In this document: one piece after another, positions 1-64,000 of the stretch
How positions within the stretch are numbered: position 1 is the stretch's first letter
Layout of the letters: each line of letters starts with the position of its first letter
Virus record (IMG/VR): IMGVR_UViG_3300035698_008372
Location: 1 to 64,000 of that record
Strand: one strand, 5' to 3'
Source of the DNA: a virus
Length of the DNA stretch: 64,000 nt
The notes under the pieces: generated by a model
The model's input: the letters and a program-made list of their open reading frames with translations, nothing else
What the model was told of the DNA's origin: nothing
Databases searched by the model: none
Program-made: the position numbers and the translations under genes

Positions 1-3000
1 AAAAAATTGGACAAAATAAAATTATCAGCGATGAACCAAGCACGAGCTAAAAAAGGGAATGTCAGTGCTAAGCAAAAAGCGATGGCAACTAAATTTAAAT
101 TCCAAGAGGATATTACAGAATCCCCAGATGATGTTATGGGAAATGCGTTCTACTTGAGATTTCATCATAGTGACGCGCGTGCATTCGGTTGGCAAAGAAA
201 TGGTGATCATGAAGGTGATGCCCTAGTTGGAGAAGAAAATGGAAAAACTCATGGTAGCATAATAGATCATGATGGTCACAGGGTTGGGAGTAGGAGCAAT
301 TTGCATTATGCCGGAAGATTGTGGACTTCACAAAAGATTATATCATTTTGGGATTATCCAAAAGCATCCGATTTGCCTAAGATGATTAAACAACTCAATA
401 AAGAATTGAAACAATATAATGAAAAGATTGACATCAATACTTGGGGCGTCGACGTTGTTGCCGATTCAAAAGGCAAATGGGCCAAAAAAATTAAAGGTGA
501 TGTAAATTTCAAAAATGATCGCTGGAATATATGGGACACTACTACTGTTATTATTCCATTGAAAAAATTCGCTGGCAGTGAAAAACGGACTGCAGAGGAA
601 ATGGGCAAATCACATTTATTGTCTCCATTACTGAAAAAGATAAGTGCGGCCAAAAAAGAGAAATTAAAGGCTATGGATAGTGCCCGATCCAAAAAGGGGC
701 ACACTTCCGCCAAACAAAAAGCCATGATGACCAAATTCAAATTTAGTGAAGATATCACTGAATCTCCGGACAAAGTAGCAATCAGTGATAATGGCACGGT
801 GACTCACCGAGACAATGAAGCTTATTCGTTTGCTCCCGGTGGAAATGATTTAAAAACGATGTTTATTAGTGACAAAGGCAGTAGTCATTCGAGTATGATT
901 GTACAGTATCCTGGTGTGGGATTCAATTGGGAATATTCGGGTAGGGTATGGATAAAACATAAGATAATAGCATTTTGGTATGTTCCAAATAAAAATAAAT
1001 TGAAAACCCAATTAAAATATATAAACAAAGCGTTAAAAGAGGTGACAGGGGTTCAAATTAATGACGATTGGCTGATCGAACTCAAGGGGGATTATTTCAA
1101 AAAAAATCCCGATAGGTTAGAACTCGCTCCATATTTTGAAGAACATGGGTATGGATTATTGCCGATTAAATATTACACAGGACAACCACCAAAGCACGAT
1201 TCCAAAGCGTATCAACAACATCAAGCTTCACCGATGAAGAAAAAGGTTAATAAGGCCAAATTGTCGGCTATGGGAAACGCTCGTATGAAAAAGGGTGGAA
1301 CTACCGCCAAGCAGAAAGCTATGGCAACTAAATTCAAATTTTCAGAAGATAAATTAAATGAGGGCAGGGTATTTAAATCGGCTGGTATAGTACCATATAT
1401 CAAAAAGGGTGGTGAAATATACTATTTATTGTTGCATAGTGGCCGCTTGTGGGGATTCCCTAAAGGTATGCTAGATAAGGGTGAGGACTCTGTTGCTACC
1501 GCAAAAAGGGAAACCAAAGAGGAAACTGGAATATCCATATCCAAAATTGATAGTGGATGGAAGGCGGCTCAGAAATTTTTCGTCAATGTTGATTATTCGA
1601 CTGGTGAGAAATTGGACAAGCCTGCCCCCAAATTTGTTGTTTATTTCTTGGGAGAATCACCAACTGAAAAAGTTAAGTTGTCATTCGAACATACGAAATA
1701 TAAATGGGTGAAATATGAAGAAGGCCTTAAATTATTAAAGTTCGGCAAGGATATACTTAAAAAAGCAAACGAGCATTTGATTAAAAATGAGATACGTGAA
1801 AGTGTTAAATTGAATGATGAAATAATTGGAAGATTTATAGAAGAAACGGATATCGTGGCAATAATTAAAGAGGCTAGTATTAATTCCAGGGCCCCAACTG
1901 ATGATGGCCCTCCAATTTTTTACAAGACATTCGCTGAATACAAAAGGGTATCCAAGAAATGGTTGAATTCCATGTTCCAAGAAACAGGTTGGGAAGTCAT
2001 GGATTACATATTGTCTCATGGTGCGGAAGACCCTGAAAATGATTTTACAATGGAATACAGTACGGTTCCTGCTGTTGCTTACGGAAAAACTGGTGATGGT
2101 GAGGGTTACCCAGACCCAGTTGGCAGGTATAAAAAACACTTCGCTAAGATGAATCGGGAACTTGGTTGGGAAATTATCAAGTGGATGGGAATTGATGGTA
2201 AAAAAGTTACGGGTGTTGGTGCGAAAGCTCCAGTCGCTGCAGGTGCCAAGGATGGTACTGAAAATTCGGATAGAATGGAAAAGGATAAAGAAATGAATGA
2301 AAATTTATTTACACAGGAATGGTGAAAAGCTGAATTTCTTCGTGGAGAATTGTTACAAGAAGGAGGAGCCTACGGACACATGGCTCACCCATTTGATAAC
2401 AGAGATTTGACTTTCGGGGATTTGAAAAAAATTATAGAATTGGGCTTGGGTGGACAACTAAATCGTGAGGATAATGTCAGTGAAAAACTGGATGGCCAGA
2501 ACCTTATGTTATCATGGAAAAATGGTAAACTAATCGCTGCTAGAAATAAGGGTCATATCAAAAATGCTGGAAAAACGGCATTAGATACAAAGGGTATGAT
2601 TGCCAAATTTAAAGGTAGGGGTGAGATATACAAAGCATTCGTATATGCCATGAAAGACTTGGGCAAAGCCATTGGTCAATTGTCGGATAAACAAAGGGAC
2701 AAGGTGTTCGATGAGGGTAAAAACTTTATGAATCTTGAAATCATGTGACCTGGATCTGCTAATGTGGTGGATTATGACTTGGCACAGATTATATTCCATG
2801 GGGCATTGAAATATGATGCCGCTGGTACTCCAATAGGTGAGGTTCCCGGTAGTGGTAGGATATTGGCTGGAATGATTAAACAGGTCAATCAAAGTGTTCA
2901 AAAACATTATAAGATAGAACAACCCATATTCTTGGATATTCCAAAGCATCAAGATTTTGGCAAGTTAAAGAAGAAATTCTCGGCCAGATTGGATAAACTA

Positions 3001-3585
3001 AAGAGTGAATTTGCACTTGGCGACAAAGCCACATTGGCGATGTATCATCAAGAATGGTGGAAATCATTTATAGTCAAACAAGCGGCAAAAATGAAAGCTA
3101 AAAATATCGGTGGTGCATTAGAGGGGTTGATCAGGAGATGGGGATTTTTTGAGAAATCATATAGTGTGGCGATGATGAAAGCAGATTTAAAGAATAATCC
3201 AGAATTTTTAGAATGGGCGTTAGCATTTGATAAGAATGACCACGCGGCTCAGGTTAAGGAAAATATGCTTCCATTCGAAACATTGTTTTTTGAGGTCGGT
3301 GCAACTATACTGAAAAATGTAAGTGGATATCTAGCCGTAAATCCAGATAAATCCGTACAGAACATGAAGGATGAATTTGAAAAGGCTGTTAAGGAAATTG
3401 AAAAAAAGGGTGATCCTAAAAACTTGAAACGATTGCATACACAATTAAAAAGATTGGATGCTATCGGGGGGTTGGATGCGGTTGTACCAACTGAGGGCAT
3501 TGTATTTAAGTATAATGGGCAGATATACAAGTTCACGGGTTCATTCGCTAGCATAAATCAAATTATGGGTCTATTGACTTTCTAG
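1..3585 (+). CDS. Virion-associated polyprotein (5' partial): two related modules, Nudix hydrolase, unknown domain, ligase-like nucleotidyltransferase
   Basis: The frame is open from base 1, so the start lies upstream. In-frame TGA codons at 2323 and 2746 are read as Trp, fusing three fragments into about 1,194 residues. In order there are two homologous ~190-residue modules of unknown function (shared YAGRLW/YSGRVW and FW motifs), a Nudix domain near 1370-1750 whose box fits G-x5-E-x7-RE-x2-EE-x-G, an unknown domain near 1880-2290, and a C-terminal domain from about 2365. The last has the nucleotidyltransferase motif KLDG (in SEKLDGQNL) and a late EGIVFKYNG motif, as in DNA/RNA ligases. Modules are separated by (L/I)xE sites followed by G, A or S, fitting T4 gp21-type prohead protease cleavage. 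Domain calls are by motif. Processing and packaging in the capsid are inference. Confidence 0.8.
13..120 (+). repeat. Copy 1 of a ~36-residue linker repeat in the polyprotein
   Basis: This encodes a basic linker with KLSAMNQAR, SAKQKAMATKFKF and a terminal DITE. Two further copies lie at 655-762 and 1252-1362 of the same gene, each preceding a new domain. The copy ends at a predicted protease site, ITE before S. Confidence 0.85.
655..762 (+). repeat. Copy 2 of the polyprotein linker repeat
   Basis: It encodes KLKAMDSAR, SAKQKAMMTKFKF and DITE, closely matching the copy at 13-120. The nucleotide sequence has diverged at many third positions, so the repeat is maintained at protein level. It ends at ITE before S. 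Confidence 0.85.
1252..1362 (+). repeat. Copy 3 of the polyprotein linker repeat
   Basis: It encodes KLSAMGNAR, TAKQKAMATKFKF and KLNE, then runs directly into the Nudix domain. The end is LNE before G, a good fit to the (L/I)xE-G/A/S rule of T4 prohead proteases. Confidence 0.85.
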
Positions 3586-3596
3586 GAGAAAAACGT

Positions 3597-3754
3597 ATGA
3601 AACTGTCCGATTTGAGGCGTTTAAAAATAAGAAAGTAATTGAAATAGATGTGTTCCATAAAGATTATGGTACTATTTATAAGAAACTAAGTGCAAGTGAT
3701 AAACGCACTGTGGACGCGGCGATAGGCGGTCCTGGTGAAAAAGGAGCATACTAA
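3597..3754 (+). CDS. Small protein with probable -1 frameshift at T_TTA_AAA
   Basis: A short frame starts at ATG 3597 (MKLSDLRR, after a GGAG at 3585) and stops at a TAA after 13 codons. The -1 frame continues without interruption to TAA 3752-3754 with coding-like content (KKVIEIDVFHKDYGTIYKK). The two meet at T TTA AAA (3620-3626), a canonical -1 slippery heptamer in the correct phase. The product would be about 52 residues and starts like its neighbour MKLTDL at 4051. A single-base sequencing error or a broken gene would look the same. Function unknown. Confidence 0.45.
3673..3680 (+). promoter_or_regulatory. Possible T4-type late promoter TATTTATA
   Basis: TATTTATA followed by AGAAAC lies inside the short frameshifted gene, about 75 bases before the next start at 3756. 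The motif is the T4 late promoter core, but a chance match inside coding sequence is possible. Confidence 0.35.
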
Positions 3755-3755
3755 A

Positions 3756-4016
3756 ATGAAAAAATCAGAATTAAGACAAATGATAAGAGAAGAAATTTTG
3801 AAGGAAACTGGCACAGATAAAAATTTGCTGGGTGGTATTGATAAAGGAATTCGACCCAAAGTGGCCGAAAAAGTATTTGCGGCCATGGCAAAACAAGACA
3901 AAAAATATGATAAAATGAATAGTTCGTGAAAAGAATTACTAAAATCCAACAACGATTTTTGAAAAGAATGGCAAAAATTTAGAAATGATGCAAAAGATTT
4001 TGCTGAAAACATGTAA
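3756..4016 (+). CDS. Leader-bearing putative internal capsid protein
   Basis: An 86-residue protein starting MKKSELRQMIREEI, the leader shared with at least eight other genes here. It has two in-frame TGA codons (3927 and 3960) read as Trp beside a normal TGG, giving an amphipathic C-terminus (SSWKELLKSNNDFWKEWQK). The leader resembles the capsid targeting sequence of T4 internal proteins and ends near ILKE-T. Packaging into the head is inferred from the leader and from the neighbouring late genes. No enzyme motif is seen. Confidence 0.7.
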
Positions 4017-4050
4017 ATAAAAAAGGTGCATGGCATTTGGGAGAAAAATA

Positions 4051-4284
4051 ATGAAATTGACTGATTTAATGATAACGGAAGAATTAAGCCCTCATCAAAT
4101 TAGAAAGCTTAAATCTGAATACGATAAAATGATTAAAGAAATTGAGAAACAAGAATCTAAGATTAAAACTCAATGGAAGCAATATGGATTGAATGATAAA
4201 TTTATAAGAAATTTGAATGCTGCTTGGTATGAGATTTGGGATGAAATAGATGAAATCCGGATATTGTTAGATAAGGTAAAATAA
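4051..4284 (+). CDS. Small coiled-coil protein, MKLTDLMITE leader
   Basis: A 77-residue, Lys/Glu-rich and probably mostly helical protein. The ATG at 4051 is chosen because GGGAG lies 9 bases upstream; a longer GTG start at 4030 lacks this. The N-terminus MKLTDLMITEE resembles a second leader type with an ITE site. Function unknown. Confidence 0.65.
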   Translation: MKLTDLMITEELSPHQIRKLKSEYDKMIKEIEKQESKIKTQWKQYGLNDKFIRNLNAAWYEIWDEIDEIRILLDKVK

Positions 4285-4299
4285 ACAAAAGAGGTTAAT

Positions 4300-4857
4300 A
4301 TGAACAGAGAAAATAAGGCCATGAAGGATATTCTGGCAGGTAGAAATCCAGACAAGAAAATACAAGTATCAATGTGGAATCCAGATAAGGATGAAACCAT
4401 TATTAAAGAACGCGAGAAAACTGCTAAAGAAAAGACTGATCGTGATGAAAAATCGGAAATTTTAAGGGCGGCTAGAATGCCAATGTTTTGCCCCGAATGT
4501 AAACACATAATGAATAAAACGGCCGATAAGAAATTTTTCAATCTTACTGGTAAATGTATGGATTGTGTGGTAACTGAAGAGAATAGACACAGGATTGATG
4601 GGACATGGGATGTGTACGAAAAGACAAAGGTGCTTCAGAATAAGAGGTCATGGATAAACGAGCAGATTGCTAGTATAGTGGAATGGCGTAAGGGTGAGGA
4701 AGTGAAATTTCTCAATCAGATTAATCCAGATGGTCATTCAGTTGAAGAGGAAAAATGGGAAACCAACAAGGCTCAGATTGAAATGCTAGCAGATAAAGCT
4801 ACAAAAGAGTATAATGAGATGTTGGACTCAGTAAATAGCGAATTATCAGAACTTTAA
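4300..4857 (+). CDS. Zinc-ribbon protein of unknown function
   Basis: A 185-residue protein with one zinc ribbon near residues 65-90 (CPEC and CMDC), a basic charged N-terminal segment, and a C-terminal helical region (EEKWETNKAQIEM). The upstream AACAAAAGAGGTTAATATGA is nearly identical to that of the bS21 gene at 17781, suggesting similar translation control. It has no TGA codons. A regulatory or virion assembly role is possible but not supported by a recognised family. Confidence 0.65.
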   Translation: MNRENKAMKDILAGRNPDKKIQVSMWNPDKDETIIKEREKTAKEKTDRDEKSEILRAARMPMFCPECKHIMNKTADKKFFNLTGKCMDCVVTEENRHRIDGTWDVYEKTKVLQNKRSWINEQIASIVEWRKGEEVKFLNQINPDGHSVEEEKWETNKAQIEMLADKATKEYNEMLDSVNSELSEL

Positions 4858-4865
4858 TATTTATA
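4858..4865 (+). promoter_or_regulatory. T4-type late promoter TATTTATA
   Basis: TATTTATA followed by AGTGAAC overlaps the stop codon of the zinc-ribbon gene and lies 30 bases before the GTG start at 4895. It matches the core recognised by T4 gp55-type late sigma factors. Confidence 0.7.
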
Positions 4866-4894
4866 AGTGAACAAGTGTATATAGGAGAAATTTA

Positions 4895-5167
4895 GTGAAA
4901 AAATCAGAAACCATAATGAAGAAATCAGAATTAAGACAGATTATACGAGAAGAAATCCAGAAATTGAATGAAGCCCGACCAATTAATATTGAAATTTGAT
5001 ATGACAATCCGAATGAAGAAAAATTTATTAAATCCAATGTTAAAAAATTTGGTGGTAAAATAATTAAACCATCTGGTGATCAAATTTCAACCATTTGGGA
5101 TGGGGATGGATATGAGTTTTCCAAATTGATGAAAAAGCATAAATTGAAAATTTATAGGTGGTATTAA
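4895..5167 (+). CDS. Leader-bearing putative internal capsid protein with doubled leader start
   Basis: A 90-residue protein. GTG 4895 is preferred because GGAG lies 9 bases upstream, while the internal ATG at 4916 has no ribosome binding site. The N-terminus reads MKKSETIMKKSELRQIIREE, a partial duplication of the leader's first residues. The leader ends QKLNE-A, a good protease site. TGA 4997 is read as Trp (NIEIWYDNP). Function unknown; head packaging is inferred. Confidence 0.7.
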
Positions 5168-5189
5168 TATTAAATTGAAGGAAAAGTAA

Positions 5190-5474
5190 ATGAAAAAATC
5201 AGAATTAAGACAAATTATTAGGGAAGAAATTCAGAAATTGAATGAGGCTGCACCAGTGCATGCCGATTTTGGTAAATATCTTGGTGATCTTACTGACAGT
5301 AAAACTATTTGGTTGTACCCAAAAAAGGGCGCATACGATTTCAAAAAAGAAATTGTGATACTAAAAAAGGCTTTTGGTAAAGCAAAAGTAACACCACATG
5401 AAATGGATTCAGTGGAGCTGGTATTTTCTAAGCCAATCCCAAGTCCAAAAGAGTGGGCGAACGCACTAAAATAA
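5190..5474 (+). CDS. Leader-bearing putative internal capsid protein
   Basis: A 94-residue protein starting MKKSELRQIIREEIQKLNE and then AAP, giving the clearest LNE-A cleavage site of the family. The remaining ~75 residues look like a compact alpha/beta domain (KTIWLYPKKG, SVELVFSKPIP). The next gene begins 12 bases downstream, so the two are probably co-transcribed from the late promoter at 4858. Function unknown. Confidence 0.7.
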   Translation: MKKSELRQIIREEIQKLNEAAPVHADFGKYLGDLTDSKTIWLYPKKGAYDFKKEIVILKKAFGKAKVTPHEMDSVELVFSKPIPSPKEWANALK

Positions 5475-5486
5475 GTGGAGAAAAAC

Positions 5487-5822
5487 GTGAAACTAATAGA
5501 CATGTTGAACAAAGACGGGAAAGTTTATTCTGTTAAAAAACTGGATGAACAGATGGAAATTGGTGATATCACATTCGATGTGGGTAAGGTGTATAATTTT
5601 GGAGACGGATTCAAATCAGTAAATGAAGAGGATATCCGACCAAAAAATGAAGAAAAAGAATACCCAAAGCCCATTAAGAAAATATTCAATAAATTTGGGA
5701 TTCCCCCTAAGGCACATAGTCCAATTTTGACTATGTTGGCGTATATAGAGAAGAATCCAGACGCATTAAAGACTATATTAAAATCAGCGGGCATGACCGA
5801 AAATAAAAAGGGCGAAAATTAA
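5487..5822 (+). CDS. Hypothetical protein, MKLIDML start
   Basis: A 111-residue protein. The GTG at 5487 is chosen because GGAG lies 6 bases upstream; the alternative GTG at 5475 would place that site inside the gene. Its start MKLIDMLNK resembles the MKLTDL/MKLSDL group. The stop overlaps the next start by one base (TAATG). No recognised domain. Confidence 0.65.
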   Translation: MKLIDMLNKDGKVYSVKKLDEQMEIGDITFDVGKVYNFGDGFKSVNEEDIRPKNEEKEYPKPIKKIFNKFGIPPKAHSPILTMLAYIEKNPDALKTILKSAGMTENKKGEN

Positions 5823-6136
5823 TGAATAAGATATTTACATATATATGGAAGGGAATACTGGCGTTGGCTAGTATTGCATCCATATTCTTTGCTTTGAAGA
5901 ATAAAGAAATTAGGGATTTGAGCAAGGTTATCAAAGATAATAAGAAAAAAGAAAAAGAAGTCAAAAAGGAAATTGCCCAATTGGAGAATAATAAGCAGGC
6001 CAATAAAAAGGAAATCGAAAAGCTCAAGGGTGATTTGGACAATACTAAAAAAGAAATAGAAGAAATGGAAACTGTATATAAAAGCGATGATGTAGACGCT
6101 GCAGTTAAATTTCTCAAGGATTTTGCTAATGGTTAG
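5822..6136 (+). CDS. Membrane-anchored coiled-coil protein, candidate inner-membrane spanin
   Basis: A 104-residue protein with an N-terminal membrane segment at about residues 8-25 (GILALASIASIFFAL) followed by a long Lys/Glu-rich coiled coil to about residue 80. This topology and the overlap with a following lipoprotein-like gene recall Rz/Rz1 spanin pairs, which join the membranes during lysis. Family homology was not recognised, so the spanin role is inference from architecture. A virion or membrane scaffold role is also possible. Confidence 0.5.
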   Translation: MNKIFTYIWKGILALASIASIFFALKNKEIRDLSKVIKDNKKKEKEVKKEIAQLENNKQANKKEIEKLKGDLDNTKKEIEEMETVYKSDDVDAAVKFLKDFANG

Positions 6137-6482
6137 ATGGATTATGATAATACTGATAGTATTATTGTCATGTGGATTTGGACAACATTCATTTACGGAT
6201 GAAGAAGTATTAAATATTGCCAATAAGGTGACTGAATTGCAACGGCAGGACAGTTTAAAGACAGTAGCTATGGTGACACAGGGTATGATTATAAAGAAAT
6301 TGGAATTCCAAGCGGAAATGGATTCTTCGATTATTGCGTCCAAAGATAAGAATATAGAAATTTTAGAAGAACGAGTAGAATTGGTTAAACCCAAATGGTG
6401 GCAGAATCCGAAGATTGCTTATGTCGGTGGAATGGCCACAGTATGATTTACATTATGGGCTAACGGGCAAATAGTGGGATAA
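6129..6482 (+). CDS. Lipoprotein-like coiled-coil protein, candidate spanin partner
   Basis: A 117-residue protein. ATG 6129 overlaps the preceding stop and has AAGGA 8 bases upstream. The N-terminus is a signal peptide with a lipobox-like end (LIVLLSC, Cys about residue 15). A coiled coil follows, then a hydrophobic C-terminus (IAYVGGMATV) that continues through TGA 6444 read as Trp to TAA. A second hydrophobic tail is unusual for a classical outer-membrane spanin, so the role is uncertain. Confidence 0.5.
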
Positions 6483-6483
6483 T

Positions 6484-8070
6484 ATGATGAATGAAGCACA
6501 AAAACTAAAAGAGGCGATGAAGAAAGAGTACATTAAGTGTGCTGTTGATCCCACGTACTTTATGAGAAAATACTGCATCATTCAGCATCCGCAACGTGGT
6601 AAGGTAAATTTTAACCTTTATGATTTTCAGGCCGATACTCTAGAAAAAATAGTAAGCAATAATTACACTGTAATTCTCAAAGCTAGACAACTGGGATTAT
6701 CCACATTAACTGCCGGATATGCCCTTTGACTAATGACATTCAATACGGATAAGGATATTTTGGTTATCGCTACGAAACAGGATAAGGCCAAAAACTTGGT
6801 AACAAAAGTAAGGGTTATGCATGCAAATTTACCAAATTGATTAAAATCCACCTGTACGGAGGATAACAGACTTTCAATGAGTTATAAGAATGGCTCAAGA
6901 ATTAAAGCAGATACATCATCCCCAGACGCTGCACGATCAGAATCACTATCATTATTGATTCTCGATGAAGCGGCATTCATCCCAAAAATTAACGATATAT
7001 GGACAGCAGCTCAACAGACATTAAGTACTGGTGGCCGCTGTATTGCATTGAGTACACCAAATGGTGCTACTGGATGGTTTCACGATATATGGGTTGGTGC
7101 GGAGAATAAGGTTAATTCATTTTTTCCAATATATCTTCACTGGACGGTACACCCAGAACGTGATCAAGTATGGCGTGACAAGCAATCTTTGGATTTGGGC
7201 CCAGAATTGGCCGCCCAGGAATGCGATTGTTCGTTTATCACTTCTGGAAAATCGGTAGTCCCCGGTCCAATTATTCAATGGTATTTGGATAATTTAAAGG
7301 AAGAACCCATCGCACGAGAAGGTCTTGACGGTAACTATTGAAAATGGAAATATCCTGAAATTGGAGCATCCTATGTGGTTTCGGCAGACGTGGCACGTGG
7401 CGATGGTAAGGATTATTCCGCATTTCATGTAATTAATATTGACACATTGGAACAAGTGGCTGAGTATCAGGGGAAAGTCGATACTAAAGCATTTGGAGAT
7501 TTATGTGTAAATGTGGCTACAGAATATAATGACGCACTGTTAATTATTGAAAATGCCAATATTGGTTGGGGTTCGATTCAACAGGTTGTTGACAGGGATT
7601 ATAAGAATTTATTTTACGCCACATCGGACTTGAAATATGTGGATGTAAAATCACAGATGACAAACAAATATTATAGAGACGATCGAAAAATGGTGGCAGG
7701 GTTTTCAACTACTAGCAGAACCAGACCAATGATCGTGGAAAAACTGGTGGAATATTTTAGAGATAAAACCGCAATAGTACATTCCAATAGACTAATAAAT
7801 GAGTTATTTTCATTTGTATATGGTCCTGCTTCGGCCGCACAGGCCGATTATGGTGCTAATGACGATTTAGTAATGAGTTTCGCGATAGCCCTATGGGTAC
7901 GTGATACTGCAATTCGTCTAAGAACTGAGGGAATGACTCAGCAGAAAAATTTAATGAAGCAAATGGTGGATTATCAACCAGTTTATAGCGAAAGTAGTAA
8001 TAAAAATGATTCATGGAATTGGGACGACTCACATGGGAATAATGTTGGGTTGGACTGGTTGCTGGATTAA
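6484..8070 (+). CDS. Terminase large subunit (gp17-like)
   Basis: A 528-residue ATPase-nuclease that packages DNA into the prohead through the portal. The ATPase domain has a Walker A variant KARQLGLST and Walker B LLILDEAAF. The C-terminal nuclease has the acidic motifs SADVARGDGKDYSAF and, late, YGANDDLVMSFAIALW. Three in-frame TGA codons (6727, 6838, 7339) fall where homologues have Trp: GYALWLMTF, LPNWLK and GNYWKWKYP. Without recoding the gene would be four fragments. Twelve or so other Trp codons are TGG. It lies directly upstream of the portal, as in T4-like phages. Confidence 0.97.
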
Positions 8071-8087
8071 AAGAGACGAGGTAAAGA

Positions 8088-11000
8088 ATGGCTGAAGGTA
8101 AATTAGCACGGAATTTAAAAAGATTATTTTCTGGAACCGTTATTGTTCGCAATATTGGTGGTAGAAAATTAAAGGTTGTGGACACGGACAATGTCCAATC
8201 TACTGTGAATAGAAATTTCATGGATAGATATACTAGATTGTACTCATCAATGGGTGGGTCAACTGGTCGTGCTATACAATTCTATCAAGCTGGGCAGAGA
8301 ATGGCCCTTTTCAAAGATTACGAACAAATGGATGCGGATGCTATTATCTCATCCGCACTAGACATTTATGCAGATGAATGTTTGGCAGGCGATACCATAA
8401 TTCCATTATTGGATGGTCAAAAATTGACTTTAAAAGAAATGTTTGATAATAATATGACCGATTTTTGGTTGTATGGTATTGACGATGGTGGAAATTTTAA
8501 ACCGTCTATGGGTAGATTTGTGGCATATAAGGGAAAATCCGATGTTTATAAAATAACATTGGAAGATGGTACGATATTGAAATCCACTGGAAATCATAGG
8601 TGATTGGATTCAAATAATAAATTGAAATATACTGAAAATTTTAAAGTCGGGGATGGAATTTATGCTCTTTCTACTAAAATAAGTGAACATAAAAATATGC
8701 CTGGATATGAAATGATAAAAAATGGAGAAAATTTCGAATTTGTTCATCGGATGGTTGCTAAAAATAATAAAATTTTATTGGAAGAACGAAAGCATAAAAC
8801 GGATAAGGCTGTAATACACCATAGTTCATTTGATAAGAGAAATAATTCTCCGGAACATTTAATTTGGCTTAATTCCAAAGAGCATTGGCAAATGCATGCT
8901 GATTTTAACAAACAATTGTGGTCAGATGATACCAAAACTCATGCATATAAAGACAAAATTAAGGAAGCACATGAGGCATATTGAACACCCGAACTTAAAC
9001 ATCAAGTAGCTATACGCCAGTCTAAATTTATGAAAGACTGAATGTCGAAAACTACTGACAATGAAAGAAAAGTTTTATTTGGGAATTATGGTGAAAAAAA
9101 TGGAATGTATGGCAACGGCGAATTGTTGTCTGGTAATAAAAATGGTAGATGAATATCATCAATGAATAGAATTAGTAAGTATGATTTAAATACACTAGTT
9201 GATTTATTAATGAAAGAGTATACTGGTGGTAAAAATAGCAGTGCTAGAAATATTTTATCTAATCACTACGATTTTAATCGTTCGGAATTTTTAAAATTTT
9301 CCAAAATGGTATGTGAATATTATGGAATATCAAATTTAAAATCATTACCACGTGAATATTATTTTGAGAAAAATAAACATTTATTATCTGACATGAGATT
9401 AAAAATATCCAAATTCAATAAAAATCCAAAGCGAAATTTTAATTTATTGTGCAATAATATAGGGACTACTAAAATAGAGTTTAATCATATATTAAATAAA
9501 GCTGGATATCATTCTTTTGGTGATTTTGCGGATTCTTCTAATCATAAAATTATATCTATTGAGAAATTGCCTGAATTGGAAGATGTATATGATATTATTG
9601 ATGTGGATGATACTAACATTTATGCGATTGAATCGGTCGATGGATCGAAAATATATACTCACAATTCTACAATGAAATCCGAATATGGTGATGTTATTGA
9701 GATTACCGCTGAAGATGAGGGTGTAAGGGAAGTATTACATAACTTGTATTATGACATTTTGAATGTTGAATTCAACTTGTGGCCATGAGTTAGAAATATG
9801 TGTAAGTATGGGGATTTCTTCCTGCATTTACAGATAGATGACAATTATGGTATATACAATGTTATTCCAATGTCGGCCTATGATGTGGTTAGACTTGAAG
9901 GATTAGACCCAGCAAAACCAAATGAGGTTAAATTTCAATTGGGCGAGGGTGAAACCAGACACATGGCTAAGGGTAATGATGAAACCGAGATGCTGGAAGA
10001 TTATGAGGTTGCACACTTTAGACTACATTCAGATTCAAACTATTTGCCATACGGTAAAAGTATGATTGAAGGTGGCCGTAAAACGTGGAAACAACTAACA
10101 CTAATGGAAGATGCCATGCTGATTCACAGAATCATGAGGGCCCCTGAAAAGAGAGTATTCAAATTGGATATTGGTAATATTGCTCCAAATGAGGTTGAAC
10201 CATTCATGAAATCGGTTATTTCCAAAATGAAAAAAACCCCAGTTATGGATGAACAGACTGGTGAATATAATTTAAGATACAACATGCAGAATCTCACTGA
10301 GGACTTTTTCCTTCCAGTGCGTGGTTCTGATAGTGGAACTGAGATTGACACATTATCTGGGTTGTCTTATGAGTCCACCGATGATATAGAATATTTGAAG
10401 AACAAAATGATGGCGGCTTTGAAAGTACCTAGGGCATTCTTGGGATACGATGAGGCTCTAAACAGTAAATCAACATTGGCAGCAGAAGATGTGAGATTTG
10501 CAAAAACAATCGAGCGAATCCAAAAGGTGATAGTTGACGTTTTGATGAAAATTGGTGTGGTTCACCTTTATACTCAAGGGTATAGGGATGAGAGAATGCT
10601 TAATTTTGATCTTAGCTTAACTAACTCGTCTATCATGTTTGAAGAGGAACGGTTGGAATTATTGAACAACAAAATTTCAGCGGCTAGTTCACTTCTACAG
10701 GACGATTTGGCACCTACAGATTGGATATATAATAATATCTTCAAATTCGGAAAAGCCGAACAAGAACAAATCAGACTGGAACTATTAAAAGACAAAAAAC
10801 GCAAGTTCCGTTATCAACAGATTGAAGATGAGGGAAATGATCCATTGAAATCTGGTGAAGCTGTTGGTACACAAGGTGCCATGATGGCCGCCGGCGGGGA
10901 AGAGGGCGGCGGACCCCCACATCCAGTTCCAGGTGGCGCACAGGAAGAAAATTATGGTGATTATGGAGAAGATAATGAAGCTCCTGCAGGTGGCCATCCA

Positions 11001-11264
11001 GGTGGTGGCCGACCTAAAGAAGGGCCTAAGTATGGTAAGGATAGTTCCGCTACCGGCCGTGATCCACTAGGAAAACATGACATGAAAAAGGCCAGTAGCA
11101 ATAGTCCTAAATACGGAAAAACTTTATCACTCTCACATTACGCGTCTTTAAAGACAAGATTGGGTGAAAAGTTCGTAGAAAAGAATCAAAAAATATTAAA
11201 AGAATCTGATGATATAGAAAAAGAATATAAAGATGATATTTCTAGCTCAGAGGACGCTGAATAA
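8088..11264 (+). CDS. Portal protein (gp20-like), interrupted by an intein
   Basis: The precursor is 1,058 residues and the spliced portal about 629. The N-extein ends ALDIYADE and the C-extein starts STMKSEYGD, joining into the conserved ALDIYADES portal segment. Later portal motifs are CKYGDFFLHLQ, the DDIEYLKNKMMAALKVPRAFL region, and a Gly/Pro-rich tail near 10880-11050. Five TGA codons (8601, 8982, 9039, 9150, 9786) are read as Trp; the last, in LWPWVRNMCKYGD, lies in the extein itself. The portal forms the dodecameric DNA gateway at the head vertex and nucleates prohead assembly. RBS and spacing follow the terminase gene closely. Confidence 0.95.
8379..9665 (+). mobile_element. Intein with HNH-like endonuclease inside the portal gene
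   Basis: A 429-residue protein-splicing element. Block A begins at Cys (CLAGDTIIPLLDG). Block B is STGNHRW, whose Trp is encoded by TGA 8601. Block F/G is VYDIIDVDDTNIYAIES with a final IYTHN, followed by Ser as the first C-extein residue. The middle holds an HNH-like stretch (AVIHHSSFDKRNNSPEHLIW) consistent with a homing endonuclease. Four TGA-Trp codons lie within it, so it can only be made where UGA is read through. The insertion point is a highly conserved portal site, typical for inteins. Confidence 0.93.
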
Positions 11265-11287
11265 GCACCGATTTTAGGAAGTTTTAA

Positions 11288-11295
11288 TATTTATA
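11288..11295 (+). promoter_or_regulatory. T4-type late promoter TATTTATA
   Basis: TATTTATATATAAG lies 44 bases before ATG 11339 in the gap after the portal. The gap also has GGAG before the start. It matches the late promoter core seen upstream of other structural genes. Confidence 0.75.
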
Positions 11296-11338
11296 TATAA
11301 GATAAATTGCATAGAATTTATTAATATGGAGTGAAAAT

Positions 11339-12217
11339 ATGAGTAAAAATTTGCGACACAGCAAGATTAAGAACACTGGGATTTTATTTGAACTATTATC
11401 AAGACAGATAACAGTGGATGTTCTTAACAATAGGAAGAATTCTTCCGCCATAGATATTATTAAGAAGTATTTTAATGAGAATACGGAACTCGGAAGAGAG
11501 CAACAATTGTACCGTATATTGATTGGGGAAAATTACAATGTGGAATCTAAAGCGGATAAGTTGATTGAGGCGGTGATATCTTCACGCCAAAAAATCAAAA
11601 ATTCAAATTTGCACAACGAAAAATATAATCTCATTAAAGAGATCAAAGAGAATTACAGTGTAGATGAATTTTTCGCGGCCAGAATACCTAATTATAAAGT
11701 TTACGCGTCCATCTATAAATTATTTTTGTCTGAGACTTCAGGTGGTACATTCGATCCCGCCGAAGCTGTTAATAGCAGATTTACAATAATTGAACATATA
11801 ATTAGAAACCCAATTGCCAAAAAAGACAAGCAGGCTAAAATTGTTAGTGAGTATCAAAAGCAGGAAAAAGACTTGAGATTACTATCCTACCAAATTTTAG
11901 TTGACAAATTCAATGAACGCTATTCGGCGTTAGATTCCCATCAGAAAAAGTTGTTAAAGGAATATATTAATAATATTTCAAATACCAATAATTTGAGGGA
12001 ATATATCAATGTTGAATCTAAGAGAGTGACAAAGGAATTAAAATCATTGATTTCCAAGGTTGATGACGATATTACTCGTATCAAATTGAAGGAATCAATT
12101 GCTCAAGTCAGTAAGGTAACAACTGGCAAGCTTGTAAAAGATGATCAGGTAGTTAAGATGATGAGATATTATCAGTTAGTTAAAGAAATCAAGAAAACCA
12201 TCAAAGGAGATAAATAA
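11339..12217 (+). CDS. Conserved T4-like phage protein of the prohead region, unknown function
   Basis: A 292-residue, helical, Lys/Glu-rich protein starting MSKNLRHSKIKNTGILFELL. I recognise this N-terminal motif from marine T4-like phages near the gp21 protease, where it is annotated as hypothetical. The position between portal and protease suggests a prohead core or assembly role. It overlaps the next gene by one base (TAATG). It has no TGA codons. Confidence 0.7.
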   Translation: MSKNLRHSKIKNTGILFELLSRQITVDVLNNRKNSSAIDIIKKYFNENTELGREQQLYRILIGENYNVESKADKLIEAVISSRQKIKNSNLHNEKYNLIKEIKENYSVDEFFAARIPNYKVYASIYKLFLSETSGGTFDPAEAVNSRFTIIEHIIRNPIAKKDKQAKIVSEYQKQEKDLRLLSYQILVDKFNERYSALDSHQKKLLKEYINNISNTNNLREYINVESKRVTKELKSLISKVDDDITRIKLKESIAQVSKVTTGKLVKDDQVVKMMRYYQLVKEIKKTIKGDK

Positions 12218-12990
12218 TGAGTGACGCGTTACGGAATTATATTAGGGAATTAGTAGAAGCTGAGTTGGCCGAGGCCAATGCGACTGGTAACATTGATGGT
12301 GGTGAAGGTCCTCCTAAGACTCCCAATGCATTCAGAAACAAAAAAAATGGTAAGGTTGAAAAATCCGGCAGAGCAAAGGGTCATAAAGACCCAGCGGTAG
12401 GTGAATACACAAAAGCTGATGTCAGCAACAAATATATTAAAAAAATGTATGAAACTATGGTAGCACATAGGGTGTCATTGAATGAAAAACTGGGTATCGA
12501 AGCAAGAGAACTTCAGATTTTTATTGATAATGACCAAGCATTGTATAAACAGCGGTTTATTCCAATTTTGAAGAATTTATCTAAGAAAAAGAAATCTGGT
12601 AAATTTGACGCCGCTTTGGCTCCAAAATTATTTATGTATTTGGTTGACGATGGTGCAAAACGATATGTCAAAGAGTATGGCGGTAATGTACGTGATGTGT
12701 TCCCTAAAAAGGAACGTATGGAATTGGCTAAAGAATATGCTGCAGATTTTGAAGAAGCATTTGAAAATAAAGAATATGATTTTATGAATGAAGATATGGC
12801 TCCAAATAAGGTGGATCAGGCTGAGAATGATTGGGGCAAACTCAAACACGCTCACTGACTGATAAGTTCGGTGGCCAGTGACGCCGGTGGTTATTCACAA
12901 TCTTCCAGTTCAAAAATCTCAGTAATATCCAAGGGATTGGACGGGGTAATGAAATATTTTAAAAAAGATACTGGTATAAAGGGGAAATAA
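12217..12990 (+). CDS. Prohead-region protein with N-terminal leader-like helix
   Basis: A 257-residue protein. The N-terminus (ALRNYIRELVEAELAEANA) resembles the capsid-targeting leader and has possible (L/V)xE sites. TGA 12856 is read as Trp (KHAHWLISSVASDAGG), which extends the protein to TAA 12988. The extended tail is Ser/Gly-rich then basic. It is adjacent to and upstream of the protease gene, so it may be a core protein or substrate. Function not established. Confidence 0.7.
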
Positions 12991-12991
12991 T

Positions 12992-13597
12992 ATGATAACT
13001 AGACAGCTAATTGTGGATTATTTGTTATTTGATGTTTCACCGCAACAAATTACGGAATCTATTAAACAGAATGGCAAGGTAATTGTACAGGGTGTATTAC
13101 AACGTGCAAATTCCGAAAATCAAAATGGTAGGGTTTACCCACGCAAGATTTTAATGAGAGAAGCGGAAAAATATTCCGAAAATTTCATTAAACAGAAAAG
13201 AGCGATGGGTGAATTGGATCACCCCGATAGTTCAGTAGTAAACCTACAGAACGTATCTCATAATATTGTGGAAACACATTGGGAAGGTGACAATTTAATT
13301 GGAACCATCGAAGTATTGGGTACTCCTTCTGGAAATATTCTAAAGGAATTATTTAAAGCTGGCATAAAATTGGGTATTTCATCCAGAGGTTTAGGTTCGG
13401 TTCAACAATCTGAAGCTGCTGGTGGTGCACAAGAAGTCCAAGATGATTTCGAATTGATTGCATTCGATTTTGTTTCAAATCCGAGTACACATGGTGCATT
13501 TATGTACCCAGTGAATGAATCGGTTGATCCATCTGCCAGAACGTGTGGAAAATGGTGTAAAGTAGAATCAATCATTAATGATATTATTAGAGGATAA
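12992..13597 (+). CDS. Prohead maturation protease (gp21-like)
   Basis: A 201-residue serine protease of the T4 gp21 type, which cuts scaffold, internal proteins and capsid protein during head maturation. Conserved segments are the RANSENQNGRVYPRKI region, the catalytic His context GELDHPDSS, and the Ser context LGISSRGLGS, followed by DFVSNPSTHGAFM. Its position just upstream of scaffold and capsid genes agrees with T4. Known T4 specificity is (L/I)xE before A, G or S, which many neighbouring proteins here carry. Confidence 0.95.
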   Translation: MITRQLIVDYLLFDVSPQQITESIKQNGKVIVQGVLQRANSENQNGRVYPRKILMREAEKYSENFIKQKRAMGELDHPDSSVVNLQNVSHNIVETHWEGDNLIGTIEVLGTPSGNILKELFKAGIKLGISSRGLGSVQQSEAAGGAQEVQDDFELIAFDFVSNPSTHGAFMYPVNESVDPSARTCGKWCKVESIINDIIRG

Positions 13598-13600
13598 ATA

Positions 13601-13825
13601 ATGAAAAAATCTGAATTACGTCAAATCATTAAAGAAGAGCTTTTGAAAGAAGAAGAAGGTGACCTCGGCCGTGACATTGATAGGGTTGTCCAGATGGCAA
13701 AGGATAAATTTAGCGATTGGGAATCCGATAAAGAAATCAACAAATTGACAATGAAAAATTTACAAAGGCTTGCCGATTTCTTCGGCAAAGACGCTAAAAA
13801 ACTATTGGCTAAGGAGGGCAAATAA
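13601..13825 (+). CDS. Leader-bearing putative internal capsid protein
   Basis: A 74-residue protein starting MKKSELRQIIKEELLKEEEGD, only four bases after the protease stop. The rest is charged and helical. Candidate cut sites lie in LLKEEE-G. It is the smallest member of the leader family next to the protease. Function unknown. Confidence 0.65.
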   Translation: MKKSELRQIIKEELLKEEEGDLGRDIDRVVQMAKDKFSDWESDKEINKLTMKNLQRLADFFGKDAKKLLAKEGK

Positions 13826-14157
13826 TGAAAAGAACGAATTTAAAGGATTTAATTAGTGAACATGCATTCGATCGCAAGTTCGGAGAACCAAGTCCAACAC
13901 TGGAAGATACAATGAATTCCCATGGTAGAAAATCTATCAATGAAGCTGACATTAAGATGTCAAAACATTGGGAAGAGGTGGTTGCCGAAAAACAGGAAGA
14001 ACTAGAGGATTTATTCGGTGATTTGGAAGTATTGTTAAATGACAATTCACATGAAGATTGGTTCAATTCCGCATTTAAACATTTTGACAATGCCACTACA
14101 GCTATAGAATCGGCGATGAAGAAATTAAAGTCCATAAGTAAGAAAATTAAGGAGTAA
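13825..14157 (+). CDS. Small helical protein, putative internal or core protein
   Basis: A 110-residue protein overlapping the preceding stop by one base (TAATG). The start MKRTNLKDLISEHAF is a divergent leader-like helix with an ISE site. An internal SINEA could be a second site. The C-terminal half is a predicted coiled coil (TTAIESAMKKLKSISKK). Function unknown. Confidence 0.6.
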   Translation: MKRTNLKDLISEHAFDRKFGEPSPTLEDTMNSHGRKSINEADIKMSKHWEEVVAEKQEELEDLFGDLEVLLNDNSHEDWFNSAFKHFDNATTAIESAMKKLKSISKKIKE

Positions 14158-14159
14158 TC

Positions 14160-14951
14160 ATGGGTAATGAGAAAATATTATACGAATCAATAGGTAATAA
14201 TTGGAAATCATTTCTAAATGAAGCGGCCAAATATGCCGATTTATATGGAGATGGTGTTGCAATTGGTACATCCGAATATGGTATCTATGCAATTGAAATG
14301 AATACTAAGCGTGGTCATTTTTCAATGACCGATTCCACTTATGAGGTGATTACTCAAGAGGGTATCAAGGAAATGGAACGTGATACTATTGAATATGAAG
14401 CTGATTATTATTGGGATGAAGTATTTGCACAGGGTGAAAATATTGAAAGTAATTATTCTGGAGAAGAATGGGGAGACATACCAAAGGGTGAACAGAAACA
14501 TTTAATAGAAACCATGATTGATATTGTAGTGGATAGTAAAATGGACAGTATGCGTGGTGAATTTGATTATGAATTCAACGGAAAATCTGAAGAATTCCAT
14601 CTGGATATGGTAGGCGGCGGACAGGGAGGAATGGATGATCTCGATAAACCCATTATCCCCAAAAAGGATGCACAAGTACTTAAAATGGCTTGGGACAAAC
14701 TACACCTTGGAAAAGAAAAAGATTTTGATAGCGGTGAACTGGCTCTTATGAAAAAGGCTATAGACATTTATGAAAAACTTAAAAAGAATGACCAGAAATT
14801 ACTAGAAAAATCACTTCAATTGTGGTGGATTGGTAACAAGGGCAAGGGTGGCAAGGCCATTGAAAAGATGATGAAAAAGAACGGTTATAAAACGGGAAAA
14901 TTGAAACCTGGTGAATTGAAAAAAATCAAAAAAACCCCAATGGGTTTCTAA
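14160..14951 (+). CDS. Prohead-region protein of unknown function
   Basis: A 263-residue protein starting three bases after the preceding gene. FLNE-A near residue 20 could be a gp21 site. An N-terminal alpha/beta domain (YGDGVAIGTSEYGIYAIEM) is followed by acidic then Lys-rich segments ending KKIKKTPMGF. No family recognised; its place in the core region suggests a packaged or scaffolding role. Confidence 0.6.
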   Translation: MGNEKILYESIGNNWKSFLNEAAKYADLYGDGVAIGTSEYGIYAIEMNTKRGHFSMTDSTYEVITQEGIKEMERDTIEYEADYYWDEVFAQGENIESNYSGEEWGDIPKGEQKHLIETMIDIVVDSKMDSMRGEFDYEFNGKSEEFHLDMVGGGQGGMDDLDKPIIPKKDAQVLKMAWDKLHLGKEKDFDSGELALMKKAIDIYEKLKKNDQKLLEKSLQLWWIGNKGKGGKAIEKMMKKNGYKTGKLKPGELKKIKKTPMGF

Positions 14952-14970
14952 GAAATATAAGGGAGAACCA

Positions 14971-15687
14971 ATGCCAGCAGTCAGCAAAGCACAGCAATCG
15001 TTTATGAACGCTGTAGCAAAATACAAAAAGGGTGAACTACCAGACGCGTCTCAAGAAATTAAAGATGCGGCAGAGGGTATGACATCTGGTGAAGTTGATG
15101 ATTTTGTGGACACTGACACCGAAGACCTGCCGGATACAGTAGAAGAAGCTGAAAAAAAGAGAGATTACGCTAAAGAATATCAGGCTAGAAAACCTTATTA
15201 TTACAAAAAATTTCAAGCATCCGATAAGGCAAAGAAATACAGAGCCGAATTGAATAAGTACAACCGAGATCATGGTACATACGGAAATGGCGACGGAAAA
15301 GACGCTTCACATAAGGGTGGCAAAATAGTTGGCTTTGAAGATCAATCAAAAAACCGCAGTCGCAAGGAGAAAAGCAGATTGAAAAAGGAATCATTGGAAA
15401 TTCGGATAATCAGAAAAATTATTAGAGCCGAATTATTGGAAGCAATGAAACCATCCGAAGCGTATGGGTACACCAAAGATGGGGTGGTGATGTACAAAGG
15501 TTCCAAAAAGAATGTAACCAAAAAAGTAAAAGAGGCTATGAAAAAAAGCCCCGAATCTAAATTTAGTATATTTATGAGTGCCAAGGTTAAGGTCGGCGAT
15601 AAATATTCGGTAAAAAACGAAATAGACTTGCCAGCAAACTTACATCCAAGACCACATCAACAGGGCGTGGTTGGTGATATGTCATAG
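14971..15687 (+). CDS. Conserved phage protein with MPAVSKAQQSFM N-terminus (DUF3008-like)
   Basis: A 238-residue protein. The N-terminus MPAVSKAQQSFMNAV resembles the DUF3008 family of small phage proteins. The middle (RDYAKEYQARKPYYYKKFQ, then DASHKGGKIVGFEDQSKNR) is a segment I recognise from T4-like structural proteins of unknown role. An internal IIRKIIRAELLEA looks like an embedded leader with an LLE-A site. GGGAG lies 7 bases before the start. Function unknown. Confidence 0.6.
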   Translation: MPAVSKAQQSFMNAVAKYKKGELPDASQEIKDAAEGMTSGEVDDFVDTDTEDLPDTVEEAEKKRDYAKEYQARKPYYYKKFQASDKAKKYRAELNKYNRDHGTYGNGDGKDASHKGGKIVGFEDQSKNRSRKEKSRLKKESLEIRIIRKIIRAELLEAMKPSEAYGYTKDGVVMYKGSKKNVTKKVKEAMKKSPESKFSIFMSAKVKVGDKYSVKNEIDLPANLHPRPHQQGVVGDMS

Positions 15688-15693
15688 GAGACA

Positions 15694-15978
15694 ATGATGA
15701 AAAATAAAGACATGATGGAAATGAATAAAAAGTGGAGAGATTGGAGACTCGAGGAAAAAGTGGAAATTATAACTGAATCTTTGAATCCAAATAAAATTAT
15801 GGAAATATTTGGAGACGTTATTTATAGGAATGTGGATGACATTATTGAAGTGAGAAATAGTAACTCCAAGAAAAATCAATTGGAAATAATTGTTCAAACA
15901 TCCAAGGGTGATAAACTTGTGACATTGACAGCAAAAATAGAAGATGCACCAGCCGAAGACGTCCCTAGGGCGCATTAA
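15694..15978 (+). CDS. Small hypothetical protein
   Basis: A 94-residue protein with a Met/Lys-rich N-terminus (MMKNKDMMEMNKKW) and a beta-rich C-terminus (QLEIIVQTSKGDKLVTLTAK). GGAG precedes the start. It stands between two prohead-region genes on the same strand. No family recognised. Confidence 0.55.
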   Translation: MMKNKDMMEMNKKWRDWRLEEKVEIITESLNPNKIMEIFGDVIYRNVDDIIEVRNSNSKKNQLEIIVQTSKGDKLVTLTAKIEDAPAEDVPRAH

Positions 15979-15992
15979 ATAGGAGACCAATA

Positions 15993-17012
15993 ATGGCAAA
16001 GAAAAAACAAAAATTAGATGAACACATGTTATCAATAGTTGGCGGATTCGTCAATCCTACAAATAACTTCCGTTATCATAGTCTTGGTAAAATCGCTGAA
16101 GAATTTGCAACAGAAGAAGACCCAAAATATGACTTGAAAGAGTTTGTAAATGAGGTTGGAAATTTCAATGAAATGGGCAAGGTAATCTATCGTGAAAATG
16201 ATATTAGAGAAACCGCTCAGAAATTGGCTAAAATGTGTGAGATTGCAAAGCATCACGCTCTTAGTCAAGTTGATGAAGAATTTGATAAAATCACAATCAA
16301 TAAAAATATGAAAACTTTGGGGAACCATTCCAAGGAATTTAGTAAAATCGCTAATGAGGCTGCTGGGGTACAGCAAAGAATGGAATCACTATTTGAAGAT
16401 ATGGGTCATATTCTAGGCAGGTACTATGAAATTAAAGGTGGCGGTGATAGTGAAGAATCAGTCGATGGTGGCGATATCCGTAAAATTGGTAAAAAAATCA
16501 AAGAGAATGACGGTGAATATGAGAAATTTTTCAGGAGTGCAATGAAGAAATACGGAATCAGCTCACCTGATGAACTTGAAGATGATGAGAAAAAGAAATT
16601 CTACAATTACATAGATAAGAACTATCAAGCCAAAACCGAATCCAAATTGCAAGAAGGTAAATTTTCAATGGAAGACGATGAAGATGACGGTGATAAAGAA
16701 ATGGCAGTTCAAGATCATATTGAACGGAAATTAAAGCGTAAGAAAATAGGAGAATGGGAATTCTTTACGGATCAAATGTCTGGTGCATGGGAATGGGGCC
16801 GTGATGGTGATGATACTCTAATATACGCTACATTATTCTGGGATGGGGATAACACCGGATTGCCAATCAACGTGGTTGTTGACGGTGGTGATTATGATGA
16901 TAAATTCAAACCGAATTTTGTTAAATATAAGTCAAAGGGTGCGGATGCCGATTTGAAATGGTATATAAATACTATGAAAAAAATATTAAAGGACGCTAGC
17001 GCGAAATACTAA
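15993..17012 (+). CDS. Prohead-region protein, unknown function
   Basis: A 339-residue protein. The N-terminal half is helical (IAEEFATEEDP, ETAQKLAKMCEIAKHHAL). The C-terminal third is a Trp- and Gly-rich beta domain (EWEFFTDQMSGAWEWGRDG, LFWDGDNTGLP). The two halves are joined by an acidic linker with LQEG, a possible protease site. All Trp codons are TGG. Function unknown. Confidence 0.6.
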   Translation: MAKKKQKLDEHMLSIVGGFVNPTNNFRYHSLGKIAEEFATEEDPKYDLKEFVNEVGNFNEMGKVIYRENDIRETAQKLAKMCEIAKHHALSQVDEEFDKITINKNMKTLGNHSKEFSKIANEAAGVQQRMESLFEDMGHILGRYYEIKGGGDSEESVDGGDIRKIGKKIKENDGEYEKFFRSAMKKYGISSPDELEDDEKKKFYNYIDKNYQAKTESKLQEGKFSMEDDEDDGDKEMAVQDHIERKLKRKKIGEWEFFTDQMSGAWEWGRDGDDTLIYATLFWDGDNTGLPINVVVDGGDYDDKFKPNFVKYKSKGADADLKWYINTMKKILKDASAKY

Positions 17013-17014
17013 AA

Positions 17015-17752
17015 ATGACAATAGACGAACGAGCTGGAATTGGTGAACTGGTCAAGATTGATCGTAAATTTTATAAAGAATTTATGAAACGATTTGGTGT
17101 AACCAAACAAGTAATATCGAAACCTTTTAAAATATTAAAAAGGGACTCAAGTGTAATTAGTGTGAGGTCACTTGAAAATAACAAAAAGTATCAATTGCCG
17201 TTTGGAATATATTCATCAGCTACATTTGCAAATTATAAGAATAATCTAAAACAAGCATGGAGTGAAGATGTGGATACTAAGAAAAAACGAGTAACCGTAA
17301 AAGAAGTATTCAGGTGGTTCAAAGGACTTGAAGAAAATAAGTGGAGAAAGACATATCCAATCGACGCCCGCAGAATTTCATATTTTGTAAATAACAGTGG
17401 ATTGAATGAGGTGGATAGAGCAGAAATGCCCAAGTCACTAAAGAAAAAGAATCCTGACGCAACATACGTTCGTGAACAAAAGTTCGCAAAAAGATTTATG
17501 GAATATAAGGAAGAATCCAACAAACTTGAAGAATCGGTTCGCTCTGAAATTCGAAGTATATTGGCCGAAGATTTCAATGATGATCAGGTCGGGGAATATG
17601 TGAATAATGTGGCCGAATTGAAACAGGCCGCTGGTAATGTCAATATGGACAAAGTAGAAGAATATGCAAAAAAATACTATAGGTCAGTGATAGGAGCTAA
17701 TAAACATGGTTACATACAGCACTTGACTAAATTATTTAAAAAGCTAAAATAA
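17015..17752 (+). CDS. Prohead-region protein, unknown function
   Basis: A 245-residue basic protein starting two bases after the preceding stop. Features include VTKQVISKPFKILKR, a KWRKTYPIDARRISYF segment, and SVRSEIRSILAEDF, a leader-like helix with a LAE site. It may be cut into an N-terminal part and a 70-residue C-terminal helical piece. Function unknown. Confidence 0.55.
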   Translation: MTIDERAGIGELVKIDRKFYKEFMKRFGVTKQVISKPFKILKRDSSVISVRSLENNKKYQLPFGIYSSATFANYKNNLKQAWSEDVDTKKKRVTVKEVFRWFKGLEENKWRKTYPIDARRISYFVNNSGLNEVDRAEMPKSLKKKNPDATYVREQKFAKRFMEYKEESNKLEESVRSEIRSILAEDFNDDQVGEYVNNVAELKQAAGNVNMDKVEEYAKKYYRSVIGANKHGYIQHLTKLFKKLK

Positions 17753-17780
17753 GAGAACATAAAAAACAAAAGAGGTTAAT

Positions 17781-17990
17781 ATGATTAGTGTAAAGGTCAT
17801 TGATGGAAACATCGAAAAAGCTCTTCAAATTATGAAGAGAAAAATTAAAGATACAAGGTTGTTCGTGGAACTAAGGGAAAACGAAGAATATAAGAAACCA
17901 TCCCAGCGCCGTAGAGAGCAAAAAGCTAGGGGAAAAATCAGAGAAAAATATCGTATACTGGAGAGACAAAATGGAGAACCACAAAGATAG
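17781..17990 (+). CDS. rpsU: Ribosomal protein bS21, phage-encoded
   Basis: A 69-residue basic protein matching bS21: an N-terminal beta strand (ISVKVIDGNIEKAL), then MKRKIKDT and the KPSQRRREQKARGKIR signature. bS21 sits on the 30S platform next to the anti-Shine-Dalgarno end of 16S rRNA and affects initiation. Phages are known to carry it and may use it to favour phage mRNA. The start has AGAGG 7 bases upstream. The 3' end overlaps the next gene by 20 bases. It lies among late head genes, suggesting late expression. Confidence 0.92.
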   Translation: MISVKVIDGNIEKALQIMKRKIKDTRLFVELRENEEYKKPSQRRREQKARGKIREKYRILERQNGEPQR

Positions 17991-18213
17991 AGCAATAAAA
18001 TTTTCAGCATTACTTGAGGCGGATTTGCCATTCAGTGACGATGAAATTATGGAAATAATCAGGGAAGAGATCAATGAGGCCAATTATAAGGGTCTGGTGG
18101 ATCAATCCAAAAAGATTATGAAAAAGTTAAAAGACGCCAAGCTGTCCCCAGAGGATGTTAAGAAATTAACATTAGCACTGAGGCAGATTCAGGCGGTGTT
18201 AGATTACGCGTAA
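17971..18213 (+). CDS. Small leader-like helical protein
   Basis: An 80-residue protein that starts inside the end of the bS21 gene (ATG 17971, GGAGAG 8 bases upstream). EIMEIIREEINEANY is a leader-like helix with an INE-A site near residue 35, placed internally rather than at the N-terminus. A helical Lys-rich C-terminus follows. It may be an internal capsid protein. Function unknown. Confidence 0.6.
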   Translation: MENHKDRAIKFSALLEADLPFSDDEIMEIIREEINEANYKGLVDQSKKIMKKLKDAKLSPEDVKKLTLALRQIQAVLDYA

Positions 18214-18240
18214 AGCATAAACAAATAAAGGGAAAATAAC

Positions 18241-18423
18241 ATGGAAAAGACAATAGAAAAATACGAACAAATTAAGAAACTTTTTAAGACATTTGAAGAT
18301 AACCACAAGCTCTTTGAAGAAAAGGGTAATAAAGCGGCTGGCAGTAGAGCCAGAAAAGCTATTGGTGAAATCAAAAAACTTGTAACTGAATACCGAAAGG
18401 TGTCGGTCGAAGATTCCAAATAG
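18241..18423 (+). CDS. Histone H1-like DNA-binding protein (Hc1 family)
   Basis: A 60-residue protein with the pattern KKLFKTFEDNHKLFEEKGN, then AAGSRARKAIGEIKKL. This matches the Hc1-like histone H1 proteins best known in Bacteroidota and Chlamydiae (family knowledge). Those bind DNA non-specifically and compact the nucleoid. In a prohead gene cluster it could be packaged with DNA or act on the host chromosome. The GN-AAG-R-RK signature is clear; the role here is inference. Confidence 0.75.
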   Translation: MEKTIEKYEQIKKLFKTFEDNHKLFEEKGNKAAGSRARKAIGEIKKLVTEYRKVSVEDSK

Positions 18424-18432
18424 GAGATAACA

Positions 18433-18960
18433 ATGGAGAAATCAGAACTGCGTCAATTAATCCGTGAAGAAATCAAGCGGGTCATGATAAAAGAAGATTA
18501 CGCCGATGATCTAGCCAAAAAGTTGGTTAAGTCGAAAAAGGTTAAATCTGGCATGAATGAAAAGGATAAACTATCCGCCGCTGGTGCTCAAATGAAAAAA
18601 GATTTGGGTGACAAGCGGGCTAAAAATTGGTGGACTACATATCCCGATTTTGCAGCCGATTTCCTAAGTGCCGTGTCCAGCAATCTATCAGAATCGAGCG
18701 TTAATGAAAGTGAATATAAACTTGATGGTAAATTAATTAAGCGATTGAAAATGCCCATTTTACAAACATGAGACTATATTGGTAGTGATGCGATGGAATT
18801 GGGTGTTAGTGATAATGGAGATGCCATAGAATTGACAATTGATGCTTCAAGATTGGCCCAACAAGATAAGGAAGCCGATCAAATAATTCAGGACATTGTG
18901 GCTAAATTCGGGTATAAGAAAGTATTAAAATTTTTAAGCAAAAATATACGAGCATATTAA
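18433..18960 (+). CDS. Leader-bearing putative internal capsid protein
   Basis: A 175-residue protein starting MEKSELRQLIREEIKRVM, a leader variant. TGA 18769 is read as Trp (LQTWDYIGSD), and the extension adds about 60 residues to TAA 18958. Around residues 90-105, SNLSESSVNESE contains further candidate cut sites. GGAG lies 8 bases upstream of the start. Function unknown. Confidence 0.7.
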
Positions 18961-18961
18961 T

Positions 18962-19738
18962 ATGAAAAAATCAGAATTAAGACAAATCATCAGAGAAGAA
19001 ATTCAAGTCATAATGGAACGTGATGTGGCTTATGATTTGACAAAAATCATTAGAAGCCGACCAGACGCATCCACAAAGAAAAAATTGGCAAAAATATGAT
19101 CGTCAATGGATAAGAAATCCACAGAATATGGTCATGTTGAAAAGGCTTTATCCGCTTGGGGCGATCCCTATAGTGGTGGTGAGACTTGGCAATCACATGT
19201 TGAAAAAGCAATAGGTGCATTGAATGAAGATAAAAAATCCGACTTTCTGGCACAGGCATTTGCCAAACAGAATAAAGAGGGCAAACTGGTAGTAGTTCAG
19301 GGTGGTAAGTTCGGTAAAAAGAATTTCAAAAAGGGTCAAAAATTAAACATATTAGGCAGAACATCAAAAGCCTTGCATCCATCACAACAGGGTCTGGTAG
19401 TACAGAATCCTAGTGGTAGGGGTGAATTTGTAGTATATGACCACTTCCTCAAAGACGAATCTATATTCAAAATTGTAAAAGAGAAAATGAATATGGGTGT
19501 AGTCAGGGCCAAACGGGCAACTGAATTGGATGAAGGGGTTGGAGTTACACTTAGTAACAATAGTGCCGATAGAAGAGATGCATTGGCCATCCTAAAAGAC
19601 GAATTTAAGGGTGTAAAATATAAGATTAAGGGTAGTGATTATATAGTGTTCAAAAACGATAAGGACGCTGAAAGATTTTTCGATCTGTGCCAACAAGATT
19701 ATACCGAATTGGCCGGCGCGAACAAAGAGAAATATTAA
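18962..19738 (+). CDS. Leader-bearing putative internal capsid protein
   Basis: A 258-residue protein starting MKKSELRQIIREEIQVIME, one base after the previous stop. TGA 19097 is read as Trp (KKLAKIWSSMDKK). The middle is a basic beta-rich domain (GKLVVVQGGKFGKKNFKKG), and LDEG near residue 185 is a possible site. The C-terminal 75 residues form a small alpha/beta unit. It overlaps the next leader gene by one base. Function unknown. Confidence 0.7.
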
Positions 19739-20493
19739 TGAAAAAATCAGAACTACGTCAAATGATCAGGGAAGAAATAGAGCTTACTATCAATGAGGGG
19801 GCATTTGCCAAGTTTAAGGACATGATAGAAAAGGCCGTTGAAATGCACACCATAGAAAAGTATATCAAAGCTAATGCGGTCAAAATGTTCAAAGGTATCC
19901 CAAATGGTAGTGGATTTGAAGAGCTCAAAAAGGCCATTTTATTTTATGCAAAAGCGTACGAAAATGGTATGAGTGGACGGACCAAATCCAATCGGTTCTA
20001 TGGAATTCAACAGGTATTCCAAAAAAATCCAAAGGTTGAAAAATGATTCTTCCCAGGACTTAGGCGCGGTAAAATAACCCGTGAATATTTAAGACAATTT
20101 GTGGTAGCTTTTGCAAAAGATTACAAAGGGGTAACCGAATCAATCAAATTGAATGAATCAAATGAGGTTGTCAATTCCATGAAACCCGATGTTGATGAAT
20201 TGGTAAAATTATTGTCTGCAAAATACAAGCGAGCAGACGTGGGACTTGTCAGGATTAAAGAATGGGCGCCAACCCAAACCGCATTTGAAATAAAAATTTA
20301 TGATAAAGAATTGTTCAATCATCTAACTGTATGGGTGTGGGGTAAGGAACAGGACTCTGCCAGAATATCAATAGAGGTGGCAGGAAGCAACGAACACAGC
20401 TTCAAACGGGGTGTTAGACCGACAGTGAAACAAATGTACAAAGCGATATTAAAGTCATATAGGGGACATAGAAACCCTCCAATTGTAAAATAA
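19738..20493 (+). CDS. Leader-bearing putative internal capsid protein
   Basis: A 251-residue protein starting MKKSELRQMIREEI, with INE-G as a clear site at about residue 20. TGA 20044 is read as Trp (KVEKWFFPGLRRG), joining two halves. The C-terminal half has LKLNE-like repeats of the site (IKLNESNEV) and a basic beta domain (FEIKIYDKELFNHLTVW). Function unknown; head packaging is inferred. Confidence 0.7.
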
Positions 20494-20708
20494 TAGGTAA
20501 AGCCTATAATATACGACAAAATATTAAGAAAAACAACAAAAAAATTAAAATAATTGGGTATTTTAGCGACTTTTCATAAATTACCTGATATTTATATATA
20601 AATGCAGTATGGGCGAACCCGCCATCATATACCGCAATCAAAAACAAACAAAATTAGAGTTCCTAATAACTTTAGTAAATCCACAATTGTAAAAATTGGA
20701 GAAATTAA
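20494..20708 (+). promoter_or_regulatory. Intergenic region with late promoter before scaffold
   Basis: A 215-base AT-rich gap. TATTTATA at 20589-20596 matches the T4 late core and lies 113 bases before the scaffold start, so the transcript has a long leader. GGAG lies 9 bases before ATG 20709. No gene or terminator was seen in the gap. Confidence 0.75.
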
Positions 20709-21869
20709 ATGGATGATCTTTTAAAGAGTGCTATTGCAGACGCAAAAGCAGTAAGGGAAACCGCACTAGCAAACGCACGCATAGCTCTAGAAGAGGCATT
20801 TCAACCACGTATTCAATCAATGTTAGCCAAGAAAATTCAGGCTGAGGTTGATGACTTTGAGGACGGAGATGAATTCGAAGCTGATGAAGAAGAAGATTTT
20901 GATAACGAGGAATCGTTTGATGATGAAGATGAAGTCGCAGTAGACGCCGAAGAAGGCGAAGAAGAAATCGAAGACATTGAAGTAAGTGATGATTTTGAAG
21001 ACGACGAGGAAGAATTCGACGACGAAGAAGCACCAGAACTTGAAGATGATGAAATGGAAGAATCAGAAGATTTCGACGCTGACGATGAGTTTGGCGATTC
21101 CGATCCTGAAGAGGACGAGGACGAGCTAGATTTGGAAGCGGTTATTCGCGAACTTGAATCTGAAATAGACGATGAATACGAAGATGAAGAAGAAATGGAC
21201 ACGGACTACGAGGACGAGGAAGAAGACCTTGAGGAAAATGACGTATCTTCAGATATCGGTAAATCTGACAACAAACAACCTGGTAAAGCAAATCAAACTT
21301 CAGGTATCGGTACAGCTGGTAAAGCTAAACTGAAAGAGGAAGATGAATTTGAGGATGAGGAAGAAGAAGAATATGAGGACGATATGGACGAAGATATTGA
21401 CTTACAGGAACTTCTAAATCAACTTACTGAGGATGATGATGAAGATGAAGATGACGCCGAGGAACAGTTGGAATCCTTACAAGCTGAGCTTACCGAGCAT
21501 CGCGAAGTGGTGAAATACTTACGTGACAAATTAAATGAAGTTAACCTGCTTAACGCAAAATTACTTTATACAAACAAACTGTTCCGTTCCTTTGAACTGG
21601 ACAATGGTAAGAAATTTAAAGTGGTCGAGACTTTCGACAGGGCAAAGAATATTCGTGAGGTCAAGTTGGTTTATTCAACTTTGGCAGAATCATTTGGCAG
21701 TCGTGTCACTAAGAAGTCAAAACCAAAACTCGAGGAAAATAAACGTCAGGGCAAAAGACGCAGTTCAAGCTCCAAGCCTATCCGTTCTACCAAACCTAAG
21801 ACAAATAACATCTTGTCAGAAGGTCAGGAAGTCCGTGAGCGTTTTCAAAAACTCGCAAACATTAAATAG
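20709..21869 (+). CDS. Prohead scaffold/core protein (gp22-like)
   Basis: A 386-residue protein that forms the inner scaffold on which the capsid assembles and is later degraded by gp21. The N-terminus (MDDLLKSAIADAKAVRETAL, ALEEAFQPRIQSML) is the conserved gp22 segment. Residues about 50-245 are extremely Asp/Glu-rich. A coiled coil near 255-285 (EEQLESLQAELTEHREVVK) and a basic C-terminus follow. It sits directly before the capsid gene, as in T4. The acidic stretch is low complexity, so alignments there mean little. Confidence 0.92.
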   Translation: MDDLLKSAIADAKAVRETALANARIALEEAFQPRIQSMLAKKIQAEVDDFEDGDEFEADEEEDFDNEESFDDEDEVAVDAEEGEEEIEDIEVSDDFEDDEEEFDDEEAPELEDDEMEESEDFDADDEFGDSDPEEDEDELDLEAVIRELESEIDDEYEDEEEMDTDYEDEEEDLEENDVSSDIGKSDNKQPGKANQTSGIGTAGKAKLKEEDEFEDEEEEEYEDDMDEDIDLQELLNQLTEDDDEDEDDAEEQLESLQAELTEHREVVKYLRDKLNEVNLLNAKLLYTNKLFRSFELDNGKKFKVVETFDRAKNIREVKLVYSTLAESFGSRVTKKSKPKLEENKRQGKRRSSSSKPIRSTKPKTNNILSEGQEVRERFQKLANIK

Positions 21870-21879
21870 GAGAATTTAA

Positions 21880-23496
21880 ATGAGTAAAAGCCTACAAACA
21901 ATCGAAAAACTAATGGGTGGCTATTCTCCAGTTCGTAAGAGATTAGAGGAGTCTAAGGCTCTTGTAGCAAAGTGGGAACCCACTGGACTACTTGAAGGTC
22001 TTAGTACAGAACATGATGTAAACAATATGGCAGTGTTGCTTGAAAACCAAGCACGTCAGCTTATTGATGAATCATCTAAAACTGGAACCGCCTCCAACTC
22101 TGAAGAATGGAGCGGCGTAGCCCTTCCACTAGTTCGTAGAATATTTGGTGAATTAGCTGCACAGGAATTCGTTTCTGTACAACCTATGAACCTGCCTTCA
22201 GGACTTATTTTCTATCTAGATTTTAAGTATTCTACAGCACAACCAGGATTCGATTCAGGGTCCGACATTTATGGTAACACAAGTTCATCTGGCGATGCAA
22301 CTGGTGGTCTTTACGGCGCAGGTCGTTTTGGATATACCTCAAATGATGTATCAGTAGCATCAACTTCCTTCGTAACCGCATCCGTGGTTTGGGGTGATGT
22401 TGATTTCGAAGCAGACTTGTCTGCATCAGTCGCTGCTGGAACACTTCTTAAAATTACCATTCCAAAGGCACAGGCAGCTGCTGCTGATTGGGACGCTGTA
22501 CGTTCATTCGTAATTAGTGGTTCTGGTACTTCAGAAGTAACAACACTGTATCCCGCTTACAGTAAAATAAGTGGTACAAACGCTATCTTTATTATTGATC
22601 CCGCGCTCGCACCTTCTGGTAGTGGAACTCAATTCACAATCAAATATAGCAAACAACCTACTGACATCACTCGCGGTGATTTCGAACAGACCAGTTTCAC
22701 GACTCCTGCTCCTAATTCAGCTGATGATATCGGTATCCCTGAGATCGACATTCAGATGCGTTCGATTCCGATCGTCGCAAAGACCAGAAAGTTAAAAGCT
22801 ATCTGGACACCTGAACTAGCTCAGGATTTAAACGCATATCATAGCGTTGATGCAGAAGCAGAATTAACTGCTATGTTGTCTGAATATGTAACAATGGAAA
22901 TTGACTTGGAAATTCTTGACATGTTGCGTGCAAACGCTTCTGCTAGGACTGAGTACTGGTCAGCAAAGATTGCTAACGAATATAACGCTTCCACAGGTTT
23001 ATTCGAAGAGACATCTGCTAACGCTTCTGCTTATGTTAAGGGAACGTGGTATCAGACTTTGGGTAATAAAATCCAAAGAGTTTCTGCAGCAATTCACCAA
23101 AAAACCCTCCGTGGTGGTGCAAACTTCCTAGTTGTTTCTCCGGAAACTGCTACGATTATCGAAAGTATTCCGGGTTATGCCGCTGATACTACCGGTGATG
23201 CATCTATCACTTCATTCGCTATGGGTGTTCAGAAGGTTGGTATGTTGAATAACAGGTTCACTGTTTACAAGAACCCTTACATGCACGAAAACGTCATTCT
23301 TGTCGGTTTCCGTGGAAGTAATTTCTTGGAAACTGGTGCTGTTTATGCTCCATACGTTCCACTGATCATGACACCACTAGTGTATGATCCAGTAAATTTC
23401 ACCCCGCGTAAGGGTGTCATGACGCGTTATGCGAAGAAAATGGTCCGGCCCGAATTTTATGGCACGATTGTTGTCGCTGACACGAATTTGGTCTAG
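21880..23496 (+). CDS. Major capsid protein (gp23-like)
   Basis: A 538-residue HK97-fold T4-type capsid protein. Recognisable segments are the N-terminal SKSLQTIEKLMGGYSPV, the conserved VSVQPMNLPSGLIFYLD region, EIDIQMRSIPIVAKTRKLKA and TPLVYDPVNFTPRKGVMTRY. A probable gp21 cut lies at LLE-G near residue 46, consistent with removal of the N-terminal delta peptide. All Trp codons are TGG despite the length. Codon choice appears more optimised than in neighbours (my impression), as expected for the most abundant product. A strong terminator follows at 23532. Confidence 0.97.
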   Translation: MSKSLQTIEKLMGGYSPVRKRLEESKALVAKWEPTGLLEGLSTEHDVNNMAVLLENQARQLIDESSKTGTASNSEEWSGVALPLVRRIFGELAAQEFVSVQPMNLPSGLIFYLDFKYSTAQPGFDSGSDIYGNTSSSGDATGGLYGAGRFGYTSNDVSVASTSFVTASVVWGDVDFEADLSASVAAGTLLKITIPKAQAAAADWDAVRSFVISGSGTSEVTTLYPAYSKISGTNAIFIIDPALAPSGSGTQFTIKYSKQPTDITRGDFEQTSFTTPAPNSADDIGIPEIDIQMRSIPIVAKTRKLKAIWTPELAQDLNAYHSVDAEAELTAMLSEYVTMEIDLEILDMLRANASARTEYWSAKIANEYNASTGLFEETSANASAYVKGTWYQTLGNKIQRVSAAIHQKTLRGGANFLVVSPETATIIESIPGYAADTTGDASITSFAMGVQKVGMLNNRFTVYKNPYMHENVILVGFRGSNFLETGAVYAPYVPLIMTPLVYDPVNFTPRKGVMTRYAKKMVRPEFYGTIVVADTNLV

Positions 23497-23531
23497 AACG
23501 ACTAAGTTTACTGATAGGTAACATAAATAAG

Positions 23532-23558
23532 AAACCCCTAGAAATAGGGGTTTTTTTT
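23532..23558 (+). terminator. Rho-independent terminator after capsid gene
   Basis: A hairpin AAACCCCTA / TAGGGGTTT with a short loop is followed by eight T residues. It ends the capsid transcript. Confidence 0.9.
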
Positions 23559-23601
23559 GCGCAAAAACGAAAATAAATTATCTTTTGGGCACCTTCCCTA
23601 C

Positions 23602-23609
23602 TATTTATA
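23602..23609 (+). promoter_or_regulatory. T4-type late promoter TATTTATA
   Basis: CTATTTATAGTAAAG lies 21 bases before ATG 23630. The surrounding pattern is close to that at 26181, where another stand-alone gene follows. Confidence 0.7.
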
Positions 23610-23629
23610 GTAAAGAGGAATAAAGACCA

Positions 23630-24520
23630 ATGAGTAAAATAACAGAACATAGTGAGTGGAAAAGGAATTGCCCAGATTGTGGGGATACCCTATATTATAG
23701 TTGCAAACGATACCTAAATCGGGCCGCGGATAATAAATCGGTGTGCCGTTCATGCCGATCACTGCCGGATTCAATGAAAGAGAAACTTTCAGAATATTGG
23801 ACTGGCCGCAAACGTGAAAATTACGCTAAAGTTCATCCGTGGACAACGGGACCCACAGAGTGGAGAAATGATTGCCCTGATTGCGGAAAAGAACGGTATT
23901 TTTCATCAAAATTCAACATGAAAAATTCTATCAAAAAGGGTACAATCTGTAATAGCTGCTCCACAATAAAATTTAAAAAGGGATTTTGGGATGGGAAATG
24001 TACAGACGCTCAAATCAAACAAATGAGAGCCACCAAAGCCGGCTTCACGGGCTGGGATGAGTACAAACTCAAATATCCAGTTAAGAAGCAATACCAGCTT
24101 GAGGTTCGTCGCCTGACGCGGCAACAGCCGCTACAGGAACTCCCAGGATACGACAGGTTGCAATCCGATCGTGGGCTGAATGGGGTAGAGGGCGCGTACC
24201 AACTGGATCATGTGGTGTCTATAGACAGTGGTTGGCAATTGGGGATACCTCCAGAGTATATTGCACACATCTCAAATTTGAAGGTTATTACATGGGCAGA
24301 AAATATCAGTAAAGGCAAGGACTTCCTGGTAGGCTATAAAGGACAAACGACAATGGGAGATGGTATTGTTAATGTTCCACATGTGCCGCTATTCGGTGGA
24401 TTCATCGAGGGCGATTTCCCGCCGACTGGAAGCTGGCTAGAGGACACCGAGTATCTCAAGCAACAGATAATAAGTGCAATGGGTGTGCCAAAGGAATATT
24501 TAACAAGAGGAGACGAATAA
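23630..24520 (+). CDS. HNH endonuclease-like protein with portal-like C-terminal tail
   Basis: A 296-residue protein. The N-terminus has two zinc-ribbon units (CPDCGDTLYYSC with CRSC; CPDCGKERYF with CNSC). The HNH-like core is AYQLDHVVSIDSGW, then HISNLKVITWAENISKG. The last ~25 residues (EDTEYLKQQIISAMGVPKEY) resemble the portal segment at 10380-10450. It probably cleaves DNA as a free-standing homing endonuclease inserted after the capsid gene. The tail may be a relic of earlier residence in a portal gene. It has no TGA codons. Confidence 0.75.
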   Translation: MSKITEHSEWKRNCPDCGDTLYYSCKRYLNRAADNKSVCRSCRSLPDSMKEKLSEYWTGRKRENYAKVHPWTTGPTEWRNDCPDCGKERYFSSKFNMKNSIKKGTICNSCSTIKFKKGFWDGKCTDAQIKQMRATKAGFTGWDEYKLKYPVKKQYQLEVRRLTRQQPLQELPGYDRLQSDRGLNGVEGAYQLDHVVSIDSGWQLGIPPEYIAHISNLKVITWAENISKGKDFLVGYKGQTTMGDGIVNVPHVPLFGGFIEGDFPPTGSWLEDTEYLKQQIISAMGVPKEYLTRGDE

Positions 24521-24521
24521 A

Positions 24522-24821
24522 ATGGCTGGATTGGATTGGATTTCGAAAAAGGATTTTAAACTAACAACAATACAGAGAAAATTTATTGATAAATTGTTGG
24601 AAAATGATATATCAGCGATCAGTACAAAATATAAGGGTGAACTATTTATTGTACTTGAAAGTGAAAAAGATGGAACACAAAAAGTTAAACATGATCATGT
24701 GGCTCTTGAATTTTCGGATGCGAGTCGTGTATTTAAACTAACCACTAAAGATTTTGATACCATTCAGACTAGATATGGTAAATATTATATAAGATTTAAT
24801 AATGAAAATAAATTAAAATAA
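24522..24821 (+). CDS. Small hypothetical protein
   Basis: A 99-residue protein starting MAGLDWISKKDFKL, one base after the HNH gene stop region and with GAGGAG upstream. It is probably co-transcribed with the HNH gene. It has a basic N-terminal part and a beta-rich C-terminus. Its last codons overlap the conserved AT-rich sequence preceding the next early promoter. No family recognised. Confidence 0.6.
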   Translation: MAGLDWISKKDFKLTTIQRKFIDKLLENDISAISTKYKGELFIVLESEKDGTQKVKHDHVALEFSDASRVFKLTTKDFDTIQTRYGKYYIRFNNENKLK

Positions 24822-24824
24822 CGG

Positions 24825-24853
24825 TTGACTTTGTCAGTATAATCTTGCATCTT
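24825..24853 (+). promoter_or_regulatory. Early promoter TTGACT-17-CATCTT
   Basis: TTGACT, a 17-base spacer and CATCTT are followed by the conserved leader CAGGTATGATAAGAG. It is the weakest -10 of the twelve early promoters found. It serves the genes from 24883 to about 26068. Confidence 0.85.
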
Positions 24854-24882
24854 CAGGTATGATAAGAGAGGACAACCAAACC

Positions 24883-25062
24883 GTGAAAACCCACAAAAAA
24901 ATTAAAATTGAAACTGGCGTCTATAAATATAGGGGCTTTTGGTGTTGTGTCAATGAGGAAACTCCCACTGGTTATTGGGGCAGATGGTCAGCTTCCACTG
25001 GAATCATCACTGATTCATTGAAAAATTGTATGAGACAAATAGACGGGAAATTGGACAAATAA
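24883..25062 (+). CDS. Small hypothetical protein
   Basis: A 59-residue basic protein starting at GTG 24883 with AGAGAGGA about 10 bases upstream. An in-frame ATG at 24859 lies in the conserved leader and is not favoured. Features are GVYKYRGFWCCVNE and a Trp/Gly-rich middle, which look like a small beta barrel. Function unknown. Confidence 0.55.
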   Translation: MKTHKKIKIETGVYKYRGFWCCVNEETPTGYWGRWSASTGIITDSLKNCMRQIDGKLDK

Positions 25063-25221
25063 ATGAAAGAATACCAAATTCCCAAAGAATTACAATCGGA
25101 AACGGATACATTCGAATTTTTTAGAAAAGTACGATTGTTGTATCCAGCGTTGAAAAATAAAAATTTAAGATATGATAAATATAAAAAAACCGTAACTGTT
25201 TTGAGAAGAAAAAGAAAGTAG
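25063..25221 (+). CDS. Small basic hypothetical protein
   Basis: A 52-residue protein (MKEYQIPKELQSETDTFEFF, ending VTVLRRKRK) whose ATG directly follows the preceding TAA. Translation is probably coupled. It is too short for family recognition; the basic tail suggests nucleic-acid contact, which is speculative. Confidence 0.55.
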   Translation: MKEYQIPKELQSETDTFEFFRKVRLLYPALKNKNLRYDKYKKTVTVLRRKRK

Positions 25222-25225
25222 AATT

Positions 25226-25360
25226 ATGTTTAAAGTTGGATTGTATATGACAATATATGGGACGGGTATGGTATTGTTAGGCGTATCGTTGCCATTGGGT
25301 ATTGCTATGGGTTTGGTTGGGGTATTTGGCGTTTATTATGAATATGACAATAAGGGTTAA
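25226..25360 (+). CDS. Small membrane protein
   Basis: A 44-residue protein, nearly all one or two membrane segments (YMTIYGTGMVLLGVSLPLGI, GLVGVFGVYY) and a charged end. It lies between co-directional early genes with four-base gaps. Function unknown. Confidence 0.5.
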   Translation: MFKVGLYMTIYGTGMVLLGVSLPLGIAMGLVGVFGVYYEYDNKG

Positions 25361-25364
25361 TTAA

Positions 25365-25571
25365 ATGAAAGCTGAATTTTTAAAGGAATTGAAAGCATTA
25401 TTGGAAAAATATGATGCTTCCCTAGATGTCGAAGAACGTAACGATGGTAGTTGGTATCCCATTACAGAATTGGAAATATATTTCGATAAAACTGGTGACA
25501 GGATTGAATTGGCTAAATATAATGACGCCAATTCTCTTGAAATAGAAATAAAAAACGAATTGGACAAATAA
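25365..25571 (+). CDS. Small acidic hypothetical protein
   Basis: A 68-residue protein (MKAEFLKELKALLEKYDASL, then YPITELEIYFDKTGD) predicted helical then beta. It resembles small phage alpha/beta proteins of unknown role. The stop overlaps the next ATG by one base. Confidence 0.6.
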   Translation: MKAEFLKELKALLEKYDASLDVEERNDGSWYPITELEIYFDKTGDRIELAKYNDANSLEIEIKNELDK

Positions 25572-25771
25572 TGAAAGTTAGACAACAAATAGTACCGATG
25601 CATAGGGGAGTTCAATATTCAGATAAGGTGCATGACGTTGATGCGTTTAGTGAATTGACTCAAACATTTATACGGAGTGCTTTTGATAGTGATGAGGGCG
25701 ATGTGATTCCAAAGCGTGTTATTACTGAGTATGAAGATCGTATGGTTATTTTTGAAAGGCTGGACGATTAA
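25571..25771 (+). CDS. Small hypothetical protein
   Basis: A 66-residue protein (MKVRQQIVPMHRGVQYSD, ending MVIFERLDD). Start and stop are tightly coupled to neighbours. No family recognised. Confidence 0.55.
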   Translation: MKVRQQIVPMHRGVQYSDKVHDVDAFSELTQTFIRSAFDSDEGDVIPKRVITEYEDRMVIFERLDD

Positions 25772-26068
25772 ATGAAAATTAAAAAAGACGAAAAGTTATG
25801 GATGGTTCCAACTCGGTATTGGGAAACAACTGAGCCGGAATCATGTATTGGGCTCACCGATGACGTTTATAGTGGTAAACATGCCTATGTGTTTTTAGAG
25901 CATTATGGTTATAATGCGTATGTTAAAATTGAAGACTTATTTCATATTAAAGAAAATGCCATTAAAGTAGCTGAAGCGCGGGCCATTATAAAAGATGCAA
26001 ATTTTAATGATGAAGGAAGTGAAATTGATATTGATGATTTCATTGAACAAGTCAGAGCGAGTGGATAA
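25772..26068 (+). CDS. Small hypothetical protein
   Basis: A 98-residue acidic protein; a Trp/Tyr-rich N-terminal half (KLWMVPTRYWETTEPES) and an acidic C-terminal half (DEGSEIDIDDFIEQV). It is the last gene before a terminator at 26118. Function unknown. Confidence 0.55.
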   Translation: MKIKKDEKLWMVPTRYWETTEPESCIGLTDDVYSGKHAYVFLEHYGYNAYVKIEDLFHIKENAIKVAEARAIIKDANFNDEGSEIDIDDFIEQVRASG

Positions 26069-26117
26069 TTAAATGGATGCTGCTACAGAAAAATAATGAT
26101 TTATAAACGAAATTAAT

Positions 26118-26142
26118 AGCCCCAGCAATGGGGCTTTTTTTT
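26118..26142 (+). terminator. Rho-independent terminator
   Basis: GCCCC / GGGGC hairpin with loop AGCAAT, followed by eight T residues, ends the early transcript from 24825. Confidence 0.9.
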
Positions 26143-26180
26143 GTGCTAAAATAAATCGGGGTTTTGAGAGTGCCCATTAC

Positions 26181-26188
26181 TATTTATA
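26181..26188 (+). promoter_or_regulatory. T4-type late promoter TATTTATA
   Basis: TATTTATA followed by an A-rich AAAAAAGG ribosome binding region lies 18 bases before ATG 26206. It follows a terminator, so the downstream accessory genes may be expressed late. Confidence 0.65.
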
Positions 26189-26205
26189 AAAAAAGGAATA
26201 GAATA

Positions 26206-26502
26206 ATGGACTATAATAAAAAATACATATTCATATCAGATGGAACTTGGTTTGATAAGGGTACTGAATGTACCGTTGAAGATGGAGATTCCATGTGGTC
26301 GTATGGGATATGGAACTATGGTACTGCTAAAAAGGAATTTACCCTTGAAGAAATGAATGAGCACAGAGGTGATATTGGCGGCATATTCAGAGGGATTAGA
26401 ACATGTGAAAATTCTGCAGCTGAAGGTGGCAGGCCGGTTGGTGAAAAATATGATGATGGTGAAGTATGTGGTATGGATGAATTTGAGATAAGGAGAATAT
26501 AG
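26206..26502 (+). CDS. Hypothetical protein
   Basis: A 98-residue protein starting MDYNKKYIFISDGTWFDKG. ATG 26206 is chosen for its AAAGGA spacing over an upstream in-frame start. The sequence is Gly/Glu-rich with a likely small beta domain. It starts a long run of tightly coupled small genes. Function unknown. Confidence 0.6.
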   Translation: MDYNKKYIFISDGTWFDKGTECTVEDGDSMWSYGIWNYGTAKKEFTLEEMNEHRGDIGGIFRGIRTCENSAAEGGRPVGEKYDDGEVCGMDEFEIRRI

Positions 26503-26685
26503 ATGAAGTTTAATAGAAATGACATGGTAAAATGGAACGGCGAGCTATATGAGTTTGGGTATTATAATGCTAATAGGGCTATTATATACAGACCCGGTGA
26601 GACTGATAAGGACAATAGGTATATTACAGTATTGGTAGAGGAGTTACAGGCTTCAGGCAAGCAATTGTTGAAGGGCAACGAATAG
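26503..26685 (+). CDS. Small hypothetical protein
   Basis: A 60-residue protein (MKFNRNDMVKWNGELYEFGY) with AGGAG 10 bases upstream. The N-terminal pattern looks like a small SH3-like beta barrel of the kind seen in many phage accessory proteins, which is inference. Function unknown. Confidence 0.6.
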   Translation: MKFNRNDMVKWNGELYEFGYYNANRAIIYRPGETDKDNRYITVLVEELQASGKQLLKGNE

Positions 26686-26883
26686 GTGAGCAACAATAAA
26701 TACAGAAAATTGGTTGCCAAAGGCCGCGGCGAATGGATAAAAAAGTGGTTCGGCGGCTCGACTGAAACCGATCCAGTAATAGATGGTAATACAGTGCCAT
26801 ACGAAGAATTAATAGTCGGATTCAGAAGATTTTCGACTGATCAGGAAATATTTTTTAATAAACCATTTGGAGAAGATAGATAA
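26686..26883 (+). CDS. Small hypothetical protein
   Basis: A 65-residue protein starting at GTG directly after the preceding TAG (MSNNKYRKLVAKGRGEWIKK). It is basic at the N-terminus. Its stop overlaps the next ATG by one base. No family recognised. Confidence 0.55.
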   Translation: MSNNKYRKLVAKGRGEWIKKWFGGSTETDPVIDGNTVPYEELIVGFRRFSTDQEIFFNKPFGEDR

Positions 26884-27278
26884 TGAGTAAAAAGGTTACA
26901 TTAATTAGTAAGAACTATTATGCCGAAGAATTGGGTGACATTGAACAAGATGTCAGTGATGCGATTCAAGATTCAAAGGTTATGGCAGATGATACGGATG
27001 AACACGGATTTACCAAAGGTCACTTGACTGTTATAATAGAATATATTCCAGAGAGTGAGGACAAACCATGCAAGTCATATATGGGGGTTGGCCCAGGACA
27101 TCAGAGCAGGTTGCAATGTGAGGAACAGGGCACGCATGTAATCCATAGGGCATATTATGATTATGGTGGATATACCGCATATTGGAAAGGCAACGAAGCC
27201 TTTTCGGGATTTTTTGATGATGTCCCCGGTAATGGTGATTTGGAAGTTGAATATTACGAGGAACATAATGAAGATTAA
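26883..27278 (+). CDS. Acidic hypothetical protein
   Basis: A 131-residue acidic protein (MSKKVTLISKNYYAEELGDI, later CKSYMGVGPGHQSRLQCEE). Two Cys could form a pair. The C-terminus is very acidic. It overlaps the YopX-like gene by 11 bases. Function unknown. Confidence 0.6.
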   Translation: MSKKVTLISKNYYAEELGDIEQDVSDAIQDSKVMADDTDEHGFTKGHLTVIIEYIPESEDKPCKSYMGVGPGHQSRLQCEEQGTHVIHRAYYDYGGYTAYWKGNEAFSGFFDDVPGNGDLEVEYYEEHNED

Positions 27279-27627
27279 ATTTAGAATATGGGATGGTGAA
27301 AAAATGACATACCTGAATAATTGTGGCTATGCTATGGCTACATTATTCTTCACCAATTCAGGCCATAATGATACTGGCAGTTGTAATGAGGGTTATAATT
27401 TGGATCATGTCAAAGTGATGCAATTTATTGGTATGATGGATACCAACGGTAAGGAAATATTTGAAGGTGATATTGTGGAGTACGAGAATGGCAATGCTGG
27501 CTACGGCAGGCCGAGATCAGAAGAATTGAGCAGATATACGATTCCACCGATAATGGAAATTGAAGATGACATGCTGCCGTTTATTAGGTATAGTGAGGTC
27601 GTCGGGAATACAGTGGAGACTGAATAA
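27268..27627 (+). CDS. YopX-like protein
   Basis: A 119-residue protein starting MKIKFRIWDGEKMTYL with the signature MQFIGMMDTNGKEIFEGDIV, which matches the YopX family of phage accessory proteins. The ATG at 27268 has GAGGA upstream and overlaps the preceding gene. The molecular function of the family is unknown. Confidence 0.85.
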   Translation: MKIKFRIWDGEKMTYLNNCGYAMATLFFTNSGHNDTGSCNEGYNLDHVKVMQFIGMMDTNGKEIFEGDIVEYENGNAGYGRPRSEELSRYTIPPIMEIEDDMLPFIRYSEVVGNTVETE

Positions 27628-27827
27628 TGGAAGAAACGATTAAAAAATTGGCGGACAACATGATATTTGTCAAGATACAGCCCAAGAGAATAGATGGGGA
27701 TTGGGCATTTAGGTATGTGTGGGAACGGTTTAATGCAAATGGTGATAGCATGTATATGTCAGAATGGGGAGGTTTTGAAGAAGTGATGGATTGTGTGAAT
27801 GGCGCGTTGGGGCATGTTAATGATTAA
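27627..27827 (+). CDS. Small hypothetical protein
   Basis: A 66-residue protein (MEETIKKLADNMIFVKIQP) with Trp-rich middle (GDWAFRYVWERF). Start and stop overlap neighbouring genes. No family recognised. Confidence 0.55.
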   Translation: MEETIKKLADNMIFVKIQPKRIDGDWAFRYVWERFNANGDSMYMSEWGGFEEVMDCVNGALGHVND

Positions 27828-27984
27828 ATTGATGAGTTTGATGGAAGAAAGACGCCAGCTGGAATATGACATTGTTGCATTCGAAAAGGGTGGATTCTCA
27901 ACAACGTGGGAGAGCATACAGCTTTGGTGGTTGGATTACCGAATTGGAAAATTGGCAATGAAAAGGAATATGGATGATGAATAA
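27820..27984 (+). CDS. Small hypothetical protein
   Basis: About 54 residues from ATG 27820 (MIKLMSLMEERRQLEYDIVA). An upstream in-frame ATG at 27799 would overlap the preceding gene more, so the shorter start is preferred. Likely helical. Function unknown. Confidence 0.5.
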   Translation: MIKLMSLMEERRQLEYDIVAFEKGGFSTTWESIQLWWLDYRIGKLAMKRNMDDE

Positions 27985-28174
27985 AGCCGAATATAACATA
28001 GTGGTACGCAACCAACAATGGAATAGCCATACCAAAAAATATTCGTATGATAACTTTAGTTATGAAGCCGGATGGGAATGCTTTCAGATTAAGGATAAAC
28101 GTATGGATGGATCGGGTCATGTCATTGCTGTGTATCCATTTCACAATTGGCATTTGACATTGGAGAAGAAATAA
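27974..28174 (+). CDS. Small hypothetical protein
   Basis: A 66-residue protein (MMNKAEYNIVVRNQQWNSHT), overlapping the preceding gene by 11 bases. Aromatic-rich and probably beta-structured. No family recognised. Confidence 0.5.
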   Translation: MMNKAEYNIVVRNQQWNSHTKKYSYDNFSYEAGWECFQIKDKRMDGSGHVIAVYPFHNWHLTLEKK

Positions 28175-28359
28175 TGATAGAACGGTTATTAAACACATAT
28201 ACGATATTGAGGACAAATGCTGATGGATCGGCCGCCTATATATCCGAATTTGTGGAAAAAGAAGAGGCCCAACGCAGGTTGGGTGTATTTCTCAGTGAAC
28301 AAATTGATCCACTTGTTACATTCACTTTGATTAAATATAGGGGTGATAGCAATGATTAA
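28174..28359 (+). CDS. Small hypothetical protein
   Basis: A 61-residue protein (MIERLLNTYTILRTNADGSA) whose ATG overlaps the preceding stop. It overlaps the next start at 28352. Function unknown. Confidence 0.5.
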   Translation: MIERLLNTYTILRTNADGSAAYISEFVEKEEAQRRLGVFLSEQIDPLVTFTLIKYRGDSND

Positions 28360-28658
28360 ATTGGAAAAAACTGGTGACTTGGGCGAGATGTTTGACATGA
28401 TTGCAGAATTTGTGTATGAGTATTGGGATGGTGAATCCGATCCTTTTGTACATGGTCAGGGTAAGACAATTGCAATAGAATTGGGCGGACCCGAAAAACC
28501 GATGGGGGTGCGAATTCCATGACTATTATCATGTTAAGGGATCGGATAATTCAGAGACTTCTACTGACAGGATTGAGGGCCCTCCCGTTTTCACCCAAGA
28601 AAGTGATAACGATGTGACTGATTCTCATTCTCAATTAGATAAAAATAAATTAAAATAA
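28352..28658 (+). CDS. Hypothetical protein with apparent frameshift at a G5 run
   Basis: ATG 28352 opens a frame with coding-like content (MIKLEKTGDLGEMFDMIAEF) that meets TGA at 28520 and TAA at 28535. The +1 frame from about 28512 continues in convincing coding style (EFHDYYHVKGSDNSETSTD) to TAA 28656. The switch lies at GGGGG, 28504-28508; one G fewer would make a single ~101-residue protein. Sequencing error, a real disruption and programmed shifting cannot be separated here. The last codons overlap conserved promoter-upstream sequence. Confidence 0.4.
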
Positions 28659-28661
28659 CGG

Positions 28662-28690
28662 TTGACTTTGTCGTTTTTATCTTGTATCTT
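28662..28690 (+). promoter_or_regulatory. Early promoter TTGACT-17-TATCTT
   Basis: TTGACT, 17 bases, TATCTT, then CAGGTATGAG. It faces a ~150-base stretch with no convincing gene beyond a 14-codon frame, ending in an inverted repeat at 28809. Confidence 0.9.
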
Positions 28691-28695
28691 CAGGT

Positions 28696-28834
28696 ATGAG
28701 AGAAACAGAACTAAAGAAATTAACATTGCCGAAAGTCTAATAATGCCCCGGTCGCCTCCCACATAAAATAATAAGAATTATAAAATATATTACAATAATA
28801 GATATACCAAGGGCCCATCATCGTATGGGCCCTT
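28696..28834 (+). ncRNA. Candidate small RNA or leader peptide transcript
   Basis: Between the promoter at 28662 and a perfect 10-bp inverted repeat (AAGGGCCCAT / ATGGGCCCTT, 28809-28834) the only frame is 14 codons (28696-28740, MRETELKKLTLPKV). The rest is AT-rich and non-coding. A promoter and hairpin flanking ~140 bases suggest a small RNA. The hairpin lacks a T run, so termination is uncertain. Confidence 0.3.
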
Positions 28835-28864
28835 AATAGTTTGCAAAATAAATTAAAATAACGG

Positions 28865-28893
28865 TTGACTTTGTCGTTTTTATCTTGTATCTT
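28865..28893 (+). promoter_or_regulatory. Early promoter TTGACT-17-TATCTT
   Basis: Identical core and spacer to the promoter at 28662, followed by CAGGTATGATAAGAAAAGGA, which supplies the ribosome binding site of the gene at 28920. Confidence 0.92.
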
Positions 28894-28919
28894 CAGGTAT
28901 GATAAGAAAAGGAAACAAA

Positions 28920-29291
28920 ATGAAAATCGAACCAAGAAATTTTAATGATACACAAGTAACTTTTAACCGAATCGGCTGGAAGGGCAAAACCTATCAGTAC
29001 CGAGGATATGATTACGCCCACAACCCCAAAGCTTTGTATGAGGCCAACGCTGATGAAACGGCATTGGATAGTAGGGTAATGGATTTGTTTAAATCCCCAG
29101 TGGGTGAAACTTCAATTTATAAGAACATCCCAATGGAATACCGTTGGAACCCGCTCATCAGAGGCATGATGATGTCGGGAACATATCGTATTAAGTATCG
29201 CGGCCCTTCAAAGCCCGAATTTCTATTCACACGACCACAAGCGCATACGTTAGCAGAATACGCCGACACATTCACAATCTATCCGAGATAA
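28920..29291 (+). CDS. Hypothetical protein
   Basis: A 123-residue basic protein starting MKIEPRNFNDTQVTFNRIG; AAAAGGA lies 8 bases upstream. An in-frame ATG at 28899 in the shared leader is not preferred. Contains IPMEYRWNPLIRGMMMSG and a beta-rich C-terminus. Function unknown. Confidence 0.6.
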   Translation: MKIEPRNFNDTQVTFNRIGWKGKTYQYRGYDYAHNPKALYEANADETALDSRVMDLFKSPVGETSIYKNIPMEYRWNPLIRGMMMSGTYRIKYRGPSKPEFLFTRPQAHTLAEYADTFTIYPR

Positions 29292-29293
29292 GC

Positions 29294-29503
29294 ATGGGAT
29301 TTTTTACAAGATTATTTGGACAAGAATGTAAGGTCAGATTTGAGGGGACTCTCTATGATGGCAGAGTTTTTACTGGCAAGTGTAGAATTGAAACATTCAA
29401 TATAAATAATGATGAATTGGAACAAAATCTGAAAAATCATATTTTTGTGGAAACTGGTGATAAGGTGGGATCGGTAAAAGTATTGGGATTTGCAGAACAT
29501 TAG
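29294..29503 (+). CDS. Small hypothetical protein
   Basis: A 69-residue protein (MGFFTRLFGQECKVRFEGTL, then YDGRVFTGKCRIETF), probably a small beta-rich domain. It starts three bases after the preceding gene. A terminator follows. No family recognised. Confidence 0.55.
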   Translation: MGFFTRLFGQECKVRFEGTLYDGRVFTGKCRIETFNINNDELEQNLKNHIFVETGDKVGSVKVLGFAEH

Positions 29504-29522
29504 GAAAAGTCTTATCATAGAA

Positions 29523-29546
29523 AGCCTCAGCAATGGGGCTTTTTTT
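29523..29546 (+). terminator. Rho-independent terminator
   Basis: AAGCCTCAGCAATGGGGCTT with one stem mismatch, followed by a T run. It closely resembles the terminator at 26118. Confidence 0.8.
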
Positions 29547-29552
29547 AGCTGC

Positions 29553-29579
29553 AGTATGTCCACGAATACTGGACATACT
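29553..29579 (+). repeat. Perfect 9-bp inverted repeat
   Basis: AGTATGTCC and GGACATACT flank a 9-base loop, about 75 bases before the start at 29655. It has no T run, so it looks more like an operator or an RNA element than a terminator. Confidence 0.45.
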
Positions 29580-29654
29580 AGCCGCATATCATGCAATTAA
29601 AATAAGTGTGACGTTTGGTGGGTCTTGTGTATATGTATATATAAAGGAGATCGT

Positions 29655-29963
29655 ATGCGGGATAATATATATTTTAGAATGCACCTTACTGAAAATGAAC
29701 ACTATTTTATGGAATCTGAATTCAAAAAGGCCTGTGCCGAATATGGGTGTGAATTGGCATATTACAGAAAAATGAAGAATGGTCACATTCCAATGATTAG
29801 GGAATGTAAAATTACTGGCGGCAAATTGGGCAAATTCAAAGGATTTCTGAAGCAGGAAAAATATGATAAACATGTCGTGGATAGGAAGTGCTTTTCAGAG
29901 CACCCCGATATGATGTGTGAAGATTGCAATTGCTGGAAACAAGTAAGGGCGTATTGTTCATAA
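29655..29963 (+). CDS. Cys-rich small hypothetical protein
   Basis: A 102-residue protein starting MRDNIYFRMHLTENEHYF with AAGGAG 6 bases upstream. Seven Cys residues include CEDCNCW near the C-terminus, suggesting metal binding. No early promoter core precedes it; TATATATAA lies just upstream. The stop overlaps the next start. Function unknown. Confidence 0.6.
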   Translation: MRDNIYFRMHLTENEHYFMESEFKKACAEYGCELAYYRKMKNGHIPMIRECKITGGKLGKFKGFLKQEKYDKHVVDRKCFSEHPDMMCEDCNCWKQVRAYCS

Positions 29964-30190
29964 TGAGGGATAAAAGATATATAATAGAGGGCGTTAAAGG
30001 TCTGAAGGATTGGTTTGCAAAGGAAATAGAGGAACAGGGTTCCGAGAAAACGGAAGTGCTCGATTTACTACAGGATGTATTGGATGAACTCAATAAGCCC
30101 GATCCACAACCAGAAATTAGGGAAGTATTGCCACCAGGTATGTGTCCAATGTGTCATAGCTTCTTTTGTAGTGGAAATTGTTTCAAATAG
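29963..30190 (+). CDS. Small zinc-finger-like protein
   Basis: A 75-residue protein (MRDKRYIIEGVKGLKDWF) with a C-terminal CPMCHSFFCSGNC, a likely zinc knuckle. ATG 29963 overlaps the preceding stop, implying coupled translation. Function unknown. Confidence 0.6.
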   Translation: MRDKRYIIEGVKGLKDWFAKEIEEQGSEKTEVLDLLQDVLDELNKPDPQPEIREVLPPGMCPMCHSFFCSGNCFK

Positions 30191-30206
30191 ATAAGGAGAT
30201 AAAAAG

Positions 30207-30641
30207 ATGGTATTGGAAATATTATTTGTATTGTGTATTGTGTTATATTGGGTTGCCGAGGGGGTAACCGAAGGATTTACTTGGGCATCACATGACCAAC
30301 GGACCGTAAATAAATTGATTCATCTAAACAATGGAACAAACGGATTAATGGATTATCACGGATGGCGCCTCTTTGAAAATATTGGGATTTGGGGAGCGGT
30401 GATTATTGCATTTTTTATTGATTTGCCGATTTTAAGCTTTTTCTTACTGGGAGTGGGGGCGTGGTTGATAGGAACGGCATTGTATGAAATGGCACTTAAT
30501 CATGTGAATACTGGGAGTATTTACAAGACTAACGATTTCAGGTGGCACATATTTGGAAAAGATATTAGAACGGTGACGGGGAAACTGATATGGGTATTAT
30601 TTTTCCTCGGGGTATTATTATTGATATTATTTATTTTGTAA
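30207..30641 (+). CDS. Membrane protein
   Basis: A 144-residue protein with about four hydrophobic segments: residues 1-20 (LEILFVLCIVLYWVAE), 63-80 (IGIWGAVIIAFFIDLP), 82-105 and the C-terminal 25 (LIWVLFFLGVLLLILFIL). AAGGAG lies 8 bases upstream. A role in membrane remodelling or exclusion is possible but unsupported. Confidence 0.65.
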   Translation: MVLEILFVLCIVLYWVAEGVTEGFTWASHDQRTVNKLIHLNNGTNGLMDYHGWRLFENIGIWGAVIIAFFIDLPILSFFLLGVGAWLIGTALYEMALNHVNTGSIYKTNDFRWHIFGKDIRTVTGKLIWVLFFLGVLLLILFIL

Positions 30642-30655
30642 ATGGCAGAAAACGC

Positions 30656-30684
30656 TTGACTTTGTCAATATAATCTTGTATATT
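30656..30684 (+). promoter_or_regulatory. Early promoter TTGACT-17-TATATT
   Basis: TTGACT, 17 bases, TATATT (closer to the sigma70 -10 consensus than most copies), then CAGGTATGATAAGAAAAGG. It begins the run of genes to about 32487. Confidence 0.92.
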
Positions 30685-30710
30685 CAGGTATGATAAGAAA
30701 AGGAAAACAA

Positions 30711-31127
30711 ATGAATTTAAGAGAAATGACACCACAAGAACGAGAAGTAACAATGGCTGAATGGCGGGAAAAAGACAGTCTCAAACAAGAAGCTGAAATG
30801 GCCGAACGCCACAAAATTAAGGAGTTCGCTAATTTATGTGGATATTCAGACGTTGAACCTTATGAAGTTGTTGAAACTCGTACTCCTAATAAGGTTATGA
30901 TTCGATTTATGGATTCTGAAATGCTTACACCGGCTAAGTGTGTAGCAATTGGTGGATTCGTTGGTCACTTTGATAACTATACTCAGACTTGGGAAAACTC
31001 TTCAAATGAAGAATATCCTTTGGTGGCAATCCGTTGGTCAAAGGCTAAGGGATACTGGTTTGATAAGTACGGAAGACGCTTTAGTATGTCTGATAAAGCT
31101 GTCAAATTTTACGATAACAACTTCTAA
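30711..31127 (+). CDS. Hypothetical protein
   Basis: A 138-residue protein starting MNLREMTPQEREVTMAEWRE with AAAAGG upstream. A helical charged N-terminal third is followed by a beta-rich domain (NKVMIRFMDSEMLTP, VAIRWSKAKGYWFDKYG). No family recognised. Confidence 0.6.
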   Translation: MNLREMTPQEREVTMAEWREKDSLKQEAEMAERHKIKEFANLCGYSDVEPYEVVETRTPNKVMIRFMDSEMLTPAKCVAIGGFVGHFDNYTQTWENSSNEEYPLVAIRWSKAKGYWFDKYGRRFSMSDKAVKFYDNNF

Positions 31128-31141
31128 GAAAGGCCCATATA

Positions 31142-31570
31142 ATGGCTTACATGTCTCAAGAAAATAAGAAATCAAAGGCTCCAAAAATCAAAGCTTTGTT
31201 GAAGGAATATGGAATCAAAGGATCGTTGGCCGTACGGAATTACAGCACATTGGTTCTAAATTTAAAGGGCGGCACGATTGATTTCATCGGCGAATATAAC
31301 AAACAGGTGGATGCTCAGAATTCCAGGGTTGGTCAGTATAGAGCTGAAGGTTATATGGATGTTAATACTTATTGGTATATGGAACATTTCACTGGAGAGG
31401 CCAAGGAATTTTTTGGTAAGGTTCTTGAAATTATGAATGATGGGAACCACGATAATTCGGATGCTCAGGTTGATTATTTCGACGTGGGTTGGTATTCCAA
31501 TATTAATGTTGGTAAGTGGAATAAACCATACGAATATGTTGCACCGATATTGGAGCATGATAATGAGTAA
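31142..31570 (+). CDS. Conserved phage protein of unknown function
   Basis: A 142-residue protein (MSQENKKSKAPKIKALLKEY, SLAVRNYSTLVLNLKGGTID). I recognise this motif from a hypothetical family found in KVP40-like and other large phages. It overlaps the next gene by eight bases. Function unknown. Confidence 0.7.
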   Translation: MAYMSQENKKSKAPKIKALLKEYGIKGSLAVRNYSTLVLNLKGGTIDFIGEYNKQVDAQNSRVGQYRAEGYMDVNTYWYMEHFTGEAKEFFGKVLEIMNDGNHDNSDAQVDYFDVGWYSNINVGKWNKPYEYVAPILEHDNE

Positions 31571-31811
31571 ATTAAGTAAAGCACACAAAGCATTTATTGT
31601 AGAATCCGCTATGGATTATCTTGGGGTCAGTGATAGAAATCCCGAAGTGGGTATGGGCATGTTTGCCTTTACCGCTGTGGACCTTGCGGTGGCAGAATTT
31701 AAAGAAACGGCCGAACTTTTCGGGCCGGTAATTGATGTTTCTCAAGCTGAAAAGGATGAAATTGAAGAAGAGGTCGTTCGATTACGAACATGGCCAAATG
31801 GAGCACACTAA
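31563..31811 (+). CDS. Small acidic hypothetical protein
   Basis: An 82-residue acidic protein (MSKLSKAHKAFIVESAMDYL, C-terminal EKDEIEEEVVRLRTW). Start lies in the end of the preceding gene and the stop overlaps the next ATG. Function unknown. Confidence 0.6.
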   Translation: MSKLSKAHKAFIVESAMDYLGVSDRNPEVGMGMFAFTAVDLAVAEFKETAELFGPVIDVSQAEKDEIEEEVVRLRTWPNGAH

Positions 31812-32044
31812 TGGCAGATAAAATTAAGTGGTTGACAAAAGTGGAAGATATCGAGGGTTCTGGGATAGAAGTGCTCGAGAATTCACTATTAACTACAGAT
31901 GGTAAGGGTAAAGAATTTAAACAGTTGGTACTCGATGAATTGAAGTACCAATTGACTAACCAACTCATAGAACGGAATGCCCATCTTGAGAGATTGGTGA
32001 GCTCGTATGAAGTGGGTATTGATCCCTACGCACGGAACTTGTAA
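31811..32044 (+). CDS. Small hypothetical protein
   Basis: A 77-residue helical protein (MADKIKWLTKVEDIEGSGIE, LKYQLTNQLIERNAHLERL). Overlaps the preceding stop. No family recognised. Confidence 0.55.
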   Translation: MADKIKWLTKVEDIEGSGIEVLENSLLTTDGKGKEFKQLVLDELKYQLTNQLIERNAHLERLVSSYEVGIDPYARNL

Positions 32045-32046
32045 TC

Positions 32047-32487
32047 ATGACAAATAATTATATGGTATCGGGTAGTGTGGGGGGTTTCTACGGCGGGTCT
32101 GTTCCATCTGGGTGGGTGCAAATGCAATACGATGTGCCGAAACCATTCACAGAATGGGAATCTAAAATTGGAAAATCTAACAATTGGTGAAATGGTGTAA
32201 ATGCAATCCCAGAATTTAAATCCAAGATACCAAGAAAAAACCCGTGGCTGGATATGTGGTATCCAAAGGTAACCATCGCGATGGTTGGTTTGCCGGCTGT
32301 AAGGAATGCATTTCCTCAACAAATAGCTCAACAAATAGTCAGTGTTCAACCTATGGGAACCCCAAAAGGGGTGACATACTATATGGATGAAATTTATGAA
32401 AAAAATAAATATAAACGGGCGTGGAATAAATTCAAACGATTATGCCAATTTGGGACAACCAAACTATTTATTGGAAAGCAAAAATAA
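32047..32487 (+). CDS. Early-region protein carrying a capsid (gp23)-like segment
   Basis: A 146-residue protein starting MTNNYMVSGSVGGFYGG. TGA 32188 is read as Trp (SNNWWNGVNAIPEF), the only clear internal TGA in the early-promoter block. Residues about 80-117 (GLPAVRNAFPQQIAQQIVSV, QPMGTPKGVTYYMDEIY) align without gaps to residues about 86-122 of the capsid protein here, with roughly half the positions identical. The rest does not look like capsid. The segment corresponds to the conserved gp23 region that in T4 includes the Gol peptide. A decoy or interfering role is speculative. Confidence 0.65.
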
Positions 32488-32490
32488 CGG

Positions 32491-32519
32491 TTGACTTTGT
32501 CATAAATATCTTGTATCTT
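32491..32519 (+). promoter_or_regulatory. Early promoter TTGACT-17-TATCTT
   Basis: Core and spacer match the other copies; it overlaps the stop of the preceding gene. The leader reads CAAGTATGAAAAGAAAAGG; here the leader ATG is out of frame with the gene, showing that it is not the true start. Confidence 0.92.
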
Positions 32520-32544
32520 CAAGTATGAAAAGAAAAGGAATATT

Positions 32545-32751
32545 ATGGATTTATTAGACAAAATTATAGCTTATGAACAAGGTGAACTTGGGAGTGACGC
32601 AACGATTGATTTATTTTCGGAACTGGTAATAAGTGGCCAAGCATGGTCATTACAGGGTCATTATGGCCGAACCGCTTCCCAATTGGTTACTGAAGGTTTC
32701 TTAGCTGAAACTGGTGAGGTTTTAAGATATTTCGACAGTGAGGTGGCATAA
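32545..32751 (+). CDS. Conserved small phage protein
   Basis: A 68-residue protein (MDLLDKIIAYEQGELGSDAT, WSLQGHYGRTASQLVTEG). The LQGHYGR motif is a widespread small phage family of unknown function. AAAAGGA precedes the start. The stop overlaps the next ATG. Confidence 0.75.
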   Translation: MDLLDKIIAYEQGELGSDATIDLFSELVISGQAWSLQGHYGRTASQLVTEGFLAETGEVLRYFDSEVA

Positions 32752-32906
32752 TGTGGTATCGCATCAAATACCGTGTCGCGATGGCATGGATTAACGCAAT
32801 TCTATTAGGAGATTTAATAATGGAAAAATTACAATGGGTAAAGTTTTACACAATTCAATCAACCGTATATGTACTATACGGGTTAAATTCGGTAATTAGA
32901 GTATAA
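32751..32906 (+). CDS. Small hypothetical protein
   Basis: A 51-residue protein (MWYRIKYRVAMAWINAILLG). A second in-frame ATG at 32820 preceded by AGGAG could be the main start, giving 28 residues. Hydrophobic patches suggest membrane contact. Function unknown. Confidence 0.45.
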   Translation: MWYRIKYRVAMAWINAILLGDLIMEKLQWVKFYTIQSTVYVLYGLNSVIRV

Positions 32907-32909
32907 TTG

Positions 32910-33104
32910 ATGAATAAATATATTAATAAGTATTTTGAATGGGTCACGTCGTTTAGTACGGGGCAACGATTTATGATATTTGTATCATTATTTGCTCTGG
33001 CCATAGTAGTTAATGTAAACGGAGCGGTGTGGCTGGGGTATCCTATGCTTTTTCTAGCTGGAAACTTTTTTCCATCGTCACTATTATTTAAAGGAAAAAG
33101 ATAA
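32910..33104 (+). CDS. Small membrane protein
   Basis: A 64-residue protein with two hydrophobic segments (FMIFVSLFALAIVVNV, LGYPMLFLAGNFF) and a basic tail. It is in the same tight gene run. Function unknown. Confidence 0.55.
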   Translation: MNKYINKYFEWVTSFSTGQRFMIFVSLFALAIVVNVNGAVWLGYPMLFLAGNFFPSSLLFKGKR

Positions 33105-33105
33105 A

Positions 33106-33336
33106 ATGCGTTCCGTCATTTTAAAGAGTAAAGAATCAATTATAGTGGGTGACCACATCTATCAAATGGATGAACAGGGTGAACCCAACAGGGATATTGA
33201 ACCGATCCACATTGAATTGGCGGCATGTAGTGATGACTATTTAAAGTCATTGTCACAAATGGAATTATTGGCGTTCGCTAATTATTTCAGTGAATATAGA
33301 GAAGTTTACTTCGGAGGGTACACATTCAATGCTTAA
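33106..33336 (+). CDS. Small acidic hypothetical protein
   Basis: A 76-residue protein (MRSVILKSKESIIVGDHIYQ, LSQMELLAFANYFSEYRE). It overlaps the next gene by eight bases. No family recognised. Confidence 0.55.
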   Translation: MRSVILKSKESIIVGDHIYQMDEQGEPNRDIEPIHIELAACSDDYLKSLSQMELLAFANYFSEYREVYFGGYTFNA

Positions 33337-33640
33337 TACGGAAGAAGCATATAAGACAGTAATTGACATTTTGATATCATATTCCGATACTCAGAAACTT
33401 GAGTTGTTCCACTATATCGCCAAGAACTACCCCGATTCTATGGCCGATTCGGCAATGGAAATGTATGGTGGTATAGTTTCTGGTGAAAAGGTTTCCGCGG
33501 AAATTATTGAATATCTAAGGCAGAATAAAAAAATTAACGCTATTAAGGTGTACCGATCAACGTCTGGTATGGGGTTAAAGGAATCTAAGGATTTTATTGA
33601 CGAGGTTGATAGGGACTTACGCAGAAGAGGAATAATTTAA
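33329..33640 (+). CDS. Protein with ribosomal L7/L12 C-terminal-like domain
   Basis: A 103-residue protein. The last ~35 residues (NKKINAIKVYRSTSGMGLKE then SKDFIDEV) match the core of the L7/L12 C-terminal domain, in which a GLKEAK-type motif contacts translation GTPases. The N-terminal ~65 residues are helical and unlike the L7/L12 N-terminal dimer domain. It may bind a translation factor or mimic the stalk. The motif match is visible; the role is inference. Confidence 0.7.
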   Translation: MLNTEEAYKTVIDILISYSDTQKLELFHYIAKNYPDSMADSAMEMYGGIVSGEKVSAEIIEYLRQNKKINAIKVYRSTSGMGLKESKDFIDEVDRDLRRRGII

Positions 33641-33981
33641 TGCCAGTAATGGATAAAAATGAGTTGCCAAAAAGACAGCGATTGCAGATTGATTTGGACG
33701 GTCCCGATGGTAACGCTTTTGTTATATTAGGTTACACCAAATCCCTTTGCAAATCGGTTGGGTACAATGAACAACAGGCAAAGAAAATTTCAGCTGAAAT
33801 GAAGGAATCCGATTATGATCACTTATTATTGGTATTCTTGAAATATTTCGACGCTTATGTGGATATATGGACTTCCAATGCAGACCTACTCAAAACATTG
33901 AATGATCATGTGAAACACAAAATGTTTGCAGACGATATATTGGAACATGAAGATTGATCATATTCCGAATGAAAATAAAAA
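33640..33981 (+). CDS. Conserved phage protein (IDLDGPDGNAFVILGY family)
   Basis: About 105 residues to the first TGA (33955), then WSYSEWK to TAA if the two TGA codons (33955, 33970) are read as Trp. The N-terminal QIDLDGPDGNAFVILGYTKS is a common phage motif of unknown function. Whether the product ends at UGA or at the TAA would differ with decoding state, so this gene is a natural readout. A terminator overlaps the end. Confidence 0.7.
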
Positions 33982-34002
33982 AGGCTCGTGAGAGCTTTTT
34001 TT
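33981..34002 (+). terminator. Rho-independent terminator
   Basis: GCTC-GTGA-GAGC short hairpin flanked by A and T runs immediately after TAA. Confidence 0.75.
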
Positions 34003-34087
34003 GTGCCCAAAATTAATTTTGTTGATACTTAATTATAAGGGAATTACATGACTTAGTACCACATTTGCCGAATAAAGGAGAAATGTT

Positions 34088-34723
34088 ATGGCTAAGAAAA
34101 AAGCAAGTGGAGTTACAGAAATTATAATCGTATTGGATCGTTCAGGTTCAATGGGTGGTATTCGACTGGATACTATTGAAGGATTTAACAAATTTTTAGA
34201 AGATCAAAGGAAATTGGGTATCAATGGCAGAATGACATTGGCACAATTTGACGATAATTATCAGCTCGATTATGAGGGTGTGGATATCAATGATGTTAAA
34301 TATTTAGATGAATATACATACGAGCCACGGGGTATGACTGCATTATTTGATGCAGTTGGTAAAACCATTAATGACACCAAAAAAAGACTAAAAACGAATC
34401 CAGTAGATAATGTCGTATTTGTGGTGATAACAGATGGTCACGAAAACGCGAGCCAAGAGTTCAATCAAGAATCAGCATTCAAGATGATTACGGAATGTAA
34501 AGATGATAATGGCTGGGAATTTGTATTTTTAGGTGCGAATCAAGACGCTATTCAATCTGGTGGGCACATCGGCGTTAGGGCAGCAACTTCGGCCACATTT
34601 GATACATCGAATATACGCGCCGCGTATGATTCCCTTTCAAGTAATGTCAGGTCGTATAGATCAACGGGTGTTTCTGGAAGTTTGGATTGGTCGCAGGCTC
34701 AAAGGAAATCATTGGTAGAGTAG
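34088..34723 (+). CDS. von Willebrand factor A domain protein
   Basis: A 211-residue protein that is nearly all one vWA domain. The metal-ion site motif DRSGSM is near residue 18, the Thr of GMTALFDAV is near 87, and VVITDGHEN is near 119. Such domains bind Mg-dependent partners; phage examples include tellurite-resistance-like proteins of unknown role. AAAGGAG lies upstream. It converges with the minus-strand gene that follows. Confidence 0.85.
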   Translation: MAKKKASGVTEIIIVLDRSGSMGGIRLDTIEGFNKFLEDQRKLGINGRMTLAQFDDNYQLDYEGVDINDVKYLDEYTYEPRGMTALFDAVGKTINDTKKRLKTNPVDNVVFVVITDGHENASQEFNQESAFKMITECKDDNGWEFVFLGANQDAIQSGGHIGVRAATSATFDTSNIRAAYDSLSSNVRSYRSTGVSGSLDWSQAQRKSLVE

Positions 34724-34726
34724 CGG

Positions 34727-34969
34727 TTAGAAACCGTACTTGTTCCATATTTCATTGGAACGCTCGAATGTCAATCGGATATGTTCTTCGGACAAGGGGT
34801 ATCCAGAATTAAATACCGCTATAGATGCGACTGAATGGGATATATGTGCCTCCAGCCCATTCAGTTGATCTTCGGTTAGTTTATCCCTGTCCAAAGCTTT
34901 CAATTTTTCATGCAGTGTTTTTAATTTTTCTATTACTTCACTCATTTCGGCCTTTCTGGTGTTATTCAT
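34727..34969 (-). CDS. Small helical protein, the only supported minus-strand gene
   Basis: An 80-residue protein (MNNTRKAEMSEVIEKLKTLH). It is supported by its own early promoter on the minus strand (34975-35003) with the standard leader spacing. ATG 34969 is at the position where other copies carry the leader ATG; the internal ATG giving MSEVIEKL, preceded by GAAAGG, is an alternative start. Function unknown. Confidence 0.75.
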   Translation of the reverse strand: MNNTRKAEMSEVIEKLKTLHEKLKALDRDKLTEDQLNGLEAHISHSVASIAVFNSGYPLSEEHIRLTFERSNEIWNKYGF

Positions 34970-34974
34970 ACCAC

Positions 34975-35003
34975 AAGATACAAGATAAATATGACAAAGT
35001 CAA
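34975..35003 (-). promoter_or_regulatory. Minus-strand early promoter TTGACT-17-TATCTT
   Basis: On the minus strand TTGACT (35003-34998), a 17-base spacer and TATCTT (34980-34975) read exactly like the plus-strand copies. It drives the 34727-34969 gene. Confidence 0.9.
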
Positions 35004-35033
35004 CACTTTTTTCGCGTAAAATTACCTTTTTGA

Positions 35034-35041
35034 TATTTATA
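35034..35041 (+). promoter_or_regulatory. T4-type late promoter TATTTATA
   Basis: GATATTTATATGTGAATAA lies 30 bases before GTG 35071. It begins the neck and tail gene block. Confidence 0.8.
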
Positions 35042-35070
35042 TGTGAATAAACTTATTTAGGAGAAACATA

Positions 35071-35640
35071 GTGAGCTATACTTTTTATAGAGACAAAGAA
35101 TCCATTTTTGAGTGTGACGTTAAGGTAGATGGAGCAAGTCTTAGTGATACATCGGCACGATTAATTTTGACATTTGAAAATGGCCTTACAACATTGTATG
35201 AGGGTACAGTTAAAATATCAGGGGATTGCGAGATTAAAATTCCGGCTATTAAGGAAAAATTAACTGAATCTGAAGTGGGCGCCGCGACATTGGAAGTCAT
35301 AGCAGAATCCACAGTTTTCAAACCGTGGACATCGGATTTTACATTAAAGCGGAGCAAAATTGTCACAGTCGAAGTTGCCGACAAAAAGAAGACTCCTTCA
35401 AAACCAAAATTATCGGTTGAAGTAAAGCGGCCGGGACAACACAAAGATGAAATAATATTGGAAAAAATCCAAGAAATGTTGGCGTCAACAAAGAAAACCC
35501 AATTAAGAGAATTGGTCAGAGAATTTAAGGGTATAGATATGTCCAGAGATGCCCAAAAGTGGTTAAAGCGTGTATTGCCTAATGACAAAACACATACGTC
35601 ATCATTGATTGGTAAACTATACGATTCACTAAGTAAATAG
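35071..35640 (+). CDS. Conserved T4-like virion-region protein, unknown function
   Basis: A 189-residue protein from GTG (MSYTFYRDKESIFECDVKVD) with GGAG 7 bases upstream. A beta-rich N-terminal domain with GAATLEVIAESTVFKPW resembles a conserved hypothetical family of marine T4-like phages. The basic C-terminal half (LRELVREFKGIDMSRDAQKW) is helical. Position just before the neck genes suggests a structural or assembly role. Confidence 0.65.
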   Translation: MSYTFYRDKESIFECDVKVDGASLSDTSARLILTFENGLTTLYEGTVKISGDCEIKIPAIKEKLTESEVGAATLEVIAESTVFKPWTSDFTLKRSKIVTVEVADKKKTPSKPKLSVEVKRPGQHKDEIILEKIQEMLASTKKTQLRELVREFKGIDMSRDAQKWLKRVLPNDKTHTSSLIGKLYDSLSK

Positions 35641-35651
35641 GAGAATATATA

Positions 35652-36818
35652 ATGGCCGATTTATTACCAATAGCAATATGACCTGGTAGTGGTTCTGCGG
35701 TAAGCGGTTCAACTCCATACGGATTTTACGATGGGGATACATCTTTTCAATCGGATGCACCCAAGTTCGCCAATTGGTCGGCTAGAACAATGGGATATCC
35801 TATTGTGGAAATTGAGATGCAGGATATTAACTTTTATGCGGCATTTGAAGATTCAGTAAATGAATATTCATCCCATGTGAATCAAATCAATATTAGGGAC
35901 AATCTGTTACATTTACAGGGTCAACCAACAAGTTCAAATATTAGTCAAAATGTGGTGACTCCCACATTGAGTAGGACTGTATTTCTATCACAGCAGTATG
36001 GTTCTGAAACAGGGGCAGGTGGGTTTGTCGATTGGAAAATGGGGCATATCACAGCGACTCCACTTACAAATGAATATGATTTAAATGTGTTATATGCTGA
36101 CGTATCAGAAAGTGGTGCGGCTATTGAGGTCAAGAGGGTATTTCATGATGGAACACCCGCTATCACGCGTTATTTTGACCCCTACGCTGGAACAGGTGCC
36201 GGATCGTATAACATGATGGATAACTTTGGTTGGGGAAATATGACCCCAGCCGTTCAATTTATGATGATGCCCATTTATGCGGATTTATTGAGAATTCAGG
36301 CTATCGAATTTAACGATCAAATCAGAAAAAGTGCATATCACTTTGAGATAAGAAATAACAAATTGAAACTATTTCCAATACCAACTCAATATTTTGAGGT
36401 ATGGTTTGAATATATAGTAAGGGCTGACAGGGATGGTGCACTGGTAGCACCTTATGGTGAAACCACCACTGGTAAAATATCCGATTACTCCAATATACCA
36501 TATAACAACATGACATACGCTTCAATCAATTCGGTTGGTAGACAATGGATACGCAAGTATGCTCTTGCTAGTGCAAGGGAAATATTGGGTGATATCCGAA
36601 GCAAATTTGGGTCAATCCCAATTCCAAATTCAGAAGTTCAGTTGGATGGTGAAACCATGCGAGCAGAGGCAATTGCCGAAAAAGAGCGGCTTGTTACTGA
36701 GTTAAGGGAAACATTGGAGGCAATTAGTAGGAAAGCACTAATGGAAGCTGATAAAGAAGAAGCAGAAAATTTACAGGATAAACTAAACAAGATTCCGATT
36801 CACATTTACATAGGATAA
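35652..36818 (+). CDS. Neck protein (gp13-like)
   Basis: A 388-residue head-completion protein that would join the filled head to the tail. The N-terminus up to residue 46 is recovered only by reading TGA 35679 as Trp (LLPIAIWPGSGSAVSGSTPY). Conserved segments are GYPIVEIEMQDINFYAAFED and the ending NKIPIHIYIG. GGAG precedes the start at 35652. It is followed by a gp14-like gene, matching T4 order. Confidence 0.8.
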
Positions 36819-36822
36819 TATT

Positions 36823-37308
36823 ATGACAGGTAGATTTATGACAGGTCGGGATTTGAAACTCTTTGATCGGATCAATAAAGAATTAATAGGTGATTTAGGC
36901 CAAGCAAAACCCGGTTGGATAAATCAGACTGCCATATTATATAAGGTATCCGTAAGCGATACCAAAGTGGATATGTACGGAGAAAGCTCGGATGGTAAAG
37001 TATGGAAATCGGGGGTAGAATTTGCATGTCTCATTGACGCCGAAGATTTCGATTGGAGTAATGAAGCATACGGTACTGATGAGGGGCAAAATGTGTCATT
37101 CTATCTAATGAGGGATGCACTGGTACAGGCCAGCATTGTACCACAACAGGGCGATATATTTGAATGGAATTTCGGATATTTTGAGATAAACGGGATCAAT
37201 GAAAATCAACTTATATATGGGGATGTAGAAAACAATTGGTCGGCTGGATATTCTTGTCATAGGATAAGAAAATCCAATGTGAACATCGAAAGAGTTAGGA
37301 GCAATTAA
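36823..37308 (+). CDS. Neck protein (gp14-like)
   Basis: A 161-residue protein (MTGRFMTGRDLKLFDRINKE, ILYKVSVSDTKVDMYGES). The motifs and position match gp14-type neck proteins, although it is shorter than T4 gp14 (256 residues). A second in-frame ATG at 36838 is possible. It overlaps the next leader gene by one base. Confidence 0.7.
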   Translation: MTGRFMTGRDLKLFDRINKELIGDLGQAKPGWINQTAILYKVSVSDTKVDMYGESSDGKVWKSGVEFACLIDAEDFDWSNEAYGTDEGQNVSFYLMRDALVQASIVPQQGDIFEWNFGYFEINGINENQLIYGDVENNWSAGYSCHRIRKSNVNIERVRSN

Positions 37309-37793
37309 TGAAAAAATCAGAATTAAGACAGATGATAAGAGAAGAAATTCAGAAATTAACTGAAGGGCAAGTAAAAATTTGGAAATCTCCTCAAGGTGTG
37401 CTAAGACGAAATAAAGATTGGTCATACTCTGTTTTCAAATCTATGGATGATATGGACGCAAATAAAGCGGTTTTGTCAAATGTTAGCATGGACGACTTGG
37501 CTTCATGGGGAGCTAAAAACAAGAAACAATTTAAGGCTATGGGATTGAGTGGGTTCACCGAATCTATAACCGAAGAAGTCAAAGAACCACCATTGATAAC
37601 CAAAATTCGGTGGATTGTGGACAATAAGCAATTCAAAAAAATTAACGGACAAGTGGTTGATGCTTTCACCGCACAACACGTAATTCAGGTGTACGATGCG
37701 CTTGGTGATAAAAACAAAGAGCAATTTGGCAAGATGAAATTAGAACCTATGGTTAACCTTACATGGAAACTATTTAAAAAGGTAGGAAAATAG
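37308..37793 (+). CDS. Leader-bearing putative internal capsid protein
   Basis: A 161-residue protein starting MKKSELRQMIREEIQKLTE and then G, an LTE-G site. A repeated short domain (NKDWSYSVFKSMDDMD, ESITEEVKEP) and a helical C-terminus follow. It sits among neck genes rather than the prohead cluster, which suggests the leader family is not tied to one locus. Function unknown. Confidence 0.7.
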   Translation: MKKSELRQMIREEIQKLTEGQVKIWKSPQGVLRRNKDWSYSVFKSMDDMDANKAVLSNVSMDDLASWGAKNKKQFKAMGLSGFTESITEEVKEPPLITKIRWIVDNKQFKKINGQVVDAFTAQHVIQVYDALGDKNKEQFGKMKLEPMVNLTWKLFKKVGK

Positions 37794-37794
37794 T

Positions 37795-38025
37795 ATGAAA
37801 AAATCAGAATTAAGACAAATAATTAGAGAAGAAATTCAGAAATTGGATGAAAAGGCTTTTGACAAACCCAAATATATTCGACACATCAATGTGCCCCCTA
37901 ATAATATCAATGTGATATTATACAATGATAGAATCCAAATCGTCGGCGGCCACACTGGTTATGAAGAATATATTATGATTGACGAATTGCCCGATCTTAT
38001 AAAAGCACTTAAAAAAATAAAATAG
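37795..38025 (+). CDS. Leader-bearing putative internal capsid protein
   Basis: A 76-residue protein starting MKKSELRQIIREEIQKLDE. The rest is a small beta-rich domain (NVILYNDRIQIVGGHTGYEE). The preceding leader gene ends two bases upstream, so the two look like a tandem pair. Function unknown. Confidence 0.7.
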   Translation: MKKSELRQIIREEIQKLDEKAFDKPKYIRHINVPPNNINVILYNDRIQIVGGHTGYEEYIMIDELPDLIKALKKIK

Positions 38026-38034
38026 GAATAAAAC

Positions 38035-38829
38035 ATGGCAACTCGGACAAAACCACAACCTCGGTCTGAAAGACAAACTAAAGGTCGGGTAGTAAATAGG
38101 GCAGAACAAACAACTCGTAAAGGTGATACAAGTCCAAATGTATCTATAGGGTTAATGGATATTGATGCCGCAATTATGTACTACTTTCAGGAAGTGATAA
38201 AACCAACAGTTGTTGATAACGGAGAACAAGTTAATGTTCCAGTTATATACGCCAACCCCGAAAGGTGGAAAGCGGCACAAGTTGACGGTTTTATGAGGGA
38301 CAACAAACGCCAAATTATTATTCCAGCTATAGCATTCCGCAGAACTGGGGTTGAAAAAGACGACTCAATGCCGGTGGATAAACTGGATGCCAACGACCCA
38401 AAACTACATTACACATTTGAAAAGAAATATACACAAAAGAACAGATACAGTAATTTTTCTGTATTACAGGGTGCCCTACCGCAACGAGAATACTACAATG
38501 TAGTTATGCCAGATTATGTTACATTAAACTATGAATGCACATTGTGGACAACTTATACAGAACAGATGAATACACTTGTTGAAAAGATAAACTATACTGA
38601 TGGAGCTTATTGGGGTGAACCAAGCAAGTTTAAGTTTCGTACAGAATTGAGTGGTTTTGATGACGCAAGTGAATATGACGACGGGGAACGCAAAATTAAA
38701 ATGGGTTTTACACTCACAGTTAAAGGTTATTTGATACCAGAATCGTTCAATGATTATATAACTACAATCAGAACATATTCACCCAAAACAATCAATATGG
38801 GTGTATCTTTTAAGGAAAATATAACTTAA
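38035..38829 (+). CDS. Tail terminator / sheath stabiliser (gp15-like)
   Basis: A 264-residue protein. The segment NVPVIYANPERWKAAQVDGF, then IIIPAIAFRR, matches T4-like gp15/gp3-type tail completion proteins. These cap the tail and stabilise the sheath at the head-proximal end. Its location after neck genes and before the sheath fits. I cannot separate gp15 from gp3 by eye. Confidence 0.75.
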   Translation: MATRTKPQPRSERQTKGRVVNRAEQTTRKGDTSPNVSIGLMDIDAAIMYYFQEVIKPTVVDNGEQVNVPVIYANPERWKAAQVDGFMRDNKRQIIIPAIAFRRTGVEKDDSMPVDKLDANDPKLHYTFEKKYTQKNRYSNFSVLQGALPQREYYNVVMPDYVTLNYECTLWTTYTEQMNTLVEKINYTDGAYWGEPSKFKFRTELSGFDDASEYDDGERKIKMGFTLTVKGYLIPESFNDYITTIRTYSPKTINMGVSFKENIT

Positions 38830-38931
38830 ACTAAAAAAAATTAACAAAACAGCGAGTTTTGGTAATACTGCTTGATATATATTATTAAAGCAGTAATAAA
38901 AACAGTTACTAAATAAACAAGGAGAAAAGTT
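38830..38931 (+). promoter_or_regulatory. Intergenic region with late-like promoter
   Basis: A 102-base AT-rich gap. GATATATATTATTAAAG near 38875 resembles the late core loosely, and AAGGAG lies 8 bases before ATG 38932. No gene seen. Confidence 0.4.
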
Positions 38932-39225
38932 ATGACTGAAGTAGATGCAAAGATTAAATTTTCAGAAGAGGAAATGGAATCATTAAAGGGATTAAGTTCT
39001 GGATACCAAGCGATCCAGTTTGAGTTTGGACAATTACGAATTAGGAAGATGGCGCTTAAAGCTGAATTGGATGGAGTTGAACTTCGTGGTGACGAACTAG
39101 AAAACGAATATCGCAAACAACAAGAAACCGAACAAACTCTAGTTAAAGAATTAACAGACAAGTACGGCCCAGGTACTCTTAATCCAGAGACGGGCGAATT
39201 TATGCCCACACCAACAGAAGGATAA
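38932..39225 (+). CDS. Small coiled-coil protein upstream of sheath
   Basis: A 97-residue acidic protein, mostly coiled coil (YQAIQFEFGQLRIRKMALKA, QETEQTLVKELTDKYGPGTL). It could be a sheath assembly factor by position. No family recognised with confidence. Confidence 0.6.
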   Translation: MTEVDAKIKFSEEEMESLKGLSSGYQAIQFEFGQLRIRKMALKAELDGVELRGDELENEYRKQQETEQTLVKELTDKYGPGTLNPETGEFMPTPTEG

Positions 39226-39251
39226 TATCCTTATAAATTAGGAGAATACAA

Positions 39252-41630
39252 ATGGCCGAAAGAATAGTTTCCCCCGGTGTTTTCACCAACGAAACTGATC
39301 TATCGTTTCTTCCACAAGGAATTTCCGAAATCGGTGCCGCAATTGTTGGGCCTACAGTAAAAGGGCCAGCATTTGTACCAACCGTTATTCGAAGTTTCCA
39401 GCAGTTTGAGGAAGTTTTCGGTACGACTGATAATCGTTATTATACACCGTATGCAGTAGAACAATATTTAAGAAGCGCGGGGTCAGTGACCATCGTTCGC
39501 GTTCTTGGATTAGGAGGATATAGTTCAGATTATGTCGCTCTTCAAATATCAAGTTCCGATGGAACTAAAACAGTGGCAGTCATTGCACCATCTCGTGGTG
39601 GATTGAATGGACTGGGAGATTTATCCGCAAGTACAATTACTGGCGACTGATCTTCAGCTACACTAACATTGTCTGGATCGGATACAACCGTAGCGTCATA
39701 CGCGATTTCATTCAATACCGGCAGTGCAAATTACATTGAAAATGTGATAAGCTCTAGTCCACAGGTTCAAACTTCTGGACAAACCACATTGGCCGGATAT
39801 CTTTACAAAAATTACAAAACATATCAATCTAGTCAGGGTCTTGATTCTAACGCTTCCGCTTCAGTGGCAAGTGGTACTATGAATTTTGCTTTTGATGCGA
39901 CATCTGCAACTGCAGTTGATAATTTAGCTGGGTACACCCCATCTATCCAATCACAGTTAATCAATGGGTCGAGATACAATCTATTTCAGATTTATACTCG
40001 TTCTCATGGGACAGATGTTAATAGTAAATATGTTGTAGTAATTGCAAATGTGAAATCCGCCGCGACTGTTCCGGGTAGCAATTTCGGATCATTTTCATTA
40101 CAAGTTCGCAAGATTGATCAAGTGGCTTGGAAACAAAAGAATGAGACAGTAGTGGAATCGTGGGATGATCTAAATTTCAATCCTACAAGCACTAATTACT
40201 TCGCACGTGTCATTGGTGACAGGTATGCGGATATTGATAACAATGGTAAATTGACATATAACGGTGACTGGCCTAACAAGTCCAATCACATTTATATTAG
40301 AAATTACTCAGCTATTGCCGATGGTTCGGTTCCTGTAACAGTAGTCCCAATGGGATTTGCAGCTGCAAGTGTAACTGATCCAACTACAACAGCTGTACCA
40401 GTGGCGTCATATTTAACCGCACAGGTGAATCCAGATACCAATGTATTTAACTCATCATATTACTATGGTTGGGATAATTCAAAGGATGATAATCGCCAAT
40501 ATCTAGCGCCAGTGCCAAATTCAGCAGGCGTTGGTAACAACGTATCAATGAGTTTAGAAGATATGACTGGTGATGATGCAGCTAGTACCACTGGAAATAC
40601 ATACGCGAGTTCAAGTCAATATATTACATTGACAAATTCAAACATCAAACAGCGTCAATTTGGAGTTCCATTCCAAGGAGCGTTCGATGGTGATAATCCG
40701 GCAAATCCAAAATCGGTCGGTGTGAATATTTCTTCCGCCAACACGATGGGATTCAATCTCACTGATAGTACGACAAGTGGGTCAGTTGCTTACAAAAAGG
40801 CTATTAACGCCGTAAGTAATCCAGATGAATTTGATATCAATATGTTGGTAACTCCAGGTATTATCCACAAGTGGCATAGTATAATTACAAACCATGCCAT
40901 TGACAAAATGGAAGCTAGGGGTGATGCATTTTATGTATTGGACTCGGCTGATATTGATGACGGTATTGATGATGTAACTGATACTATTAGTGCATTAGAT
41001 ACAAATTATGCGGCAACATATTACCCTTGGGTTAAAATTGCCGATAGAAACACTTCACTTCCAGTATGGGTTCCACCAGGAATCGTATTACCGGGTGTAA
41101 TTGCTTATACTGATAGGGTATCCCACGAATGGTTTGCACCAGCAGGTCTAAATCGTGGTGGTCTTACTACAGTTCTTGAAGCAAAAACACGCTTGACACA
41201 TGATGAACGTGATACCCTTTATGAAAATAGAGTTAATCCAATCGCTTCATTCCCAGCACAGGGCGTGGTGGTCTGGGGTCAAAAGACCCTTCAGGCATTA
41301 CCTTCTGCATTGGATCGTGTTAATGTGAGGCGTCTATTAATTAAACTGAAGAAATATATTGCTTCAACATCAAGATACTTGGTATTCGAACAGAACAATT
41401 CTGCAACAAGAACGAGATTTCTAAATATGGTTAATCCATTCTTAGAATCCGTACAGCAGAACAGTGGTTTGACTGCATTTCAAGTTGTGATGGACGAGAC
41501 GAATAATACTCCAGATGTGATTGATAGGAACAAGCTGGTTGGCCAGATTTTTATCCAACCGACTCGGACTGCAGAATTTATAGTCCTTGATTTTATTGTT
41601 GTTCCAACGGGTGCAACTTTTCCTTCATAA
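39252..41630 (+). CDS. Tail sheath protein (gp18-like)
   Basis: A 792-residue contractile sheath subunit. The N-terminus (ERIVSPGVFTNETDLSFLPQ, IGAAIVGPTVKGPAFVPT) and the C-terminus (PTRTAEFIVLDFIVVPTGATF) are typical. TGA 39648 is read as Trp (ITGDWSSATLTLSGS), joining two parts. GGAG lies 9 bases upstream. It is larger than T4 gp18 (659 residues), with extra material in the middle. A terminator follows at about 41653. Confidence 0.95.
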
Positions 41631-41652
41631 AATAACAGTAAAATAAACCTAA

Positions 41653-41678
41653 AAAGCCCTCGATTTATCGGGGGTTTT
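41653..41678 (+). terminator. Rho-independent terminator after sheath gene
   Basis: AAAAGCCCTCGA and TCGGGGGTTTT form an imperfect hairpin with a TTTA loop, followed by TTTTG. Confidence 0.75.
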
Positions 41679-41745
41679 GTGTATCTGGTTTATAATTATT
41701 ATTAGTAATTGGTGGTATGGGTTGGTAATAAATAAAGGAATGATA

Positions 41746-43374
41746 ATGGGTAGAAATATGGATAGTTCAAAGTGGGAAATTAGAAAATGCAAAATGTGCA
41801 GTAATGAATTTAAAGTGTATAAAATACAGAAAAAGACGATGTGTTCATCAGATTGCCGTAAAAAATGGAATTTATTGCCTAAAAATATAGAACATAAACG
41901 AAAAAAATCTATTGAATCGCAAATGGAAAAATATGGAAAATTATTTTACCAGACTGAAGAATTTCAACAAAAAACGAAAAAAATCAAGTTGGAAAAGTAT
42001 GGTGATGAAAATTATGTAAATGTGGAAAAAGGTAAAAAAACCAAGTTGGAAAAGTATGGTGATGAAAATTACAATAACAGGGATAAGTTTAAAGATACGA
42101 TGATTGAAATATTCGGTGGAATAGGCCTACAAAGGCCCGATGTATTGGGGGCGGCTAAGAGGGGTATGGTTGAAAAATATGGAGTGGAATATGCATTTCA
42201 AAGTGATGATATTAAAAACAAAATAAAACGAACTAATATTGGCAAGTTTGGTAAAGAAACATATTGGGGCTCCAATGTTTATAATCAAGAAATGTATAAT
42301 AAGAAAATGGAATCGTTAATTCCGATATTGGAAGAAATGAATTTGATAATGTTATCTGATTATGGTGGTAGTAAAAAAATCGTTGATGGTCATGCCAAGC
42401 ATATTAAATATGATTTTAAATGTTTAACATGTGACATGACATTCAATTACACTACAGCCAATGGCATTGTTCCAAAATGCCCGAAATGCTATGGAACCGA
42501 TGGAGGGACGTCATTCATGGAAAGGGAATTTCAAAAATATATAAGAGAATTATTACCAAATATTGAAATATATGAAAATGATAGGACTTTATTAAATGGC
42601 AAAGAATTGGATGTGTATATTCCGACTAAAAACTTGGCATTTGAATTCGATGGTTTATACTGGCATTCTGAAACCAAAAAGGATAAAAATTATCATTTAA
42701 ATAAGACTGAAAAATGTGAGAAAAATGGTGTTAGACTTATTCATATTTTTGAAGACGAATGGGTATATAAGAATGATATAGTAAAAAATAGAATTAAGCA
42801 TATAGTTGGGATTATGGATAAAAAAATATATGCTAGAAATACCAAAATTAAGGAAATTTCTGCTAAAGAAAAGGGGAAATTTCTAAATCAATTTCATGTT
42901 CAAGGCTCTGGAAAATCTAGTATTAAATTGGGAGCTTTTCATAATGATGAACTAGTCGCGGTCATGACATTTGGAAATAATAGAATTGCTCTTGGGAATA
43001 AAAACAAAGAAGGTGAATATGAATTAATCCGATTTGCTTCTAAATATTCAATAACTGGTGGCGCCAGCAAATTGCTTTCATATTTTACCAAAAATTATAA
43101 TCCGTCCAAAATTATAAGTTATTCAGATAGAAGATGGAACACTGGATTGGTGTATGAGCGAATGGGATTTAAAAAAATATCAAATGGGACACCTGGATAT
43201 TGGTATGTGAAAAATGGCCAAAGATTTCATAGATATAATTTTAGAAAGTCACTATTATCGGAAAAATTAAAGAAATTCAATGATAGTTTAACGGAATGGG
43301 AAAATATGCAATTAAATGGCTTTGATCGAATATGGGATTGTGGCAATTTTAAGTATGAAATGAATTTAAAATAA
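41746..43374 (+). CDS. Homing endonuclease-like protein (Vsr-like/EDxHD type)
   Basis: A 542-residue protein. Start ATG 41746 has AAAGG about 8 bases upstream. An N-terminal zinc-ribbon-like unit (CKMCSNEF with MCSSDC) is followed by five KYG-type repeats (KLEKYGDENYVN, KLEKYGDENYNN, MVEKYGVEYAF), a known DNA-binding repeat style. A second ribbon (CLTCDM, CPKC) precedes a nuclease-like domain (KELDVYIPTKNLAFEFDGLY, HIFEDEW) with Vsr-like character. It is flanked by terminator and promoter and separates sheath from downstream tail genes, as mobile genes do. It has no TGA. Confidence 0.75.
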   Translation: MGRNMDSSKWEIRKCKMCSNEFKVYKIQKKTMCSSDCRKKWNLLPKNIEHKRKKSIESQMEKYGKLFYQTEEFQQKTKKIKLEKYGDENYVNVEKGKKTKLEKYGDENYNNRDKFKDTMIEIFGGIGLQRPDVLGAAKRGMVEKYGVEYAFQSDDIKNKIKRTNIGKFGKETYWGSNVYNQEMYNKKMESLIPILEEMNLIMLSDYGGSKKIVDGHAKHIKYDFKCLTCDMTFNYTTANGIVPKCPKCYGTDGGTSFMEREFQKYIRELLPNIEIYENDRTLLNGKELDVYIPTKNLAFEFDGLYWHSETKKDKNYHLNKTEKCEKNGVRLIHIFEDEWVYKNDIVKNRIKHIVGIMDKKIYARNTKIKEISAKEKGKFLNQFHVQGSGKSSIKLGAFHNDELVAVMTFGNNRIALGNKNKEGEYELIRFASKYSITGGASKLLSYFTKNYNPSKIISYSDRRWNTGLVYERMGFKKISNGTPGYWYVKNGQRFHRYNFRKSLLSEKLKKFNDSLTEWENMQLNGFDRIWDCGNFKYEMNLK

Positions 43375-43387
43375 ATAAAAATAACGC

Positions 43388-43416
43388 TTGACTTTGTCAT
43401 TATTATCTTGTATCTT
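43388..43416 (+). promoter_or_regulatory. Early promoter TTGACT-17-TATCTT
   Basis: It has the standard core and spacer. The leader has ACG where other copies have ATG (CAAGTACGAAAAGAAAAGG), again arguing against a leader start. It drives DNA ligase. Confidence 0.92.
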
Positions 43417-43442
43417 CAAGTACGAAAAGAAAAGGAATATAC

Positions 43443-45365
43443 ATGAATCAAAGTGAACGCAGAACACAATTAGTTATATGGAGCGATAGTTATTATAATC
43501 AAAATATCTCAATCGTTCCCGACCATATATTTGACGAAGCACAGGCTTCGTATTTTAAAGATTTTAACGACCCCGAATTACTTTCTACAATTGGTTCTCC
43601 AGTTGTAAAATCGTCCGCTTGGGAAAAAGCAACTCACAAAATTCCAATGGGTTCACTCAGTAAAGTATCAACCGAATCGGAATTTTTAAAATGGTATTCT
43701 ACAGTAACTGGACAAGTTGTTCTGTCCGAAAAGCTCGATGGAATTTCAATTGATTTGGAATATCAAGAAGGTATTTTTATCCGTGGCATCACCAGAGGTG
43801 ATGGTATTGTGGGTGAAGATATCACAGTCAATGTTAAACAGATGAAGGGATTTATTCCCCAATTGATTAACAATGATACGGTATCAGTTCGTGGTGAGAT
43901 TGTTATACTTGAAAACGATTTTGATAAAATTGTTGAACTTCAAAAATTACGTGGTGACGATCCAATCAAAAATCCTCGAAATGGGGCAGGCGGAAAAGCC
44001 CGTGACCGTGAAGGAATTTACGCTGGATATCTGACAATCAAATGTTATGATACGTCAAATACCGGACCCAAAGATGTGGAATTTAATTGGTTGGAAAGCC
44101 AAGGATTTAAGACTCCAAACTGGGGAGTATATTTTAATAGTGGCACTATTCTAGCCGTATATAATGTGTATGAAGAGGACACTCGTGCAAGTCTAGATTA
44201 TGAAATTGATGGACTTGTATTGGAAATTAACGACCCCAAAATTCGTGAAGAATTGGGATACAAAGACGGGCGTCCAAAGTTTGCAAAGGCATTCAAGTTC
44301 GCGAGTCTAAAAGCCAAAACTCAGATTGAAGGTATTGAATGGTCACTCGGCAAGAGTGGAACCATTACCCCAGTTGCATTGTTGAAGCCCGTTCACATGG
44401 GCGGTGTGACTGTACAACGTGCAAGTCTGGCTAATCTAGCTCGTTTCGAAGAAATGGGATTGCACATTCATGATGAGGTTGTTGTGTCTAGGCGGGGTGA
44501 TGTGATTCCATATATTGAATCCATTTCTAGACCTATGAGGGGTGACAAATTCAAAGCACCCGAGCGCTGTCCAACCTGTGACAAACTCGTTATCAAAGAT
44601 GACAAGTTCCTTAGATGTATCAACCCAACATGTTCGGGAGCAATCATCGGTGGAATTATCAAATGGATTAACAAATCCGATATGTCTGGTGATGGACTTG
44701 GGGGATCAACCATTGAAAAATTAGTTGATTTGGGATTTGTGAACACTCCGGCAGACTTATACAAATTGTCGGTAAATGACTTTCTAACATTACCAGGATT
44801 CGCTACACGATCGGCAAACAAAATGCACGACATTATTCAGAGCCACAAAACGATTTCATTAGCTGATTTCGTGGGTGGGTTGAACTTGGGACACTTTGGT
44901 TCATCATTGACTAAATTATTGATAGATGCGGGATATGATTCACTTGAAAAGCTACAAAATTTAGCAGTATGGGATATCATGGGAGTCCCAGGATTCGGCA
45001 AATCACGGGCACAAGATTTTGTTTCAAGCCTATCGAATAAAAAGAGTGTGGTCGATGATTTACTATTATATGTGTCTATAGAGAAGGATGCACCAAAAAT
45101 GGTTGCAGATTCAAATGGATTAAACGGAATGAGCTTTTGTTTCACAGGTGCTATCCACAAAATCGGTGAAGATGGAAAACGCCTGACTCGTAAAGATATG
45201 GAAAAATTGGTATTGATGAACGGAGGAGATACTTCCAATGTCAAGAAAGGACTTACATATCTTGTACAGGCCGACCCCGATAGTGTGAGTTCCAAAACAA
45301 TCAAAGCTTCAAAATTCGGAGTTGAAATTCTGAGTGAATCTAAATTTTTCGAAATGATTGATTAA
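43443..45365 (+). CDS. ligA: NAD-dependent DNA ligase
   Basis: A 640-residue ligase that seals nicks using NAD+. The adenylated Lys is K97 in SEKLDGIS. An OB-fold region (VVVSRRGDVIPYIESISRP), a four-Cys zinc finger (CPTCDKLVI, CINPTC), a helix-hairpin-helix region (LTLPGFATRSANKMHDII) and a C-terminal BRCT domain (FCFTGAIHKIGEDGKR) follow. All Trp codons are TGG. T4 itself uses an ATP ligase, so this NAD-type gene is a notable difference. It has its own early promoter and terminator and sits in the tail gene block. Confidence 0.95.
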   Translation: MNQSERRTQLVIWSDSYYNQNISIVPDHIFDEAQASYFKDFNDPELLSTIGSPVVKSSAWEKATHKIPMGSLSKVSTESEFLKWYSTVTGQVVLSEKLDGISIDLEYQEGIFIRGITRGDGIVGEDITVNVKQMKGFIPQLINNDTVSVRGEIVILENDFDKIVELQKLRGDDPIKNPRNGAGGKARDREGIYAGYLTIKCYDTSNTGPKDVEFNWLESQGFKTPNWGVYFNSGTILAVYNVYEEDTRASLDYEIDGLVLEINDPKIREELGYKDGRPKFAKAFKFASLKAKTQIEGIEWSLGKSGTITPVALLKPVHMGGVTVQRASLANLARFEEMGLHIHDEVVVSRRGDVIPYIESISRPMRGDKFKAPERCPTCDKLVIKDDKFLRCINPTCSGAIIGGIIKWINKSDMSGDGLGGSTIEKLVDLGFVNTPADLYKLSVNDFLTLPGFATRSANKMHDIIQSHKTISLADFVGGLNLGHFGSSLTKLLIDAGYDSLEKLQNLAVWDIMGVPGFGKSRAQDFVSSLSNKKSVVDDLLLYVSIEKDAPKMVADSNGLNGMSFCFTGAIHKIGEDGKRLTRKDMEKLVLMNGGDTSNVKKGLTYLVQADPDSVSSKTIKASKFGVEILSESKFFEMID

Positions 45366-45387
45366 GATTTTCAAACAACACCCTACA

Positions 45388-45414
45388 GAGCCCCATTTAT
45401 TGGGGCTTTTTTTG
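45388..45414 (+). terminator. Rho-independent terminator after ligA
   Basis: AGCCCC / GGGGCT with loop ATTTATT, followed by seven T residues. Confidence 0.9.
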
Positions 45415-45433
45415 CGAAAAGCGAAAATAACGG

Positions 45434-45462
45434 TTGACTTTGTCGTTTTTATCTTGTATCTT
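45434..45462 (+). promoter_or_regulatory. Early promoter TTGACT-17-TATCTT
   Basis: It has the standard core, followed by the full leader CAGGTATGATAAGAAAAGGA; nearly identical to 28865. Confidence 0.93.
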
Positions 45463-45488
45463 CAGGTATGATAAGAAAAGGAAACAAA

Positions 45489-45956
45489 ATGTATTCAGTT
45501 AAAAATGTAAAAACATTTCCAGGTCATGATGACGGATTGGGAATGAATTGTAATTTGTATAAGAACAACAAAAAGGTGGCCACAGTTCACGATGACGCGT
45601 GGGGAGGGGCATTTCATTTCAATTGGGTCAATAACACCGAATCGGATATTTTGGATAACTATTTAGAAACATTTCCAAAATATTTCTTTATTGATGAAAT
45701 GCATACTCATACCCAAGATACATTTGTAGACAAATTGGTCATGAATGTATTGATCGGGAAAGAGGCCAAAGTGGCATTGAGAAAACGATTTATCCTTATT
45801 ACGGATGAGGGAAACTTCTTACAATTTAAGAAAAATGGTTGTACCCTTGAATCGTTTGGAACGTATATCGACGAATCAAAGCAGTATAATGGTGAAGTTG
45901 CAAACCTAATGGATTTCGATAAGTTTTTAGAATTATATAAGGAATATATCAAATGA
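45489..45956 (+). CDS. Hypothetical protein
   Basis: A 155-residue protein (MYSVKNVKTFPGHDDGLGMN). AAAAGGA lies 8 bases upstream. The sequence has an N-terminal beta-rich part and a helical C-terminus (LMDFDKFLELYKEYIK). It overlaps the next gene by four bases (ATGA, where the gene itself ends in TGA). If TGA were read as Trp it would extend; see 45953. No family recognised. Confidence 0.55.
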   Translation: MYSVKNVKTFPGHDDGLGMNCNLYKNNKKVATVHDDAWGGAFHFNWVNNTESDILDNYLETFPKYFFIDEMHTHTQDTFVDKLVMNVLIGKEAKVALRKRFILITDEGNFLQFKKNGCTLESFGTYIDESKQYNGEVANLMDFDKFLELYKEYIK

Positions 45957-46219
45957 GAAATGTAAAATTTACTCAAAAAGAATGGGTTGAATTGTACCCA
46001 TTATATACACATGGCATTAAGGCTACTGGAGATTGGGTAGAAGGTATTCAGTACATTGAAGAAATGTTGACTGATAGACAATACAATTTCCTAATGGGGT
46101 TCGCTATGTGGATTGTAGCTGGCGGGGTTGAAGATTTTTATGGTCAGGAAATGGAAGTACGTGCCTTTGGTAGTGGTAACTATATCCAACGATTTCAAGA
46201 ATACAAGAGTGGGGTATAA
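45953..46219 (+). CDS. Small hypothetical protein
   Basis: An 88-residue protein (MRNVKFTQKEWVELYPLYTH) whose ATG overlaps the end of the preceding frame in ATGA. It contains a helical middle (FLMGFAMWIVAGGVEDFYG). Function unknown. Confidence 0.55.
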   Translation: MRNVKFTQKEWVELYPLYTHGIKATGDWVEGIQYIEEMLTDRQYNFLMGFAMWIVAGGVEDFYGQEMEVRAFGSGNYIQRFQEYKSGV

Positions 46220-46220
46220 T

Positions 46221-46529
46221 ATGTCGGTACATAGTGATAGACTTGCACAATTTCTGGATGTATCATACAGTGGTCGTAAACTTTTGAAACACCATAATTT
46301 GGATGAATATGGTACGTGGCATGTTAGAGGTGAAGACCCCAATTGCGATATGGGTGGTCCTCATCACATGCCCGATCTTGGGTATTTTAAGGGGACACTT
46401 GAAGAAGTCATAAATCGTGCTGTCGACCTTCCGCGATTTTGGTCATGGGGAGGTGGTGGTGATATTTCAAAAGTGGTTGATAATGTAGTAACCACACTTT
46501 CGGAGCCGGCCGATGAAATGGAACAATAG
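46221..46529 (+). CDS. Hypothetical protein
   Basis: A 102-residue protein (MSVHSDRLAQFLDVSYSGRK) with a His/Pro-rich middle (PNCDMGGPHHMPDLG). A possible metal site is speculative. It is the last gene before the promoter at 46569. Confidence 0.55.
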   Translation: MSVHSDRLAQFLDVSYSGRKLLKHHNLDEYGTWHVRGEDPNCDMGGPHHMPDLGYFKGTLEEVINRAVDLPRFWSWGGGGDISKVVDNVVTTLSEPADEMEQ

Positions 46530-46568
46530 GATTAAGTTGAAAATAAACGTCAAAGTTGAAAATAACGC

Positions 46569-46597
46569 TTGACTTCGTCATTATTTCGTCGTATATT
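46569..46597 (+). promoter_or_regulatory. Early promoter TTGACT-17-TATATT
   Basis: TTGACT, 17 bases (with TTCGTC in place of TTTGTC overall) and TATATT, then CAGGTATGAAAGAAAAGG. Confidence 0.9.
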
Positions 46598-46623
46598 CAG
46601 GTATGAAAGAAAAGGATAACCAA

Positions 46624-46788
46624 ATGAGCAAGACTTTAAAAGATTTACAGGCAGAGAAAAGACAATTATTAGTAAAATTCGATAGAATCTGCAGTATGCA
46701 TTCGGGAGCGGATCATAGGGTTCAGAATATGTTGGTATTAATCAGAGAAAATAAAAGGGCAATCGCCAAAATGGGGGAAACCAAATAA
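46624..46788 (+). CDS. Small coiled-coil protein
   Basis: A 54-residue helical protein (MSKTLKDLQAEKRQLLVKFD). AAAAGGA precedes the start. Its TAA overlaps the following ATG by one base. Function unknown. Confidence 0.5.
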   Translation: MSKTLKDLQAEKRQLLVKFDRICSMHSGADHRVQNMLVLIRENKRAIAKMGETK

Positions 46789-46925
46789 TGACTATAGGCA
46801 AAGGAATCGCGTTTGGGTCACTATTTTTCTCGGTGGCACTGATTTGCATATTCGCACCGGCCGCGAGCTTCATCGCAATAGTTCTGGGGGTTATTGGGTC
46901 CATGTCAATCGCTGAGGCCGATTAA
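46788..46925 (+). CDS. Small membrane protein
   Basis: A 45-residue protein with two hydrophobic segments (FGSLFFSVALICIFA, FIAIVLGVIGSM). A 19-codon frame from 46925 (MPELLVIMGEAILLFLFLE) overlaps its stop and may be a second tiny membrane product. Function unknown. Confidence 0.45.
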   Translation: MTIGKGIAFGSLFFSVALICIFAPAASFIAIVLGVIGSMSIAEAD

Positions 46926-46984
46926 TGCCCGAGTTGCTTGTAATAATGGGTGAAGCGATTCTGCTATTCTTATTTTTGGAATAA

Positions 46985-47132
46985 TGATTTATAAACGAGT
47001 ACAAAGATAAAATTTTAGGGGGGCGTTGGTTACTCACCTACCACAGCCGGCGTCACCCCGCACCATTACAAAAACCCCCTCCTTTCTTATCACCTCTGGG
47101 GGTTTTTTCTTTGCCGCATTGCAAAATAACGG
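46985..47132 (+). other. Non-coding stretch with GC-rich segment and terminator
   Basis: No convincing gene. A GC-rich patch at about 47020-47065 (GGGGGGCGTTGG, CAGCCGGCGTCACCCC) stands out from the AT-rich background and can form imperfect pairing. It is followed by a terminator: AACCCCC and GGGGGTT around 47073-47104 with an 18-base loop and a T run. It may hold a small structured RNA. It was inspected for tRNA features and none were found. Confidence 0.35.
47071..47108 (+). terminator. Rho-independent terminator
   Basis: AACCCCC / GGGGGTT stem around a T-rich 18-base loop, then TTTTTTC. Confidence 0.75.
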
Positions 47133-47161
47133 TTGACTTTGTCAGTATAATCTTGTATCTT
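47133..47161 (+). promoter_or_regulatory. Early promoter TTGACT-17-TATCTT
   Basis: It has the standard core, followed by the leader CAGGTATGATAAGAAAAGGA, which serves the gene at 47188. Confidence 0.93.
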
Positions 47162-47187
47162 CAGGTATGATAAGAAAAGGAAAACAA

Positions 47188-47379
47188 ATGACAAATTTAC
47201 CATACACTTTTGATTTATTTTGGGATATCAAAGATACCGAAACACTTACAAGAGAGCTCAATTGGGCTATTGAAAAAGTTGGTGATATGATTGAGGCAAT
47301 GGAAGGTCATAAAATTGAAATGGCCCCTGACACCATCGAAAAATTGGACAAATTAAAAAAAATATTGGAGATCAAATAA
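47188..47379 (+). CDS. Small helical protein
   Basis: A 63-residue protein (MTNLPYTFDLFWDIKDTETL, then a helical Lys-rich end). AAAAGGA precedes the start. It overlaps the next ATG by one base. Function unknown. Confidence 0.55.
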   Translation: MTNLPYTFDLFWDIKDTETLTRELNWAIEKVGDMIEAMEGHKIEMAPDTIEKLDKLKKILEIK

Positions 47380-47585
47380 TGAGTGAGCGAGAATTCGTTT
47401 TAAGAGACGAAACAGGTGATAGGGATACTATTCTATTGATAACCCCAGATACTTGGACATTGAAAGTCGTTCAAGATTACATCAGTGGGTCAGATTATAG
47501 TGTATATGAATTTTCATATTGGTCTACTAAAATGGTCAATGATAATACATTGATTATGACAATTGAAGATTGGGAAAATAGGTAA
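47379..47585 (+). CDS. Small hypothetical protein
   Basis: A 68-residue acidic protein (MSEREFVLRDETGDRDTILL, SVYEFSYWSTKMVNDN). Coupled to the preceding gene. No family recognised. Confidence 0.55.
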   Translation: MSEREFVLRDETGDRDTILLITPDTWTLKVVQDYISGSDYSVYEFSYWSTKMVNDNTLIMTIEDWENR

Positions 47586-47586
47586 A

Positions 47587-47895
47587 ATGAAATATCTAGT
47601 ACGACCCCGTGATTTCCACATATACGAATTGGATGAATCCAATGGATGTTATAGATCGTATTCATGTAGAAGTGTAACATATTCAGATGGTACACGACCA
47701 AATGCCCAATCACATTTTACATTTGAAAATTTAACGGAAAATTATGATTTTATCAGTATTGATAATTCGGAACTTCCGGCCTATGAAGAAAAGCATCAAT
47801 TGTATTTGGACTATACATCATGGGCAACAAGATCAGATGGTCATGGTGGTTCAAAGGGTGGCACAATGGGAGAATATTTAAGGCGGAGAAAATGA
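47587..47895 (+). CDS. Hypothetical protein ending at TGA
   Basis: A 102-residue protein (MKYLVRPRDFHIYELDESNG, ending GTMGEYLRRRK). Its first stop is TGA 47893, overlapped by a following ATG in ATGA. With TGA as Trp it would continue about 21 codons to TAG near 47960 in a less coding-like sequence. This makes it a candidate for a true TGA stop in an early gene. Function unknown. Confidence 0.55.
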   Translation: MKYLVRPRDFHIYELDESNGCYRSYSCRSVTYSDGTRPNAQSHFTFENLTENYDFISIDNSELPAYEEKHQLYLDYTSWATRSDGHGGSKGGTMGEYLRRRK

Positions 47896-48031
47896 GAAAA
47901 AAATAAAAGCGTCAATCCTATTTTCGTTTATAATGGTGTTACTGCTCCAATATGTCACTAGTGGATTGTTATGGCTATGTTGGGGAGCGGCCCTATTTTT
48001 GGGCCAATTGATGATTTGGGAAGAATTATAA
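47892..48031 (+). CDS. Small membrane protein with -1 shift at A_AAA_AAA
   Basis: ATG 47892 (MRKK) meets TAA at 47904 in its own frame. The -1 frame from the A7 run (47897-47903) encodes a clear membrane protein (IKASILFSFIMVLLLQYVTS, LLWLCWGAALFLGQLMIW) to TAA 48029, directly before the next gene. A AAA AAA is a canonical -1 slippery heptamer in the right phase; a missing A in the sequence would explain it as well. Function unknown. Confidence 0.45.
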
Positions 48032-48032
48032 A

Positions 48033-48230
48033 ATGAATACTGTAAAGACTGCAAACGGCATTAGGGAAATCGTACCGGTATATTGTGAATGGACTGGAAA
48101 ACAATTGTGTTGGGCAACCGTACCCGAATGTCCAATAATGGAAGGTGCAACACCGGCGTATCTTAGTTTTAAAGTTGTTGATACCGACGGTAAGGTATTA
48201 ATGGATTTATCGGATTGTCATACATTCTAA
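48033..48230 (+). CDS. Small hypothetical protein
   Basis: A 65-residue protein (MNTVKTANGIREIVPVYCEW, ending VLMDLSDCHTF) of likely beta structure with three Cys. A terminator follows at 48251. No family recognised. Confidence 0.55.
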   Translation: MNTVKTANGIREIVPVYCEWTGKQLCWATVPECPIMEGATPAYLSFKVVDTDGKVLMDLSDCHTF

Positions 48231-48250
48231 AGCGTTTCATCTAACTACAC

Positions 48251-48279
48251 TTAGGGCTCTCTATTGAGGGCCTTTTTTG
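48251..48279 (+). terminator. Rho-independent terminator
   Basis: AGGGCTC and GAGGGCC form an imperfect stem around TCTATT, followed by a T run. Confidence 0.7.
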
Positions 48280-48352
48280 TGTCCAATAATAAAACTACTA
48301 AAAAACTCATAGGAAAAAAAACATGAAAACGGGCCGTTTTTTAAGTTTATGA

Positions 48353-48360
48353 TATTTATA
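48353..48360 (+). promoter_or_regulatory. T4-type late promoter TATTTATA
   Basis: GATATTTATATACGAATAA lies 42 bases before ATG 48402, upstream of the tail tube gene. Confidence 0.8.
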
Positions 48361-48401
48361 TACGAATAAAGATATTTTAAATTTAAACAAGGAGAATACA
48401 G

Positions 48402-48893
48402 ATGGCCGATTTGATTGATGCTTCTGAGATTTTTTTCACCCCATTCGAACCAAAGGTTAAAAACAGATATATAATGTATATCGAAGGAATCCCTGCATAT
48501 CTTATTAAGACCGCAGCAAGACCTTCAATCACGTTTGAAGAGATTGAATTAAATCATATAAATGTAAAACGATATGTAAAGGGCAAGGGTTCATGGGAAC
48601 CTTTGGATATTACTCTTTACGATCCAGTAGTTCCATCAGCTGCACAAGCGTGCATGGAATGGGTTCGTTTAGGACATGAATCTGTGACTGGCCGTGATGG
48701 TTATTCGGATTTTTACAAAAAAGATATTACCATTAATGTACTAGGACCCGTGGGCGACAAAGTCGAGGAGTGGACGCTAAAGGGAGCGTGGATTACCAAT
48801 TTCAATGGTAATGATTTAGACTGGGCATCCGGAGCTGACGCGATGGAAATTAGTCTGAGCCTTCGCTACGATTATGCAATTTTACAATACTAG
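48402..48893 (+). CDS. Tail tube protein (gp19-like)
   Basis: A 163-residue tail tube subunit that stacks into the DNA conduit inside the sheath. The N-terminus (MADLIDASEIFFTPFEPKVK) and EGIPAYLIKTAARPSITFEE fit gp19-like proteins, and size is close to T4 gp19 (163 residues). AAGGAG precedes the start. All Trp codons are TGG. Confidence 0.95.
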   Translation: MADLIDASEIFFTPFEPKVKNRYIMYIEGIPAYLIKTAARPSITFEEIELNHINVKRYVKGKGSWEPLDITLYDPVVPSAAQACMEWVRLGHESVTGRDGYSDFYKKDITINVLGPVGDKVEEWTLKGAWITNFNGNDLDWASGADAMEISLSLRYDYAILQY

Positions 48894-48902
48894 GAGATAC
48901 TC

Positions 48903-49091
48903 GTGGAACTAAAAAATAGAAAATTGACTGTAGCCGCGGTAGTATTTGCCGTGGCATCACTCATGCTATGGGGTGGGGCATTAACCGCTGTATTATGGGT
49001 GGAATTGGTAAAATGGATTCTAATCACATTTGCCGGTGGTAATGGATTTGAACACGCGGCTAGTGCATATAAAGCTAAAGCTGGAGAATAA
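48903..49091 (+). CDS. Small membrane protein
   Basis: A 62-residue protein starting at GTG 48903 (GGAG upstream) with one or two membrane segments (TVAAVVFAVASLMLWGGAL, LVKWILITFAGG). It stands between tube and baseplate genes; a holin-like role is possible but unsupported. Confidence 0.5.
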   Translation: MELKNRKLTVAAVVFAVASLMLWGGALTAVLWVELVKWILITFAGGNGFEHAASAYKAKAGE

Positions 49092-49100
49092 CAACATTAT

Positions 49101-49134
49101 GGGCACTCGATATCTAATTTGGGTGCCCTTTTTA
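49101..49134 (+). terminator. Rho-independent terminator
   Basis: GGGCAC / GTGCCC stem separated by a 16-base loop, followed by a T run. Confidence 0.75.
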
Positions 49135-49199
49135 AAATAATTTAATAAAGGTTTTTAACCAAAAACAAAAACAACGTAAGAAAACAAAGAGGAGTTATT

Positions 49200-49976
49200 A
49201 TGAGCGAAGAAATGAAATTTCCGAGTGAAATTGTTTCATTGCCGTCCAAGGGATTTTTCTATCCAGAAGATAGTCCATTGGCCAAAGGTGAATTAGAGAT
49301 GCGGTATATGACCGCTAAGGATGAAGATATTCTAACATCCCAAAATTTAATAAGAAGGGGGGTGGTTATCGACAAGTTATTAAAGTCCTTAGTAGTTGAC
49401 AAATCTATTAATTTAGATTCAATGCTTATTGGAGACAAAAATGCATTGATGGTAGCGGCCCGCGTATTAGGATATGGTAAAGATTACGGCTTTGAAGTAG
49501 ACTGCCCAGCCTGTACCGAACACAATAAGGATAATGTGGATTTAACCCAATTATCCGAAAAATCCGTCAGTTTTGATGGTCTTGAAAAGGGAGTAAATGA
49601 ATTCTCTTGAACACTTCCAAATTCCAAAGTTGAAGTAAAATTTAAATTGCTCACCCAAAAGGATGAACGTGAAATCGACGAGGAATTGAAGGGTCTTAAG
49701 AAAATCTCAAAGGGCTCTGGAGCCGATAGTGATATCACCACACGCCTGAAAAAGGTGTTACTTGAAGTTAATGGAAAATCCGAAAGGTCTTATATTAATG
49801 CATTTGTGGATACCAGCTTCCTAGCAGTGGATTCACTACCATTCAGAGAGCATCTAAAGAGTATTACTCCAGATGTGGATATGACATATTACTTTGAATG
49901 CTCATCCTGTTCACATGCAGAGGAGGTATCCGTCCCAATGACGGTTCAGTTTTTTTGGCCTTCCTCCAGAGTATAG
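49200..49976 (+). CDS. Baseplate hub assembly protein (gp26-like, T4_baseplate family)
   Basis: A 258-residue protein. The N-terminus SEIVSLPSKGFFYPEDSPLA, then GELEMRYMTAKDEDIL, is the T4_baseplate family signature. TGA 49608 is read as Trp (VNEFSWTLPNSKVEV), joining two parts. Two CxxC pairs (CPAC, CSSC) suggest a zinc site. The end reads TVQFFWPSSRV. The last ~20 codons overlap a gp51-like frame at 49915. Probably a tail chaperone or hub component for baseplate assembly. Confidence 0.85.
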
Positions 49977-50181
49977 GGTAACCGTACACGAGGAAATATA
50001 CACACTTTGTTATCATGGAAACGGCGGGTTCAATCATACCGAGGTATATCACATGCCAGTATGGCTCCGCCGTTTCTATATCAAAATGATACAAAAATCC
50101 CTTAAAGAAGAACAGGATGCATACGATGCATCCCAAGGTAAAAATAAGGGAATGGCCCGCGGTCCACAACTGAAAACTTAG
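49915..50181 (+). CDS. gp51-like baseplate assembly protein, overlapping frame
   Basis: An 88-residue frame from ATG 49915 to TAG 50179, +1 relative to the gp26-like gene. The main part, GLPPEYRVTVHEEIYTLCYH, then GGFNHTEVYHMPVWLRRFYI, is strongly coding and resembles gp51-type proteins. It could start at ATG 49915 (reading TGA 49939 as Trp) or be made by a +1/-2 shift at the T7 run 49950-49956. A shifted fusion would read VQFFGLPPEYR. The ATG has no good ribosome binding site. Confidence 0.7.
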
Positions 50182-50189
50182 GAATTTGA

Positions 50190-50197
50190 TATTTATA
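50190..50197 (+). promoter_or_regulatory. T4-type late promoter TATTTATA
   Basis: GATATTTATATGCGGAC lies 39 bases before ATG 50236. Confidence 0.8.
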
Positions 50198-50235
50198 TGC
50201 GGACAATCACATAAACAAAATCACGGAGATGCAAA

Positions 50236-50463
50236 ATGGGAATAATGGATATGCTAGATGATTTCTTATCTTTTTTACTTAGAAATGATAAGAAAGGCGC
50301 ACAAAAATATATAGAAAATCATCCAGAAATAAAAAAACATAAAAAGGAATTGAAGAAGGCTATAAAAGATGCCAATGACGCGTGGGACAAGGTGGATTTT
50401 TCCCAGCTTGAAAATGTTGTTACAAAAAAAGAATTCATGTCTGAGCATTTCAAACGAAAATAA
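50236..50463 (+). CDS. Small basic helical protein
   Basis: A 75-residue protein (MGIMDMLDDFLSFLLRNDKK) with a hydrophobic start and Lys-rich helical rest. CGGAG precedes the start. It lies directly before the tape measure gene. Function unknown. Confidence 0.6.
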   Translation: MGIMDMLDDFLSFLLRNDKKGAQKYIENHPEIKKHKKELKKAIKDANDAWDKVDFSQLENVVTKKEFMSEHFKRK

Positions 50464-50483
50464 ATTAATTAGGATCAACTAAA

Positions 50484-53018
50484 ATGGCTAAACAAAAACC
50501 AATCCAAGTCACATCCAAGGAACGCACGGACCTTTTAAAGAAAGAGATTGCCATAAATGACAGGTTGATTGATCAAGCCGAAGAAAAAGTAAAACAAGGT
50601 GTAATTCTCAAAGATACTGAAGAGAAAACATTATTACAGTTAAAAAATCAGAATAAGGAAAAAAAGAAACAACTACGAGCTTCCAAATCCCAGGTTGATA
50701 TTGCTAGTGACCTTTCAAAACGGATGCGGAATCTATCGGAATCTGGACAAGAGGTTGCACGAAATTCGTTAAATTGGTCGGCTACTTTAAAAACCATAAA
50801 ATTGACAACCGACAAAACTTCCGATTCGGCCGAACTGTTAAACGATTTGTCCAAACAACATGCCCAGCTGGGGCTAACCGTACTTGAAAATCAAGAAAAC
50901 CTAAATTCCAAAGAGCACGAATCGGTGGATTTATCATCGCATTTAAACGATTTGTATGCTGCTAGAAAACAAGTAAAGAATGATATCAGTCTGGATGATG
51001 AAAAAGCTAGAAAACAATATATAAATATAATCGACGCTGAAATCAAAACGGCCGTAGTCCTTGAAAAGCAGGCTAAAATGAAAGATTTGATTATTGATAA
51101 AACTGACGAATTAAATGGTAAAATCAGTGATATGCAAAAAAAATGGGATGATGTCAAAGCCAAAGTAGTGTCTATAGTTAAAAACCCAATCACGGCACTC
51201 AAGGTGGGAATTCTGGCTATTGGTGTTGGATTGGTGGCCATGGGTAAGAAAATGTTTGAATTTGGAAATGAGACTGGATTTTCTTATACACAATTATCCG
51301 AATTCGGACCAGCAGTGATGTTCGCTAAAGATGAAATGAATGCCCTGTTAACTGAAACTGGATCATTGAATGGTGTAACCTATGACACATTAATTGATAT
51401 GAAATTGTTGTCACTTCAATATGGAGTCTCCGCAGAATCTGCAGCAAAATTATCCACTCAAATAATGGCCGTATCTGGTTTAACCAGAGAGGCGGCGTTG
51501 GATAGTCTTAAAATGGTGGGTAGTCTGGCACGAGCCGAAGGTGTTGCTCCAGCGGCAGTGATGGAAGACATAGCCGAAAATTCGGAATTTTTTGCTAGTT
51601 TTGCAAAGGCTGGTGGTGATAACTTGACAATGGCCGCTATCGAAGCTAGAAAATTGGGTATTAATTTGGGGACAGTGTCAAAAATATCCGATGGGTTATT
51701 GGACTTCGAAAGCTCGATAGAAAAATCAATGGAAGCTTCAGTATTATTGGGTAGGAATATCAATTTGGATAGGGCCCGTGGCTTGGCAATTAACGGTAAT
51801 GTGGTTGAAATGCAGAGAGAAGTATTATCCCTAGTGGGGAGCCAATCACAATTTGAAAGCATGAATGTTATTCAACGCAGGGCACTCGCTGACGCGATAG
51901 GTGTTGGTGTGGATGAACTATCTAAAATGATAGTGAACCAAGAAAATCTTAATAAAAGAACTGATAAACAGATTGCGTCAGATGAAGCTCGTGCCGATAT
52001 GATTGAAAGTCTTAAAAAGGCTATAATGGCACTGAATGTGGCGATACAACCTTTTGTCACATCATTGGGTGAGAAAGTGATTCCATATTTGGAATGGATG
52101 GTTGAAAATTTGGGAACACTTGTTAAATGGACTGGGACATTTGTAGCTCTATGGGCCGCTAAAAAGTTAGCAACTGGTATATGGAATGCCGGTGCTGGAA
52201 TTTTAAGCATGATGAAAAATGTGAAAACATTGTCGGCCTTGGGACTGAGCAAGGGTATTACAGCGATTAAAAATATGGGTAGTGGTGGATTATCCAAAGA
52301 CAATGGTGGCCGATTGAGAGATGCTAAGGGCAGATTCGCAAAAGCACCAAAACCAAAAGGCAAGGGTGGACTTGGATTTGTAGAAAAAATGAACCCCAAG
52401 AAAATGTTGGCTGGAGCTGCAGCGATGTTAATAATATCCGCGGCATTATTTGTAACTGCTAAAGCATTGATAGAATTTAATAAAGTGGATTGGCCCAGCT
52501 TGGGTAAAGCCGCGTTAGCATTGGGTGGATTGGTACTGGCCGTTTTGGCATTGGGGGCTATAATGACTAGTGGAGTTGGAACTGTAGCTATATTGGCCGG
52601 AGCTGCCGCGATGGCAATAATGGCCGGAGGATTATTGGTATTGGGATTGGCCATCCAATCAATAGCAACTGGGTTCGCAATGTTGGAACCTACATTGGCA
52701 AAATTGGCACCAATGACCGCATCAATTTTAAGTCTGGGAGGAGCTCTTGGAGAATTAGGCTGGGGTATGACAAAACTGGCAGGCGGTGCATTATTACTTA
52801 CTCCATTCCTACCAGTGTTGGGCAAATTGACTGGACTCACCACAGGTGGAAATGTGAATGTGTCTGGAGACGGAAATATGGTATCACAATCGACTGACAT
52901 GAAAGAAACAAATGGATTATTAACTAAACTGGTGGATGTTAATTCTAGGTTACTACAACAGAATGAATTATTAATGGGTAAGCTTACAAATAAGGTTGCC
53001 GACTTGGGAGTAGCATAA
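50484..53018 (+). CDS. Tail tape measure protein
   Basis: An 844-residue protein. The N-terminal ~240 residues are a long coiled coil. The middle is helical, and two hydrophobic blocks near residues 240-255 and 645-760 (AALALGGLVLAVLALGAIM) could insert into membrane. A basic stretch lies near 610-640. Size, architecture and position before baseplate genes fit a tape measure that sets tail length. All Trp codons are TGG. A large minus-strand frame opposite is a shadow. The stop overlaps the next ATG. Confidence 0.85.
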   Translation: MAKQKPIQVTSKERTDLLKKEIAINDRLIDQAEEKVKQGVILKDTEEKTLLQLKNQNKEKKKQLRASKSQVDIASDLSKRMRNLSESGQEVARNSLNWSATLKTIKLTTDKTSDSAELLNDLSKQHAQLGLTVLENQENLNSKEHESVDLSSHLNDLYAARKQVKNDISLDDEKARKQYINIIDAEIKTAVVLEKQAKMKDLIIDKTDELNGKISDMQKKWDDVKAKVVSIVKNPITALKVGILAIGVGLVAMGKKMFEFGNETGFSYTQLSEFGPAVMFAKDEMNALLTETGSLNGVTYDTLIDMKLLSLQYGVSAESAAKLSTQIMAVSGLTREAALDSLKMVGSLARAEGVAPAAVMEDIAENSEFFASFAKAGGDNLTMAAIEARKLGINLGTVSKISDGLLDFESSIEKSMEASVLLGRNINLDRARGLAINGNVVEMQREVLSLVGSQSQFESMNVIQRRALADAIGVGVDELSKMIVNQENLNKRTDKQIASDEARADMIESLKKAIMALNVAIQPFVTSLGEKVIPYLEWMVENLGTLVKWTGTFVALWAAKKLATGIWNAGAGILSMMKNVKTLSALGLSKGITAIKNMGSGGLSKDNGGRLRDAKGRFAKAPKPKGKGGLGFVEKMNPKKMLAGAAAMLIISAALFVTAKALIEFNKVDWPSLGKAALALGGLVLAVLALGAIMTSGVGTVAILAGAAAMAIMAGGLLVLGLAIQSIATGFAMLEPTLAKLAPMTASILSLGGALGELGWGMTKLAGGALLLTPFLPVLGKLTGLTTGGNVNVSGDGNMVSQSTDMKETNGLLTKLVDVNSRLLQQNELLMGKLTNKVADLGVA

Positions 53019-55891
53019 TGGGTATATTAGATTTAACAAGTGACCTATCAAAAAATGCGGGGATTAATTTGAGTGTCCACGGTGAAAGGCATGGGGGGAC
53101 TGAACCCGGTGGTTTGCCAGTACACCCCGATGGACATTCTATATTGGATAACTCGGCCGGCGACAATTTAAGTGAGCACGGTGGCCGTCATGGTGGCACT
53201 TCAAATGAAACACCATCACGACCATCGCATTCCCCTAATCATTCTTCATTGGACAATGGGGTTGGCAATTCAAGTAATGCACAAACATTTGATGATGGGC
53301 ATGGATATACTGTTACTGGAAATAAATATTGGACAAGACCAAATGCCAGTGCATTGGCACAGATGTTAGAATCGGTGGGTGGTACATATACTCCTACTGG
53401 AGAAGGTGTACAAACTGGACCAGTAAATTATTTTAGTGGTATAAGTGGTGAGTGGGGTGCCGGAACGTCACCTCTTGGATTCACATTTGGATTCACTGAT
53501 AAGAATTCGTCTGAGTTGACACGCGGTACTGAACAGGTAATAACATTGCCAACATCCTATCCCAAAACAAGATCAGTATTCAATCACTACACTATTCCAG
53601 CCTTTGAGAGCTCTATTTATTACGACGCTGATACAGATATGGCCGCTCCATCACACAATCCAGGTACTATCATCACACGGCAAATGGGTAGAACTACTCC
53701 ACCTCCAGGATTATCGGCAACACACGCGGCTATTAACACATCATTTCCAGAGGGCCAACCTACATTTCATATTTCAAAACAACATGGCTTTACTGGGGAA
53801 TATGGGGTGCAAGATAGAGAATCTGGAACATACATATTAAATACTCCAGAAACTGTTCCGTCCGCCCCATTATTATTTGCAGGACTTTTTGGATTAAATA
53901 AGGGGAGTAGGTTTTCAGACTTGGCAGACCCCGCACAATTGAAATACCCATCTGCTGATATATTTGGAACATCGTATTCAGAAATGACTTCATTGGGCTC
54001 CAATATAACAATTCCTGAGACATCATTGGATAAATTTCAACAATATACTGGAGAGGACACGTTTACTAATTATTTTGCAAGAAGATCACGATATGACAAA
54101 ACTACATTTGACACCCTATCCATAGGGAATTATTCATCAGAATTTCAACTTGGTAAGGCCAAAGAAAATTCGCCAGAGTTTGATAACGAGGGGTTCAAAA
54201 AATCGCTGGCGTATGCTGGAAAAAATAGAGAAGGGGATGGCCAACTTGGATGGGAAACTTCAATCTCCACAATTACAAAGGGACCCAAATCCAATCTGGC
54301 CAAATTGCACAAAGATGGTACGGATAATGTGGATAGTCTTGAAGATTATTATGGTCGGGGATTCAAAAAGGATAACAACCTTGCATATAGAAATGACAAT
54401 GTGATTGGATTCGATCAACCCTATTTCCTTAAAGAAATTGGGGATAGATGGGGAATAGATGCCATGGGCGATACCGATATCGGTGTTGTTAGGGGTGGTT
54501 TGAACACCGCTATAGCAAGAACTATTGCCGATGAAATAAGAATTGCAAAATTTATTCTTACTCCAAAGGGAATTGTGTTTGCATTAAAACAGGCTGTATT
54601 TCAGAGATTTAATACGAGAGCCGAAACTAGATTGTGGAATCCGATTTCACTATTTACTTCAGTGATTCCGGCTATACATGGCCAACGGCATGTGGATCAA
54701 ACTAGACCACAATTTGCACCAACCGCTCCAGCGGATATTTTAAAAGACCCCGCAAAATGATTTAAACAAAAAGCGGAAGGTGTGTTGAATACAGGACCCG
54801 CCCAAGATTCTGGTATTGATACGGCTAAAACGTCATTGGAACATTATTTTGCAAAAGAGAGGGCTATATTGGATTATGAAGTTAATCCTTTGGCGGCCGA
54901 AATTGATAAATTTCTAGGTATTCCAAGTGAAATGAGCCGTGAAATTGATAGGGTTCGCCAAATATCCACTGGTGAAAAGAGCAAGACTCAGTTCGGCCCT
55001 TTTGCTGGAAATTGGAAAGGGGACCCACTCAATCAAGTTGTTGCAGATGTTGGTGACCCTGGAGCACATGGGGAACTTAAAGAAATTGAAAATCTGGGGT
55101 ATATCAAATCAAATCTGGGTGATAACAATATAGTAACTTCAAACTTGGACAGGGTCAACGCATTGCCTTATGGACTTGTTGGTGGTTTGGAACCCGGATC
55201 AGAGGGCACCAATGGATTGGGGAAAGTTACGGATTTCATTCCATTTAAATTCAAAGATGCTGTTAATAATAAATGAATTATTTTCAGAGCTATATTGTCA
55301 GGGATATCCGATAGTGTATCTCCAGAATGGTCAGAAGAGCGGTATATTGGCCGACCAGATAAGGTTTATACATATACTGGAGTGGATAGGGAAATTAGCT
55401 TCAATTTTAATATATATCCAAAGACAAAACAGGAACTGCCTATCTTGTGGGAAAAAATGAATTATTTAGTTGGGATGTGTTATCCTAGCTGGAAAACATT
55501 CACTAATACTAATTCACAACGTATGATATCACCATTTGCCGAATTAACAATAGGCAATTTATGGAAGAATGCTCCTGGATTTCTAACTAGTTTGTCTATT
55601 ACAGTGGAAGATAATACCACATGGGAAATGGATGAGCATTTTCAATTGCCCAAGCATTTGAGTGTTAGTGTTGGGTATAAATACATTGGGAAATATAATC
55701 CCGATCAACTTGGCAAACATTATGAATTGGATTGGTTGGATTTACAACACCAAAAAGATAATATCAATGGAGACCCAGATAAAGGAATTGCTCCAAAAGC
55801 AGCATTCGGTGGTTATCCTGATAGAAATACGGATGCATTGGATTTGAGGGGTTTATTTGATGCTCTAGGTCAAGCTGGTAATGGCGATTAA
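53018..55891 (+). CDS. Baseplate tail-tube junction protein (gp48/gp54-like) with His/Gly-rich N-terminus
   Basis: A 957-residue protein formed by reading TGA 54758 (DPAKWFKQKAEG) and 55274 (NNKWIIFRAILSG) as Trp. The N-terminal ~90 residues carry two related His/Gly units (VHGERHGGT, EHGGRHGGT). The C-terminal ~210 residues (YTYTGVDREISFNFNIYPKT, PFAELTIGNLWKNAPGFL) resemble baseplate gp48/gp54-type domains, which start the tail tube. The long middle is unknown. It lies before the gp53-like gene in the expected block. Confidence 0.7.
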
Positions 55892-55907
55892 TTGGGAGAA
55901 TTAAAAA

Positions 55908-56207
55908 ATGGGTAGATATTCATATACAGGTATAAAAAATAGTAGTACTGGGGCCCGAGCGTTCAAGACTACATTATACCCAAAAATAGATATATTAGAT
56001 AGTGACATTTTTACAATTTCAAAAAAGGGTGATCGTCTTGATATGTTGGCATATAAATATTATGGTGACACATCGTTATGGTGGATTATAGCACTTGCAA
56101 ATGATATTGATGACGCAACATTTGTTTTGAAATCGTCCATTGAATTGAGAATACCCACAGATACCAGTAAAATAATATCCGATATGGAAAGTCTAAATAA
56201 AGAGTAA
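55908..56207 (+). CDS. Baseplate wedge protein (gp53-like, LysM-like)
   Basis: A 99-residue protein. GDRLDMLAYKYYGDTSLWWI and ALANDIDDA form a LysM-like motif typical of gp53-type baseplate proteins that bridge wedges. GGGAG precedes the start. It has only TGG for Trp. Confidence 0.8.
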   Translation: MGRYSYTGIKNSSTGARAFKTTLYPKIDILDSDIFTISKKGDRLDMLAYKYYGDTSLWWIIALANDIDDATFVLKSSIELRIPTDTSKIISDMESLNKE

Positions 56208-56212
56208 TAATA

Positions 56213-58759
56213 ATGATTAATTTACAACCAATACACGAGAAAATTCGTCGGGAATTGCATAAGAGGGAAAAACTCTTAAACAGGGATGGCATCCTATTTG
56301 AAGGTCCCCAAACCGATGGTACTGGTAAAAAGAAAGCTGACGCCAACAACATTTTTGCCAAATCTACTTGGATCAGAATGATGTCTCCCGGTTTAAAATA
56401 TGACAAAGAATTGTCTCCAGAGGAAAATAAAAAGCTGGGTAACACCAAGGATGTTGTTTCTATAGGCGGTGGATTATTAAAAGAAGATGGCTCCATGTAT
56501 TTTGGATATGATGATATGTATAATTCTCCTAGAAATACTGGAGAAAATTCCTATAGACCTGTTCCAGGAATAAAAAATATTAGTGTTGAATATAAGGATG
56601 CGATGGTGGCATTAAGGCGTGCCACCATAACTTGAAAAGTATGGTCTTTTGAGGACTTGGAAAAGCTTCAATCATTTTTTATGAAATCCGGCAAATCGGT
56701 TATTTTGGAATGGGGGTATTCTTATGAGAAAAATGATATCAATTTGATGGATATTAAAGACTTGAATTATAAAACTATATATAAGCGATTTATTGAAAAG
56801 GCGTTCAATTCTGGAGGAACTTATGATGGAATGATGGGCGTTATTACAACTTGGGAATGGTCTGTTGCCGATGACGGGTCTATAGATTGCACCACTAATA
56901 TATCCAGTATGGGTCTGGATATATTAAAACAGCAAACTACTCCAGTCGACGATATTAACATATCCCAAACCACAAAATCTTCAGCGTCAAGTACCGAAGA
57001 TCAGAAACAAACAGTCCCCACAATGACATTTAATAAATTTTTGGAAGATATTCATGATAAATTAACTTTTCAAATAGCCGACGCATCCCAATCAGGCAAT
57101 CCAATATCAAATGTGGCTTTTCTGGATGGCAAATTGTATATGTCATGGGGATGAATTGAAGATAATATATTAAGTAGGTATTTGGGCAAAGTTAATGGTA
57201 AGGGTGAAATTTTAAATTCTATAAGAAGTATTGAACCAGTTTTGGATGATGCCGGCAATCATCTTGGGTTGAATCAAATTAAAGATTTGGAATCAAAATA
57301 TAGCGGATTGGAATTAGCCAAAGTGCAAAAAATAAAAAGTGGATTAAATAACGAAAACGGACCACCCGCATATATTTCAAGTGAAATGTCAAATCACACA
57401 TCATTGTTATCTCCAAATTATAGCTTTTTTATATTACCTGGGCAATTTAAAAAAACTGATAGGGATTTATTTGATTCAAATGCACGACCTGTTCATCCAA
57501 TATTGGTAGCATTTGATAAGGAAAAATCGAAATTTTCCAAATTCGAATCCCGCAAAGGTGTGGGATCACAGAGTAGTAATGTTACATACGGGTACATGAG
57601 AAATATAGTATTTAATTGGAACTATTTGGTGGAAAATGTATGGAAGGATTCCGATAATATAAAAACTGCTATGGATAGGTTGTTTCAACACATGAATGAA
57701 AATGTGGGAATCTGAGATTTAAAAATCATAGCTTCTCCAGATAACCCATCCCAGTTGAAAATAGTTGATATGAATACTGTGAAATATAATATTTCGGATT
57801 TGCTTAAAAAGGATAATAGTAGTAAATTATCGTCGGATTGGAATGATGCCCTTGGCCTGTTATTTAAATTCAATACATTGTCCAAAGATAGTATAGTATC
57901 TGGTCACAGTTTAACGTGTAAAATTCCAGACGCAATGGCCATGGCGACGATGTACTCAAATTCCACAACTACTATATCTCCGGCCACCGCAGGCGGATCA
58001 AAGGCTATCGCGATAGGGTCGTCTGATAATGATGTAAAAGATGGAATAATGGATAATATTTCACCGGGATATATATGGGATAAATTCGGGAATTCTACGG
58101 GAATGACCAATGACGATATCAATTTAACCGGTGGGTTTACAATAGATGTAACGCCCCAATCTGATTCATCTCAAGGAATTACAACGAATACTCCGGCAGA
58201 AATAAAATCCGCTACCATATCTTCAATGAAATTTAATGCCGATCAATATTTGGCATTTAAAGATGGGGATATTGGAACCGATGGGACAATATATAATACA
58301 TACGGGGATTCGATTGGAAAAATGAGGAATCCAAAAACTTTATTTTATCTGGATATTATGAAATATCTAATAGGTCATGACCCCAAATATTCCACAATGT
58401 ACAATCAGGCTCCCCTAATTCCGATTGAAATTTCATTGACAATGGATGGTATTTCTGGGATATTTCCCGGTAATTGTTTTCAAAATGATTACATGCCCAA
58501 ACAGTACAATGAAATTTCAGTATTCCAAGTATTTACATCAACTCAAGAATTGGATAGTTCTGGGTGAAAAACCACCATAGGCGGGAAGCTTAGAGTGGAC
58601 ATGTCAAAACTCGCCCCAGATTATGTGGAAGCTTCTATAAAAGAAATGGAACAAAAAATACAAGATGATCTGGCACTGGCCGAAAAACAAGAAAAGGTCC
58701 GACTGGCCGAAGCTGAACGAGAGTTCATTGAAGGTCAAAATAATGCAGGTAATTTATAA
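56213..58759 (+). CDS. Baseplate hub-like structural protein
   Basis: An 848-residue protein with four TGA codons read as Trp: 56633 (RATITWKVWSFEDL), 57152 (MSWGWIEDNILS), 57713 (NVGIWDLKIIAS) and 58565 (LDSSGWKTTIGG). This is the highest count of any non-intein gene here. The RPVPGIKNISVEYKDAMVAL region, then GKSVILEWGYSYE, is a motif I associate with T4-like baseplate or hub proteins. The C-terminus is a coiled coil. Exact T4 equivalent not assigned. It overlaps the next gene by one base. Confidence 0.7.
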
Positions 58760-59343
58760 TGAAAACTATTAATGAAATAAAAGAAAAATTGAATATGAAA
58801 TTGACAGGGTTCACCACATCAACCAATGAATTTACTTATGAAAATGGTACATGGGTCAGACCCGATATTTCATATTCCATATACTACACTAAGGATAAGG
58901 AAGAGCACTACATTTCAGAAACGGTTATTCCTGAGAAAATGATTAGGGTTAAGGGGAGCTCCGCATTTGCACAATATAGTGAGTCCAAAAATGGAAATAT
59001 GGAATCCACTAAATTCGTAAATTCGTATATGCCAAAAGTTAAAAAACCCGATATTAAGAGGGGGTACATGATTAGATACTTTGTGCAACCAAAAAACCAA
59101 CCTCACGTGGATTTAACCGAAATCAATAAATCTGGGTTCAATGGTGATTTAACCTACTATAAGAAACGCAAAATAAATTGGAAAATTGTTGGTGCAAAGA
59201 ACACTGTAATAGGGGAAAATAAACGAGCTCTAAAATACCTGAATAAACAATATCCAGATACATTTATCAGTATGGGCCCACTAGAATTTTGACAGGGGAC
59301 TTCAAGTAAAAAGGAAGAAATCGAAAAAAAACTGGGGCTTTAG
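58759..59343 (+). CDS. Tail-region protein, unknown function
   Basis: A 194-residue protein with a beta-rich basic domain (KMIRVKGSSAFAQYSESKNG, KKPDIKRGYMIRYFVQPKNQ). TGA 59290 is read as Trp (LEFWQGTSSKKEE). I recall similar proteins in the tail modules of T4-like phages, without known function. It may be a baseplate structural protein. Confidence 0.65.
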
Positions 59344-59355
59344 GAAATACGCTGA

Positions 59356-59363
59356 TACTTATA
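59356..59363 (+). promoter_or_regulatory. Late-promoter-like TACTTATA
   Basis: GATACTTATAATAAAGG lies 15 bases before ATG 59379, one mismatch from the TATTTATA core. It gives the polymerase gene possible late expression. Confidence 0.5.
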
Positions 59364-59378
59364 ATAAAGGTTGCGTAA

Positions 59379-60668
59379 ATGGTTATAGAAACAATATCAC
59401 AATTAGAATATTTTATGGCACAATGGGGTTCCCATGAGTGGATCGTCGTGCCTATATTATCCGATACAAAACAACACCCTTTGCAGAATCAACTATGTAC
59501 TTTGTATATTAAAATAGTTGGTGACAACGAGGACGCTATCCTGGCGTTCGATCATACGGAATCATTGAACCTCCCCTATGAGGCTTTGGCCACATTGGAA
59601 ACTGGTCAGCGTAAATATGTATATGATAAAAAGGAATTGAACCACATCTATAAATTCGAGAATGTGGTGGATGTCAATGTGGCATATTATTTGACTACTA
59701 ACAAACCTTTGCTTGTGGATAAAATTACCACTCCAGCACATCAGTTTTTTCACGTAAGGCATTACAGAAAATCCAATCTCAATTCAATAATCCCAATCCT
59801 GAAGCACTTGGAATATTGCCGGAAATTGGCGGCCGAGCTGGAGCTGTGGACATTCATCCCAATCAATGAATTGTATAATGATGAATACATAGAAAATATG
59901 GGGTACATAGAAACCGCGGGGCTCAGGACTACGGATAGCATGGCATACTCAAATTACAATATGTTTACCAGTACAGGTCGACCATCCAATGCTTGGGGTG
60001 GTACTAATTATGCGGCACTAAATAAGTCTGATGAGACTAGAAAAAAATATGTTAGTAGGCATGGTAAAAATGGATATTTGATTGAATTCGACTTCAGCGG
60101 GAATCACTTGTATATTATTGCCGATTTGATAGGGTTTAAATTTCCAGAATCACCCCACGCGTATTTGGGTAAAATATACTATGGCGCCACCGACCTAACC
60201 CCAGAGCAATATAAAGAGGGCAAGGGTATCACATTTCAATTATTGTATGGTGGAATTGACAAAGAGTTCGAAAAAATCGACTTTTTTAAACAAGTTAATA
60301 TGTATATATGGAAGCTGTGGGCAGAGTACAAGATGGGCAATGTAGTGTCACCTGTGAGCGGAAAAACGATATATAAGAATAATCTAAAAAACATGAATCC
60401 GCAAAAGTTATTCAATTATATGTTACAATTGTTGGAGTTCGAAGATGTTCACAAATACTTGAATCAAATTAAAATTTTGTTGGATAGATCGAAAACTAGG
60501 ATTATACTTTACACTTATGATTCACTACTTTTCGATTTTAATGCGACTGACGGTAAGGAATTACTGATTGACATTAAAAATGTGCTGGAAAGCTACGGGA
60601 AATTGGTTACGACAGATATGGGTGTAAATTATTTTGAAATGAAAAACATAGATAATTATTTTGTGTAA
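59379..60668 (+). CDS. DNA polymerase family A palm-domain protein in the baseplate block
   Basis: A 429-residue protein. Motif A is LIEFDFSGNHLYIIAD with Asp 238, preceded by STGRPSNAWGGTNYAALNK; this TGRPSN and ALNK context is typical of phage Pol A. The motif B region is KGITFQLLYGGI near 282-293, and motif C is YTYDSLLFDF with Asp 381. The N-terminal ~190 residues resemble a degenerate 3'-5' exonuclease domain without obvious catalytic Asp/Glu. Both palm Asp residues are present, so polymerase activity is plausible. Its place among baseplate genes is odd. Confidence 0.8.
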   Translation: MVIETISQLEYFMAQWGSHEWIVVPILSDTKQHPLQNQLCTLYIKIVGDNEDAILAFDHTESLNLPYEALATLETGQRKYVYDKKELNHIYKFENVVDVNVAYYLTTNKPLLVDKITTPAHQFFHVRHYRKSNLNSIIPILKHLEYCRKLAAELELWTFIPINELYNDEYIENMGYIETAGLRTTDSMAYSNYNMFTSTGRPSNAWGGTNYAALNKSDETRKKYVSRHGKNGYLIEFDFSGNHLYIIADLIGFKFPESPHAYLGKIYYGATDLTPEQYKEGKGITFQLLYGGIDKEFEKIDFFKQVNMYIWKLWAEYKMGNVVSPVSGKTIYKNNLKNMNPQKLFNYMLQLLEFEDVHKYLNQIKILLDRSKTRIILYTYDSLLFDFNATDGKELLIDIKNVLESYGKLVTTDMGVNYFEMKNIDNYFV

Positions 60669-60676
60669 TATTTATA
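60669..60676 (+). promoter_or_regulatory. T4-type late promoter TATTTATA
   Basis: TAATATTTATAGACGAAC overlaps the polymerase stop and lies 26 bases before ATG 60702. Confidence 0.8.
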
Positions 60677-60701
60677 GACGAACAAAAATGGAGAAAATAT
60701 A

Positions 60702-62822
60702 ATGAGTTTTGACTACAATCCAGAAGAATATTTAGATGCTTTGGTAAATGAATGGGCATACAGAGTAAATAATGGGACACCGAATCCACATGATTTCGGC
60801 CACCAGATGGCACTGCGGGACATTTTAACAGAGTGGGATTGGAATATGCCTACAATTAATGAATTTATTACCAACCTTAAAAATACGACACCCGCCAATG
60901 AAGCGATTGGTAAAGTGTATATTCAAGATAAAGAAGCACCAGCGGGTGCTCAAGTTAAGACTGGTCCTAAAGGTGGTAAATATTACAGGGGGAACACCGA
61001 AACTGGGGAACCTGATAATTCCGATGAAGAGGGAGAATCCGAAGACAATTCCGAATCAAAACCAGAAGAATCGGATAGCTTGATAACTGGTGACCCATCC
61101 GAGGGGGATAATCAAGTTAAATTGGATGCATTCGAATATGGGTATGGTGATTTTGAAAAGGAAACTGGTTCCAAACCAGCTCCTGGTGGAGCGGGATCAA
61201 TGTTCAATGAAATTGTATCTGGTGAGGGCGTACACATGTTATCCAAAAATTCGTCTATGAAAACTGATGAACTGGCCATGGAAATGTATAAGAAATATCA
61301 TGGGACAAAATTGTCTAAAGAACAGAAAAAGACTCCGATGCCCGCTAGCCAGATACCACAACCATTGAGGGATAAAAAAGATCAGGCGTCCAAAGCTGTC
61401 AGGGAAGCTAAGAAAAGTGGAGATAAAAAGGTGATGAAAGCTGCTATAGAAGAATTCGCCGCCGCTGAACAGAATATTGGGTACTATACAAAATGTTTGG
61501 TATCGGCTCGATCTGCCAAGAAAAAATACACAAATACCATATCTAGAGTAGCCAATTTACAAAAAGAGGGGGCGTTTGGAAAATCCAAACGAGTTGACAC
61601 ATTTTATGGAGCAAACCAATCATTGGCTGCACAGGTGGCGAGTGTGGAAAATGCCAGAAGTGTATTGTTGCCAAGTGGGCAGAAAGTTTCAAAAGACGAT
61701 GCCATTGTCTTTGTCAAAGCTGGTGGTGGTGGTGCAAATCCATCTGATACGGCCACCTTTGTTTCGGATGAAAAAGGAAATTTATTAATACAATTCCATT
61801 CGGATAAAACATCGACTGGTGATATTCAAGATAATTCAACATTAGCAAAAGAAGGTGATAATTACAAAGATGCCATTGATGCACAGGGTGGATTATCCAG
61901 AGAAGAAAAGGATAATTCCAAAAAAATCGTGGATGAATACTCCACCAAAATGGATGAGGTTGAAAAGAATTACAATAATCAGGCCGTTCCAATTGCACAA
62001 AGATTGGAAGAATTGCCATTTAAAGATCAAATGTCCATTATCAACAACGATAAGGGGTCATTGGGTAAAAATATAGAAGCGGCATTGTTTGGAAAAACTG
62101 GATTGAAACCCCAATATAAAAAACTTGTACCAGCTGGAGTTGATCCTAAAAAATTATCAATGGAACTGAAATACAAAATGATTAGAAAATTGGTAGCCAG
62201 CGGTGCTGGAAAGCCTAGTGATGTTAAAGCCATTAATAAAGTTGGTCTTGGATTACAAAAAAAGAACCCTGATATCGAGGGGATTGATGTTAAAAAGAAC
62301 CTATCGGTCCAGCGTAAATTGGCTGTTAAATTGCAGAGAGATAGGATCAACGCGTTAAATGAAACAGTTGCCGAAGTCGACGGGGTAGATGTACCATTGG
62401 GCAGATTAATGGAAGCTGAAGAAACGATTAGGGGATTCCACTTGAAATTATTGGATTACCCGCCTAAGAAATATGAAGAGGGTAACCCTGGAAGTATGGT
62501 AGGGGATAGCTTGGATATCAATATGGGTGGAACAGTGGTTAATGGTGATGTATTGAGGCAAGCATTGGGAGTACAAAATACTACAGAATTCAAGAAACAA
62601 TTCAGACTTGAAGAGACTGATGAATTGACTAAAGATGCCAATAATAATATCACTGGGAAAGTCGTATTTGTATATGCTGTCAAAGCTGGTGGTGAAAAAA
62701 TACAAATAGGGTACAAAACCTATAGATCAAAATCTGGTGCCACAGGCAAAACATCCAATACTATGCAGTATAGTAAGGAAATGCAAAAACGATTTAAAGA
62801 AATATCGGATAAGGAAAAATAA
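60702..62822 (+). CDS. Large late protein of unknown function (putative virion protein)
   Basis: A 706-residue protein. The N-terminus is MSFDYNPEEYLDALVNEWAY. The segment EAPAGAQVKTGPKGGKYYRG, a widespread phage motif, is followed by an acidic linker, then Lys-rich helical regions to the end. GGAG precedes the start and a late promoter lies 26 bases away. All Trp codons are TGG. It may be an injected or capsid-associated protein; no enzymatic motif was recognised. Confidence 0.65.
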   Translation: MSFDYNPEEYLDALVNEWAYRVNNGTPNPHDFGHQMALRDILTEWDWNMPTINEFITNLKNTTPANEAIGKVYIQDKEAPAGAQVKTGPKGGKYYRGNTETGEPDNSDEEGESEDNSESKPEESDSLITGDPSEGDNQVKLDAFEYGYGDFEKETGSKPAPGGAGSMFNEIVSGEGVHMLSKNSSMKTDELAMEMYKKYHGTKLSKEQKKTPMPASQIPQPLRDKKDQASKAVREAKKSGDKKVMKAAIEEFAAAEQNIGYYTKCLVSARSAKKKYTNTISRVANLQKEGAFGKSKRVDTFYGANQSLAAQVASVENARSVLLPSGQKVSKDDAIVFVKAGGGGANPSDTATFVSDEKGNLLIQFHSDKTSTGDIQDNSTLAKEGDNYKDAIDAQGGLSREEKDNSKKIVDEYSTKMDEVEKNYNNQAVPIAQRLEELPFKDQMSIINNDKGSLGKNIEAALFGKTGLKPQYKKLVPAGVDPKKLSMELKYKMIRKLVASGAGKPSDVKAINKVGLGLQKKNPDIEGIDVKKNLSVQRKLAVKLQRDRINALNETVAEVDGVDVPLGRLMEAEETIRGFHLKLLDYPPKKYEEGNPGSMVGDSLDINMGGTVVNGDVLRQALGVQNTTEFKKQFRLEETDELTKDANNNITGKVVFVYAVKAGGEKIQIGYKTYRSKSGATGKTSNTMQYSKEMQKRFKEISDKEK

Positions 62823-62823
62823 T

Positions 62824-63240
62824 ATGAGAACGCAGCTGTTATGTACTTTCTCGAAAAGGAACCAACTACACGATACATTGGATTTGATAATTGATTATCA
62901 CGATATACTATTTAATAAGGTGTATGTATTTCAGAATGAAGATAATTTTCATCAGCTGATATGCACGTACAATATTGAACAGGAAACGGAAAATTACCTT
63001 ACAAATAAGGATACCATTTCATTGCATAGGAAAAAGCAATCAAATACACTATACACTATTAACGCTCTAAATGAAATAATCAGGCGTAAAAATAATGGGG
63101 TACTGGATAAGCAATTTCCTATTGATTGAGATGAATTCAGAAATAATCTGTTATTAACAAACTCATCGGGGTTTGTCAAAATACCCACTCGGATATACAC
63201 CATCATAAATGTAACCGAATGGGAATCTAAAGAAAATTAA
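62824..63240 (+). CDS. Conserved T4-like hypothetical protein
   Basis: A 138-residue protein (MRTQLLCTFSKRNQLHDTLD, ILFNKVYVFQNEDNFHQLIC). I recognise MRTQLLCTF-type proteins in tail modules of T4-like phages. TGA 63127 is read as Trp (FPIDWDEFRNNLL) and the extension runs to TAA 63238. Function unknown. Confidence 0.7.
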
Positions 63241-63249
63241 AGAAAAAGC

Positions 63250-63278
63250 TTGACTTTGTCAGTATAATCTTGTATCTT
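63250..63278 (+). promoter_or_regulatory. Early promoter TTGACT-17-TATCTT
   Basis: It has the standard core; the leader differs (GAGGCAACAAAAAAAAGGAG) and has no ATG, again showing that the leader ATG is not needed. Confidence 0.9.
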
Positions 63279-63304
63279 GAGGCAACAAAAAAAAGGAGTT
63301 ACAA

Positions 63305-63598
63305 ATGAGACGTTTTATTACAATTTTACTATTATTGGCCGTACTAGTAATGACAATCGGGTGTGCAAACCCAAAAACAATTGATGGAATCACCTATGAT
63401 ACTTATGGGCTGGCAAATAAAGATCAGGTGATGAATCCAGACATCGAATACAAAATCGTATTTGGCAATGTGGTCTGGTCCATTATCCTATCCGAAACAA
63501 TTATTGTTCCGGTTTATATGGTAGGGTGGTCAATGTGGGAACCAGTCGGCAAGAAAGACCCCAACGCTGTTAAGGGTCAGATCGGTTATAAACATTAA
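63305..63598 (+). CDS. Lipoprotein
   Basis: A 97-residue protein with a signal peptide and lipobox (LLLAVLVMTIGC, Cys about residue 20), followed by a short domain with another hydrophobic stretch (VVWSIILSETIIVPVYMVGW). It would be anchored in a host membrane; a role in superinfection exclusion is speculative. AAAGGAG precedes the start. Confidence 0.7.
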   Translation: MRRFITILLLLAVLVMTIGCANPKTIDGITYDTYGLANKDQVMNPDIEYKIVFGNVVWSIILSETIIVPVYMVGWSMWEPVGKKDPNAVKGQIGYKH

Positions 63599-63611
63599 AT
63601 ATAATTCAAAG

Positions 63612-63637
63612 AGCCCCCTTATGGGGGCTTTTTTTAT
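63612..63637 (+). terminator. Rho-independent terminator
   Basis: AGCCCCC / GGGGGCT hairpin with loop TTAT, followed by seven T residues. Confidence 0.92.
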
Positions 63638-63656
63638 GCCCAAAATGAAATAACAG

Positions 63657-63685
63657 TTGACTTTGTCGTTTTTATCTTGTATCTT
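63657..63685 (+). promoter_or_regulatory. Early promoter TTGACT-17-TATCTT
   Basis: It has the standard core; the leader reads GTGATATGGAAAGAGAATG. It drives the final gene. Confidence 0.9.
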
Positions 63686-63711
63686 GTGATATGGAAAGAG
63701 AATGAACAAAT

Positions 63712-64000
63712 ATGACTGAAGAACATACAATGTTTGAATTAGCTTCCGATATTAAGGATAAGCTATCAGACGTTATCAACCCCGACGATCTAACTGATGT
63801 TATAGAAGTGGTTAGGCAATCTGAAAATGGTGCATATCATTCTGGGTTGGGGACTGTCACAATTAAAAAGTCACGCAAACGGATTAATGTTTACGTGTCA
63901 TTTACTGGTAATACTGGTTCACGTAGGGACAGCGTGAGTACATCGGTTGACACGATATTGGGTGTCAATGATTCGTTGCATAAGTTGAAATACCATAACG
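63712..64000 (+). CDS. Hypothetical protein, 3' partial
   Basis: 96 residues are visible from ATG 63712 (MTEEHTMFELASDIKDKLSD, later TVTIKKSRKRINVYVSF), with no stop before the window end. A leader ATG at 63691 is in frame but separated by TGA (63703), so 63712 is the likely start. Function unknown. Confidence 0.55.
   Translation, partial: MTEEHTMFELASDIKDKLSDVINPDDLTDVIEVVRQSENGAYHSGLGTVTIKKSRKRINVYVSFTGNTGSRRDSVSTSVDTILGVNDSLHKLKYHN

Follow-up and report, generated by a model that had tools for sequence, protein, structure and literature searches.

A predicted head-cargo polyprotein with putative prohead-protease sites between its domains in a phage that reads TGA as tryptophan

We propose that bases 1-3585 of the window, by which we mean the whole 64 kb stretch analyzed here, encode a head-cargo polyprotein of a T4-type phage in which TGA is read as tryptophan, and that this polyprotein is processed by a protease of the T4 gp21 kind. 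The window opens at base 1 of a linear virus record of 140,003 bases and covers the first 64 kb of it. We consider this the best explanation overall and a probable one, in the absence of any virion data.

In the pathway that we envisage, a short N-terminal capsid-targeting tag would carry the whole chain into the prohead core, where the phage's own gp21-type protease (12992-13597) would cut after (L/I)xE at the domain boundaries. The products would be SPD modules that keep basic C-terminal tails, a Nudix hydrolase, a DDGP protein and an RNA-ligase-like nucleotidyltransferase. These released proteins would be retained with the DNA and probably ejected together with it and, to judge from the domains found across relatives, would serve in the infected cell for early RNA-end repair and for nucleotide and NAD upkeep. 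The steps of this proposal are not equally secure. The domains, the sites, the specificity of the motif and the linked protease are established from the sequence itself. That the (L/I)xE sites are genuine cleavage sites we hold to be very probable, with cleavage as such being inferred. Packaging into the head is likewise inferred, since no virion proteomics exist for any member, and we expect it with good confidence. Injection into the host is an inference as well, and so is the purpose in RNA repair and NAD metabolism, for which we would put the chances a little short of even.

Results

Reading frame and genetic code

The polyprotein frame (1-3585; + strand, as for all window features below) comprises 1194 codons with TGA as Trp and ends at a TAG stop (3583-3585); its 5' end is missing. 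Under the standard code the same bases hold three ORFs, and a single frame is obtained only if TGA is Trp. The earlier note had treated the region as one polyprotein frame and was silent on the three standard-code ORFs. Two in-frame TGA codons, at 2323-2325 (W775) and 2746-2748 (W916, in FMNLEIMW, where the closest relatives have Trp), both align with Trp in standard-code relatives (DWW and FMNLEIMW), and on these grounds the standard code was ruled out for this ORF. TGA occurs in coding sequences throughout the record, at about 5-20% of Trp codons per 10 kb bin, and the stops are TAA and TAG. A Trp-UCA tRNA was not found in the record by ARAGORN, which detected only two tRNA-Gly genes. One relative (L101) is likewise a TGA = Trp phage.

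Because the record starts at window base 1, the 5' part of the polyprotein and its own N-terminal tag are not in it. An identical contig (L011) lengthens the polyprotein by 26 residues, which form the end of one more module followed by SPLLKK; a scan for a further 5' extension, made with the first bases of that contig, returned only the contig itself. The two assemblies break about 80 bases apart, as is expected at repeats.

Domains, linkers and predicted cut sites

The chain runs from linker 1 through module A, linker 2, module B, linker 3, the Nudix domain, linker 4, the DDGP domain and linker 5 to the ligase-like domain. The three repeated basic linkers that had been described before three of these domains are borne out: linkers 1 (1-120), 2 (640-762) and 3 (1237-1362), of about 40 residues each, have net charges of +7, +6 and +10 and share the motif ..KxKL.AM..AR.KKG..(S/T)AKQKAM.TKFKF(S/Q)ED... 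Their predicted cuts are ITE|S after base 120, ITE|S after base 762 and LNE|G after base 1362. Linker 4 (1801-1872), with a model pLDDT under 50, ends at a predicted IKE|A cut after base 1872 and linker 5 (2221-2361) at a predicted LQE|G cut after base 2361, and all five (L/I)xE sites listed in the earlier note are found where it had placed them. Two further matches to the motif had not been listed. One, IRE|S after base 1800, closes the Nudix domain; the other, LGE|S after base 1656 (residue 552), lies within the Nudix fold, where it is probably buried and not cut, so a match to the motif is by itself no proof of a cut.

SPD modules A (121-639), of unknown fold, and B (763-1236) are homologous, as had been claimed, in an alignment of 10 modules. 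The module has no sequence match in Pfam, PHROG or PDB, and its model (pLDDT 81, for module A) has no fold match in PDB or BFVD; relatives of A and B are confined to few phages. Catalytic activity of either module finds no support from any analysis, the fold matching nothing known. The Nudix hydrolase (1363-1800, ending at IRE|S) is as the earlier note had named it, with a match to Pfam PF00293 at E=6e-13 (49.4 bits against a cut-off of 21.1) and to 1kt9 at E=3e-11, and its closest solved relatives are Ap4A hydrolases. The DDGP domain (1873-2220) is of unknown function and conserved in relatives; its model, of low pLDDT, was too poor for an identity to be assigned through structure.

The C-terminal domain (2362-3582), which starts GGAYGHM, carries the motifs of a KxDG covalent nucleotidyltransferase (EKLDGQN, ARNK, NLEIM, EGIVFKY and YKFTG). 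The identification first made from the KxDG motif holds up in that motifs I, III, IV and V, with an invariant K829-x-D-G together with EGxVF and YKxT, are retained in six distant members. The Pfam RNA_ligase match is weak (E=0.05, in one member). A domain model of fair confidence has PDB matches that are nearly all ligases, the best being 8ucg, 2vug, T4 Rnl1 and Rnl2, with E-values of 0.02 at best and low TM-scores, and in a profile comparison with T4 Rnl1 and Rnl2, motif I aligns with that of Rnl2 at a weak score. An RNA ligase is thus likely and not proven. No peptidase family matched the window polyprotein. NMNAT was found neither in the window chain nor in the whole record, and NadV was not found in the record; NMNAT and Nudix occur in one chain in a relative (L012), not in the window polyprotein.

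Specificity of the sites in relatives

A scan of IMG/VR with the ligase alignment recovered at least 581 stretches with the same C-terminal ligase, of which the best 80 were examined, and the polyprotein design appears to be common to hundreds of uncultured, mostly marine phages. Within those best 80, ORFs reach 1663 residues, and the 46 non-redundant relatives from which the motif statistics were taken are polyproteins with swapped domains, among them NMNAT, Nudix, P-loop kinase, CCA-adding enzyme and exonuclease. The Pfam families seen in relatives, in varying combinations, are CTP_transf_like (NMNAT-type), AAA_33/Zeta-type kinase, PolyA_pol (CCA-adding), RNase_T exonuclease and Zn_protease.

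A short motif could arise by chance in Lys/Glu-rich linkers, and the window alone offers only modest, suggestive evidence to the contrary: its polyprotein has seven matches against 2.3 expected in shuffles (P=0.009), and for either of the sites after 1872 and 2361, a linker of the same composition would produce a match with a probability of about 20%. It is the comparison among relatives that decides. In the 46 non-redundant relatives, the interdomain density of [LI]xE[AGS] is 6.24 per 1000 residues, compared with 0.30 inside domains. When each of the 20 residues in turn was set at position X of [LI].X[AGS], Glu gave 100 interdomain matches against 28.7 in shuffled interdomain sequence (z=13), with nine inside 29,760 domain residues, and no other P1 residue showed a like excess; the runner-up, Met (z=5.7), owes its excess to the internal starts described below. 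At P3 a strong excess was found for L (z=12) and I (z=9) only. The cleavage motif of T4 gp21 is L/I-X-E (PMC9026906), and these preferences are that motif, recovered without assuming it. The z-scores and p-values are optimistic in that relatives share ancestry and their independence is overstated. On the ligase tree, however, P2 at the boundary before the ligase takes seven different residues with at least 12 changes, and P3 switches between L and I only (Glu at P1 was a selection criterion for the tree rows and not a result); a varying P2 beside a P3 that remains L or I partly answers the concern over relatedness and argues against chance propagated by descent. We regard chance as scarcely credible.

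The sites are also well placed: 26 of 31 relatives have one in the 30 residues leading up to the DDGP domain, and 26 of 43 have one in the corresponding stretch ahead of the ligase. An uncut protein must nonetheless be weighed, namely a multidomain effector of the "polyvalent protein" type that is packaged and injected as one chain, the LxE matches in its flexible linkers going unused. Phages are known to encode polyvalent proteins of 2 to 15 domains, some of which are packaged or transferred unprocessed (PMC5512222), the ligase is fused in frame in many relatives, and the sites before NMNAT are weak, being mostly (L/V/I)xE with Q, E or D, and not G, A or S, as the next residue (strict matches in 5 of 24). 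Such an effector would not account for the marked preference for E at P1 with L/I at P3, which is limited to boundaries, for a P2 that varies next to a constrained P3, or for the repeated replacement of the site by an internal start at the same residue. We therefore judge the uncut chain to be unlikely and prefer a polyprotein cut at its domain boundaries. The boundary site is kept in a relative whose order is ligase followed by NMNAT (L135; LIAE|GGAAGHL). A cultured relative, Microcystis phage Mel-JY01 (protein WWT39297.1, about 640 residues), has IIAE in front of GGLGGHMNHPF, and in LR756500 the ligase is a stand-alone gene with its own tag, MKFLKSYEEFLNENLILE|GGSYGHL.

Protease, targeting tags and the head-gene region

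The window encodes a prohead (head maturation) protease of the T4 gp21 kind (12992-13597; phrog_207, E=3e-54) with ITE|S at its residue 22. A phrog_207 protein was found in 21 of the 22 tested records that have the ligase or the module, and the 14 control genomes gave none. Complete relatives begin with N-terminal tags such as MNKLVEEIIKPILE|A, MKTKLTEWLVKPLVE|G, MEKFIAELIEPLLVE|S and MSKTLTEWLVKPLLE|G, which resemble those of T4 gp24 (MAKINELLRE|S) and gp22 (MLKEQLIAE|A) in the T4 record; a further example from a relative is MNKLVEEIIKPILEA.

In the head region of the window the motif is five times denser at protein N-termini than in interiors (13.8 against 2.8 per 1000), and eight proteins there share the tag M(K/E)KSELRQ(I/L/M)I(R/K)EE(I/L). 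Tagged proteins include two small ones with MKKSELRQIIREEIQKLNE|A (4895-5167 and 5190-5474), another with MKKSELRQIIKEELLKEEEG (13601-13825), and two at 37308-37793 (MKKSELRQMIREEIQKLTE|G) and 37795-38025 (MKKSELRQIIREEIQKLDE|K). Three consecutive tagged proteins also have internal sites, MEKSELRQLIREEIKRVMIKED with LSE|S and VNE|S (18433-18960), MKKSELRQIIREEIQVIMERD with LDE|G (18962-19738) and MKKSELRQMIREEIELTINE|G with LNE|S (19738-20493), which indicates that the design may extend beyond one gene. A very acidic 386-residue protein with several LxE sites (20709-21869), without a family match and scaffold-like by composition and position, lies between the protease and capsid genes and adjoins the latter. 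The major capsid protein, of the gp23 kind (21880-23496; phrog_138, E=7e-71), has LEE|S and LLE|G near its N-terminus. The terminase large subunit (6484-8070; phrog_2, E=4e-48), which again needs TGA = Trp, precedes the portal protein (8088-11264; phrog_213, E=3e-56), in which an in-frame HNH-containing insert (phrog_21964, E=2e-9) is probably an intein. The order of polyprotein gene, terminase and portal is found both in the window and in a relative (L134).

Predicted protease site or internal start at the ligase boundary

Immediately ahead of the ligase, LxE is found in 23 of the 43 non-redundant relatives and Met takes its place in 19, usually as KELLLM-GGAYGHM. Upstream of that ATG, a Shine-Dalgarno-like motif was present in 39 of 41 Met-type sequences against 6 of 37 others before redundancy was removed, and AAGGAG-N9-ATG stands at the ligase boundary in 17 of the 19 non-redundant Met-type relatives. 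This predicted internal ribosome-binding site before GGAYGHM was seen in L020-L099 (for instance, L074 codons 1249-1255). The Lys-Glu pair at the boundary is coded AAG GAG in all 17 non-redundant cases, compared with 1 of the 322 Lys-Glu pairs at other positions of these proteins, in which no other AAGGAG-N-ATG was found, in or out of frame. Along the ligase tree, the boundary switches back and forth between LxE and Met 9 to 11 times, and at least four of these switches are forced by well-supported branches.

A methionine before glycine is normally removed by methionine aminopeptidase, and hence both routes would give the same GGAYGHM N-terminus. On this sequence evidence, we read the protease site and the internal start as alternative routes that lead to one and the same free ligase. 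The earlier note had held that homologues without sites would refute it, and such homologues exist at one boundary, where about 44% of relatives have no protease site directly before the ligase; as an internal start occupies the same residue in nearly all of these, they do not overturn the polyprotein reading and rather agree with it. For the ligase of the window itself, an in-frame TTG at 2350 (window 2350-2361), near LQE|G, follows closely on AGGGGAG and could provide a weak internal start (MQE-GGAYGHM) besides the protease site. Among head genes, an essential internal start has a precedent in T4 gp21 itself, at Met45 (PMC9026906; gene 21 of T4, our L122).

An internal start implies that some ligase may be made without the targeting tag, and part of it may act in the cytoplasm, outside the head. 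It could be argued further that the whole is a cytoplasmic multi-enzyme protein, never packaged and separated where needed by internal starts or host proteases, and the frequency of internal starts before the ligase speaks for this. We think it quite improbable, given a gene just upstream of terminase and portal, N-termini that resemble T4 targeting tags, a protease linked in nearly every record tested and sites that fit a prohead protease, and we retain packaging and cutting in the head as the preferred reading.

An independent architecture with six modules

Six tandem SPD modules make up a 1582-residue chain in another phage (L124/L125), which starts MQKLFE|SPDG. Its linkers (SPLLKK..VPTGFGSKHPKAEERFKTKMQAPFE..YPRLNE|SPD) are unlike those of the window except for SPLLKK, and LxE closes all six, with a new domain directly after. 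The phrog_207 protease was not found in this record, a 66 kb fragment. Judged by sequence alone, it would be an independent architecture with different linkers and the same placement of sites. The claim that the polyprotein is cut between its domains by a prohead protease is in this way supported by the specificity, position and conservation of the motif, by the linked protease, by the tags and by the six-module family. As a separate observation, L101:367-1452 encodes an SPD module, a similar basic linker, LVE|G and then a HEIEH domain that, by eye, resembles a zinc peptidase.

Discussion

The proposed pathway has its closest counterpart in the internal proteins IPI-IPIII and Alt of T4, with which it has in common a short N-terminal tag ending in LxE or IxE (here seen in relatives), the L/I-X-E motif cut by gp21 in T4, and T4-type protease and capsid genes (PMC9026906). 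The T4 cargo, in contrast, consists of single proteins with a tag each, whereas here one chain has repeated internal sites. Head proteins of phiKZ and SPN3US have propeptides cut several times after S/A-X-E or A-X-E (PMC9026906, PMC10052503), and hence also illustrate one protein cut by a prohead protease at several Glu sites; those pieces, however, are discarded propeptides, and here they are folded domains.

We would also make the distinction from polyvalent proteins (Iyer et al., 2017, PMC5512222), which are, like the chain described here, large phage proteins with many unrelated effector domains. They are thought to enter the host with the DNA, and their authors compare them to the polyproteins of RNA viruses and propose processing by embedded zincin metallopeptidases or assemblin-like peptidases (PMC5512222). 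An embedded processing peptidase is a common theme among them, although not universal, and none was matched in the window polyprotein. Here a gp21-type protease would instead act in trans on repeated LxE sites, and the domain set differs in being led by an RNA-ligase-like enzyme and NMNAT. The predicted activities are similar to those of T4 tRNA repair (PseT kinase, RnlA/RnlB) and of phage NAD salvage (NadM, NadV), but the T4 repair enzymes are separate proteins and not head cargo. The open-access literature searched, which leaves out subscription papers, yielded no multi-enzyme polyprotein cut by gp21, nor the combination of in-trans processing by a prohead protease at repeated sites with interchange between site and internal start.

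Taken as a whole, this could be a strategy like that of RNA viruses, with one tag, interchangeable enzymes, cutting inside the head, switching between site and internal start, and a kit for RNA repair and NAD/nucleotide metabolism that acts before phage expression; we consider it evenly balanced whether this full picture is right. If true, very common uncultured, mostly marine phages deliver a set of enzymes with their DNA by means of a single tag, to be released on maturation, which would account for the loading of many cargo proteins into large heads at a fixed ratio. LxE would be a simple rule for reading virion cargo from sequence. RNA repair and NAD upkeep would be available in the first minute of infection, when defences that cleave tRNA and deplete NAD act.

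Two gene arrays deserve separate mention. L005:4698-7035 (88698-91035 of the record) holds three tandem paralogous genes of about 255 residues with a common KYHYSH/YHYTH..P...Q..LGVF, which we take to be reminiscent of Mom-type DNA-modification acyltransferases. L003:3962-7059 (133961-137058 of the record) holds an array of small paralogues of about 80-90 residues with a common (T/A)xYxG(S/T/N)YW.

Follow-up and report, generated by a model that had tools for sequence, protein, structure and literature searches.

Stop codons read as sense have been described in interrupted genes of crAss-like phages. In the published account of these phages, the large terminase gene (TerL) of a Delta-group cMAG (OBYQ01000140) carries two inteins, with TAG codons in intein and extein, and TGA codons are located inside intron ORFs of PolB (PMC7886860). 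According to its description, the zeta crAss-like phage Lera uses code 4 (UGA = Trp), with TGA mostly in structural genes (PMC12386605). Portal genes are reported among the carriers of mycobacteriophage inteins (PMC5050341).

The intein studied here interrupts a T4-type portal gene in the window, the whole stretch of 64,000 nucleotides that was analysed (positions 1 to 64,000 of the virus record IMGVR_UViG_3300035698_008372). Similar to the crAss-like TerL as described, it combines reassigned stops in both the intein and the extein of one phage gene, with TGA = Trp in place of TAG (PMC7886860). Like the family presented below, the mycobacteriophage inteins are described as sporadic in packaging genes, with horizontal movement inferred; they belong to another phage group, the passages that describe them mention no code change, and the two are compared by description only (PMC5050341). 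The portal-site family did not appear among the open-licence full texts listed for inteins in combination with UGA and tryptophan codon, with recoded phages or with T4-like portals. Stop-bearing inteins and portal inteins are thus already published, and the informative addition is the distribution of one family across codes.

The portal intein

The interrupted gene affiliates with the T4-type portal proteins (PF07230, E 3.4e-62, 211 bits against a cut-off of 22.9; match to phrog_213). Its reading frame is open solely when TGA is read as sense; translation table 11 interrupts it at 8603, 8984, 9788 and further points, and standard annotation fragments a portal of this kind. The junctions are exact: the N-extein ends in ...LDIYADE, the intein runs from C1LAGDT to IYTHN429, and the C-extein begins with S+1TMKSEYG (Table 1). 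In the empty-site relatives L005-L083 and in L089 and L090 the two extein halves join without a gap; the uninterrupted examples include two cultured phages. The first-pass annotation had proposed a portal intein with four TGA codons at this locus, which the exact ends and the count of four TGA among eight Trp codons confirm.

Table 1 Features of the portal gene, its intein and the adjacent terminase gene
Feature	Position	Strand	Details
Large terminase	6484..8070	+	3 TGA: codons 82, 119 and 286
T4-type portal (gp20) precursor	8088..11264	+	1058 aa with UGA = Trp; N-extein, intein, C-extein
N-extein	8088..8378	+	97 aa, C-terminal LDIYADE
Intein	8379..9665	+	429 aa, precursor residues 98-526; Cys1 ... 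His428-Asn429; GC 0.29; 4 TGA + 4 TGG
Block B T-x-x-H (T70-G-N-H73)	8586..8597	+	T70 and H73 invariant in 12 members
TGA, Trp75 beside block B	8601..8603	+	Trp in 18/20 distinct members; Phe in L246 and L252
HNH_3-like endonuclease core	8805..8885	+	Intein residues 143-169; sub-threshold in Pfam
TGA, Trp202	8982..8984	+	Trp in 17/17 distinct full-length members
TGA, Trp221	9039..9041	+	Trp solely in the window; elsewhere, where aligned, F, L, I, Y, M or R
TGA, Trp258 (KNGRW)	9150..9152	+	Trp in 10/17, Tyr in 7/17
Block G, IYTHN with catalytic C-terminal Asn	9651..9665	+	+1 residue Ser
C-extein	9666..11264	+	532 aa; 1/4 Trp codons TGA (9786-9788)

Class-1 inteins are recognized by an in-frame insertion, uninterrupted homologues and a Hint fold, together with an N-terminal Cys or Ser, the block B motif T-x-x-H, a C-terminal His-Asn and a Cys, Ser or Thr at position +1. 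The portal intein has C1, T70-x-x-H73, H428-N429 and S+1, and the motif T70-G-N-H73 is what we take to be block B. A splicing domain was detected by Pfam (PF14890, Intein_splicing, E 9.9e-15) and by TIGR01445 (E 4.8e-8), and profile comparison matched the insert to solved DnaB and DnaE inteins. A structure predicted from 12 family members reached a pLDDT of 83.3, with residues 229-262 poorly modelled, and a Foldseek comparison of this model with the PDB placed DnaB and DnaE inteins first (E about 1e-6; Ssp DnaB intein, E 7.8e-7). Sequence and model together identify the insert as a class-1 intein with a predicted Hint fold, for which splicing is predicted. It shares with the Ssp DnaB intein (PDB: 1MI8, class 1) the Cys1, the T-x-x-H motif, the His-Asn end, a nucleophilic +1 residue and the Hint fold; it differs from class-1 inteins of this type in its HNH-like endonuclease and its four TGA-encoded Trp residues.

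The HNH-like core is located C-terminal of the N-terminal splicing part and was recognized by PHROG 21964 (E 2.4e-9), with a Pfam HNH_3 score of 20.6 bits, under the cut-off of 24.8. LAGLIDADG is a commoner endonuclease type in inteins than HNH. The surroundings of Trp258 look NUMOD3-like by eye. The sub-threshold HNH_3 score is what might be expected of a dead intein, a pseudogene or an assembly error, a reading that we consider very improbable: the catalytic residues are kept, homologous full-length members are intact in many contigs, and the intein DNA is identical (0 differences over 1287 bases) in three further contigs, so the insert is not an assembly accident of a single record.

UGA as a tryptophan codon

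The reading of UGA was derived from genes next to and far from the intein. At the three TGA codons of the terminase gene the aligned relatives have Trp encoded by TGG (58/58, 60/60 and 68/68 for codons 82, 119 and 286), as they do at the single TGA of the C-extein (82/82); over the aligned regions of terminase and C-extein, the relatives contain 922 and 414 TGG against 0 TGA. The survey was extended to 56 genes with homology to standard-code relatives on the 140-kb record (140003 bases). They contain 27 TGA and 276 TGG, the 4 + 4 of the intein counted in, and the commonest aligned residue at the 27 TGA sites was Trp at 20, Tyr at 2, Phe at 2, Val at 1 and Met at 1, with no letter at the last. 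Gene 12214-12990 has a TGA past the homologous part. The 56 genes end in TAA (44) or TAG (12), and none requires TGA as a stop. By these alignments the assignment of UGA to Trp in this phage is well supported; readings as Gly, selenocysteine or stop were rejected, the residue aligned at TGA being Trp. The first-pass annotation had made portal assembly and homing dependent on this assignment. The dependence holds insofar as portal and intein are translated in full only with UGA as a sense codon, Trp being the residue aligned there; it is not peculiar to the intein, since the extein (1 TGA) and the terminase (3 TGA) need the same reading.

Phages with UGA = Trp often encode a UCA-anticodon tRNA, RF1 or TrpRS of their own, although this is not obligatory. 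A UCA-anticodon tRNA, an RF-1 domain or release factor and a TrpRS were not found in the 140-kb record, which is linear and maybe incomplete; a host tRNA is hence the likelier source of UGA reading. In this respect the phage differs from Lera, which is described as encoding suppressor tRNAs (PMC12386605). Three tRNA-like genes at G000:81817-82058 (L084:17817-18058) were considered as UGA readers and rejected, their anticodons being Gly-like (by ARAGORN or by eye) and none UCA; within this array one gene was above the cut-off by Rfam only, and one was called by ARAGORN and fell below the Rfam cut-off.

The TGA codons are unevenly distributed. With the intein excluded, they account for 17/141 Trp codons in the first 64 kb, which is mostly structural, and for 6/154 in the rest (p 0.015, for a split chosen post hoc). 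This pattern would suit a phage in which UGA is a real stop and in-frame TGA a means of regulation, with full portal and intein made by readthrough only late in infection; in crAss-like phages, reassigned stops are described as lying mostly in late genes (PMC7886860). We regard such a regulation as unlikely here: no gene among the 56 needs TGA as a stop, a suppressor tRNA was not found in the 140-kb record, and a few genes beyond the structural part also carry TGA. Separately, 21 homology-supported genes in G000:71000-98000 (L084-L085) have 2 TGA against 95 TGG, far below the structural part.

One intein family in phages of two codes

Relatives of the intein were gathered by scans of viral sequences. 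One pattern scan listed at least 120 stretches, the matches listed being mostly portals with a natural Cys at +1; a sharper pattern returned 22 stretches, among them the unrelated L250. Near-identical contigs were counted once, the partial L290 and L292 (72 aa, other context) were omitted, and the close pairs L246/L252 and L279/L281 were kept as separate rows. The family so defined has at least 20 distinct members at the same site, 17 of full length and three mini-inteins (L244, L249 and L256) without endonuclease and with TGG throughout. All are inserted after LDI-Y/F/V/I/M-A/S-DE in the portal gene of T4-like phages. A scan of cellular genome contigs gave 273 pattern matches and 0 relatives of the intein, and 50,697 phage records yielded just 8 weak intein matches of at most 29% identity. 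Mapped onto the portal tree, presence of the intein requires at least nine changes, a scatter as expected for a homing element or for repeated loss. In the portals L088 (LR756508.1), L111, L151, L153 and L193, inteins occupy other positions and share about 25-30% identity with that of the window; the portal gene is a hot spot in which inteins occur at several points.

Only two distinct members contain TGA: the window intein (4 TGA, 4 TGG) and that of L223 (7 TGA, 0 TGG), from a lineage also represented by contigs L179 and L224. The 18 others have 0 TGA and 111 TGG between them. Among them are the nearest full-length members found, L218 (55% identity) and L220 (47-48%), whose portals have 0 TGA in the aligned part; the check proposed in the first-pass annotation, whether the closest relatives also carry TGA, thus comes out negative. 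The L223 intein is only about 40% identical to the window intein. Its contig is strongly recoded, with 60 TGA and 14 TGG in 15 supported genes, and the commonest residue aligned at these 60 sites was Trp at 29, Tyr or Phe at 16, others at 9 and no letter at 6.

Whether the two TGA-bearing inteins form a clade was evaluated with AU tests under LG+C20+F+G4 (LG+G4 for the three-protein tree), the clade of window and L223 having been chosen after the TGA codons were known and several row sets having been tried. The intein clade was rejected with 17 rows (p 0.0077) and with 20 rows over the splicing columns (p 0.00026); with fewer rows p was 0.41 (4 rows), 0.067 (9 rows) and 0.012 (12 rows). In the phage tree from portals only, {window, L223} was not rejected (p 0.40), yet the two fell into different well-supported groups. 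In the tree from portal, terminase and protease, computed without L171 and L152 (very long branches), L251, L220 and rows with fewer than 700 filled columns, the clade was rejected (p 0.024, 38/48 rows). As window and L223 are rejected as a clade, TGA was acquired twice in the family, the intein having entered recoded genomes on two occasions.

These data also bear on the proposal that the intein is an element of recoded genomes, moving only among them. Both members residing in recoded T4-like portals do carry TGA. The 18 of 20 distinct same-site members with TGG throughout, the portals of L218 and L220 and the rejected intein clade speak against it; the TGG members show that the family also lives outside recoded genomes, and the proposal is refuted. 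The window phage could still have received its intein recently from another recoded phage. The family provides a natural experiment: its one site is occupied both in phages with UGA as a stop and in two distinct lineages with UGA as Trp. Recoding neither bars the intein from a lineage nor is a prerequisite of its spread, and what a code barrier costs a homing element becomes testable.

In the L223 lineage, an ORF at L179:50-1522 lies between two matched parts of the terminase; it has 12 TGA and 1 TGG from stop to stop and no Pfam match, and may belong to a second insert in this gene that is rich in TGA.

Origin of the TGA codons in the intein

The eight Trp codons of the intein are TGG at residues 30, 163, 170 and 181 and TGA at 75, 202, 221 and 258. 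Three of the TGA-encoded residues (W75, W202 and W258) are shared with standard-code relatives that encode them by TGG, so that TGA is the later, synonymous change; Trp221, by contrast, occurs in the window alone, where the residue itself has changed. The Trp at position 75, judged by its distribution in the alignment (Table 1), is ancestral. The first-pass annotation had a TGA-encoded Trp follow the block B His; this residue does adjoin block B, as the second after the His (H73-R74-W75). Its alternative of an intein long adapted to recoded genomes is supported by the three synonymous changes.

Most members of this class-1 family with an HNH-like endonuclease reside in standard-code phages and use TGG. 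We consider it most probable that the family gained TGA synonymously within recoded genomes, recoding being no condition for its spread. A UGA-reading tRNA, probably that of the host, would allow synthesis of the full portal precursor in the window phage. Using Cys1, His73 and Asn429 together with Ser+1, the Hint domain would then excise the intein; the HNH-like domain may be able to copy the element to portal genes whose site is empty. In a recoded phage TGG to TGA would be a synonymous transition, favoured by the low GC of the intein. An element with TGA is expected to work only where UGA is sense; recoding would thus trap the element after the fact.

The TGA share of the intein (4/8) exceeds that of the conserved genes (23/295, p 0.0028) and goes beyond what simple residence alone would predict. 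Given this excess, the intein might have arrived, with its TGA, from a more deeply recoded phage, recoded phages then forming a partly closed pool. A strongly recoded carrier is known in L223 (60/74 Trp codons TGA), and an endonuclease ORF in the ribonucleotide reductase gene is TGA-rich as well (5 TGA, 1 TGG). Such a donor seems to us a minority possibility: the L223 intein is too distant and is rejected as sister, the nearest known relatives have TGG throughout, and a mobile-looking ORF of the window has none of its 12 Trp codons as TGA. Moreover, less conserved ORFs of the plus strand are themselves TGA-richer (64/334; intein against these p 0.053, with doubtful ORFs in the set), and K, E and Q codons end in A more often in the intein (67/81, 0.83) than in the exteins (88/125, 0.70). 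Fast drift at the low GC of the intein may thus suffice to account for its TGA excess.

We tentatively entertain that the code change acts as a one-way valve for a selfish element: inteins of this portal-site family would enter from standard-code phages, gain UGA in the splicing and endonuclease domains alike and then be trapped in, and exchanged within, the UGA-reading pool. If so, the TGA share would serve as a clock of an element's stay in recoded genomes, with 4/8 in the portal intein, 5/6 in the endonuclease of the ribonucleotide reductase gene and 0/12 in the ORF at 41677-43374.

Further loci with mobile or unusual features were noted. Beyond the window, two breaks with split-intein-like halves on separate ORFs interrupt the class II ribonucleotide reductase gene (L084:12548-16767; G000:76548-80767), and the second of them contains the free-standing endonuclease-like ORF (78464-79582) with weak TnsA-like and NUMOD3 matches; the arrangement presumably resembles a published 'fractured gene'. 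The AT-rich ORF at 41677-43374 of the window has a DUF7487 match, weak Mom- and restriction-like matches and TGG at all its Trp codons, and may have come only recently from a genome with the standard code. Lastly, the ORFs starting at 5190, 13601, 18433, 18962 and 37308 share an N-terminus of the type M(K/E)KSELRQ(I/L/M)I(R/K)EE or near to it, which is perhaps a targeting sequence or a leader cleaved in the prohead.

Follow-up and report, generated by a model that had tools for sequence, protein, structure and literature searches.

A T4-like phage appears to read UGA as tryptophan in late genes and as a terminator in early genes

A timing hypothesis for stop-codon-recoded gut phages was reportedly put forward by Borges in 2022. 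Accounts of crAss-like phages describe UGA read as Trp, or UAG as Gln, in late genes (Yutin 2021, PMC7886860; review PMC10136315), and the review gives a phage suppressor tRNA as present in 35% of TGA-recoded genomes and hence not universal. Proteomics on a UAG = Gln system found no recoding in peptides of the early fraction (Peters 2022, PMC9523058). The Zeta crAss phage Lera is described as having a Sup-UCA tRNA among its 26 tRNAs (PMC12386605), and a tRNA-Trp(CCA) with a 4-bp anticodon stem is described as reading UGA, which makes UGA = Trp possible with no UCA anticodon (PMC13092985).

We analyzed a window of 64,000 nucleotides, positions 1 to 64,000 of the 140-kb IMG/VR record IMGVR_UViG_3300035698_008372, together with the whole record and its relatives. 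The record is that of a T4-like phage, as the full T4-like myophage set of Gp23 capsid, Gp20 portal, terminase, contractile sheath, UvsX and clamp loader was found in it; it is incomplete, lacking at least about 10 kb of late genes, and no contig bridging its ends was found. The host is probably a member of the Bacteroidota, judging from kin and promoter shape. A terminase scan of a genome collection for the host returned no relative, and the MAG TMED198 was rejected as a host pointer, its single 54% match to a non-terminase gene being too remote for naming a host. The early promoter (Table 1) occurs 21 times on the + strand of the record and once on the - strand, at 35003, with no matches in mono-shuffled sequence; other late promoters in the window are at 4858, 11288, 20589, 48353, 50190 and 60669.

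Table 1. Features of the window that bear on the decoding of UGA.
Feature	Position	Strand	Details
Terminase large subunit	6484..8070	+	TGA 6727, 6838, 7339, read as Trp; PHROG terminase match spans all three; TGG in relatives at each
T4-type portal (Gp20) with intein at ~99-521 aa	8088..11264	+	PF07230 and PF14890
Example early promoter, AACGGTTGACTTTGTC-n5-TATCTTG(T/C)ATCTTC	24820..24866	+	
Early block A, small genes behind TTGACTTTGTC...TATCTTGTATCTTC promoters	24522..34980	+	Promoters 24825, 28662, 28865, 30656, 32491; sole inner TGA 32188
Putative TGA stop of early gene 28352-28522	28520..28522	+	
Early-block exception gene	32047..32487	+	Inner TGA 32188; also Gp23 capsid N-terminal piece, PF07068 3.7e-07
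Putative TGA stop of early gene 33640-33957	33955..33957	+	Second TGA at 33970
Example late promoter, TTTTGATATTTATATGTGAATAA	35028..35053	+	
Head-tail adaptor-like gene	35652..36818	+	TGA 35679; PHROG 211; both relatives W or TGA
Tail sheath	39252..41630	+	TGA 39648; PHROG 23 match spans TGA; two relatives have L and G there
Early block B, including NAD-dependent DNA ligase 43443-45365	43388..48300	+	Promoters 43388, 45434, 46569, 47133; PHROG 3869
Putative TGA end of early gene 45489, overlapping next start (ATGA)	45954..45956	+	Free-choice caller continued 2 codons to TAA
Baseplate hub-like gene	49200..49976	+	TGA 49608; PHROG 150 spans TGA; F and V in the two relatives
Two large late genes, 957 and 848 aa	53018..58759	+	TGA 54758, 55274, 56633, 57152, 57713, 58565

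Among the relatives, the three terminase columns that hold TGA contain 43 W and 8 TGA, 42 W and 8 TGA, and 46 W and 4 TGA, and TGA 9786 in the portal proper is matched by W or TGA in 45 of 45 (38 W, 7 TGA). Four further TGAs (8601, 8982, 9039 and 9150) lie in the portal's intein insert, which is absent from the relatives; positions 2323, 8601, 8982 and 9150 are also mostly W. We also found 29 TGA sites unchanged in other assemblies. Judged by these alignments, UGA is a Trp codon in late genes. A reading as Gly (code 25), prompted by three Gly-like tRNAs, was ruled out as relatives have Trp at the sites.

Core Trp codons were counted in TAA/TAG-bounded genes without their first 10 and last 12 codons, leaving out minus-strand calls (11 of 265) and, where an early promoter lies within an ORF, the part ahead of that promoter. 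A previous sequence-only reading of the window had claimed that TGA-Trp codons avoid early-promoter genes, and the window counts bear this out, with 71 TGG and 2 TGA (32188 and 47893) in the early blocks versus 186 TGG and 27 TGA in the rest (Fisher p = 0.013). TGA use is likewise unequal between promoter-assigned genes of the whole record, where early genes (21 promoters) have 4 TGA in 298 core Trp codons and late genes (10 promoters), which include the sugar/glycan block via a promoter that probably serves a homing endonuclease gene only, have 37 in 365 (p = 9e-7, or p = 0.013 with promoter-unit labels shuffled, codons not being independent). The bias is stronger outside the window, at 220 TGG and 2 TGA in early versus 175 and 14 in late genes (p = 6e-4). 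By block, TGG/TGA counts are 186/27 for structural, 266/3 for early, 93/6 for replication and 109/7 for sugar/glycan genes, and the structural proportion (27 of 213) differs from the early one (3 of 269) at p = 1e-7; five of the six replication-block TGAs are in homing-endonuclease-like ORFs, and without mobile ORFs the block has one TGA in 89 core Trp codons. Composition is not the explanation, because other codons show a similar A/G preference at their third base in early and late genes. Under 18 settings of a free-choice gene caller, the early/late difference in inner TGA had p values between 2e-8 and 0.40, the weakest of them from settings with a heavy TGA-stop penalty, in which genes ran through promoters.

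The split has exceptions. The sequence-only reading was right that the 640-aa ligase is free of TGA (8 TGG, 0 TGA) and that some late genes, namely those for the capsid, the tape measure and a 706-aa protein, lack it too; it had counted one clear inner early TGA, and 32188 holds as such, while 47893 also enters the core count and, like 117047, is ambiguous. The intermediate sugar/glycan block carries some TGAs, and uvsX (72446-73564), which is nearest to an early promoter and is of uncertain promoter class with a hairpin between it and the preceding gene, has a TGA conserved in the relative G023. TGAs at 46570 and 47134 were dismissed as codons, being part of the early promoter core TTGACT.

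Position within genes also separates the two classes. In early genes, 15 of 19 TGAs fall in the last 12 codons, versus 32 of 349 TGG codons (p = 1e-11); these 15 are spread over 14 genes, and terminal TGAs, claimed at first for two early genes, are commoner than that. Late TGAs are spread as TGG is (1 terminal and 39 inner, versus 12 and 341; p = 1). The free-choice caller ended 18 of 150 early genes at TGA versus none of 109 others, with 7-25 early and 0-7 other such calls over the 18 settings. A TAA or TAG follows within about 11 codons of 13 of the 18 early TGA stops, so that reading most of them as Trp would do little harm; selection for backup stops was not evident behind early TGAs, where the next TAA/TAG does not come clearly sooner than behind other stops (p = 0.097). 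A terminal TGA does not by itself prove a stop: G025, a third recoded contig, has four TGAs closely followed by TAA/TAG in late-type genes that were called stops and look like C-terminal Trp. The same codon nonetheless appears to be a stop in the early class and sense in the late class.

The pattern is repeated in an independent relative, G023, which is about 77% identical to the record and in which TGA makes up 24 of 83 structural Trp codons (24 TGA, 59 TGG), 0 of 26 early, 3 of 97 replication and 13 of 147 sugar ones, and ends 2 of 16 early genes and 0 of 75 others. Late decoding must be efficient, because G023 gene 10729-13176 has 10 TGAs. Orthologous Trp sites hold TGA in at least one genome in 20 of 52 structural, 0 of 19 early and 1 of 67 replication cases. 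Early gene 63712-64071 stops at TAA, and its ortholog in the relative stops flush at TGA. The genes for the ligase and at 65814-66527 match near-identical contigs only, and early gene 118883 has no relative in the named-phage collection. Sister phages have TGG only at the terminase sites, and 14 of 92 of their structural genes end in TGA, a count made without the row holding L075, for which the wrong strand had been read. Recoding, as these comparisons indicate, is not simply inherited, near relatives differing in it, and the sequences show its origin in the lineage to be recent. The standard-code close relatives offer a before/after contrast, with TGA stops lost and TGA-Trp gained by late genes, and neither by early ones.

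We consider it likely that this lineage recently made UGA a Trp codon for late, structural genes only, with UGA still a stop for early genes. The two classes seem to differ in decoding, and we infer that the difference is one of time. Early genes would be translated while UGA is a stop and for that reason would still end in TGA about as often as their ancestors did and not tolerate TGA-Trp; later, some agent would let ribosomes read UGA efficiently as Trp, whereby structural genes would have shed TGA as a terminator and be free to drift from TGG to TGA and back.

If UGA were instead Trp throughout infection, through a host of code 4 or constant readthrough, early avoidance could be put down to slow or leaky decoding, which would sit well with the missing phage suppressor tRNA, with the TAA/TAG soon after most early TGA stops and with the TGA of uvsX. 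Early TGAs, however, are at gene ends in 15 of 19 cases, versus 32 of 349 for TGG and 1 of 40 for late TGA, sister phages show no such use, and efficient constant decoding leaves the near-zero use in early and replication genes unexplained, and we regard this explanation as unlikely. Still less probable, in our estimate, is that early genes came in from standard-code phages too recently to have gained TGA-Trp, with no phase effect at all. Many early genes do lack relatives and small genes of unknown function crowd the early blocks, but vertically conserved replication genes are equally TGA-poor (one TGA in 89 core Trp codons once mobile ORFs are set aside, and TGA at one of 67 ortholog sites), and the early genes common to G023 show 0 of 19.

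We give almost no credence to TGA being a stop everywhere, with neighbouring genes wrongly merged. The 69 TGAs in 265 calls approximate the yield of ordinary TGA stops and code-11 ORFs are present between TGAs, but the profiles of terminase, portal, sheath and hub extend across TGAs, and at these very codons of terminase and portal the relatives have TGG, which refutes it for late genes.

For the agent of a late change in decoding, a UGA-reading tRNA-Trp from the unsequenced part or from the host comes first, with roughly an even chance; a host tRNA-Trp(CCA) reading UGA after RF2 depletion or inhibition is a possible but lesser candidate, and something else altogether is improbable. The decoding switch of the sequence-only reading stands insofar as TGA seems to be Trp late and stop early, also in G023; the suppressor tRNA it relied on was not found in the recoded contigs searched. 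No UCA-anticodon tRNA was found in the incomplete 140-kb record by ARAGORN under several settings, Rfam (gathering threshold and E<=10) or a custom tRNA scan; an RF00005 search of 33 related records gave no suppressor tRNA, and ARAGORN over 255 loci gave no UCA and two Trp-CCA tRNAs, in the distant L110 and L112. ARAGORN at low threshold also called 'Trp (tca)' at 43479, 44017 and 87957; these calls were discarded, being of low score and inside the ligase and a clamp-loader gene. Neither a release factor nor a Trp-tRNA synthetase was found in 6 records, and a PCRF match at 61389-61748 in the 706-aa protein was rejected at 14.9 bits, below the cut-off of 24.

The tRNAs found in the recoded record are Gly-type only (three Gly-like; the Gly-like array is at record 81817-82058), with no tRNA-Trp of any kind. 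An odd Gly-like, tRNA-like RNA (record 81817-81890) with a 6-nt loop TTTCCA, U73 and compensated stems immediately follows a late-type TATTTATA box and turned up in the recoded clade only. It is conceivable, if doubtful, that the switch works without a UCA suppressor tRNA, host tRNA-Trp(CCA) reading UGA late as UGA termination weakens, perhaps helped by this RNA; if so, decoding would be tied to the late promoter itself. With no suppressor tRNA found, the phage is a candidate for switching by some other means.

As far as the published accounts of crAss-like phages go (PMC7886860, PMC10136315), they share with the present phage a reassignment of TGA to Trp mostly in late genes, related branches that differ in code, a suppressor tRNA that is often missing there and was not found in the incomplete record here, recoded codons in inteins and introns, and Bacteroidetes hosts, which are suspected here. 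Unlike them, the present phage belongs to the T4-like myophages (Gp23, Gp20, terminase, UvsX, clamp loader) with two readable promoter classes, in one of which TGA seems to be kept as a terminator. The recoded gut phages are described similarly (PMC9523058), with a standard code for early genes, recoding of those for structure and lysis and a translation switch proposed, whereas here UGA = Trp, no suppressor was detected and sister phages are standard-code. Lera (PMC12386605) likewise reads UGA as Trp, chiefly in its structural and lysis genes, and has an opal suppression that postdates the split from a near relative, but it has its Sup-UCA where only Gly-type tRNAs were found in the present phage. 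From the described 4-bp-stem tRNA-Trp(CCA) system (PMC13092985) our phage differs in that no tRNA-Trp was found and the odd phage tRNA is Gly-like. For crAss-like and gut phages, both recoding in late genes and a role for timing have been published before; new here is a clean, promoter-resolved T4-like case, which extends code-switching to a T4-like lineage, with early and late promoters so sharp to the eye that the timing idea becomes testable gene by gene.

Alignments with relatives show that this phage reads UGA as tryptophan. Three TGA sites in the terminase face Trp in 43, 42 and 46 relatives, and TGA occurs there in the closest clade only (8, 8 and 4 sequences, the window included). An alignment in which X replaced TGA gave W at portal site 9786 in 38 of 45 relatives and TGA in 7, with mostly W at sites 2323, 8601, 8982 and 9150. 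This comparison covers TGA sites with a relative, which many do not have; non-Trp residues at some of them (2746 mostly Y, 6444 mostly I, 39648 L and G) are what variable positions would give. Sister phages, related but without recoding, have TGG alone at the terminase sites at 62% terminase identity, so the recoding is recent. The record (140,003 bases, linear, the window being bases 1-64000) has nearly all its genes on the + strand and is that of a T4-like myophage, with profile matches to terminase, T4-type portal, Gp23-type capsid, contractile sheath, tape measure, UvsX, DnaB-like helicase, DNA polymerase, clamp loader and NAD-dependent ligase. For terminase and capsid, the nearest named phages are Microcystis phage Mel-JY01 and Flavobacterium phage immuto (50-55% identity); these, and an early promoter presumably similar to those of Bacteroidota, suggest a Bacteroidota host.

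Weight matrices derived from the two motifs of the sequence-only reading, in which TGA positions played no part, located 21 early (consensus AACGSTTGACTTTGTCn5TATCTTGTATCTTC) and 10 late promoters (consensus TTTGATATTTATATACGAATAAA) on the + strand and one of each on the - strand, with zero matches to either in shuffled sequence. Gene calling accepted no stops other than TAA and TAG, and TGA-bearing early genes were therefore as visible as late ones. The claim that TGA-Trp codons are rare in early-promoter genes held across the whole record: core Trp codons (first 10 and last 12 codons of each TAA/TAG-bounded gene removed) were TGG/TGA 294/4 in early, 328/37 in late and 33/4 in genes before any promoter, that is, TGA in 4/298 early versus 37/365 late codons (Fisher p=9e-7; permutation of promoter units p=0.013). 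Among genes with core Trp, 4/113 early and 22/82 late ones carry TGA. The sugar/glycan block counts as late owing to a single promoter, at 85189, whose probable target is an endonuclease ORF only; counting by block avoids this. Without intein and homing-endonuclease-like ORFs, structural genes had 182/23 and replication genes 88/1, the latter thus resembling early genes, which fits a change in decoding after replication genes are expressed.

Core Trp codons and orthologous Trp sites by block
Block	Record TGG/TGA	G023 TGG/TGA	Ortholog sites, record and G023
Structural	186/27	59/24	TGG/TGG 32; TGG/TGA 12; TGA/TGA 6; TGA/TGG 2
Early	266/3	26/0	TGG/TGG 19
Replication	93/6	94/3	TGG/TGG 66; TGA/TGA 1 (uvsX)
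Sugar/glycan	109/7	134/13	TGG/TGG 68; TGA/TGA 2; TGA/TGG 2; TGG/TGA 1
One small unit	1/2		

The recoded relative G023 (71,794 bases, ~77% identical, corresponding to roughly 48-105 kb and beyond) has the early box four times; the box also stands at the contig end of one relative. In G023, structural genes differed from early (p=8e-4) and replication genes (p=1e-6), and sugar versus early genes gave no significant difference (p=0.22); five more structural TGA codons lie opposite a non-Trp codon. G024, the same sequence over its length in the match table, was left out of the counts. Two of 16 early and 0/75 other G023 genes end in TGA. One early gene has a TAA end in the record, and its ortholog in G023 ends flush at TGA. 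One early TGA end is conserved in both, which proves little because it overlaps the start of the next gene.

Within TAA/TAG-bounded ORFs of the record, the last 12 codons hold 15 of 19 early TGAs (TGG 32/349; p=1e-11), which extends to a class what had been noticed for two genes; of late TGAs they hold 1/40 (TGG 12/353; p=1). Four early TGAs form ATGA overlaps with the next start. A caller free to choose TGA as stop or Trp ended 18/150 early and 0/109 other genes at TGA (7-25 and 0-7, respectively, over 18 settings). In sister phages 14/92 genes of the structural and 19/166 of the replication region end at TGA, by which measure the recoded phage retains TGA ends at approximately the ancestral rate in its early genes and has lost them in its late genes. 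Judged by their placement, early TGAs are read as stops. This holds for the class rather than for single codons, since four TGAs that directly precede TAA/TAG in late-type genes of G025, another recoded contig, were also called as stops, and of these the terminase one, at the least, looks like a C-terminal Trp. TGAs 47893 and 117047 could be stops.

Among the exceptions, uvsX has a TGA conserved in G023 although its position makes it an early-promoter gene; it follows a strong hairpin and may therefore have its own, later promoter. Another early gene has an inner TGA; it also holds a Gp23 capsid N-terminal piece (PF07068), which resembles the part of the capsid that host exclusion systems sense. 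The portal intein is lacking in the relatives compared with the record. The ORF between the ribonucleotide reductase halves is likely an intron-borne endonuclease. A homologue of the polymerase-splitting ORF lies inside the split terminase gene of locus L049 and close to the terminase gene in L050, and in G023 the matching place is taken by a single unsplit gene of 833 aa.

Positions of features
Feature	Position	Locus position	Remark
Portal intein, HNH endonuclease	8382-9650 (window)		PF14890, 105-513 aa; 4 TGAs
Early gene, inner TGA	32047-32487 (window)		PF07068
L7/L12-like early gene	33329-33640 (window)		PF00542
RNA ligase	64623-65504 (record)		early
Polynucleotide kinase/phosphatase	69099-70040 (record)		early
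Early gene, conserved TGA end	65814-66527 (record)		
Split ribonucleotide reductase	76548-80767 (record)	L001 13048-17267	inner ORF: 4 TGAs, own late promoter (78487)
Gly-like tRNAs	81817-82058 (record)		
Odd tRNA-like gene	81817-81890 (record)	L001 18317-18390	first Gly-like tRNA
Split DNA polymerase	83465-86993 (record)		around ORF with late promoter 85189
Right-end tandem diverged copies	138361-139559 (record)	L004 16361-17559	
tmRNA, sister contigs		L170 6044-6377; L173 7931-8343	ARAGORN

In the early class, one of 61 proteins has a ribosomal L7/L12 C-terminal-like domain, presumably that of the tabulated gene, to which a phmmer search assigned it. T4 tRNA repair offers a parallel for the early RNA ligase and polynucleotide kinase/phosphatase genes. 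The longer right-end tandem copies are 76-86% identical and ~720-750 bases apart, as if early cassettes had been duplicated.

A suppressor tRNA, suggested earlier as the agent of the switch, did not emerge: no UCA-anticodon tRNA was found in the record, 33 related records or 255 loci, and neither release factor nor Trp-tRNA synthetase in six recoded records. Its absence may be accidental, as the relative G001 has upstream at least ~10 kb of late genes that are missing from the record. The record's tRNAs are Gly-like only, 3 bases behind a TATTTATA box. The first, right behind this late-type box, has a 6-base anticodon loop (TTTCCA) and two T-stem mismatches; compensatory changes between the record and locus L163 preserve its acceptor and anticodon stems, and among the loci searched it occurs in the recoded clade only. 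Having no UCA anticodon and, presumably, no Trp identity, it is not claimed as the decoder. ARAGORN predicted tmRNA genes in sister contigs L166, L167, L170 and L173.

Yutin 2021 (PMC7886860) describes TGA=Trp in crAss-like phages, mostly in late genes and at times without a suppressor, and Peters 2022 (PMC9523058) backs late UAG=Gln by proteomics. The lysis-timing idea is set out in a review (PMC10136315), which gives the share of genomes with a matching suppressor as 35% of those recoded at TGA and 40% of those recoded at TAG. A literature search on titles and abstract openings brought up no T4-like or marine recoded phages, weak evidence of absence. The phage thus presents an unusually clear anatomy for an already described kind of recoding.

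Follow-up and report, generated by a model that had tools for sequence, protein, structure and literature searches.

A segment homologous to the major capsid protein gp23 in a small accessory gene from an uncultured T4-like virus

Phage capsid proteins commonly set off bacterial immune responses. The capsid protein triggers CapRel (PMC9712102), it is also the trigger of Thoeris, from which an E-loop mutation escapes (PMC11312562), and in T4 the Gol peptide of the major capsid protein gp23 activates Lit (PMC3014915). The 29 residues of the Gol region lie in the first quarter of gp23 and have been called the protein's most conserved part, and they bind EF-Tu and let Lit cleave it; the T4 peptide binds domains II/III of EF-Tu and inhibits its GTPase, and the region has been proposed to bind EF-Tu of all hosts (PMC3014915). 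The same paper gives 13 residues within a 20-residue core as needed for Gol activity. In mature T4 gp23, the N-terminal part forms the N-arm, which becomes ordered upon expansion (PMC9958956). Accessory genes of T4-like phages, in turn, can be organised in PeSL-type gene shuffling cassettes (Arbiol 2010; Comeau 2014; as cited in PMC4503421). Here we describe a small accessory gene that carries a gp23-like segment.

The gene lies in a 140,003-base record of an uncultured T4-like virus of bacteria, of which the stretch analysed, positions 1-64,000, is called the window; the remainder of the record was covered as four further stretches. The relevant features, in window coordinates, are:

21880-23496, + strand: complete major capsid protein gp23 of the phage, 538 aa (Pfam Gp23, 255.8 bits)
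30656-30685, + strand: promoter copy, most likely driver of the operon 30711-32487 (exact match to the repeated promoter TTGACTTTGTCN6ATCTTGTATNTTC)
32047-32190, + strand: upstream ORF of 47 aa, in the same frame as the small ORF, ending in TGA (no homologue; in-frame coding score +0.22)
32191-32253, + strand: 63-base gap separating the two ORFs, with their shared frame open throughout (coding score +0.24, over only 21 codons)
32254-32487, + strand: small ORF of 77 aa with the gp23-like segment (ORF list, Pfam Gp23, codon-usage score)
32284-32397, + strand: gp23-like segment of 38 codons, VGLPAVRNAFPQQIAQQIVSVQPMGTPKGVTYYMDEIY (BLASTP to the window gp23; T4 gp23 alignment; profile A2, E 6e-9)
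32491-32520, + strand: next promoter copy, beginning 3 bases past the small ORF

The segment aligns ungapped with the phage's own gp23, with 19 of 38 residues identical (BLASTP, E 2e-10), confirming the short, about half-identical gp23 piece described by the first-pass annotation, while its range in the capsid protein is corrected from residues ~86-122 to about 80-117. Pfam Gp23 (PF07068) matches residues 11-55 of the small protein (45 residues; 32.6 bits, E 7.8e-8) over 43 of its 376 profile positions, above the curated gathering cut-off of 24.4 bits, the downstream frame having scored 31.6-32.6 bits, and PHROG 138 'major head protein' matches as well (E 6.1e-7); an NCBIfam search of the small protein gave nothing meaningful. 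PF07068 is found in only two places of the 140,003-base record, the gp23 gene and the small ORF. The product is not a full HK97-fold capsid protein (~400-540 aa), having 77 aa and spanning profile positions 7-49 only. Searched alone, the flanks of the segment, that is, the tail and head of the protein, gave no match, which bears out the earlier description of them as unrelated to gp23, and the profile searches, which could have placed the whole protein in an unrelated family, returned Gp23 instead. Judged from these sequence comparisons, the small gene truly carries a ~40-residue piece of the major capsid protein.

Against T4 gp23, the segment aligns with residues 96-136, with 15 of 41 residues identical as counted on the alignment. 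Homology to the neighbourhood of Gol, as first proposed, is thereby supported for T4 residues ~96-136, the overlap being judged by position in the conserved region. By analogy with the HK97 fold, the second half of the segment would be placed at the start of the E-loop.

The segment had initially been assigned to a 146-residue protein with an internal TGA. This TGA is present at 32188-32190, but it does not hold as a gene-internal codon, since TGA is a normal stop in this phage, where on the + strand it closes 2 of the 12 long genes and 23 of the 68 long open frames. Read-through, or recoding of TGA as an amino acid, was rejected because TGA closes normal genes here and the window is without a tRNA, none having been found in a search of it. 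Thus, 32047-32190 and 32254-32487 are better taken as two ORFs and the 146-residue protein is not supported, the likely gene being 32254-32487. This second part measures 98 aa from stop to stop and 77 aa when counted from the ATG at 32254, where no Shine-Dalgarno sequence was seen, and its codon-usage score is best in its own frame (+0.10 vs -0.34 and -0.26). The first part (47 aa) had no match in Pfam, PHROG, IMG/VR or phage records, and the 63-base gap at 32191-32253 may be a spacer or the leftover of a longer frame.

The 30-base promoter is present in 11 copies in the window, with 0 expected, and in 23 copies genome-wide (140 kb), 22 of them on the + strand. The near-identical sites in the window include those at 28662, 28865, 30656, 32491, 43388, 45434 and 47133, and the repeat is accompanied by an upstream AAAATAACGG box and a downstream AAAAGGA. 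The copies at 30656 and 32491 bracket the genes of 30711-32487, and the small ORF is the final gene of this operon, its stop TAA lying inside the AAAATAACGG box of the following repeat. The same arrangement is seen at several other copies; as other genes here end in the AAAATAACGG box too, we abandoned the idea that this stop is the trace of a recombination joint. The small gene may be early, a label deduced solely from the sigma70-like type of its promoter. No terminator-like site was found on the + strand at 31000-33500, and Rfam gave no matches in the 28-36 kb region of the window; G-rich/T-run sequences were noted by eye before the promoter copies at 45434, 47133 and 63657. No relatives were found for the neighbouring proteins encoded at 31566 and 31790, as expected of a shuffled accessory region.

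In order to place the segment within gp23 diversity, we used 62 distinct gp23 segments from related contigs, in which 14 columns are conserved at ≥95%. The small protein keeps 12 of these 14 near-invariant columns and matches 8 of the 26 variable ones (Fisher P 0.002). Its best identity to any of the 62 is 20/40, and each of the 62 has a neighbour within the set at ≥33/40. At 13 positions it has a residue that none of the 62 shows there; the corresponding count is 12 for the distant gp23 of Pantoea phage Phynn and 9 for that of Synechococcus phage Sf-FR1, so an unsampled gp23 lineage is possible as donor. When the phage's own gp23 was allowed to decay neutrally to 20/40 identity in simulations, at least 12 conserved residues were kept in 0.13% of the runs, and in none were they kept in a frame that was also stop-free. 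Together with the bias towards conserved columns, this led us to reject a neutrally decaying copy of the phage's own gp23 as the source of the segment.

Several positions that are always hydrophobic in the 62 gp23s are polar in the segment (I/L/V to Q, V/I to T, and F/Y/M to E, the last being A and S in the two distant gp23s of Phynn and Sf-FR1), and its Pfam score is lower than those of nine real gp23 segments (32.6 vs 39-75 bits). Both features are as expected for a piece freed from the capsid. These comparisons would fit a segment captured recently from some unsampled gp23 as well as one maintained for long under gp23-like constraint, both being possible, and the 12 of 14 near-invariant residues in an open frame could equally mean selection for function. 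AlphaFold2, run with 14 aligned segments, returned a mean pLDDT of 53 and a pTM of 0.16, so that in this prediction the 77-aa product does not fold by itself and probably forms no independent domain.

Searches of relatives, IMG/VR, phage records and GTDB found no homologue carrying the same segment as a stand-alone gene. The relatives covered included 41 gp23 loci; 26 records had one gp23 gene each and no stand-alone piece, and a further search of 21 records that encode a homologue of either gene 31142 or the VWA gene showed at most one gp23 gene and no second piece; these searches used exact short peptides, by which distant stand-alone copies could be missed, and most of the relatives' records are fragments. 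A profile scan of IMG/VR gave at least 588 relatives, and among the best 80 of these all matches lay in long frames or were cut by contig ends. Only ordinary gp23 genes, or nothing, came from IMG/VR by peptide patterns and by alignment, from GTDB genomes and from phage records. The individual candidates were discarded: four hits to two IMG/VR DNA patterns fell in unrelated frames, weak hits in L044/L040 (353 aa) were dismissed as composition, and the L107 hit proved to be a complete gp23. In the nearest relatives of the neighbouring operon, L073 and L074, whose VWA protein is 76% identical, the contigs begin just downstream of the small gene. These searches yielded no donor gp23 or breakpoint DNA, and an all-against-all search of the genome's ORFs surfaced only this fragment of gp23 or of any other recognised structural gene.

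We therefore have, in our estimate, a somewhat better than even case for a captured gp23 fragment residing in an orphan small ORF of an accessory region, coming from an unsampled gp23 lineage or held under gp23-like constraint. Recombination would have brought a gp23 piece of about 38-45 codons, comprising the N-arm helix and the first E-loop strand, into this ORF of a T4-like phage, the donor being an unsampled gp23 lineage, or the piece having been kept under gp23-like constraint. The accessory region is made up of short operons with near-identical promoters at their heads, and such an arrangement favours gene shuffling. Transcription of the small ORF probably starts from the promoter at 30656, and translation, if any, would give a ~77-aa peptide without a fold of its own and presumably without a settled function. 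Of the three meanings offered in the first-pass annotation, a recombination-derived fragment ranks best, given gp23 homology between flanks that match nothing; the analysis neither supports nor excludes a decoy or interference with capsid assembly. Should it be no more than a captured fragment, the gene documents the entry of structural-gene pieces into the T4-like accessory gene pool.

A functional mimic of the gp23 N-arm/E-loop, acting as an antagonist of a capsid-sensing defence or as a poison of a competitor's gp23 assembly, is a distinctly less probable reading. The retention of the most conserved gp23 residues and membership of a small accessory operon under a sigma70-like promoter are consistent with it, as is the role of capsid proteins as known triggers of CapRel, Thoeris and Lit (PMC9712102, PMC11312562, PMC3014915). 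However, no orthologue was found, no fold is predicted and several hydrophobic positions have become polar. Moreover, it is the capsid protein that activates the known sensors; a faithful mimic would therefore set them off, and protection would require a putative antagonist form; likewise, since Gol activates Lit, an early Gol-like decoy would set off that defence unless it were an antagonist.

That 32047-32487 was a single 146-codon gene, cut at 32188 by a nonsense codon or a sequencing error, we consider improbable. The two parts share a frame, the 63-base gap is open and both parts have a coding-like score, but a shared frame and an open 21-codon gap would arise by chance with considerable probability, and outside the segment neither part resembles gp23 or anything else, nor was an intact relative found. 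Counted along the 146-codon frame, the segment starts at residue 80, the same position as in this phage's gp23; its start among other gp23s spreads over about 60-107, so this coincidence is only mildly suggestive.

Slightly more doubtful again is a Gol-like peptide aimed at translation, which would bind EF-Tu like T4 Gol and alter its activity early in infection. The segment lies in the neighbourhood of T4 Gol, for which EF-Tu domain II/III binding and binding in all hosts are described or proposed (PMC3014915), and the next operon encodes, at 33290-33640 (+), a small protein whose C-terminal part matches the ribosomal L7/L12 C-terminal domain (Pfam 30.5 bits, cut-off 25.9), kept in the close relatives L073 and L074. 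Phage bL12 domains keep the residues that contact EF-Tu and EF-G (PMC6375957). Nevertheless, L12-like domains are present in many phages, which may make this a coincidence, and, judged by eye, the segment resembles T4 gp23 only about as much as does the phage's own gp23. The L7/L12-like neighbour makes the EF-Tu theme worth testing, no more. An early stand-alone capsid mini-peptide derived from Gol/N-arm, antagonistic to EF-Tu or to capsid-sensing immunity and possibly acting with the L7/L12-like protein, would be equally speculative. A role directed at defence, assembly or EF-Tu is thus possible but unproven. An artefact is very unlikely: the sequence comes from an uncultured virus contig and no orthologue of the gene was found, but E values of 1e-7 to 1e-10 exclude chance resemblance, and against a chimeric metagenome assembly the gene is flanked by intact genes and stops within the promoter repeat of this phage, with no chimeric partner visible.

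Other features of the genome were observed in the course of this work. Nine small ORFs on the + strand (3726-3926, 4871-4996, 5190-5471, 13598-13822, 18424-18768, 18938-19096, 19672-20043, 37299-37790 and 37786-38022) share the N-terminal tag M(K/E)KSELRQ(I/M/L)I(R/K)EE before unrelated remainders, resembling a targeting signal of internal head proteins. In a long frame at 7-2325 (+), a motif like KLxAMxxARxKKGxTSAKQKAMxTKFKFSED occurs three times, the copies lying between differing segments, of which one looks Nudix-like by eye, and 41677-43374 (+), just before a DNA-ligase-like gene, encodes an endonuclease-like protein (DUF7487, with weak Mom and REase matches). Paralogous genes are found in tandem in L240 at 4698-7032 (genome 88698-91032, +; three genes of about 265 aa) and as an array of small ORFs of about 80-110 aa in L242 at about 10.6-13.4 kb (genome 134.6-137.4 kb, +).

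Compared with the Gp23 family (PF07068, PHROG 138), the small protein shares the pattern V.LP.VR..F....A...VSVQPM..P.G..YY.D..Y, including the 12 of 14 near-invariant columns, but the remainder of the ~540-aa protein is missing, its flanks are orphan, several hydrophobic positions have turned polar, and it is encoded 10 kb away from the gp23 gene, in an accessory operon. It corresponds to the capsid-protein region of the T4 Gol peptide (T4 gp23 ~96-136); in contrast to T4, the region here is a separate small gene with only 15/41 identical residues, for which EF-Tu binding or an effect on Lit is putative. As a separate gene, this most conserved region would offer a natural tool for testing whether phages deploy capsid mimics against capsid sensors or translation. 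With the PeSL cassettes the locus shares short accessory operons headed by repeated promoters, with an early-type promoter of 23 genome-wide copies next to the gene and its copies at 30656 and 32491 flanking the operon, whereas no stem-loop or terminator was found by these two promoters and shuffling here is putative. Finally, as in the viral bL12-type inserted domains (PMC6375957), a piece of a known protein stands between unrelated flanks, but in this case its origin is a structural protein of the phage's own class and not the host ribosome.
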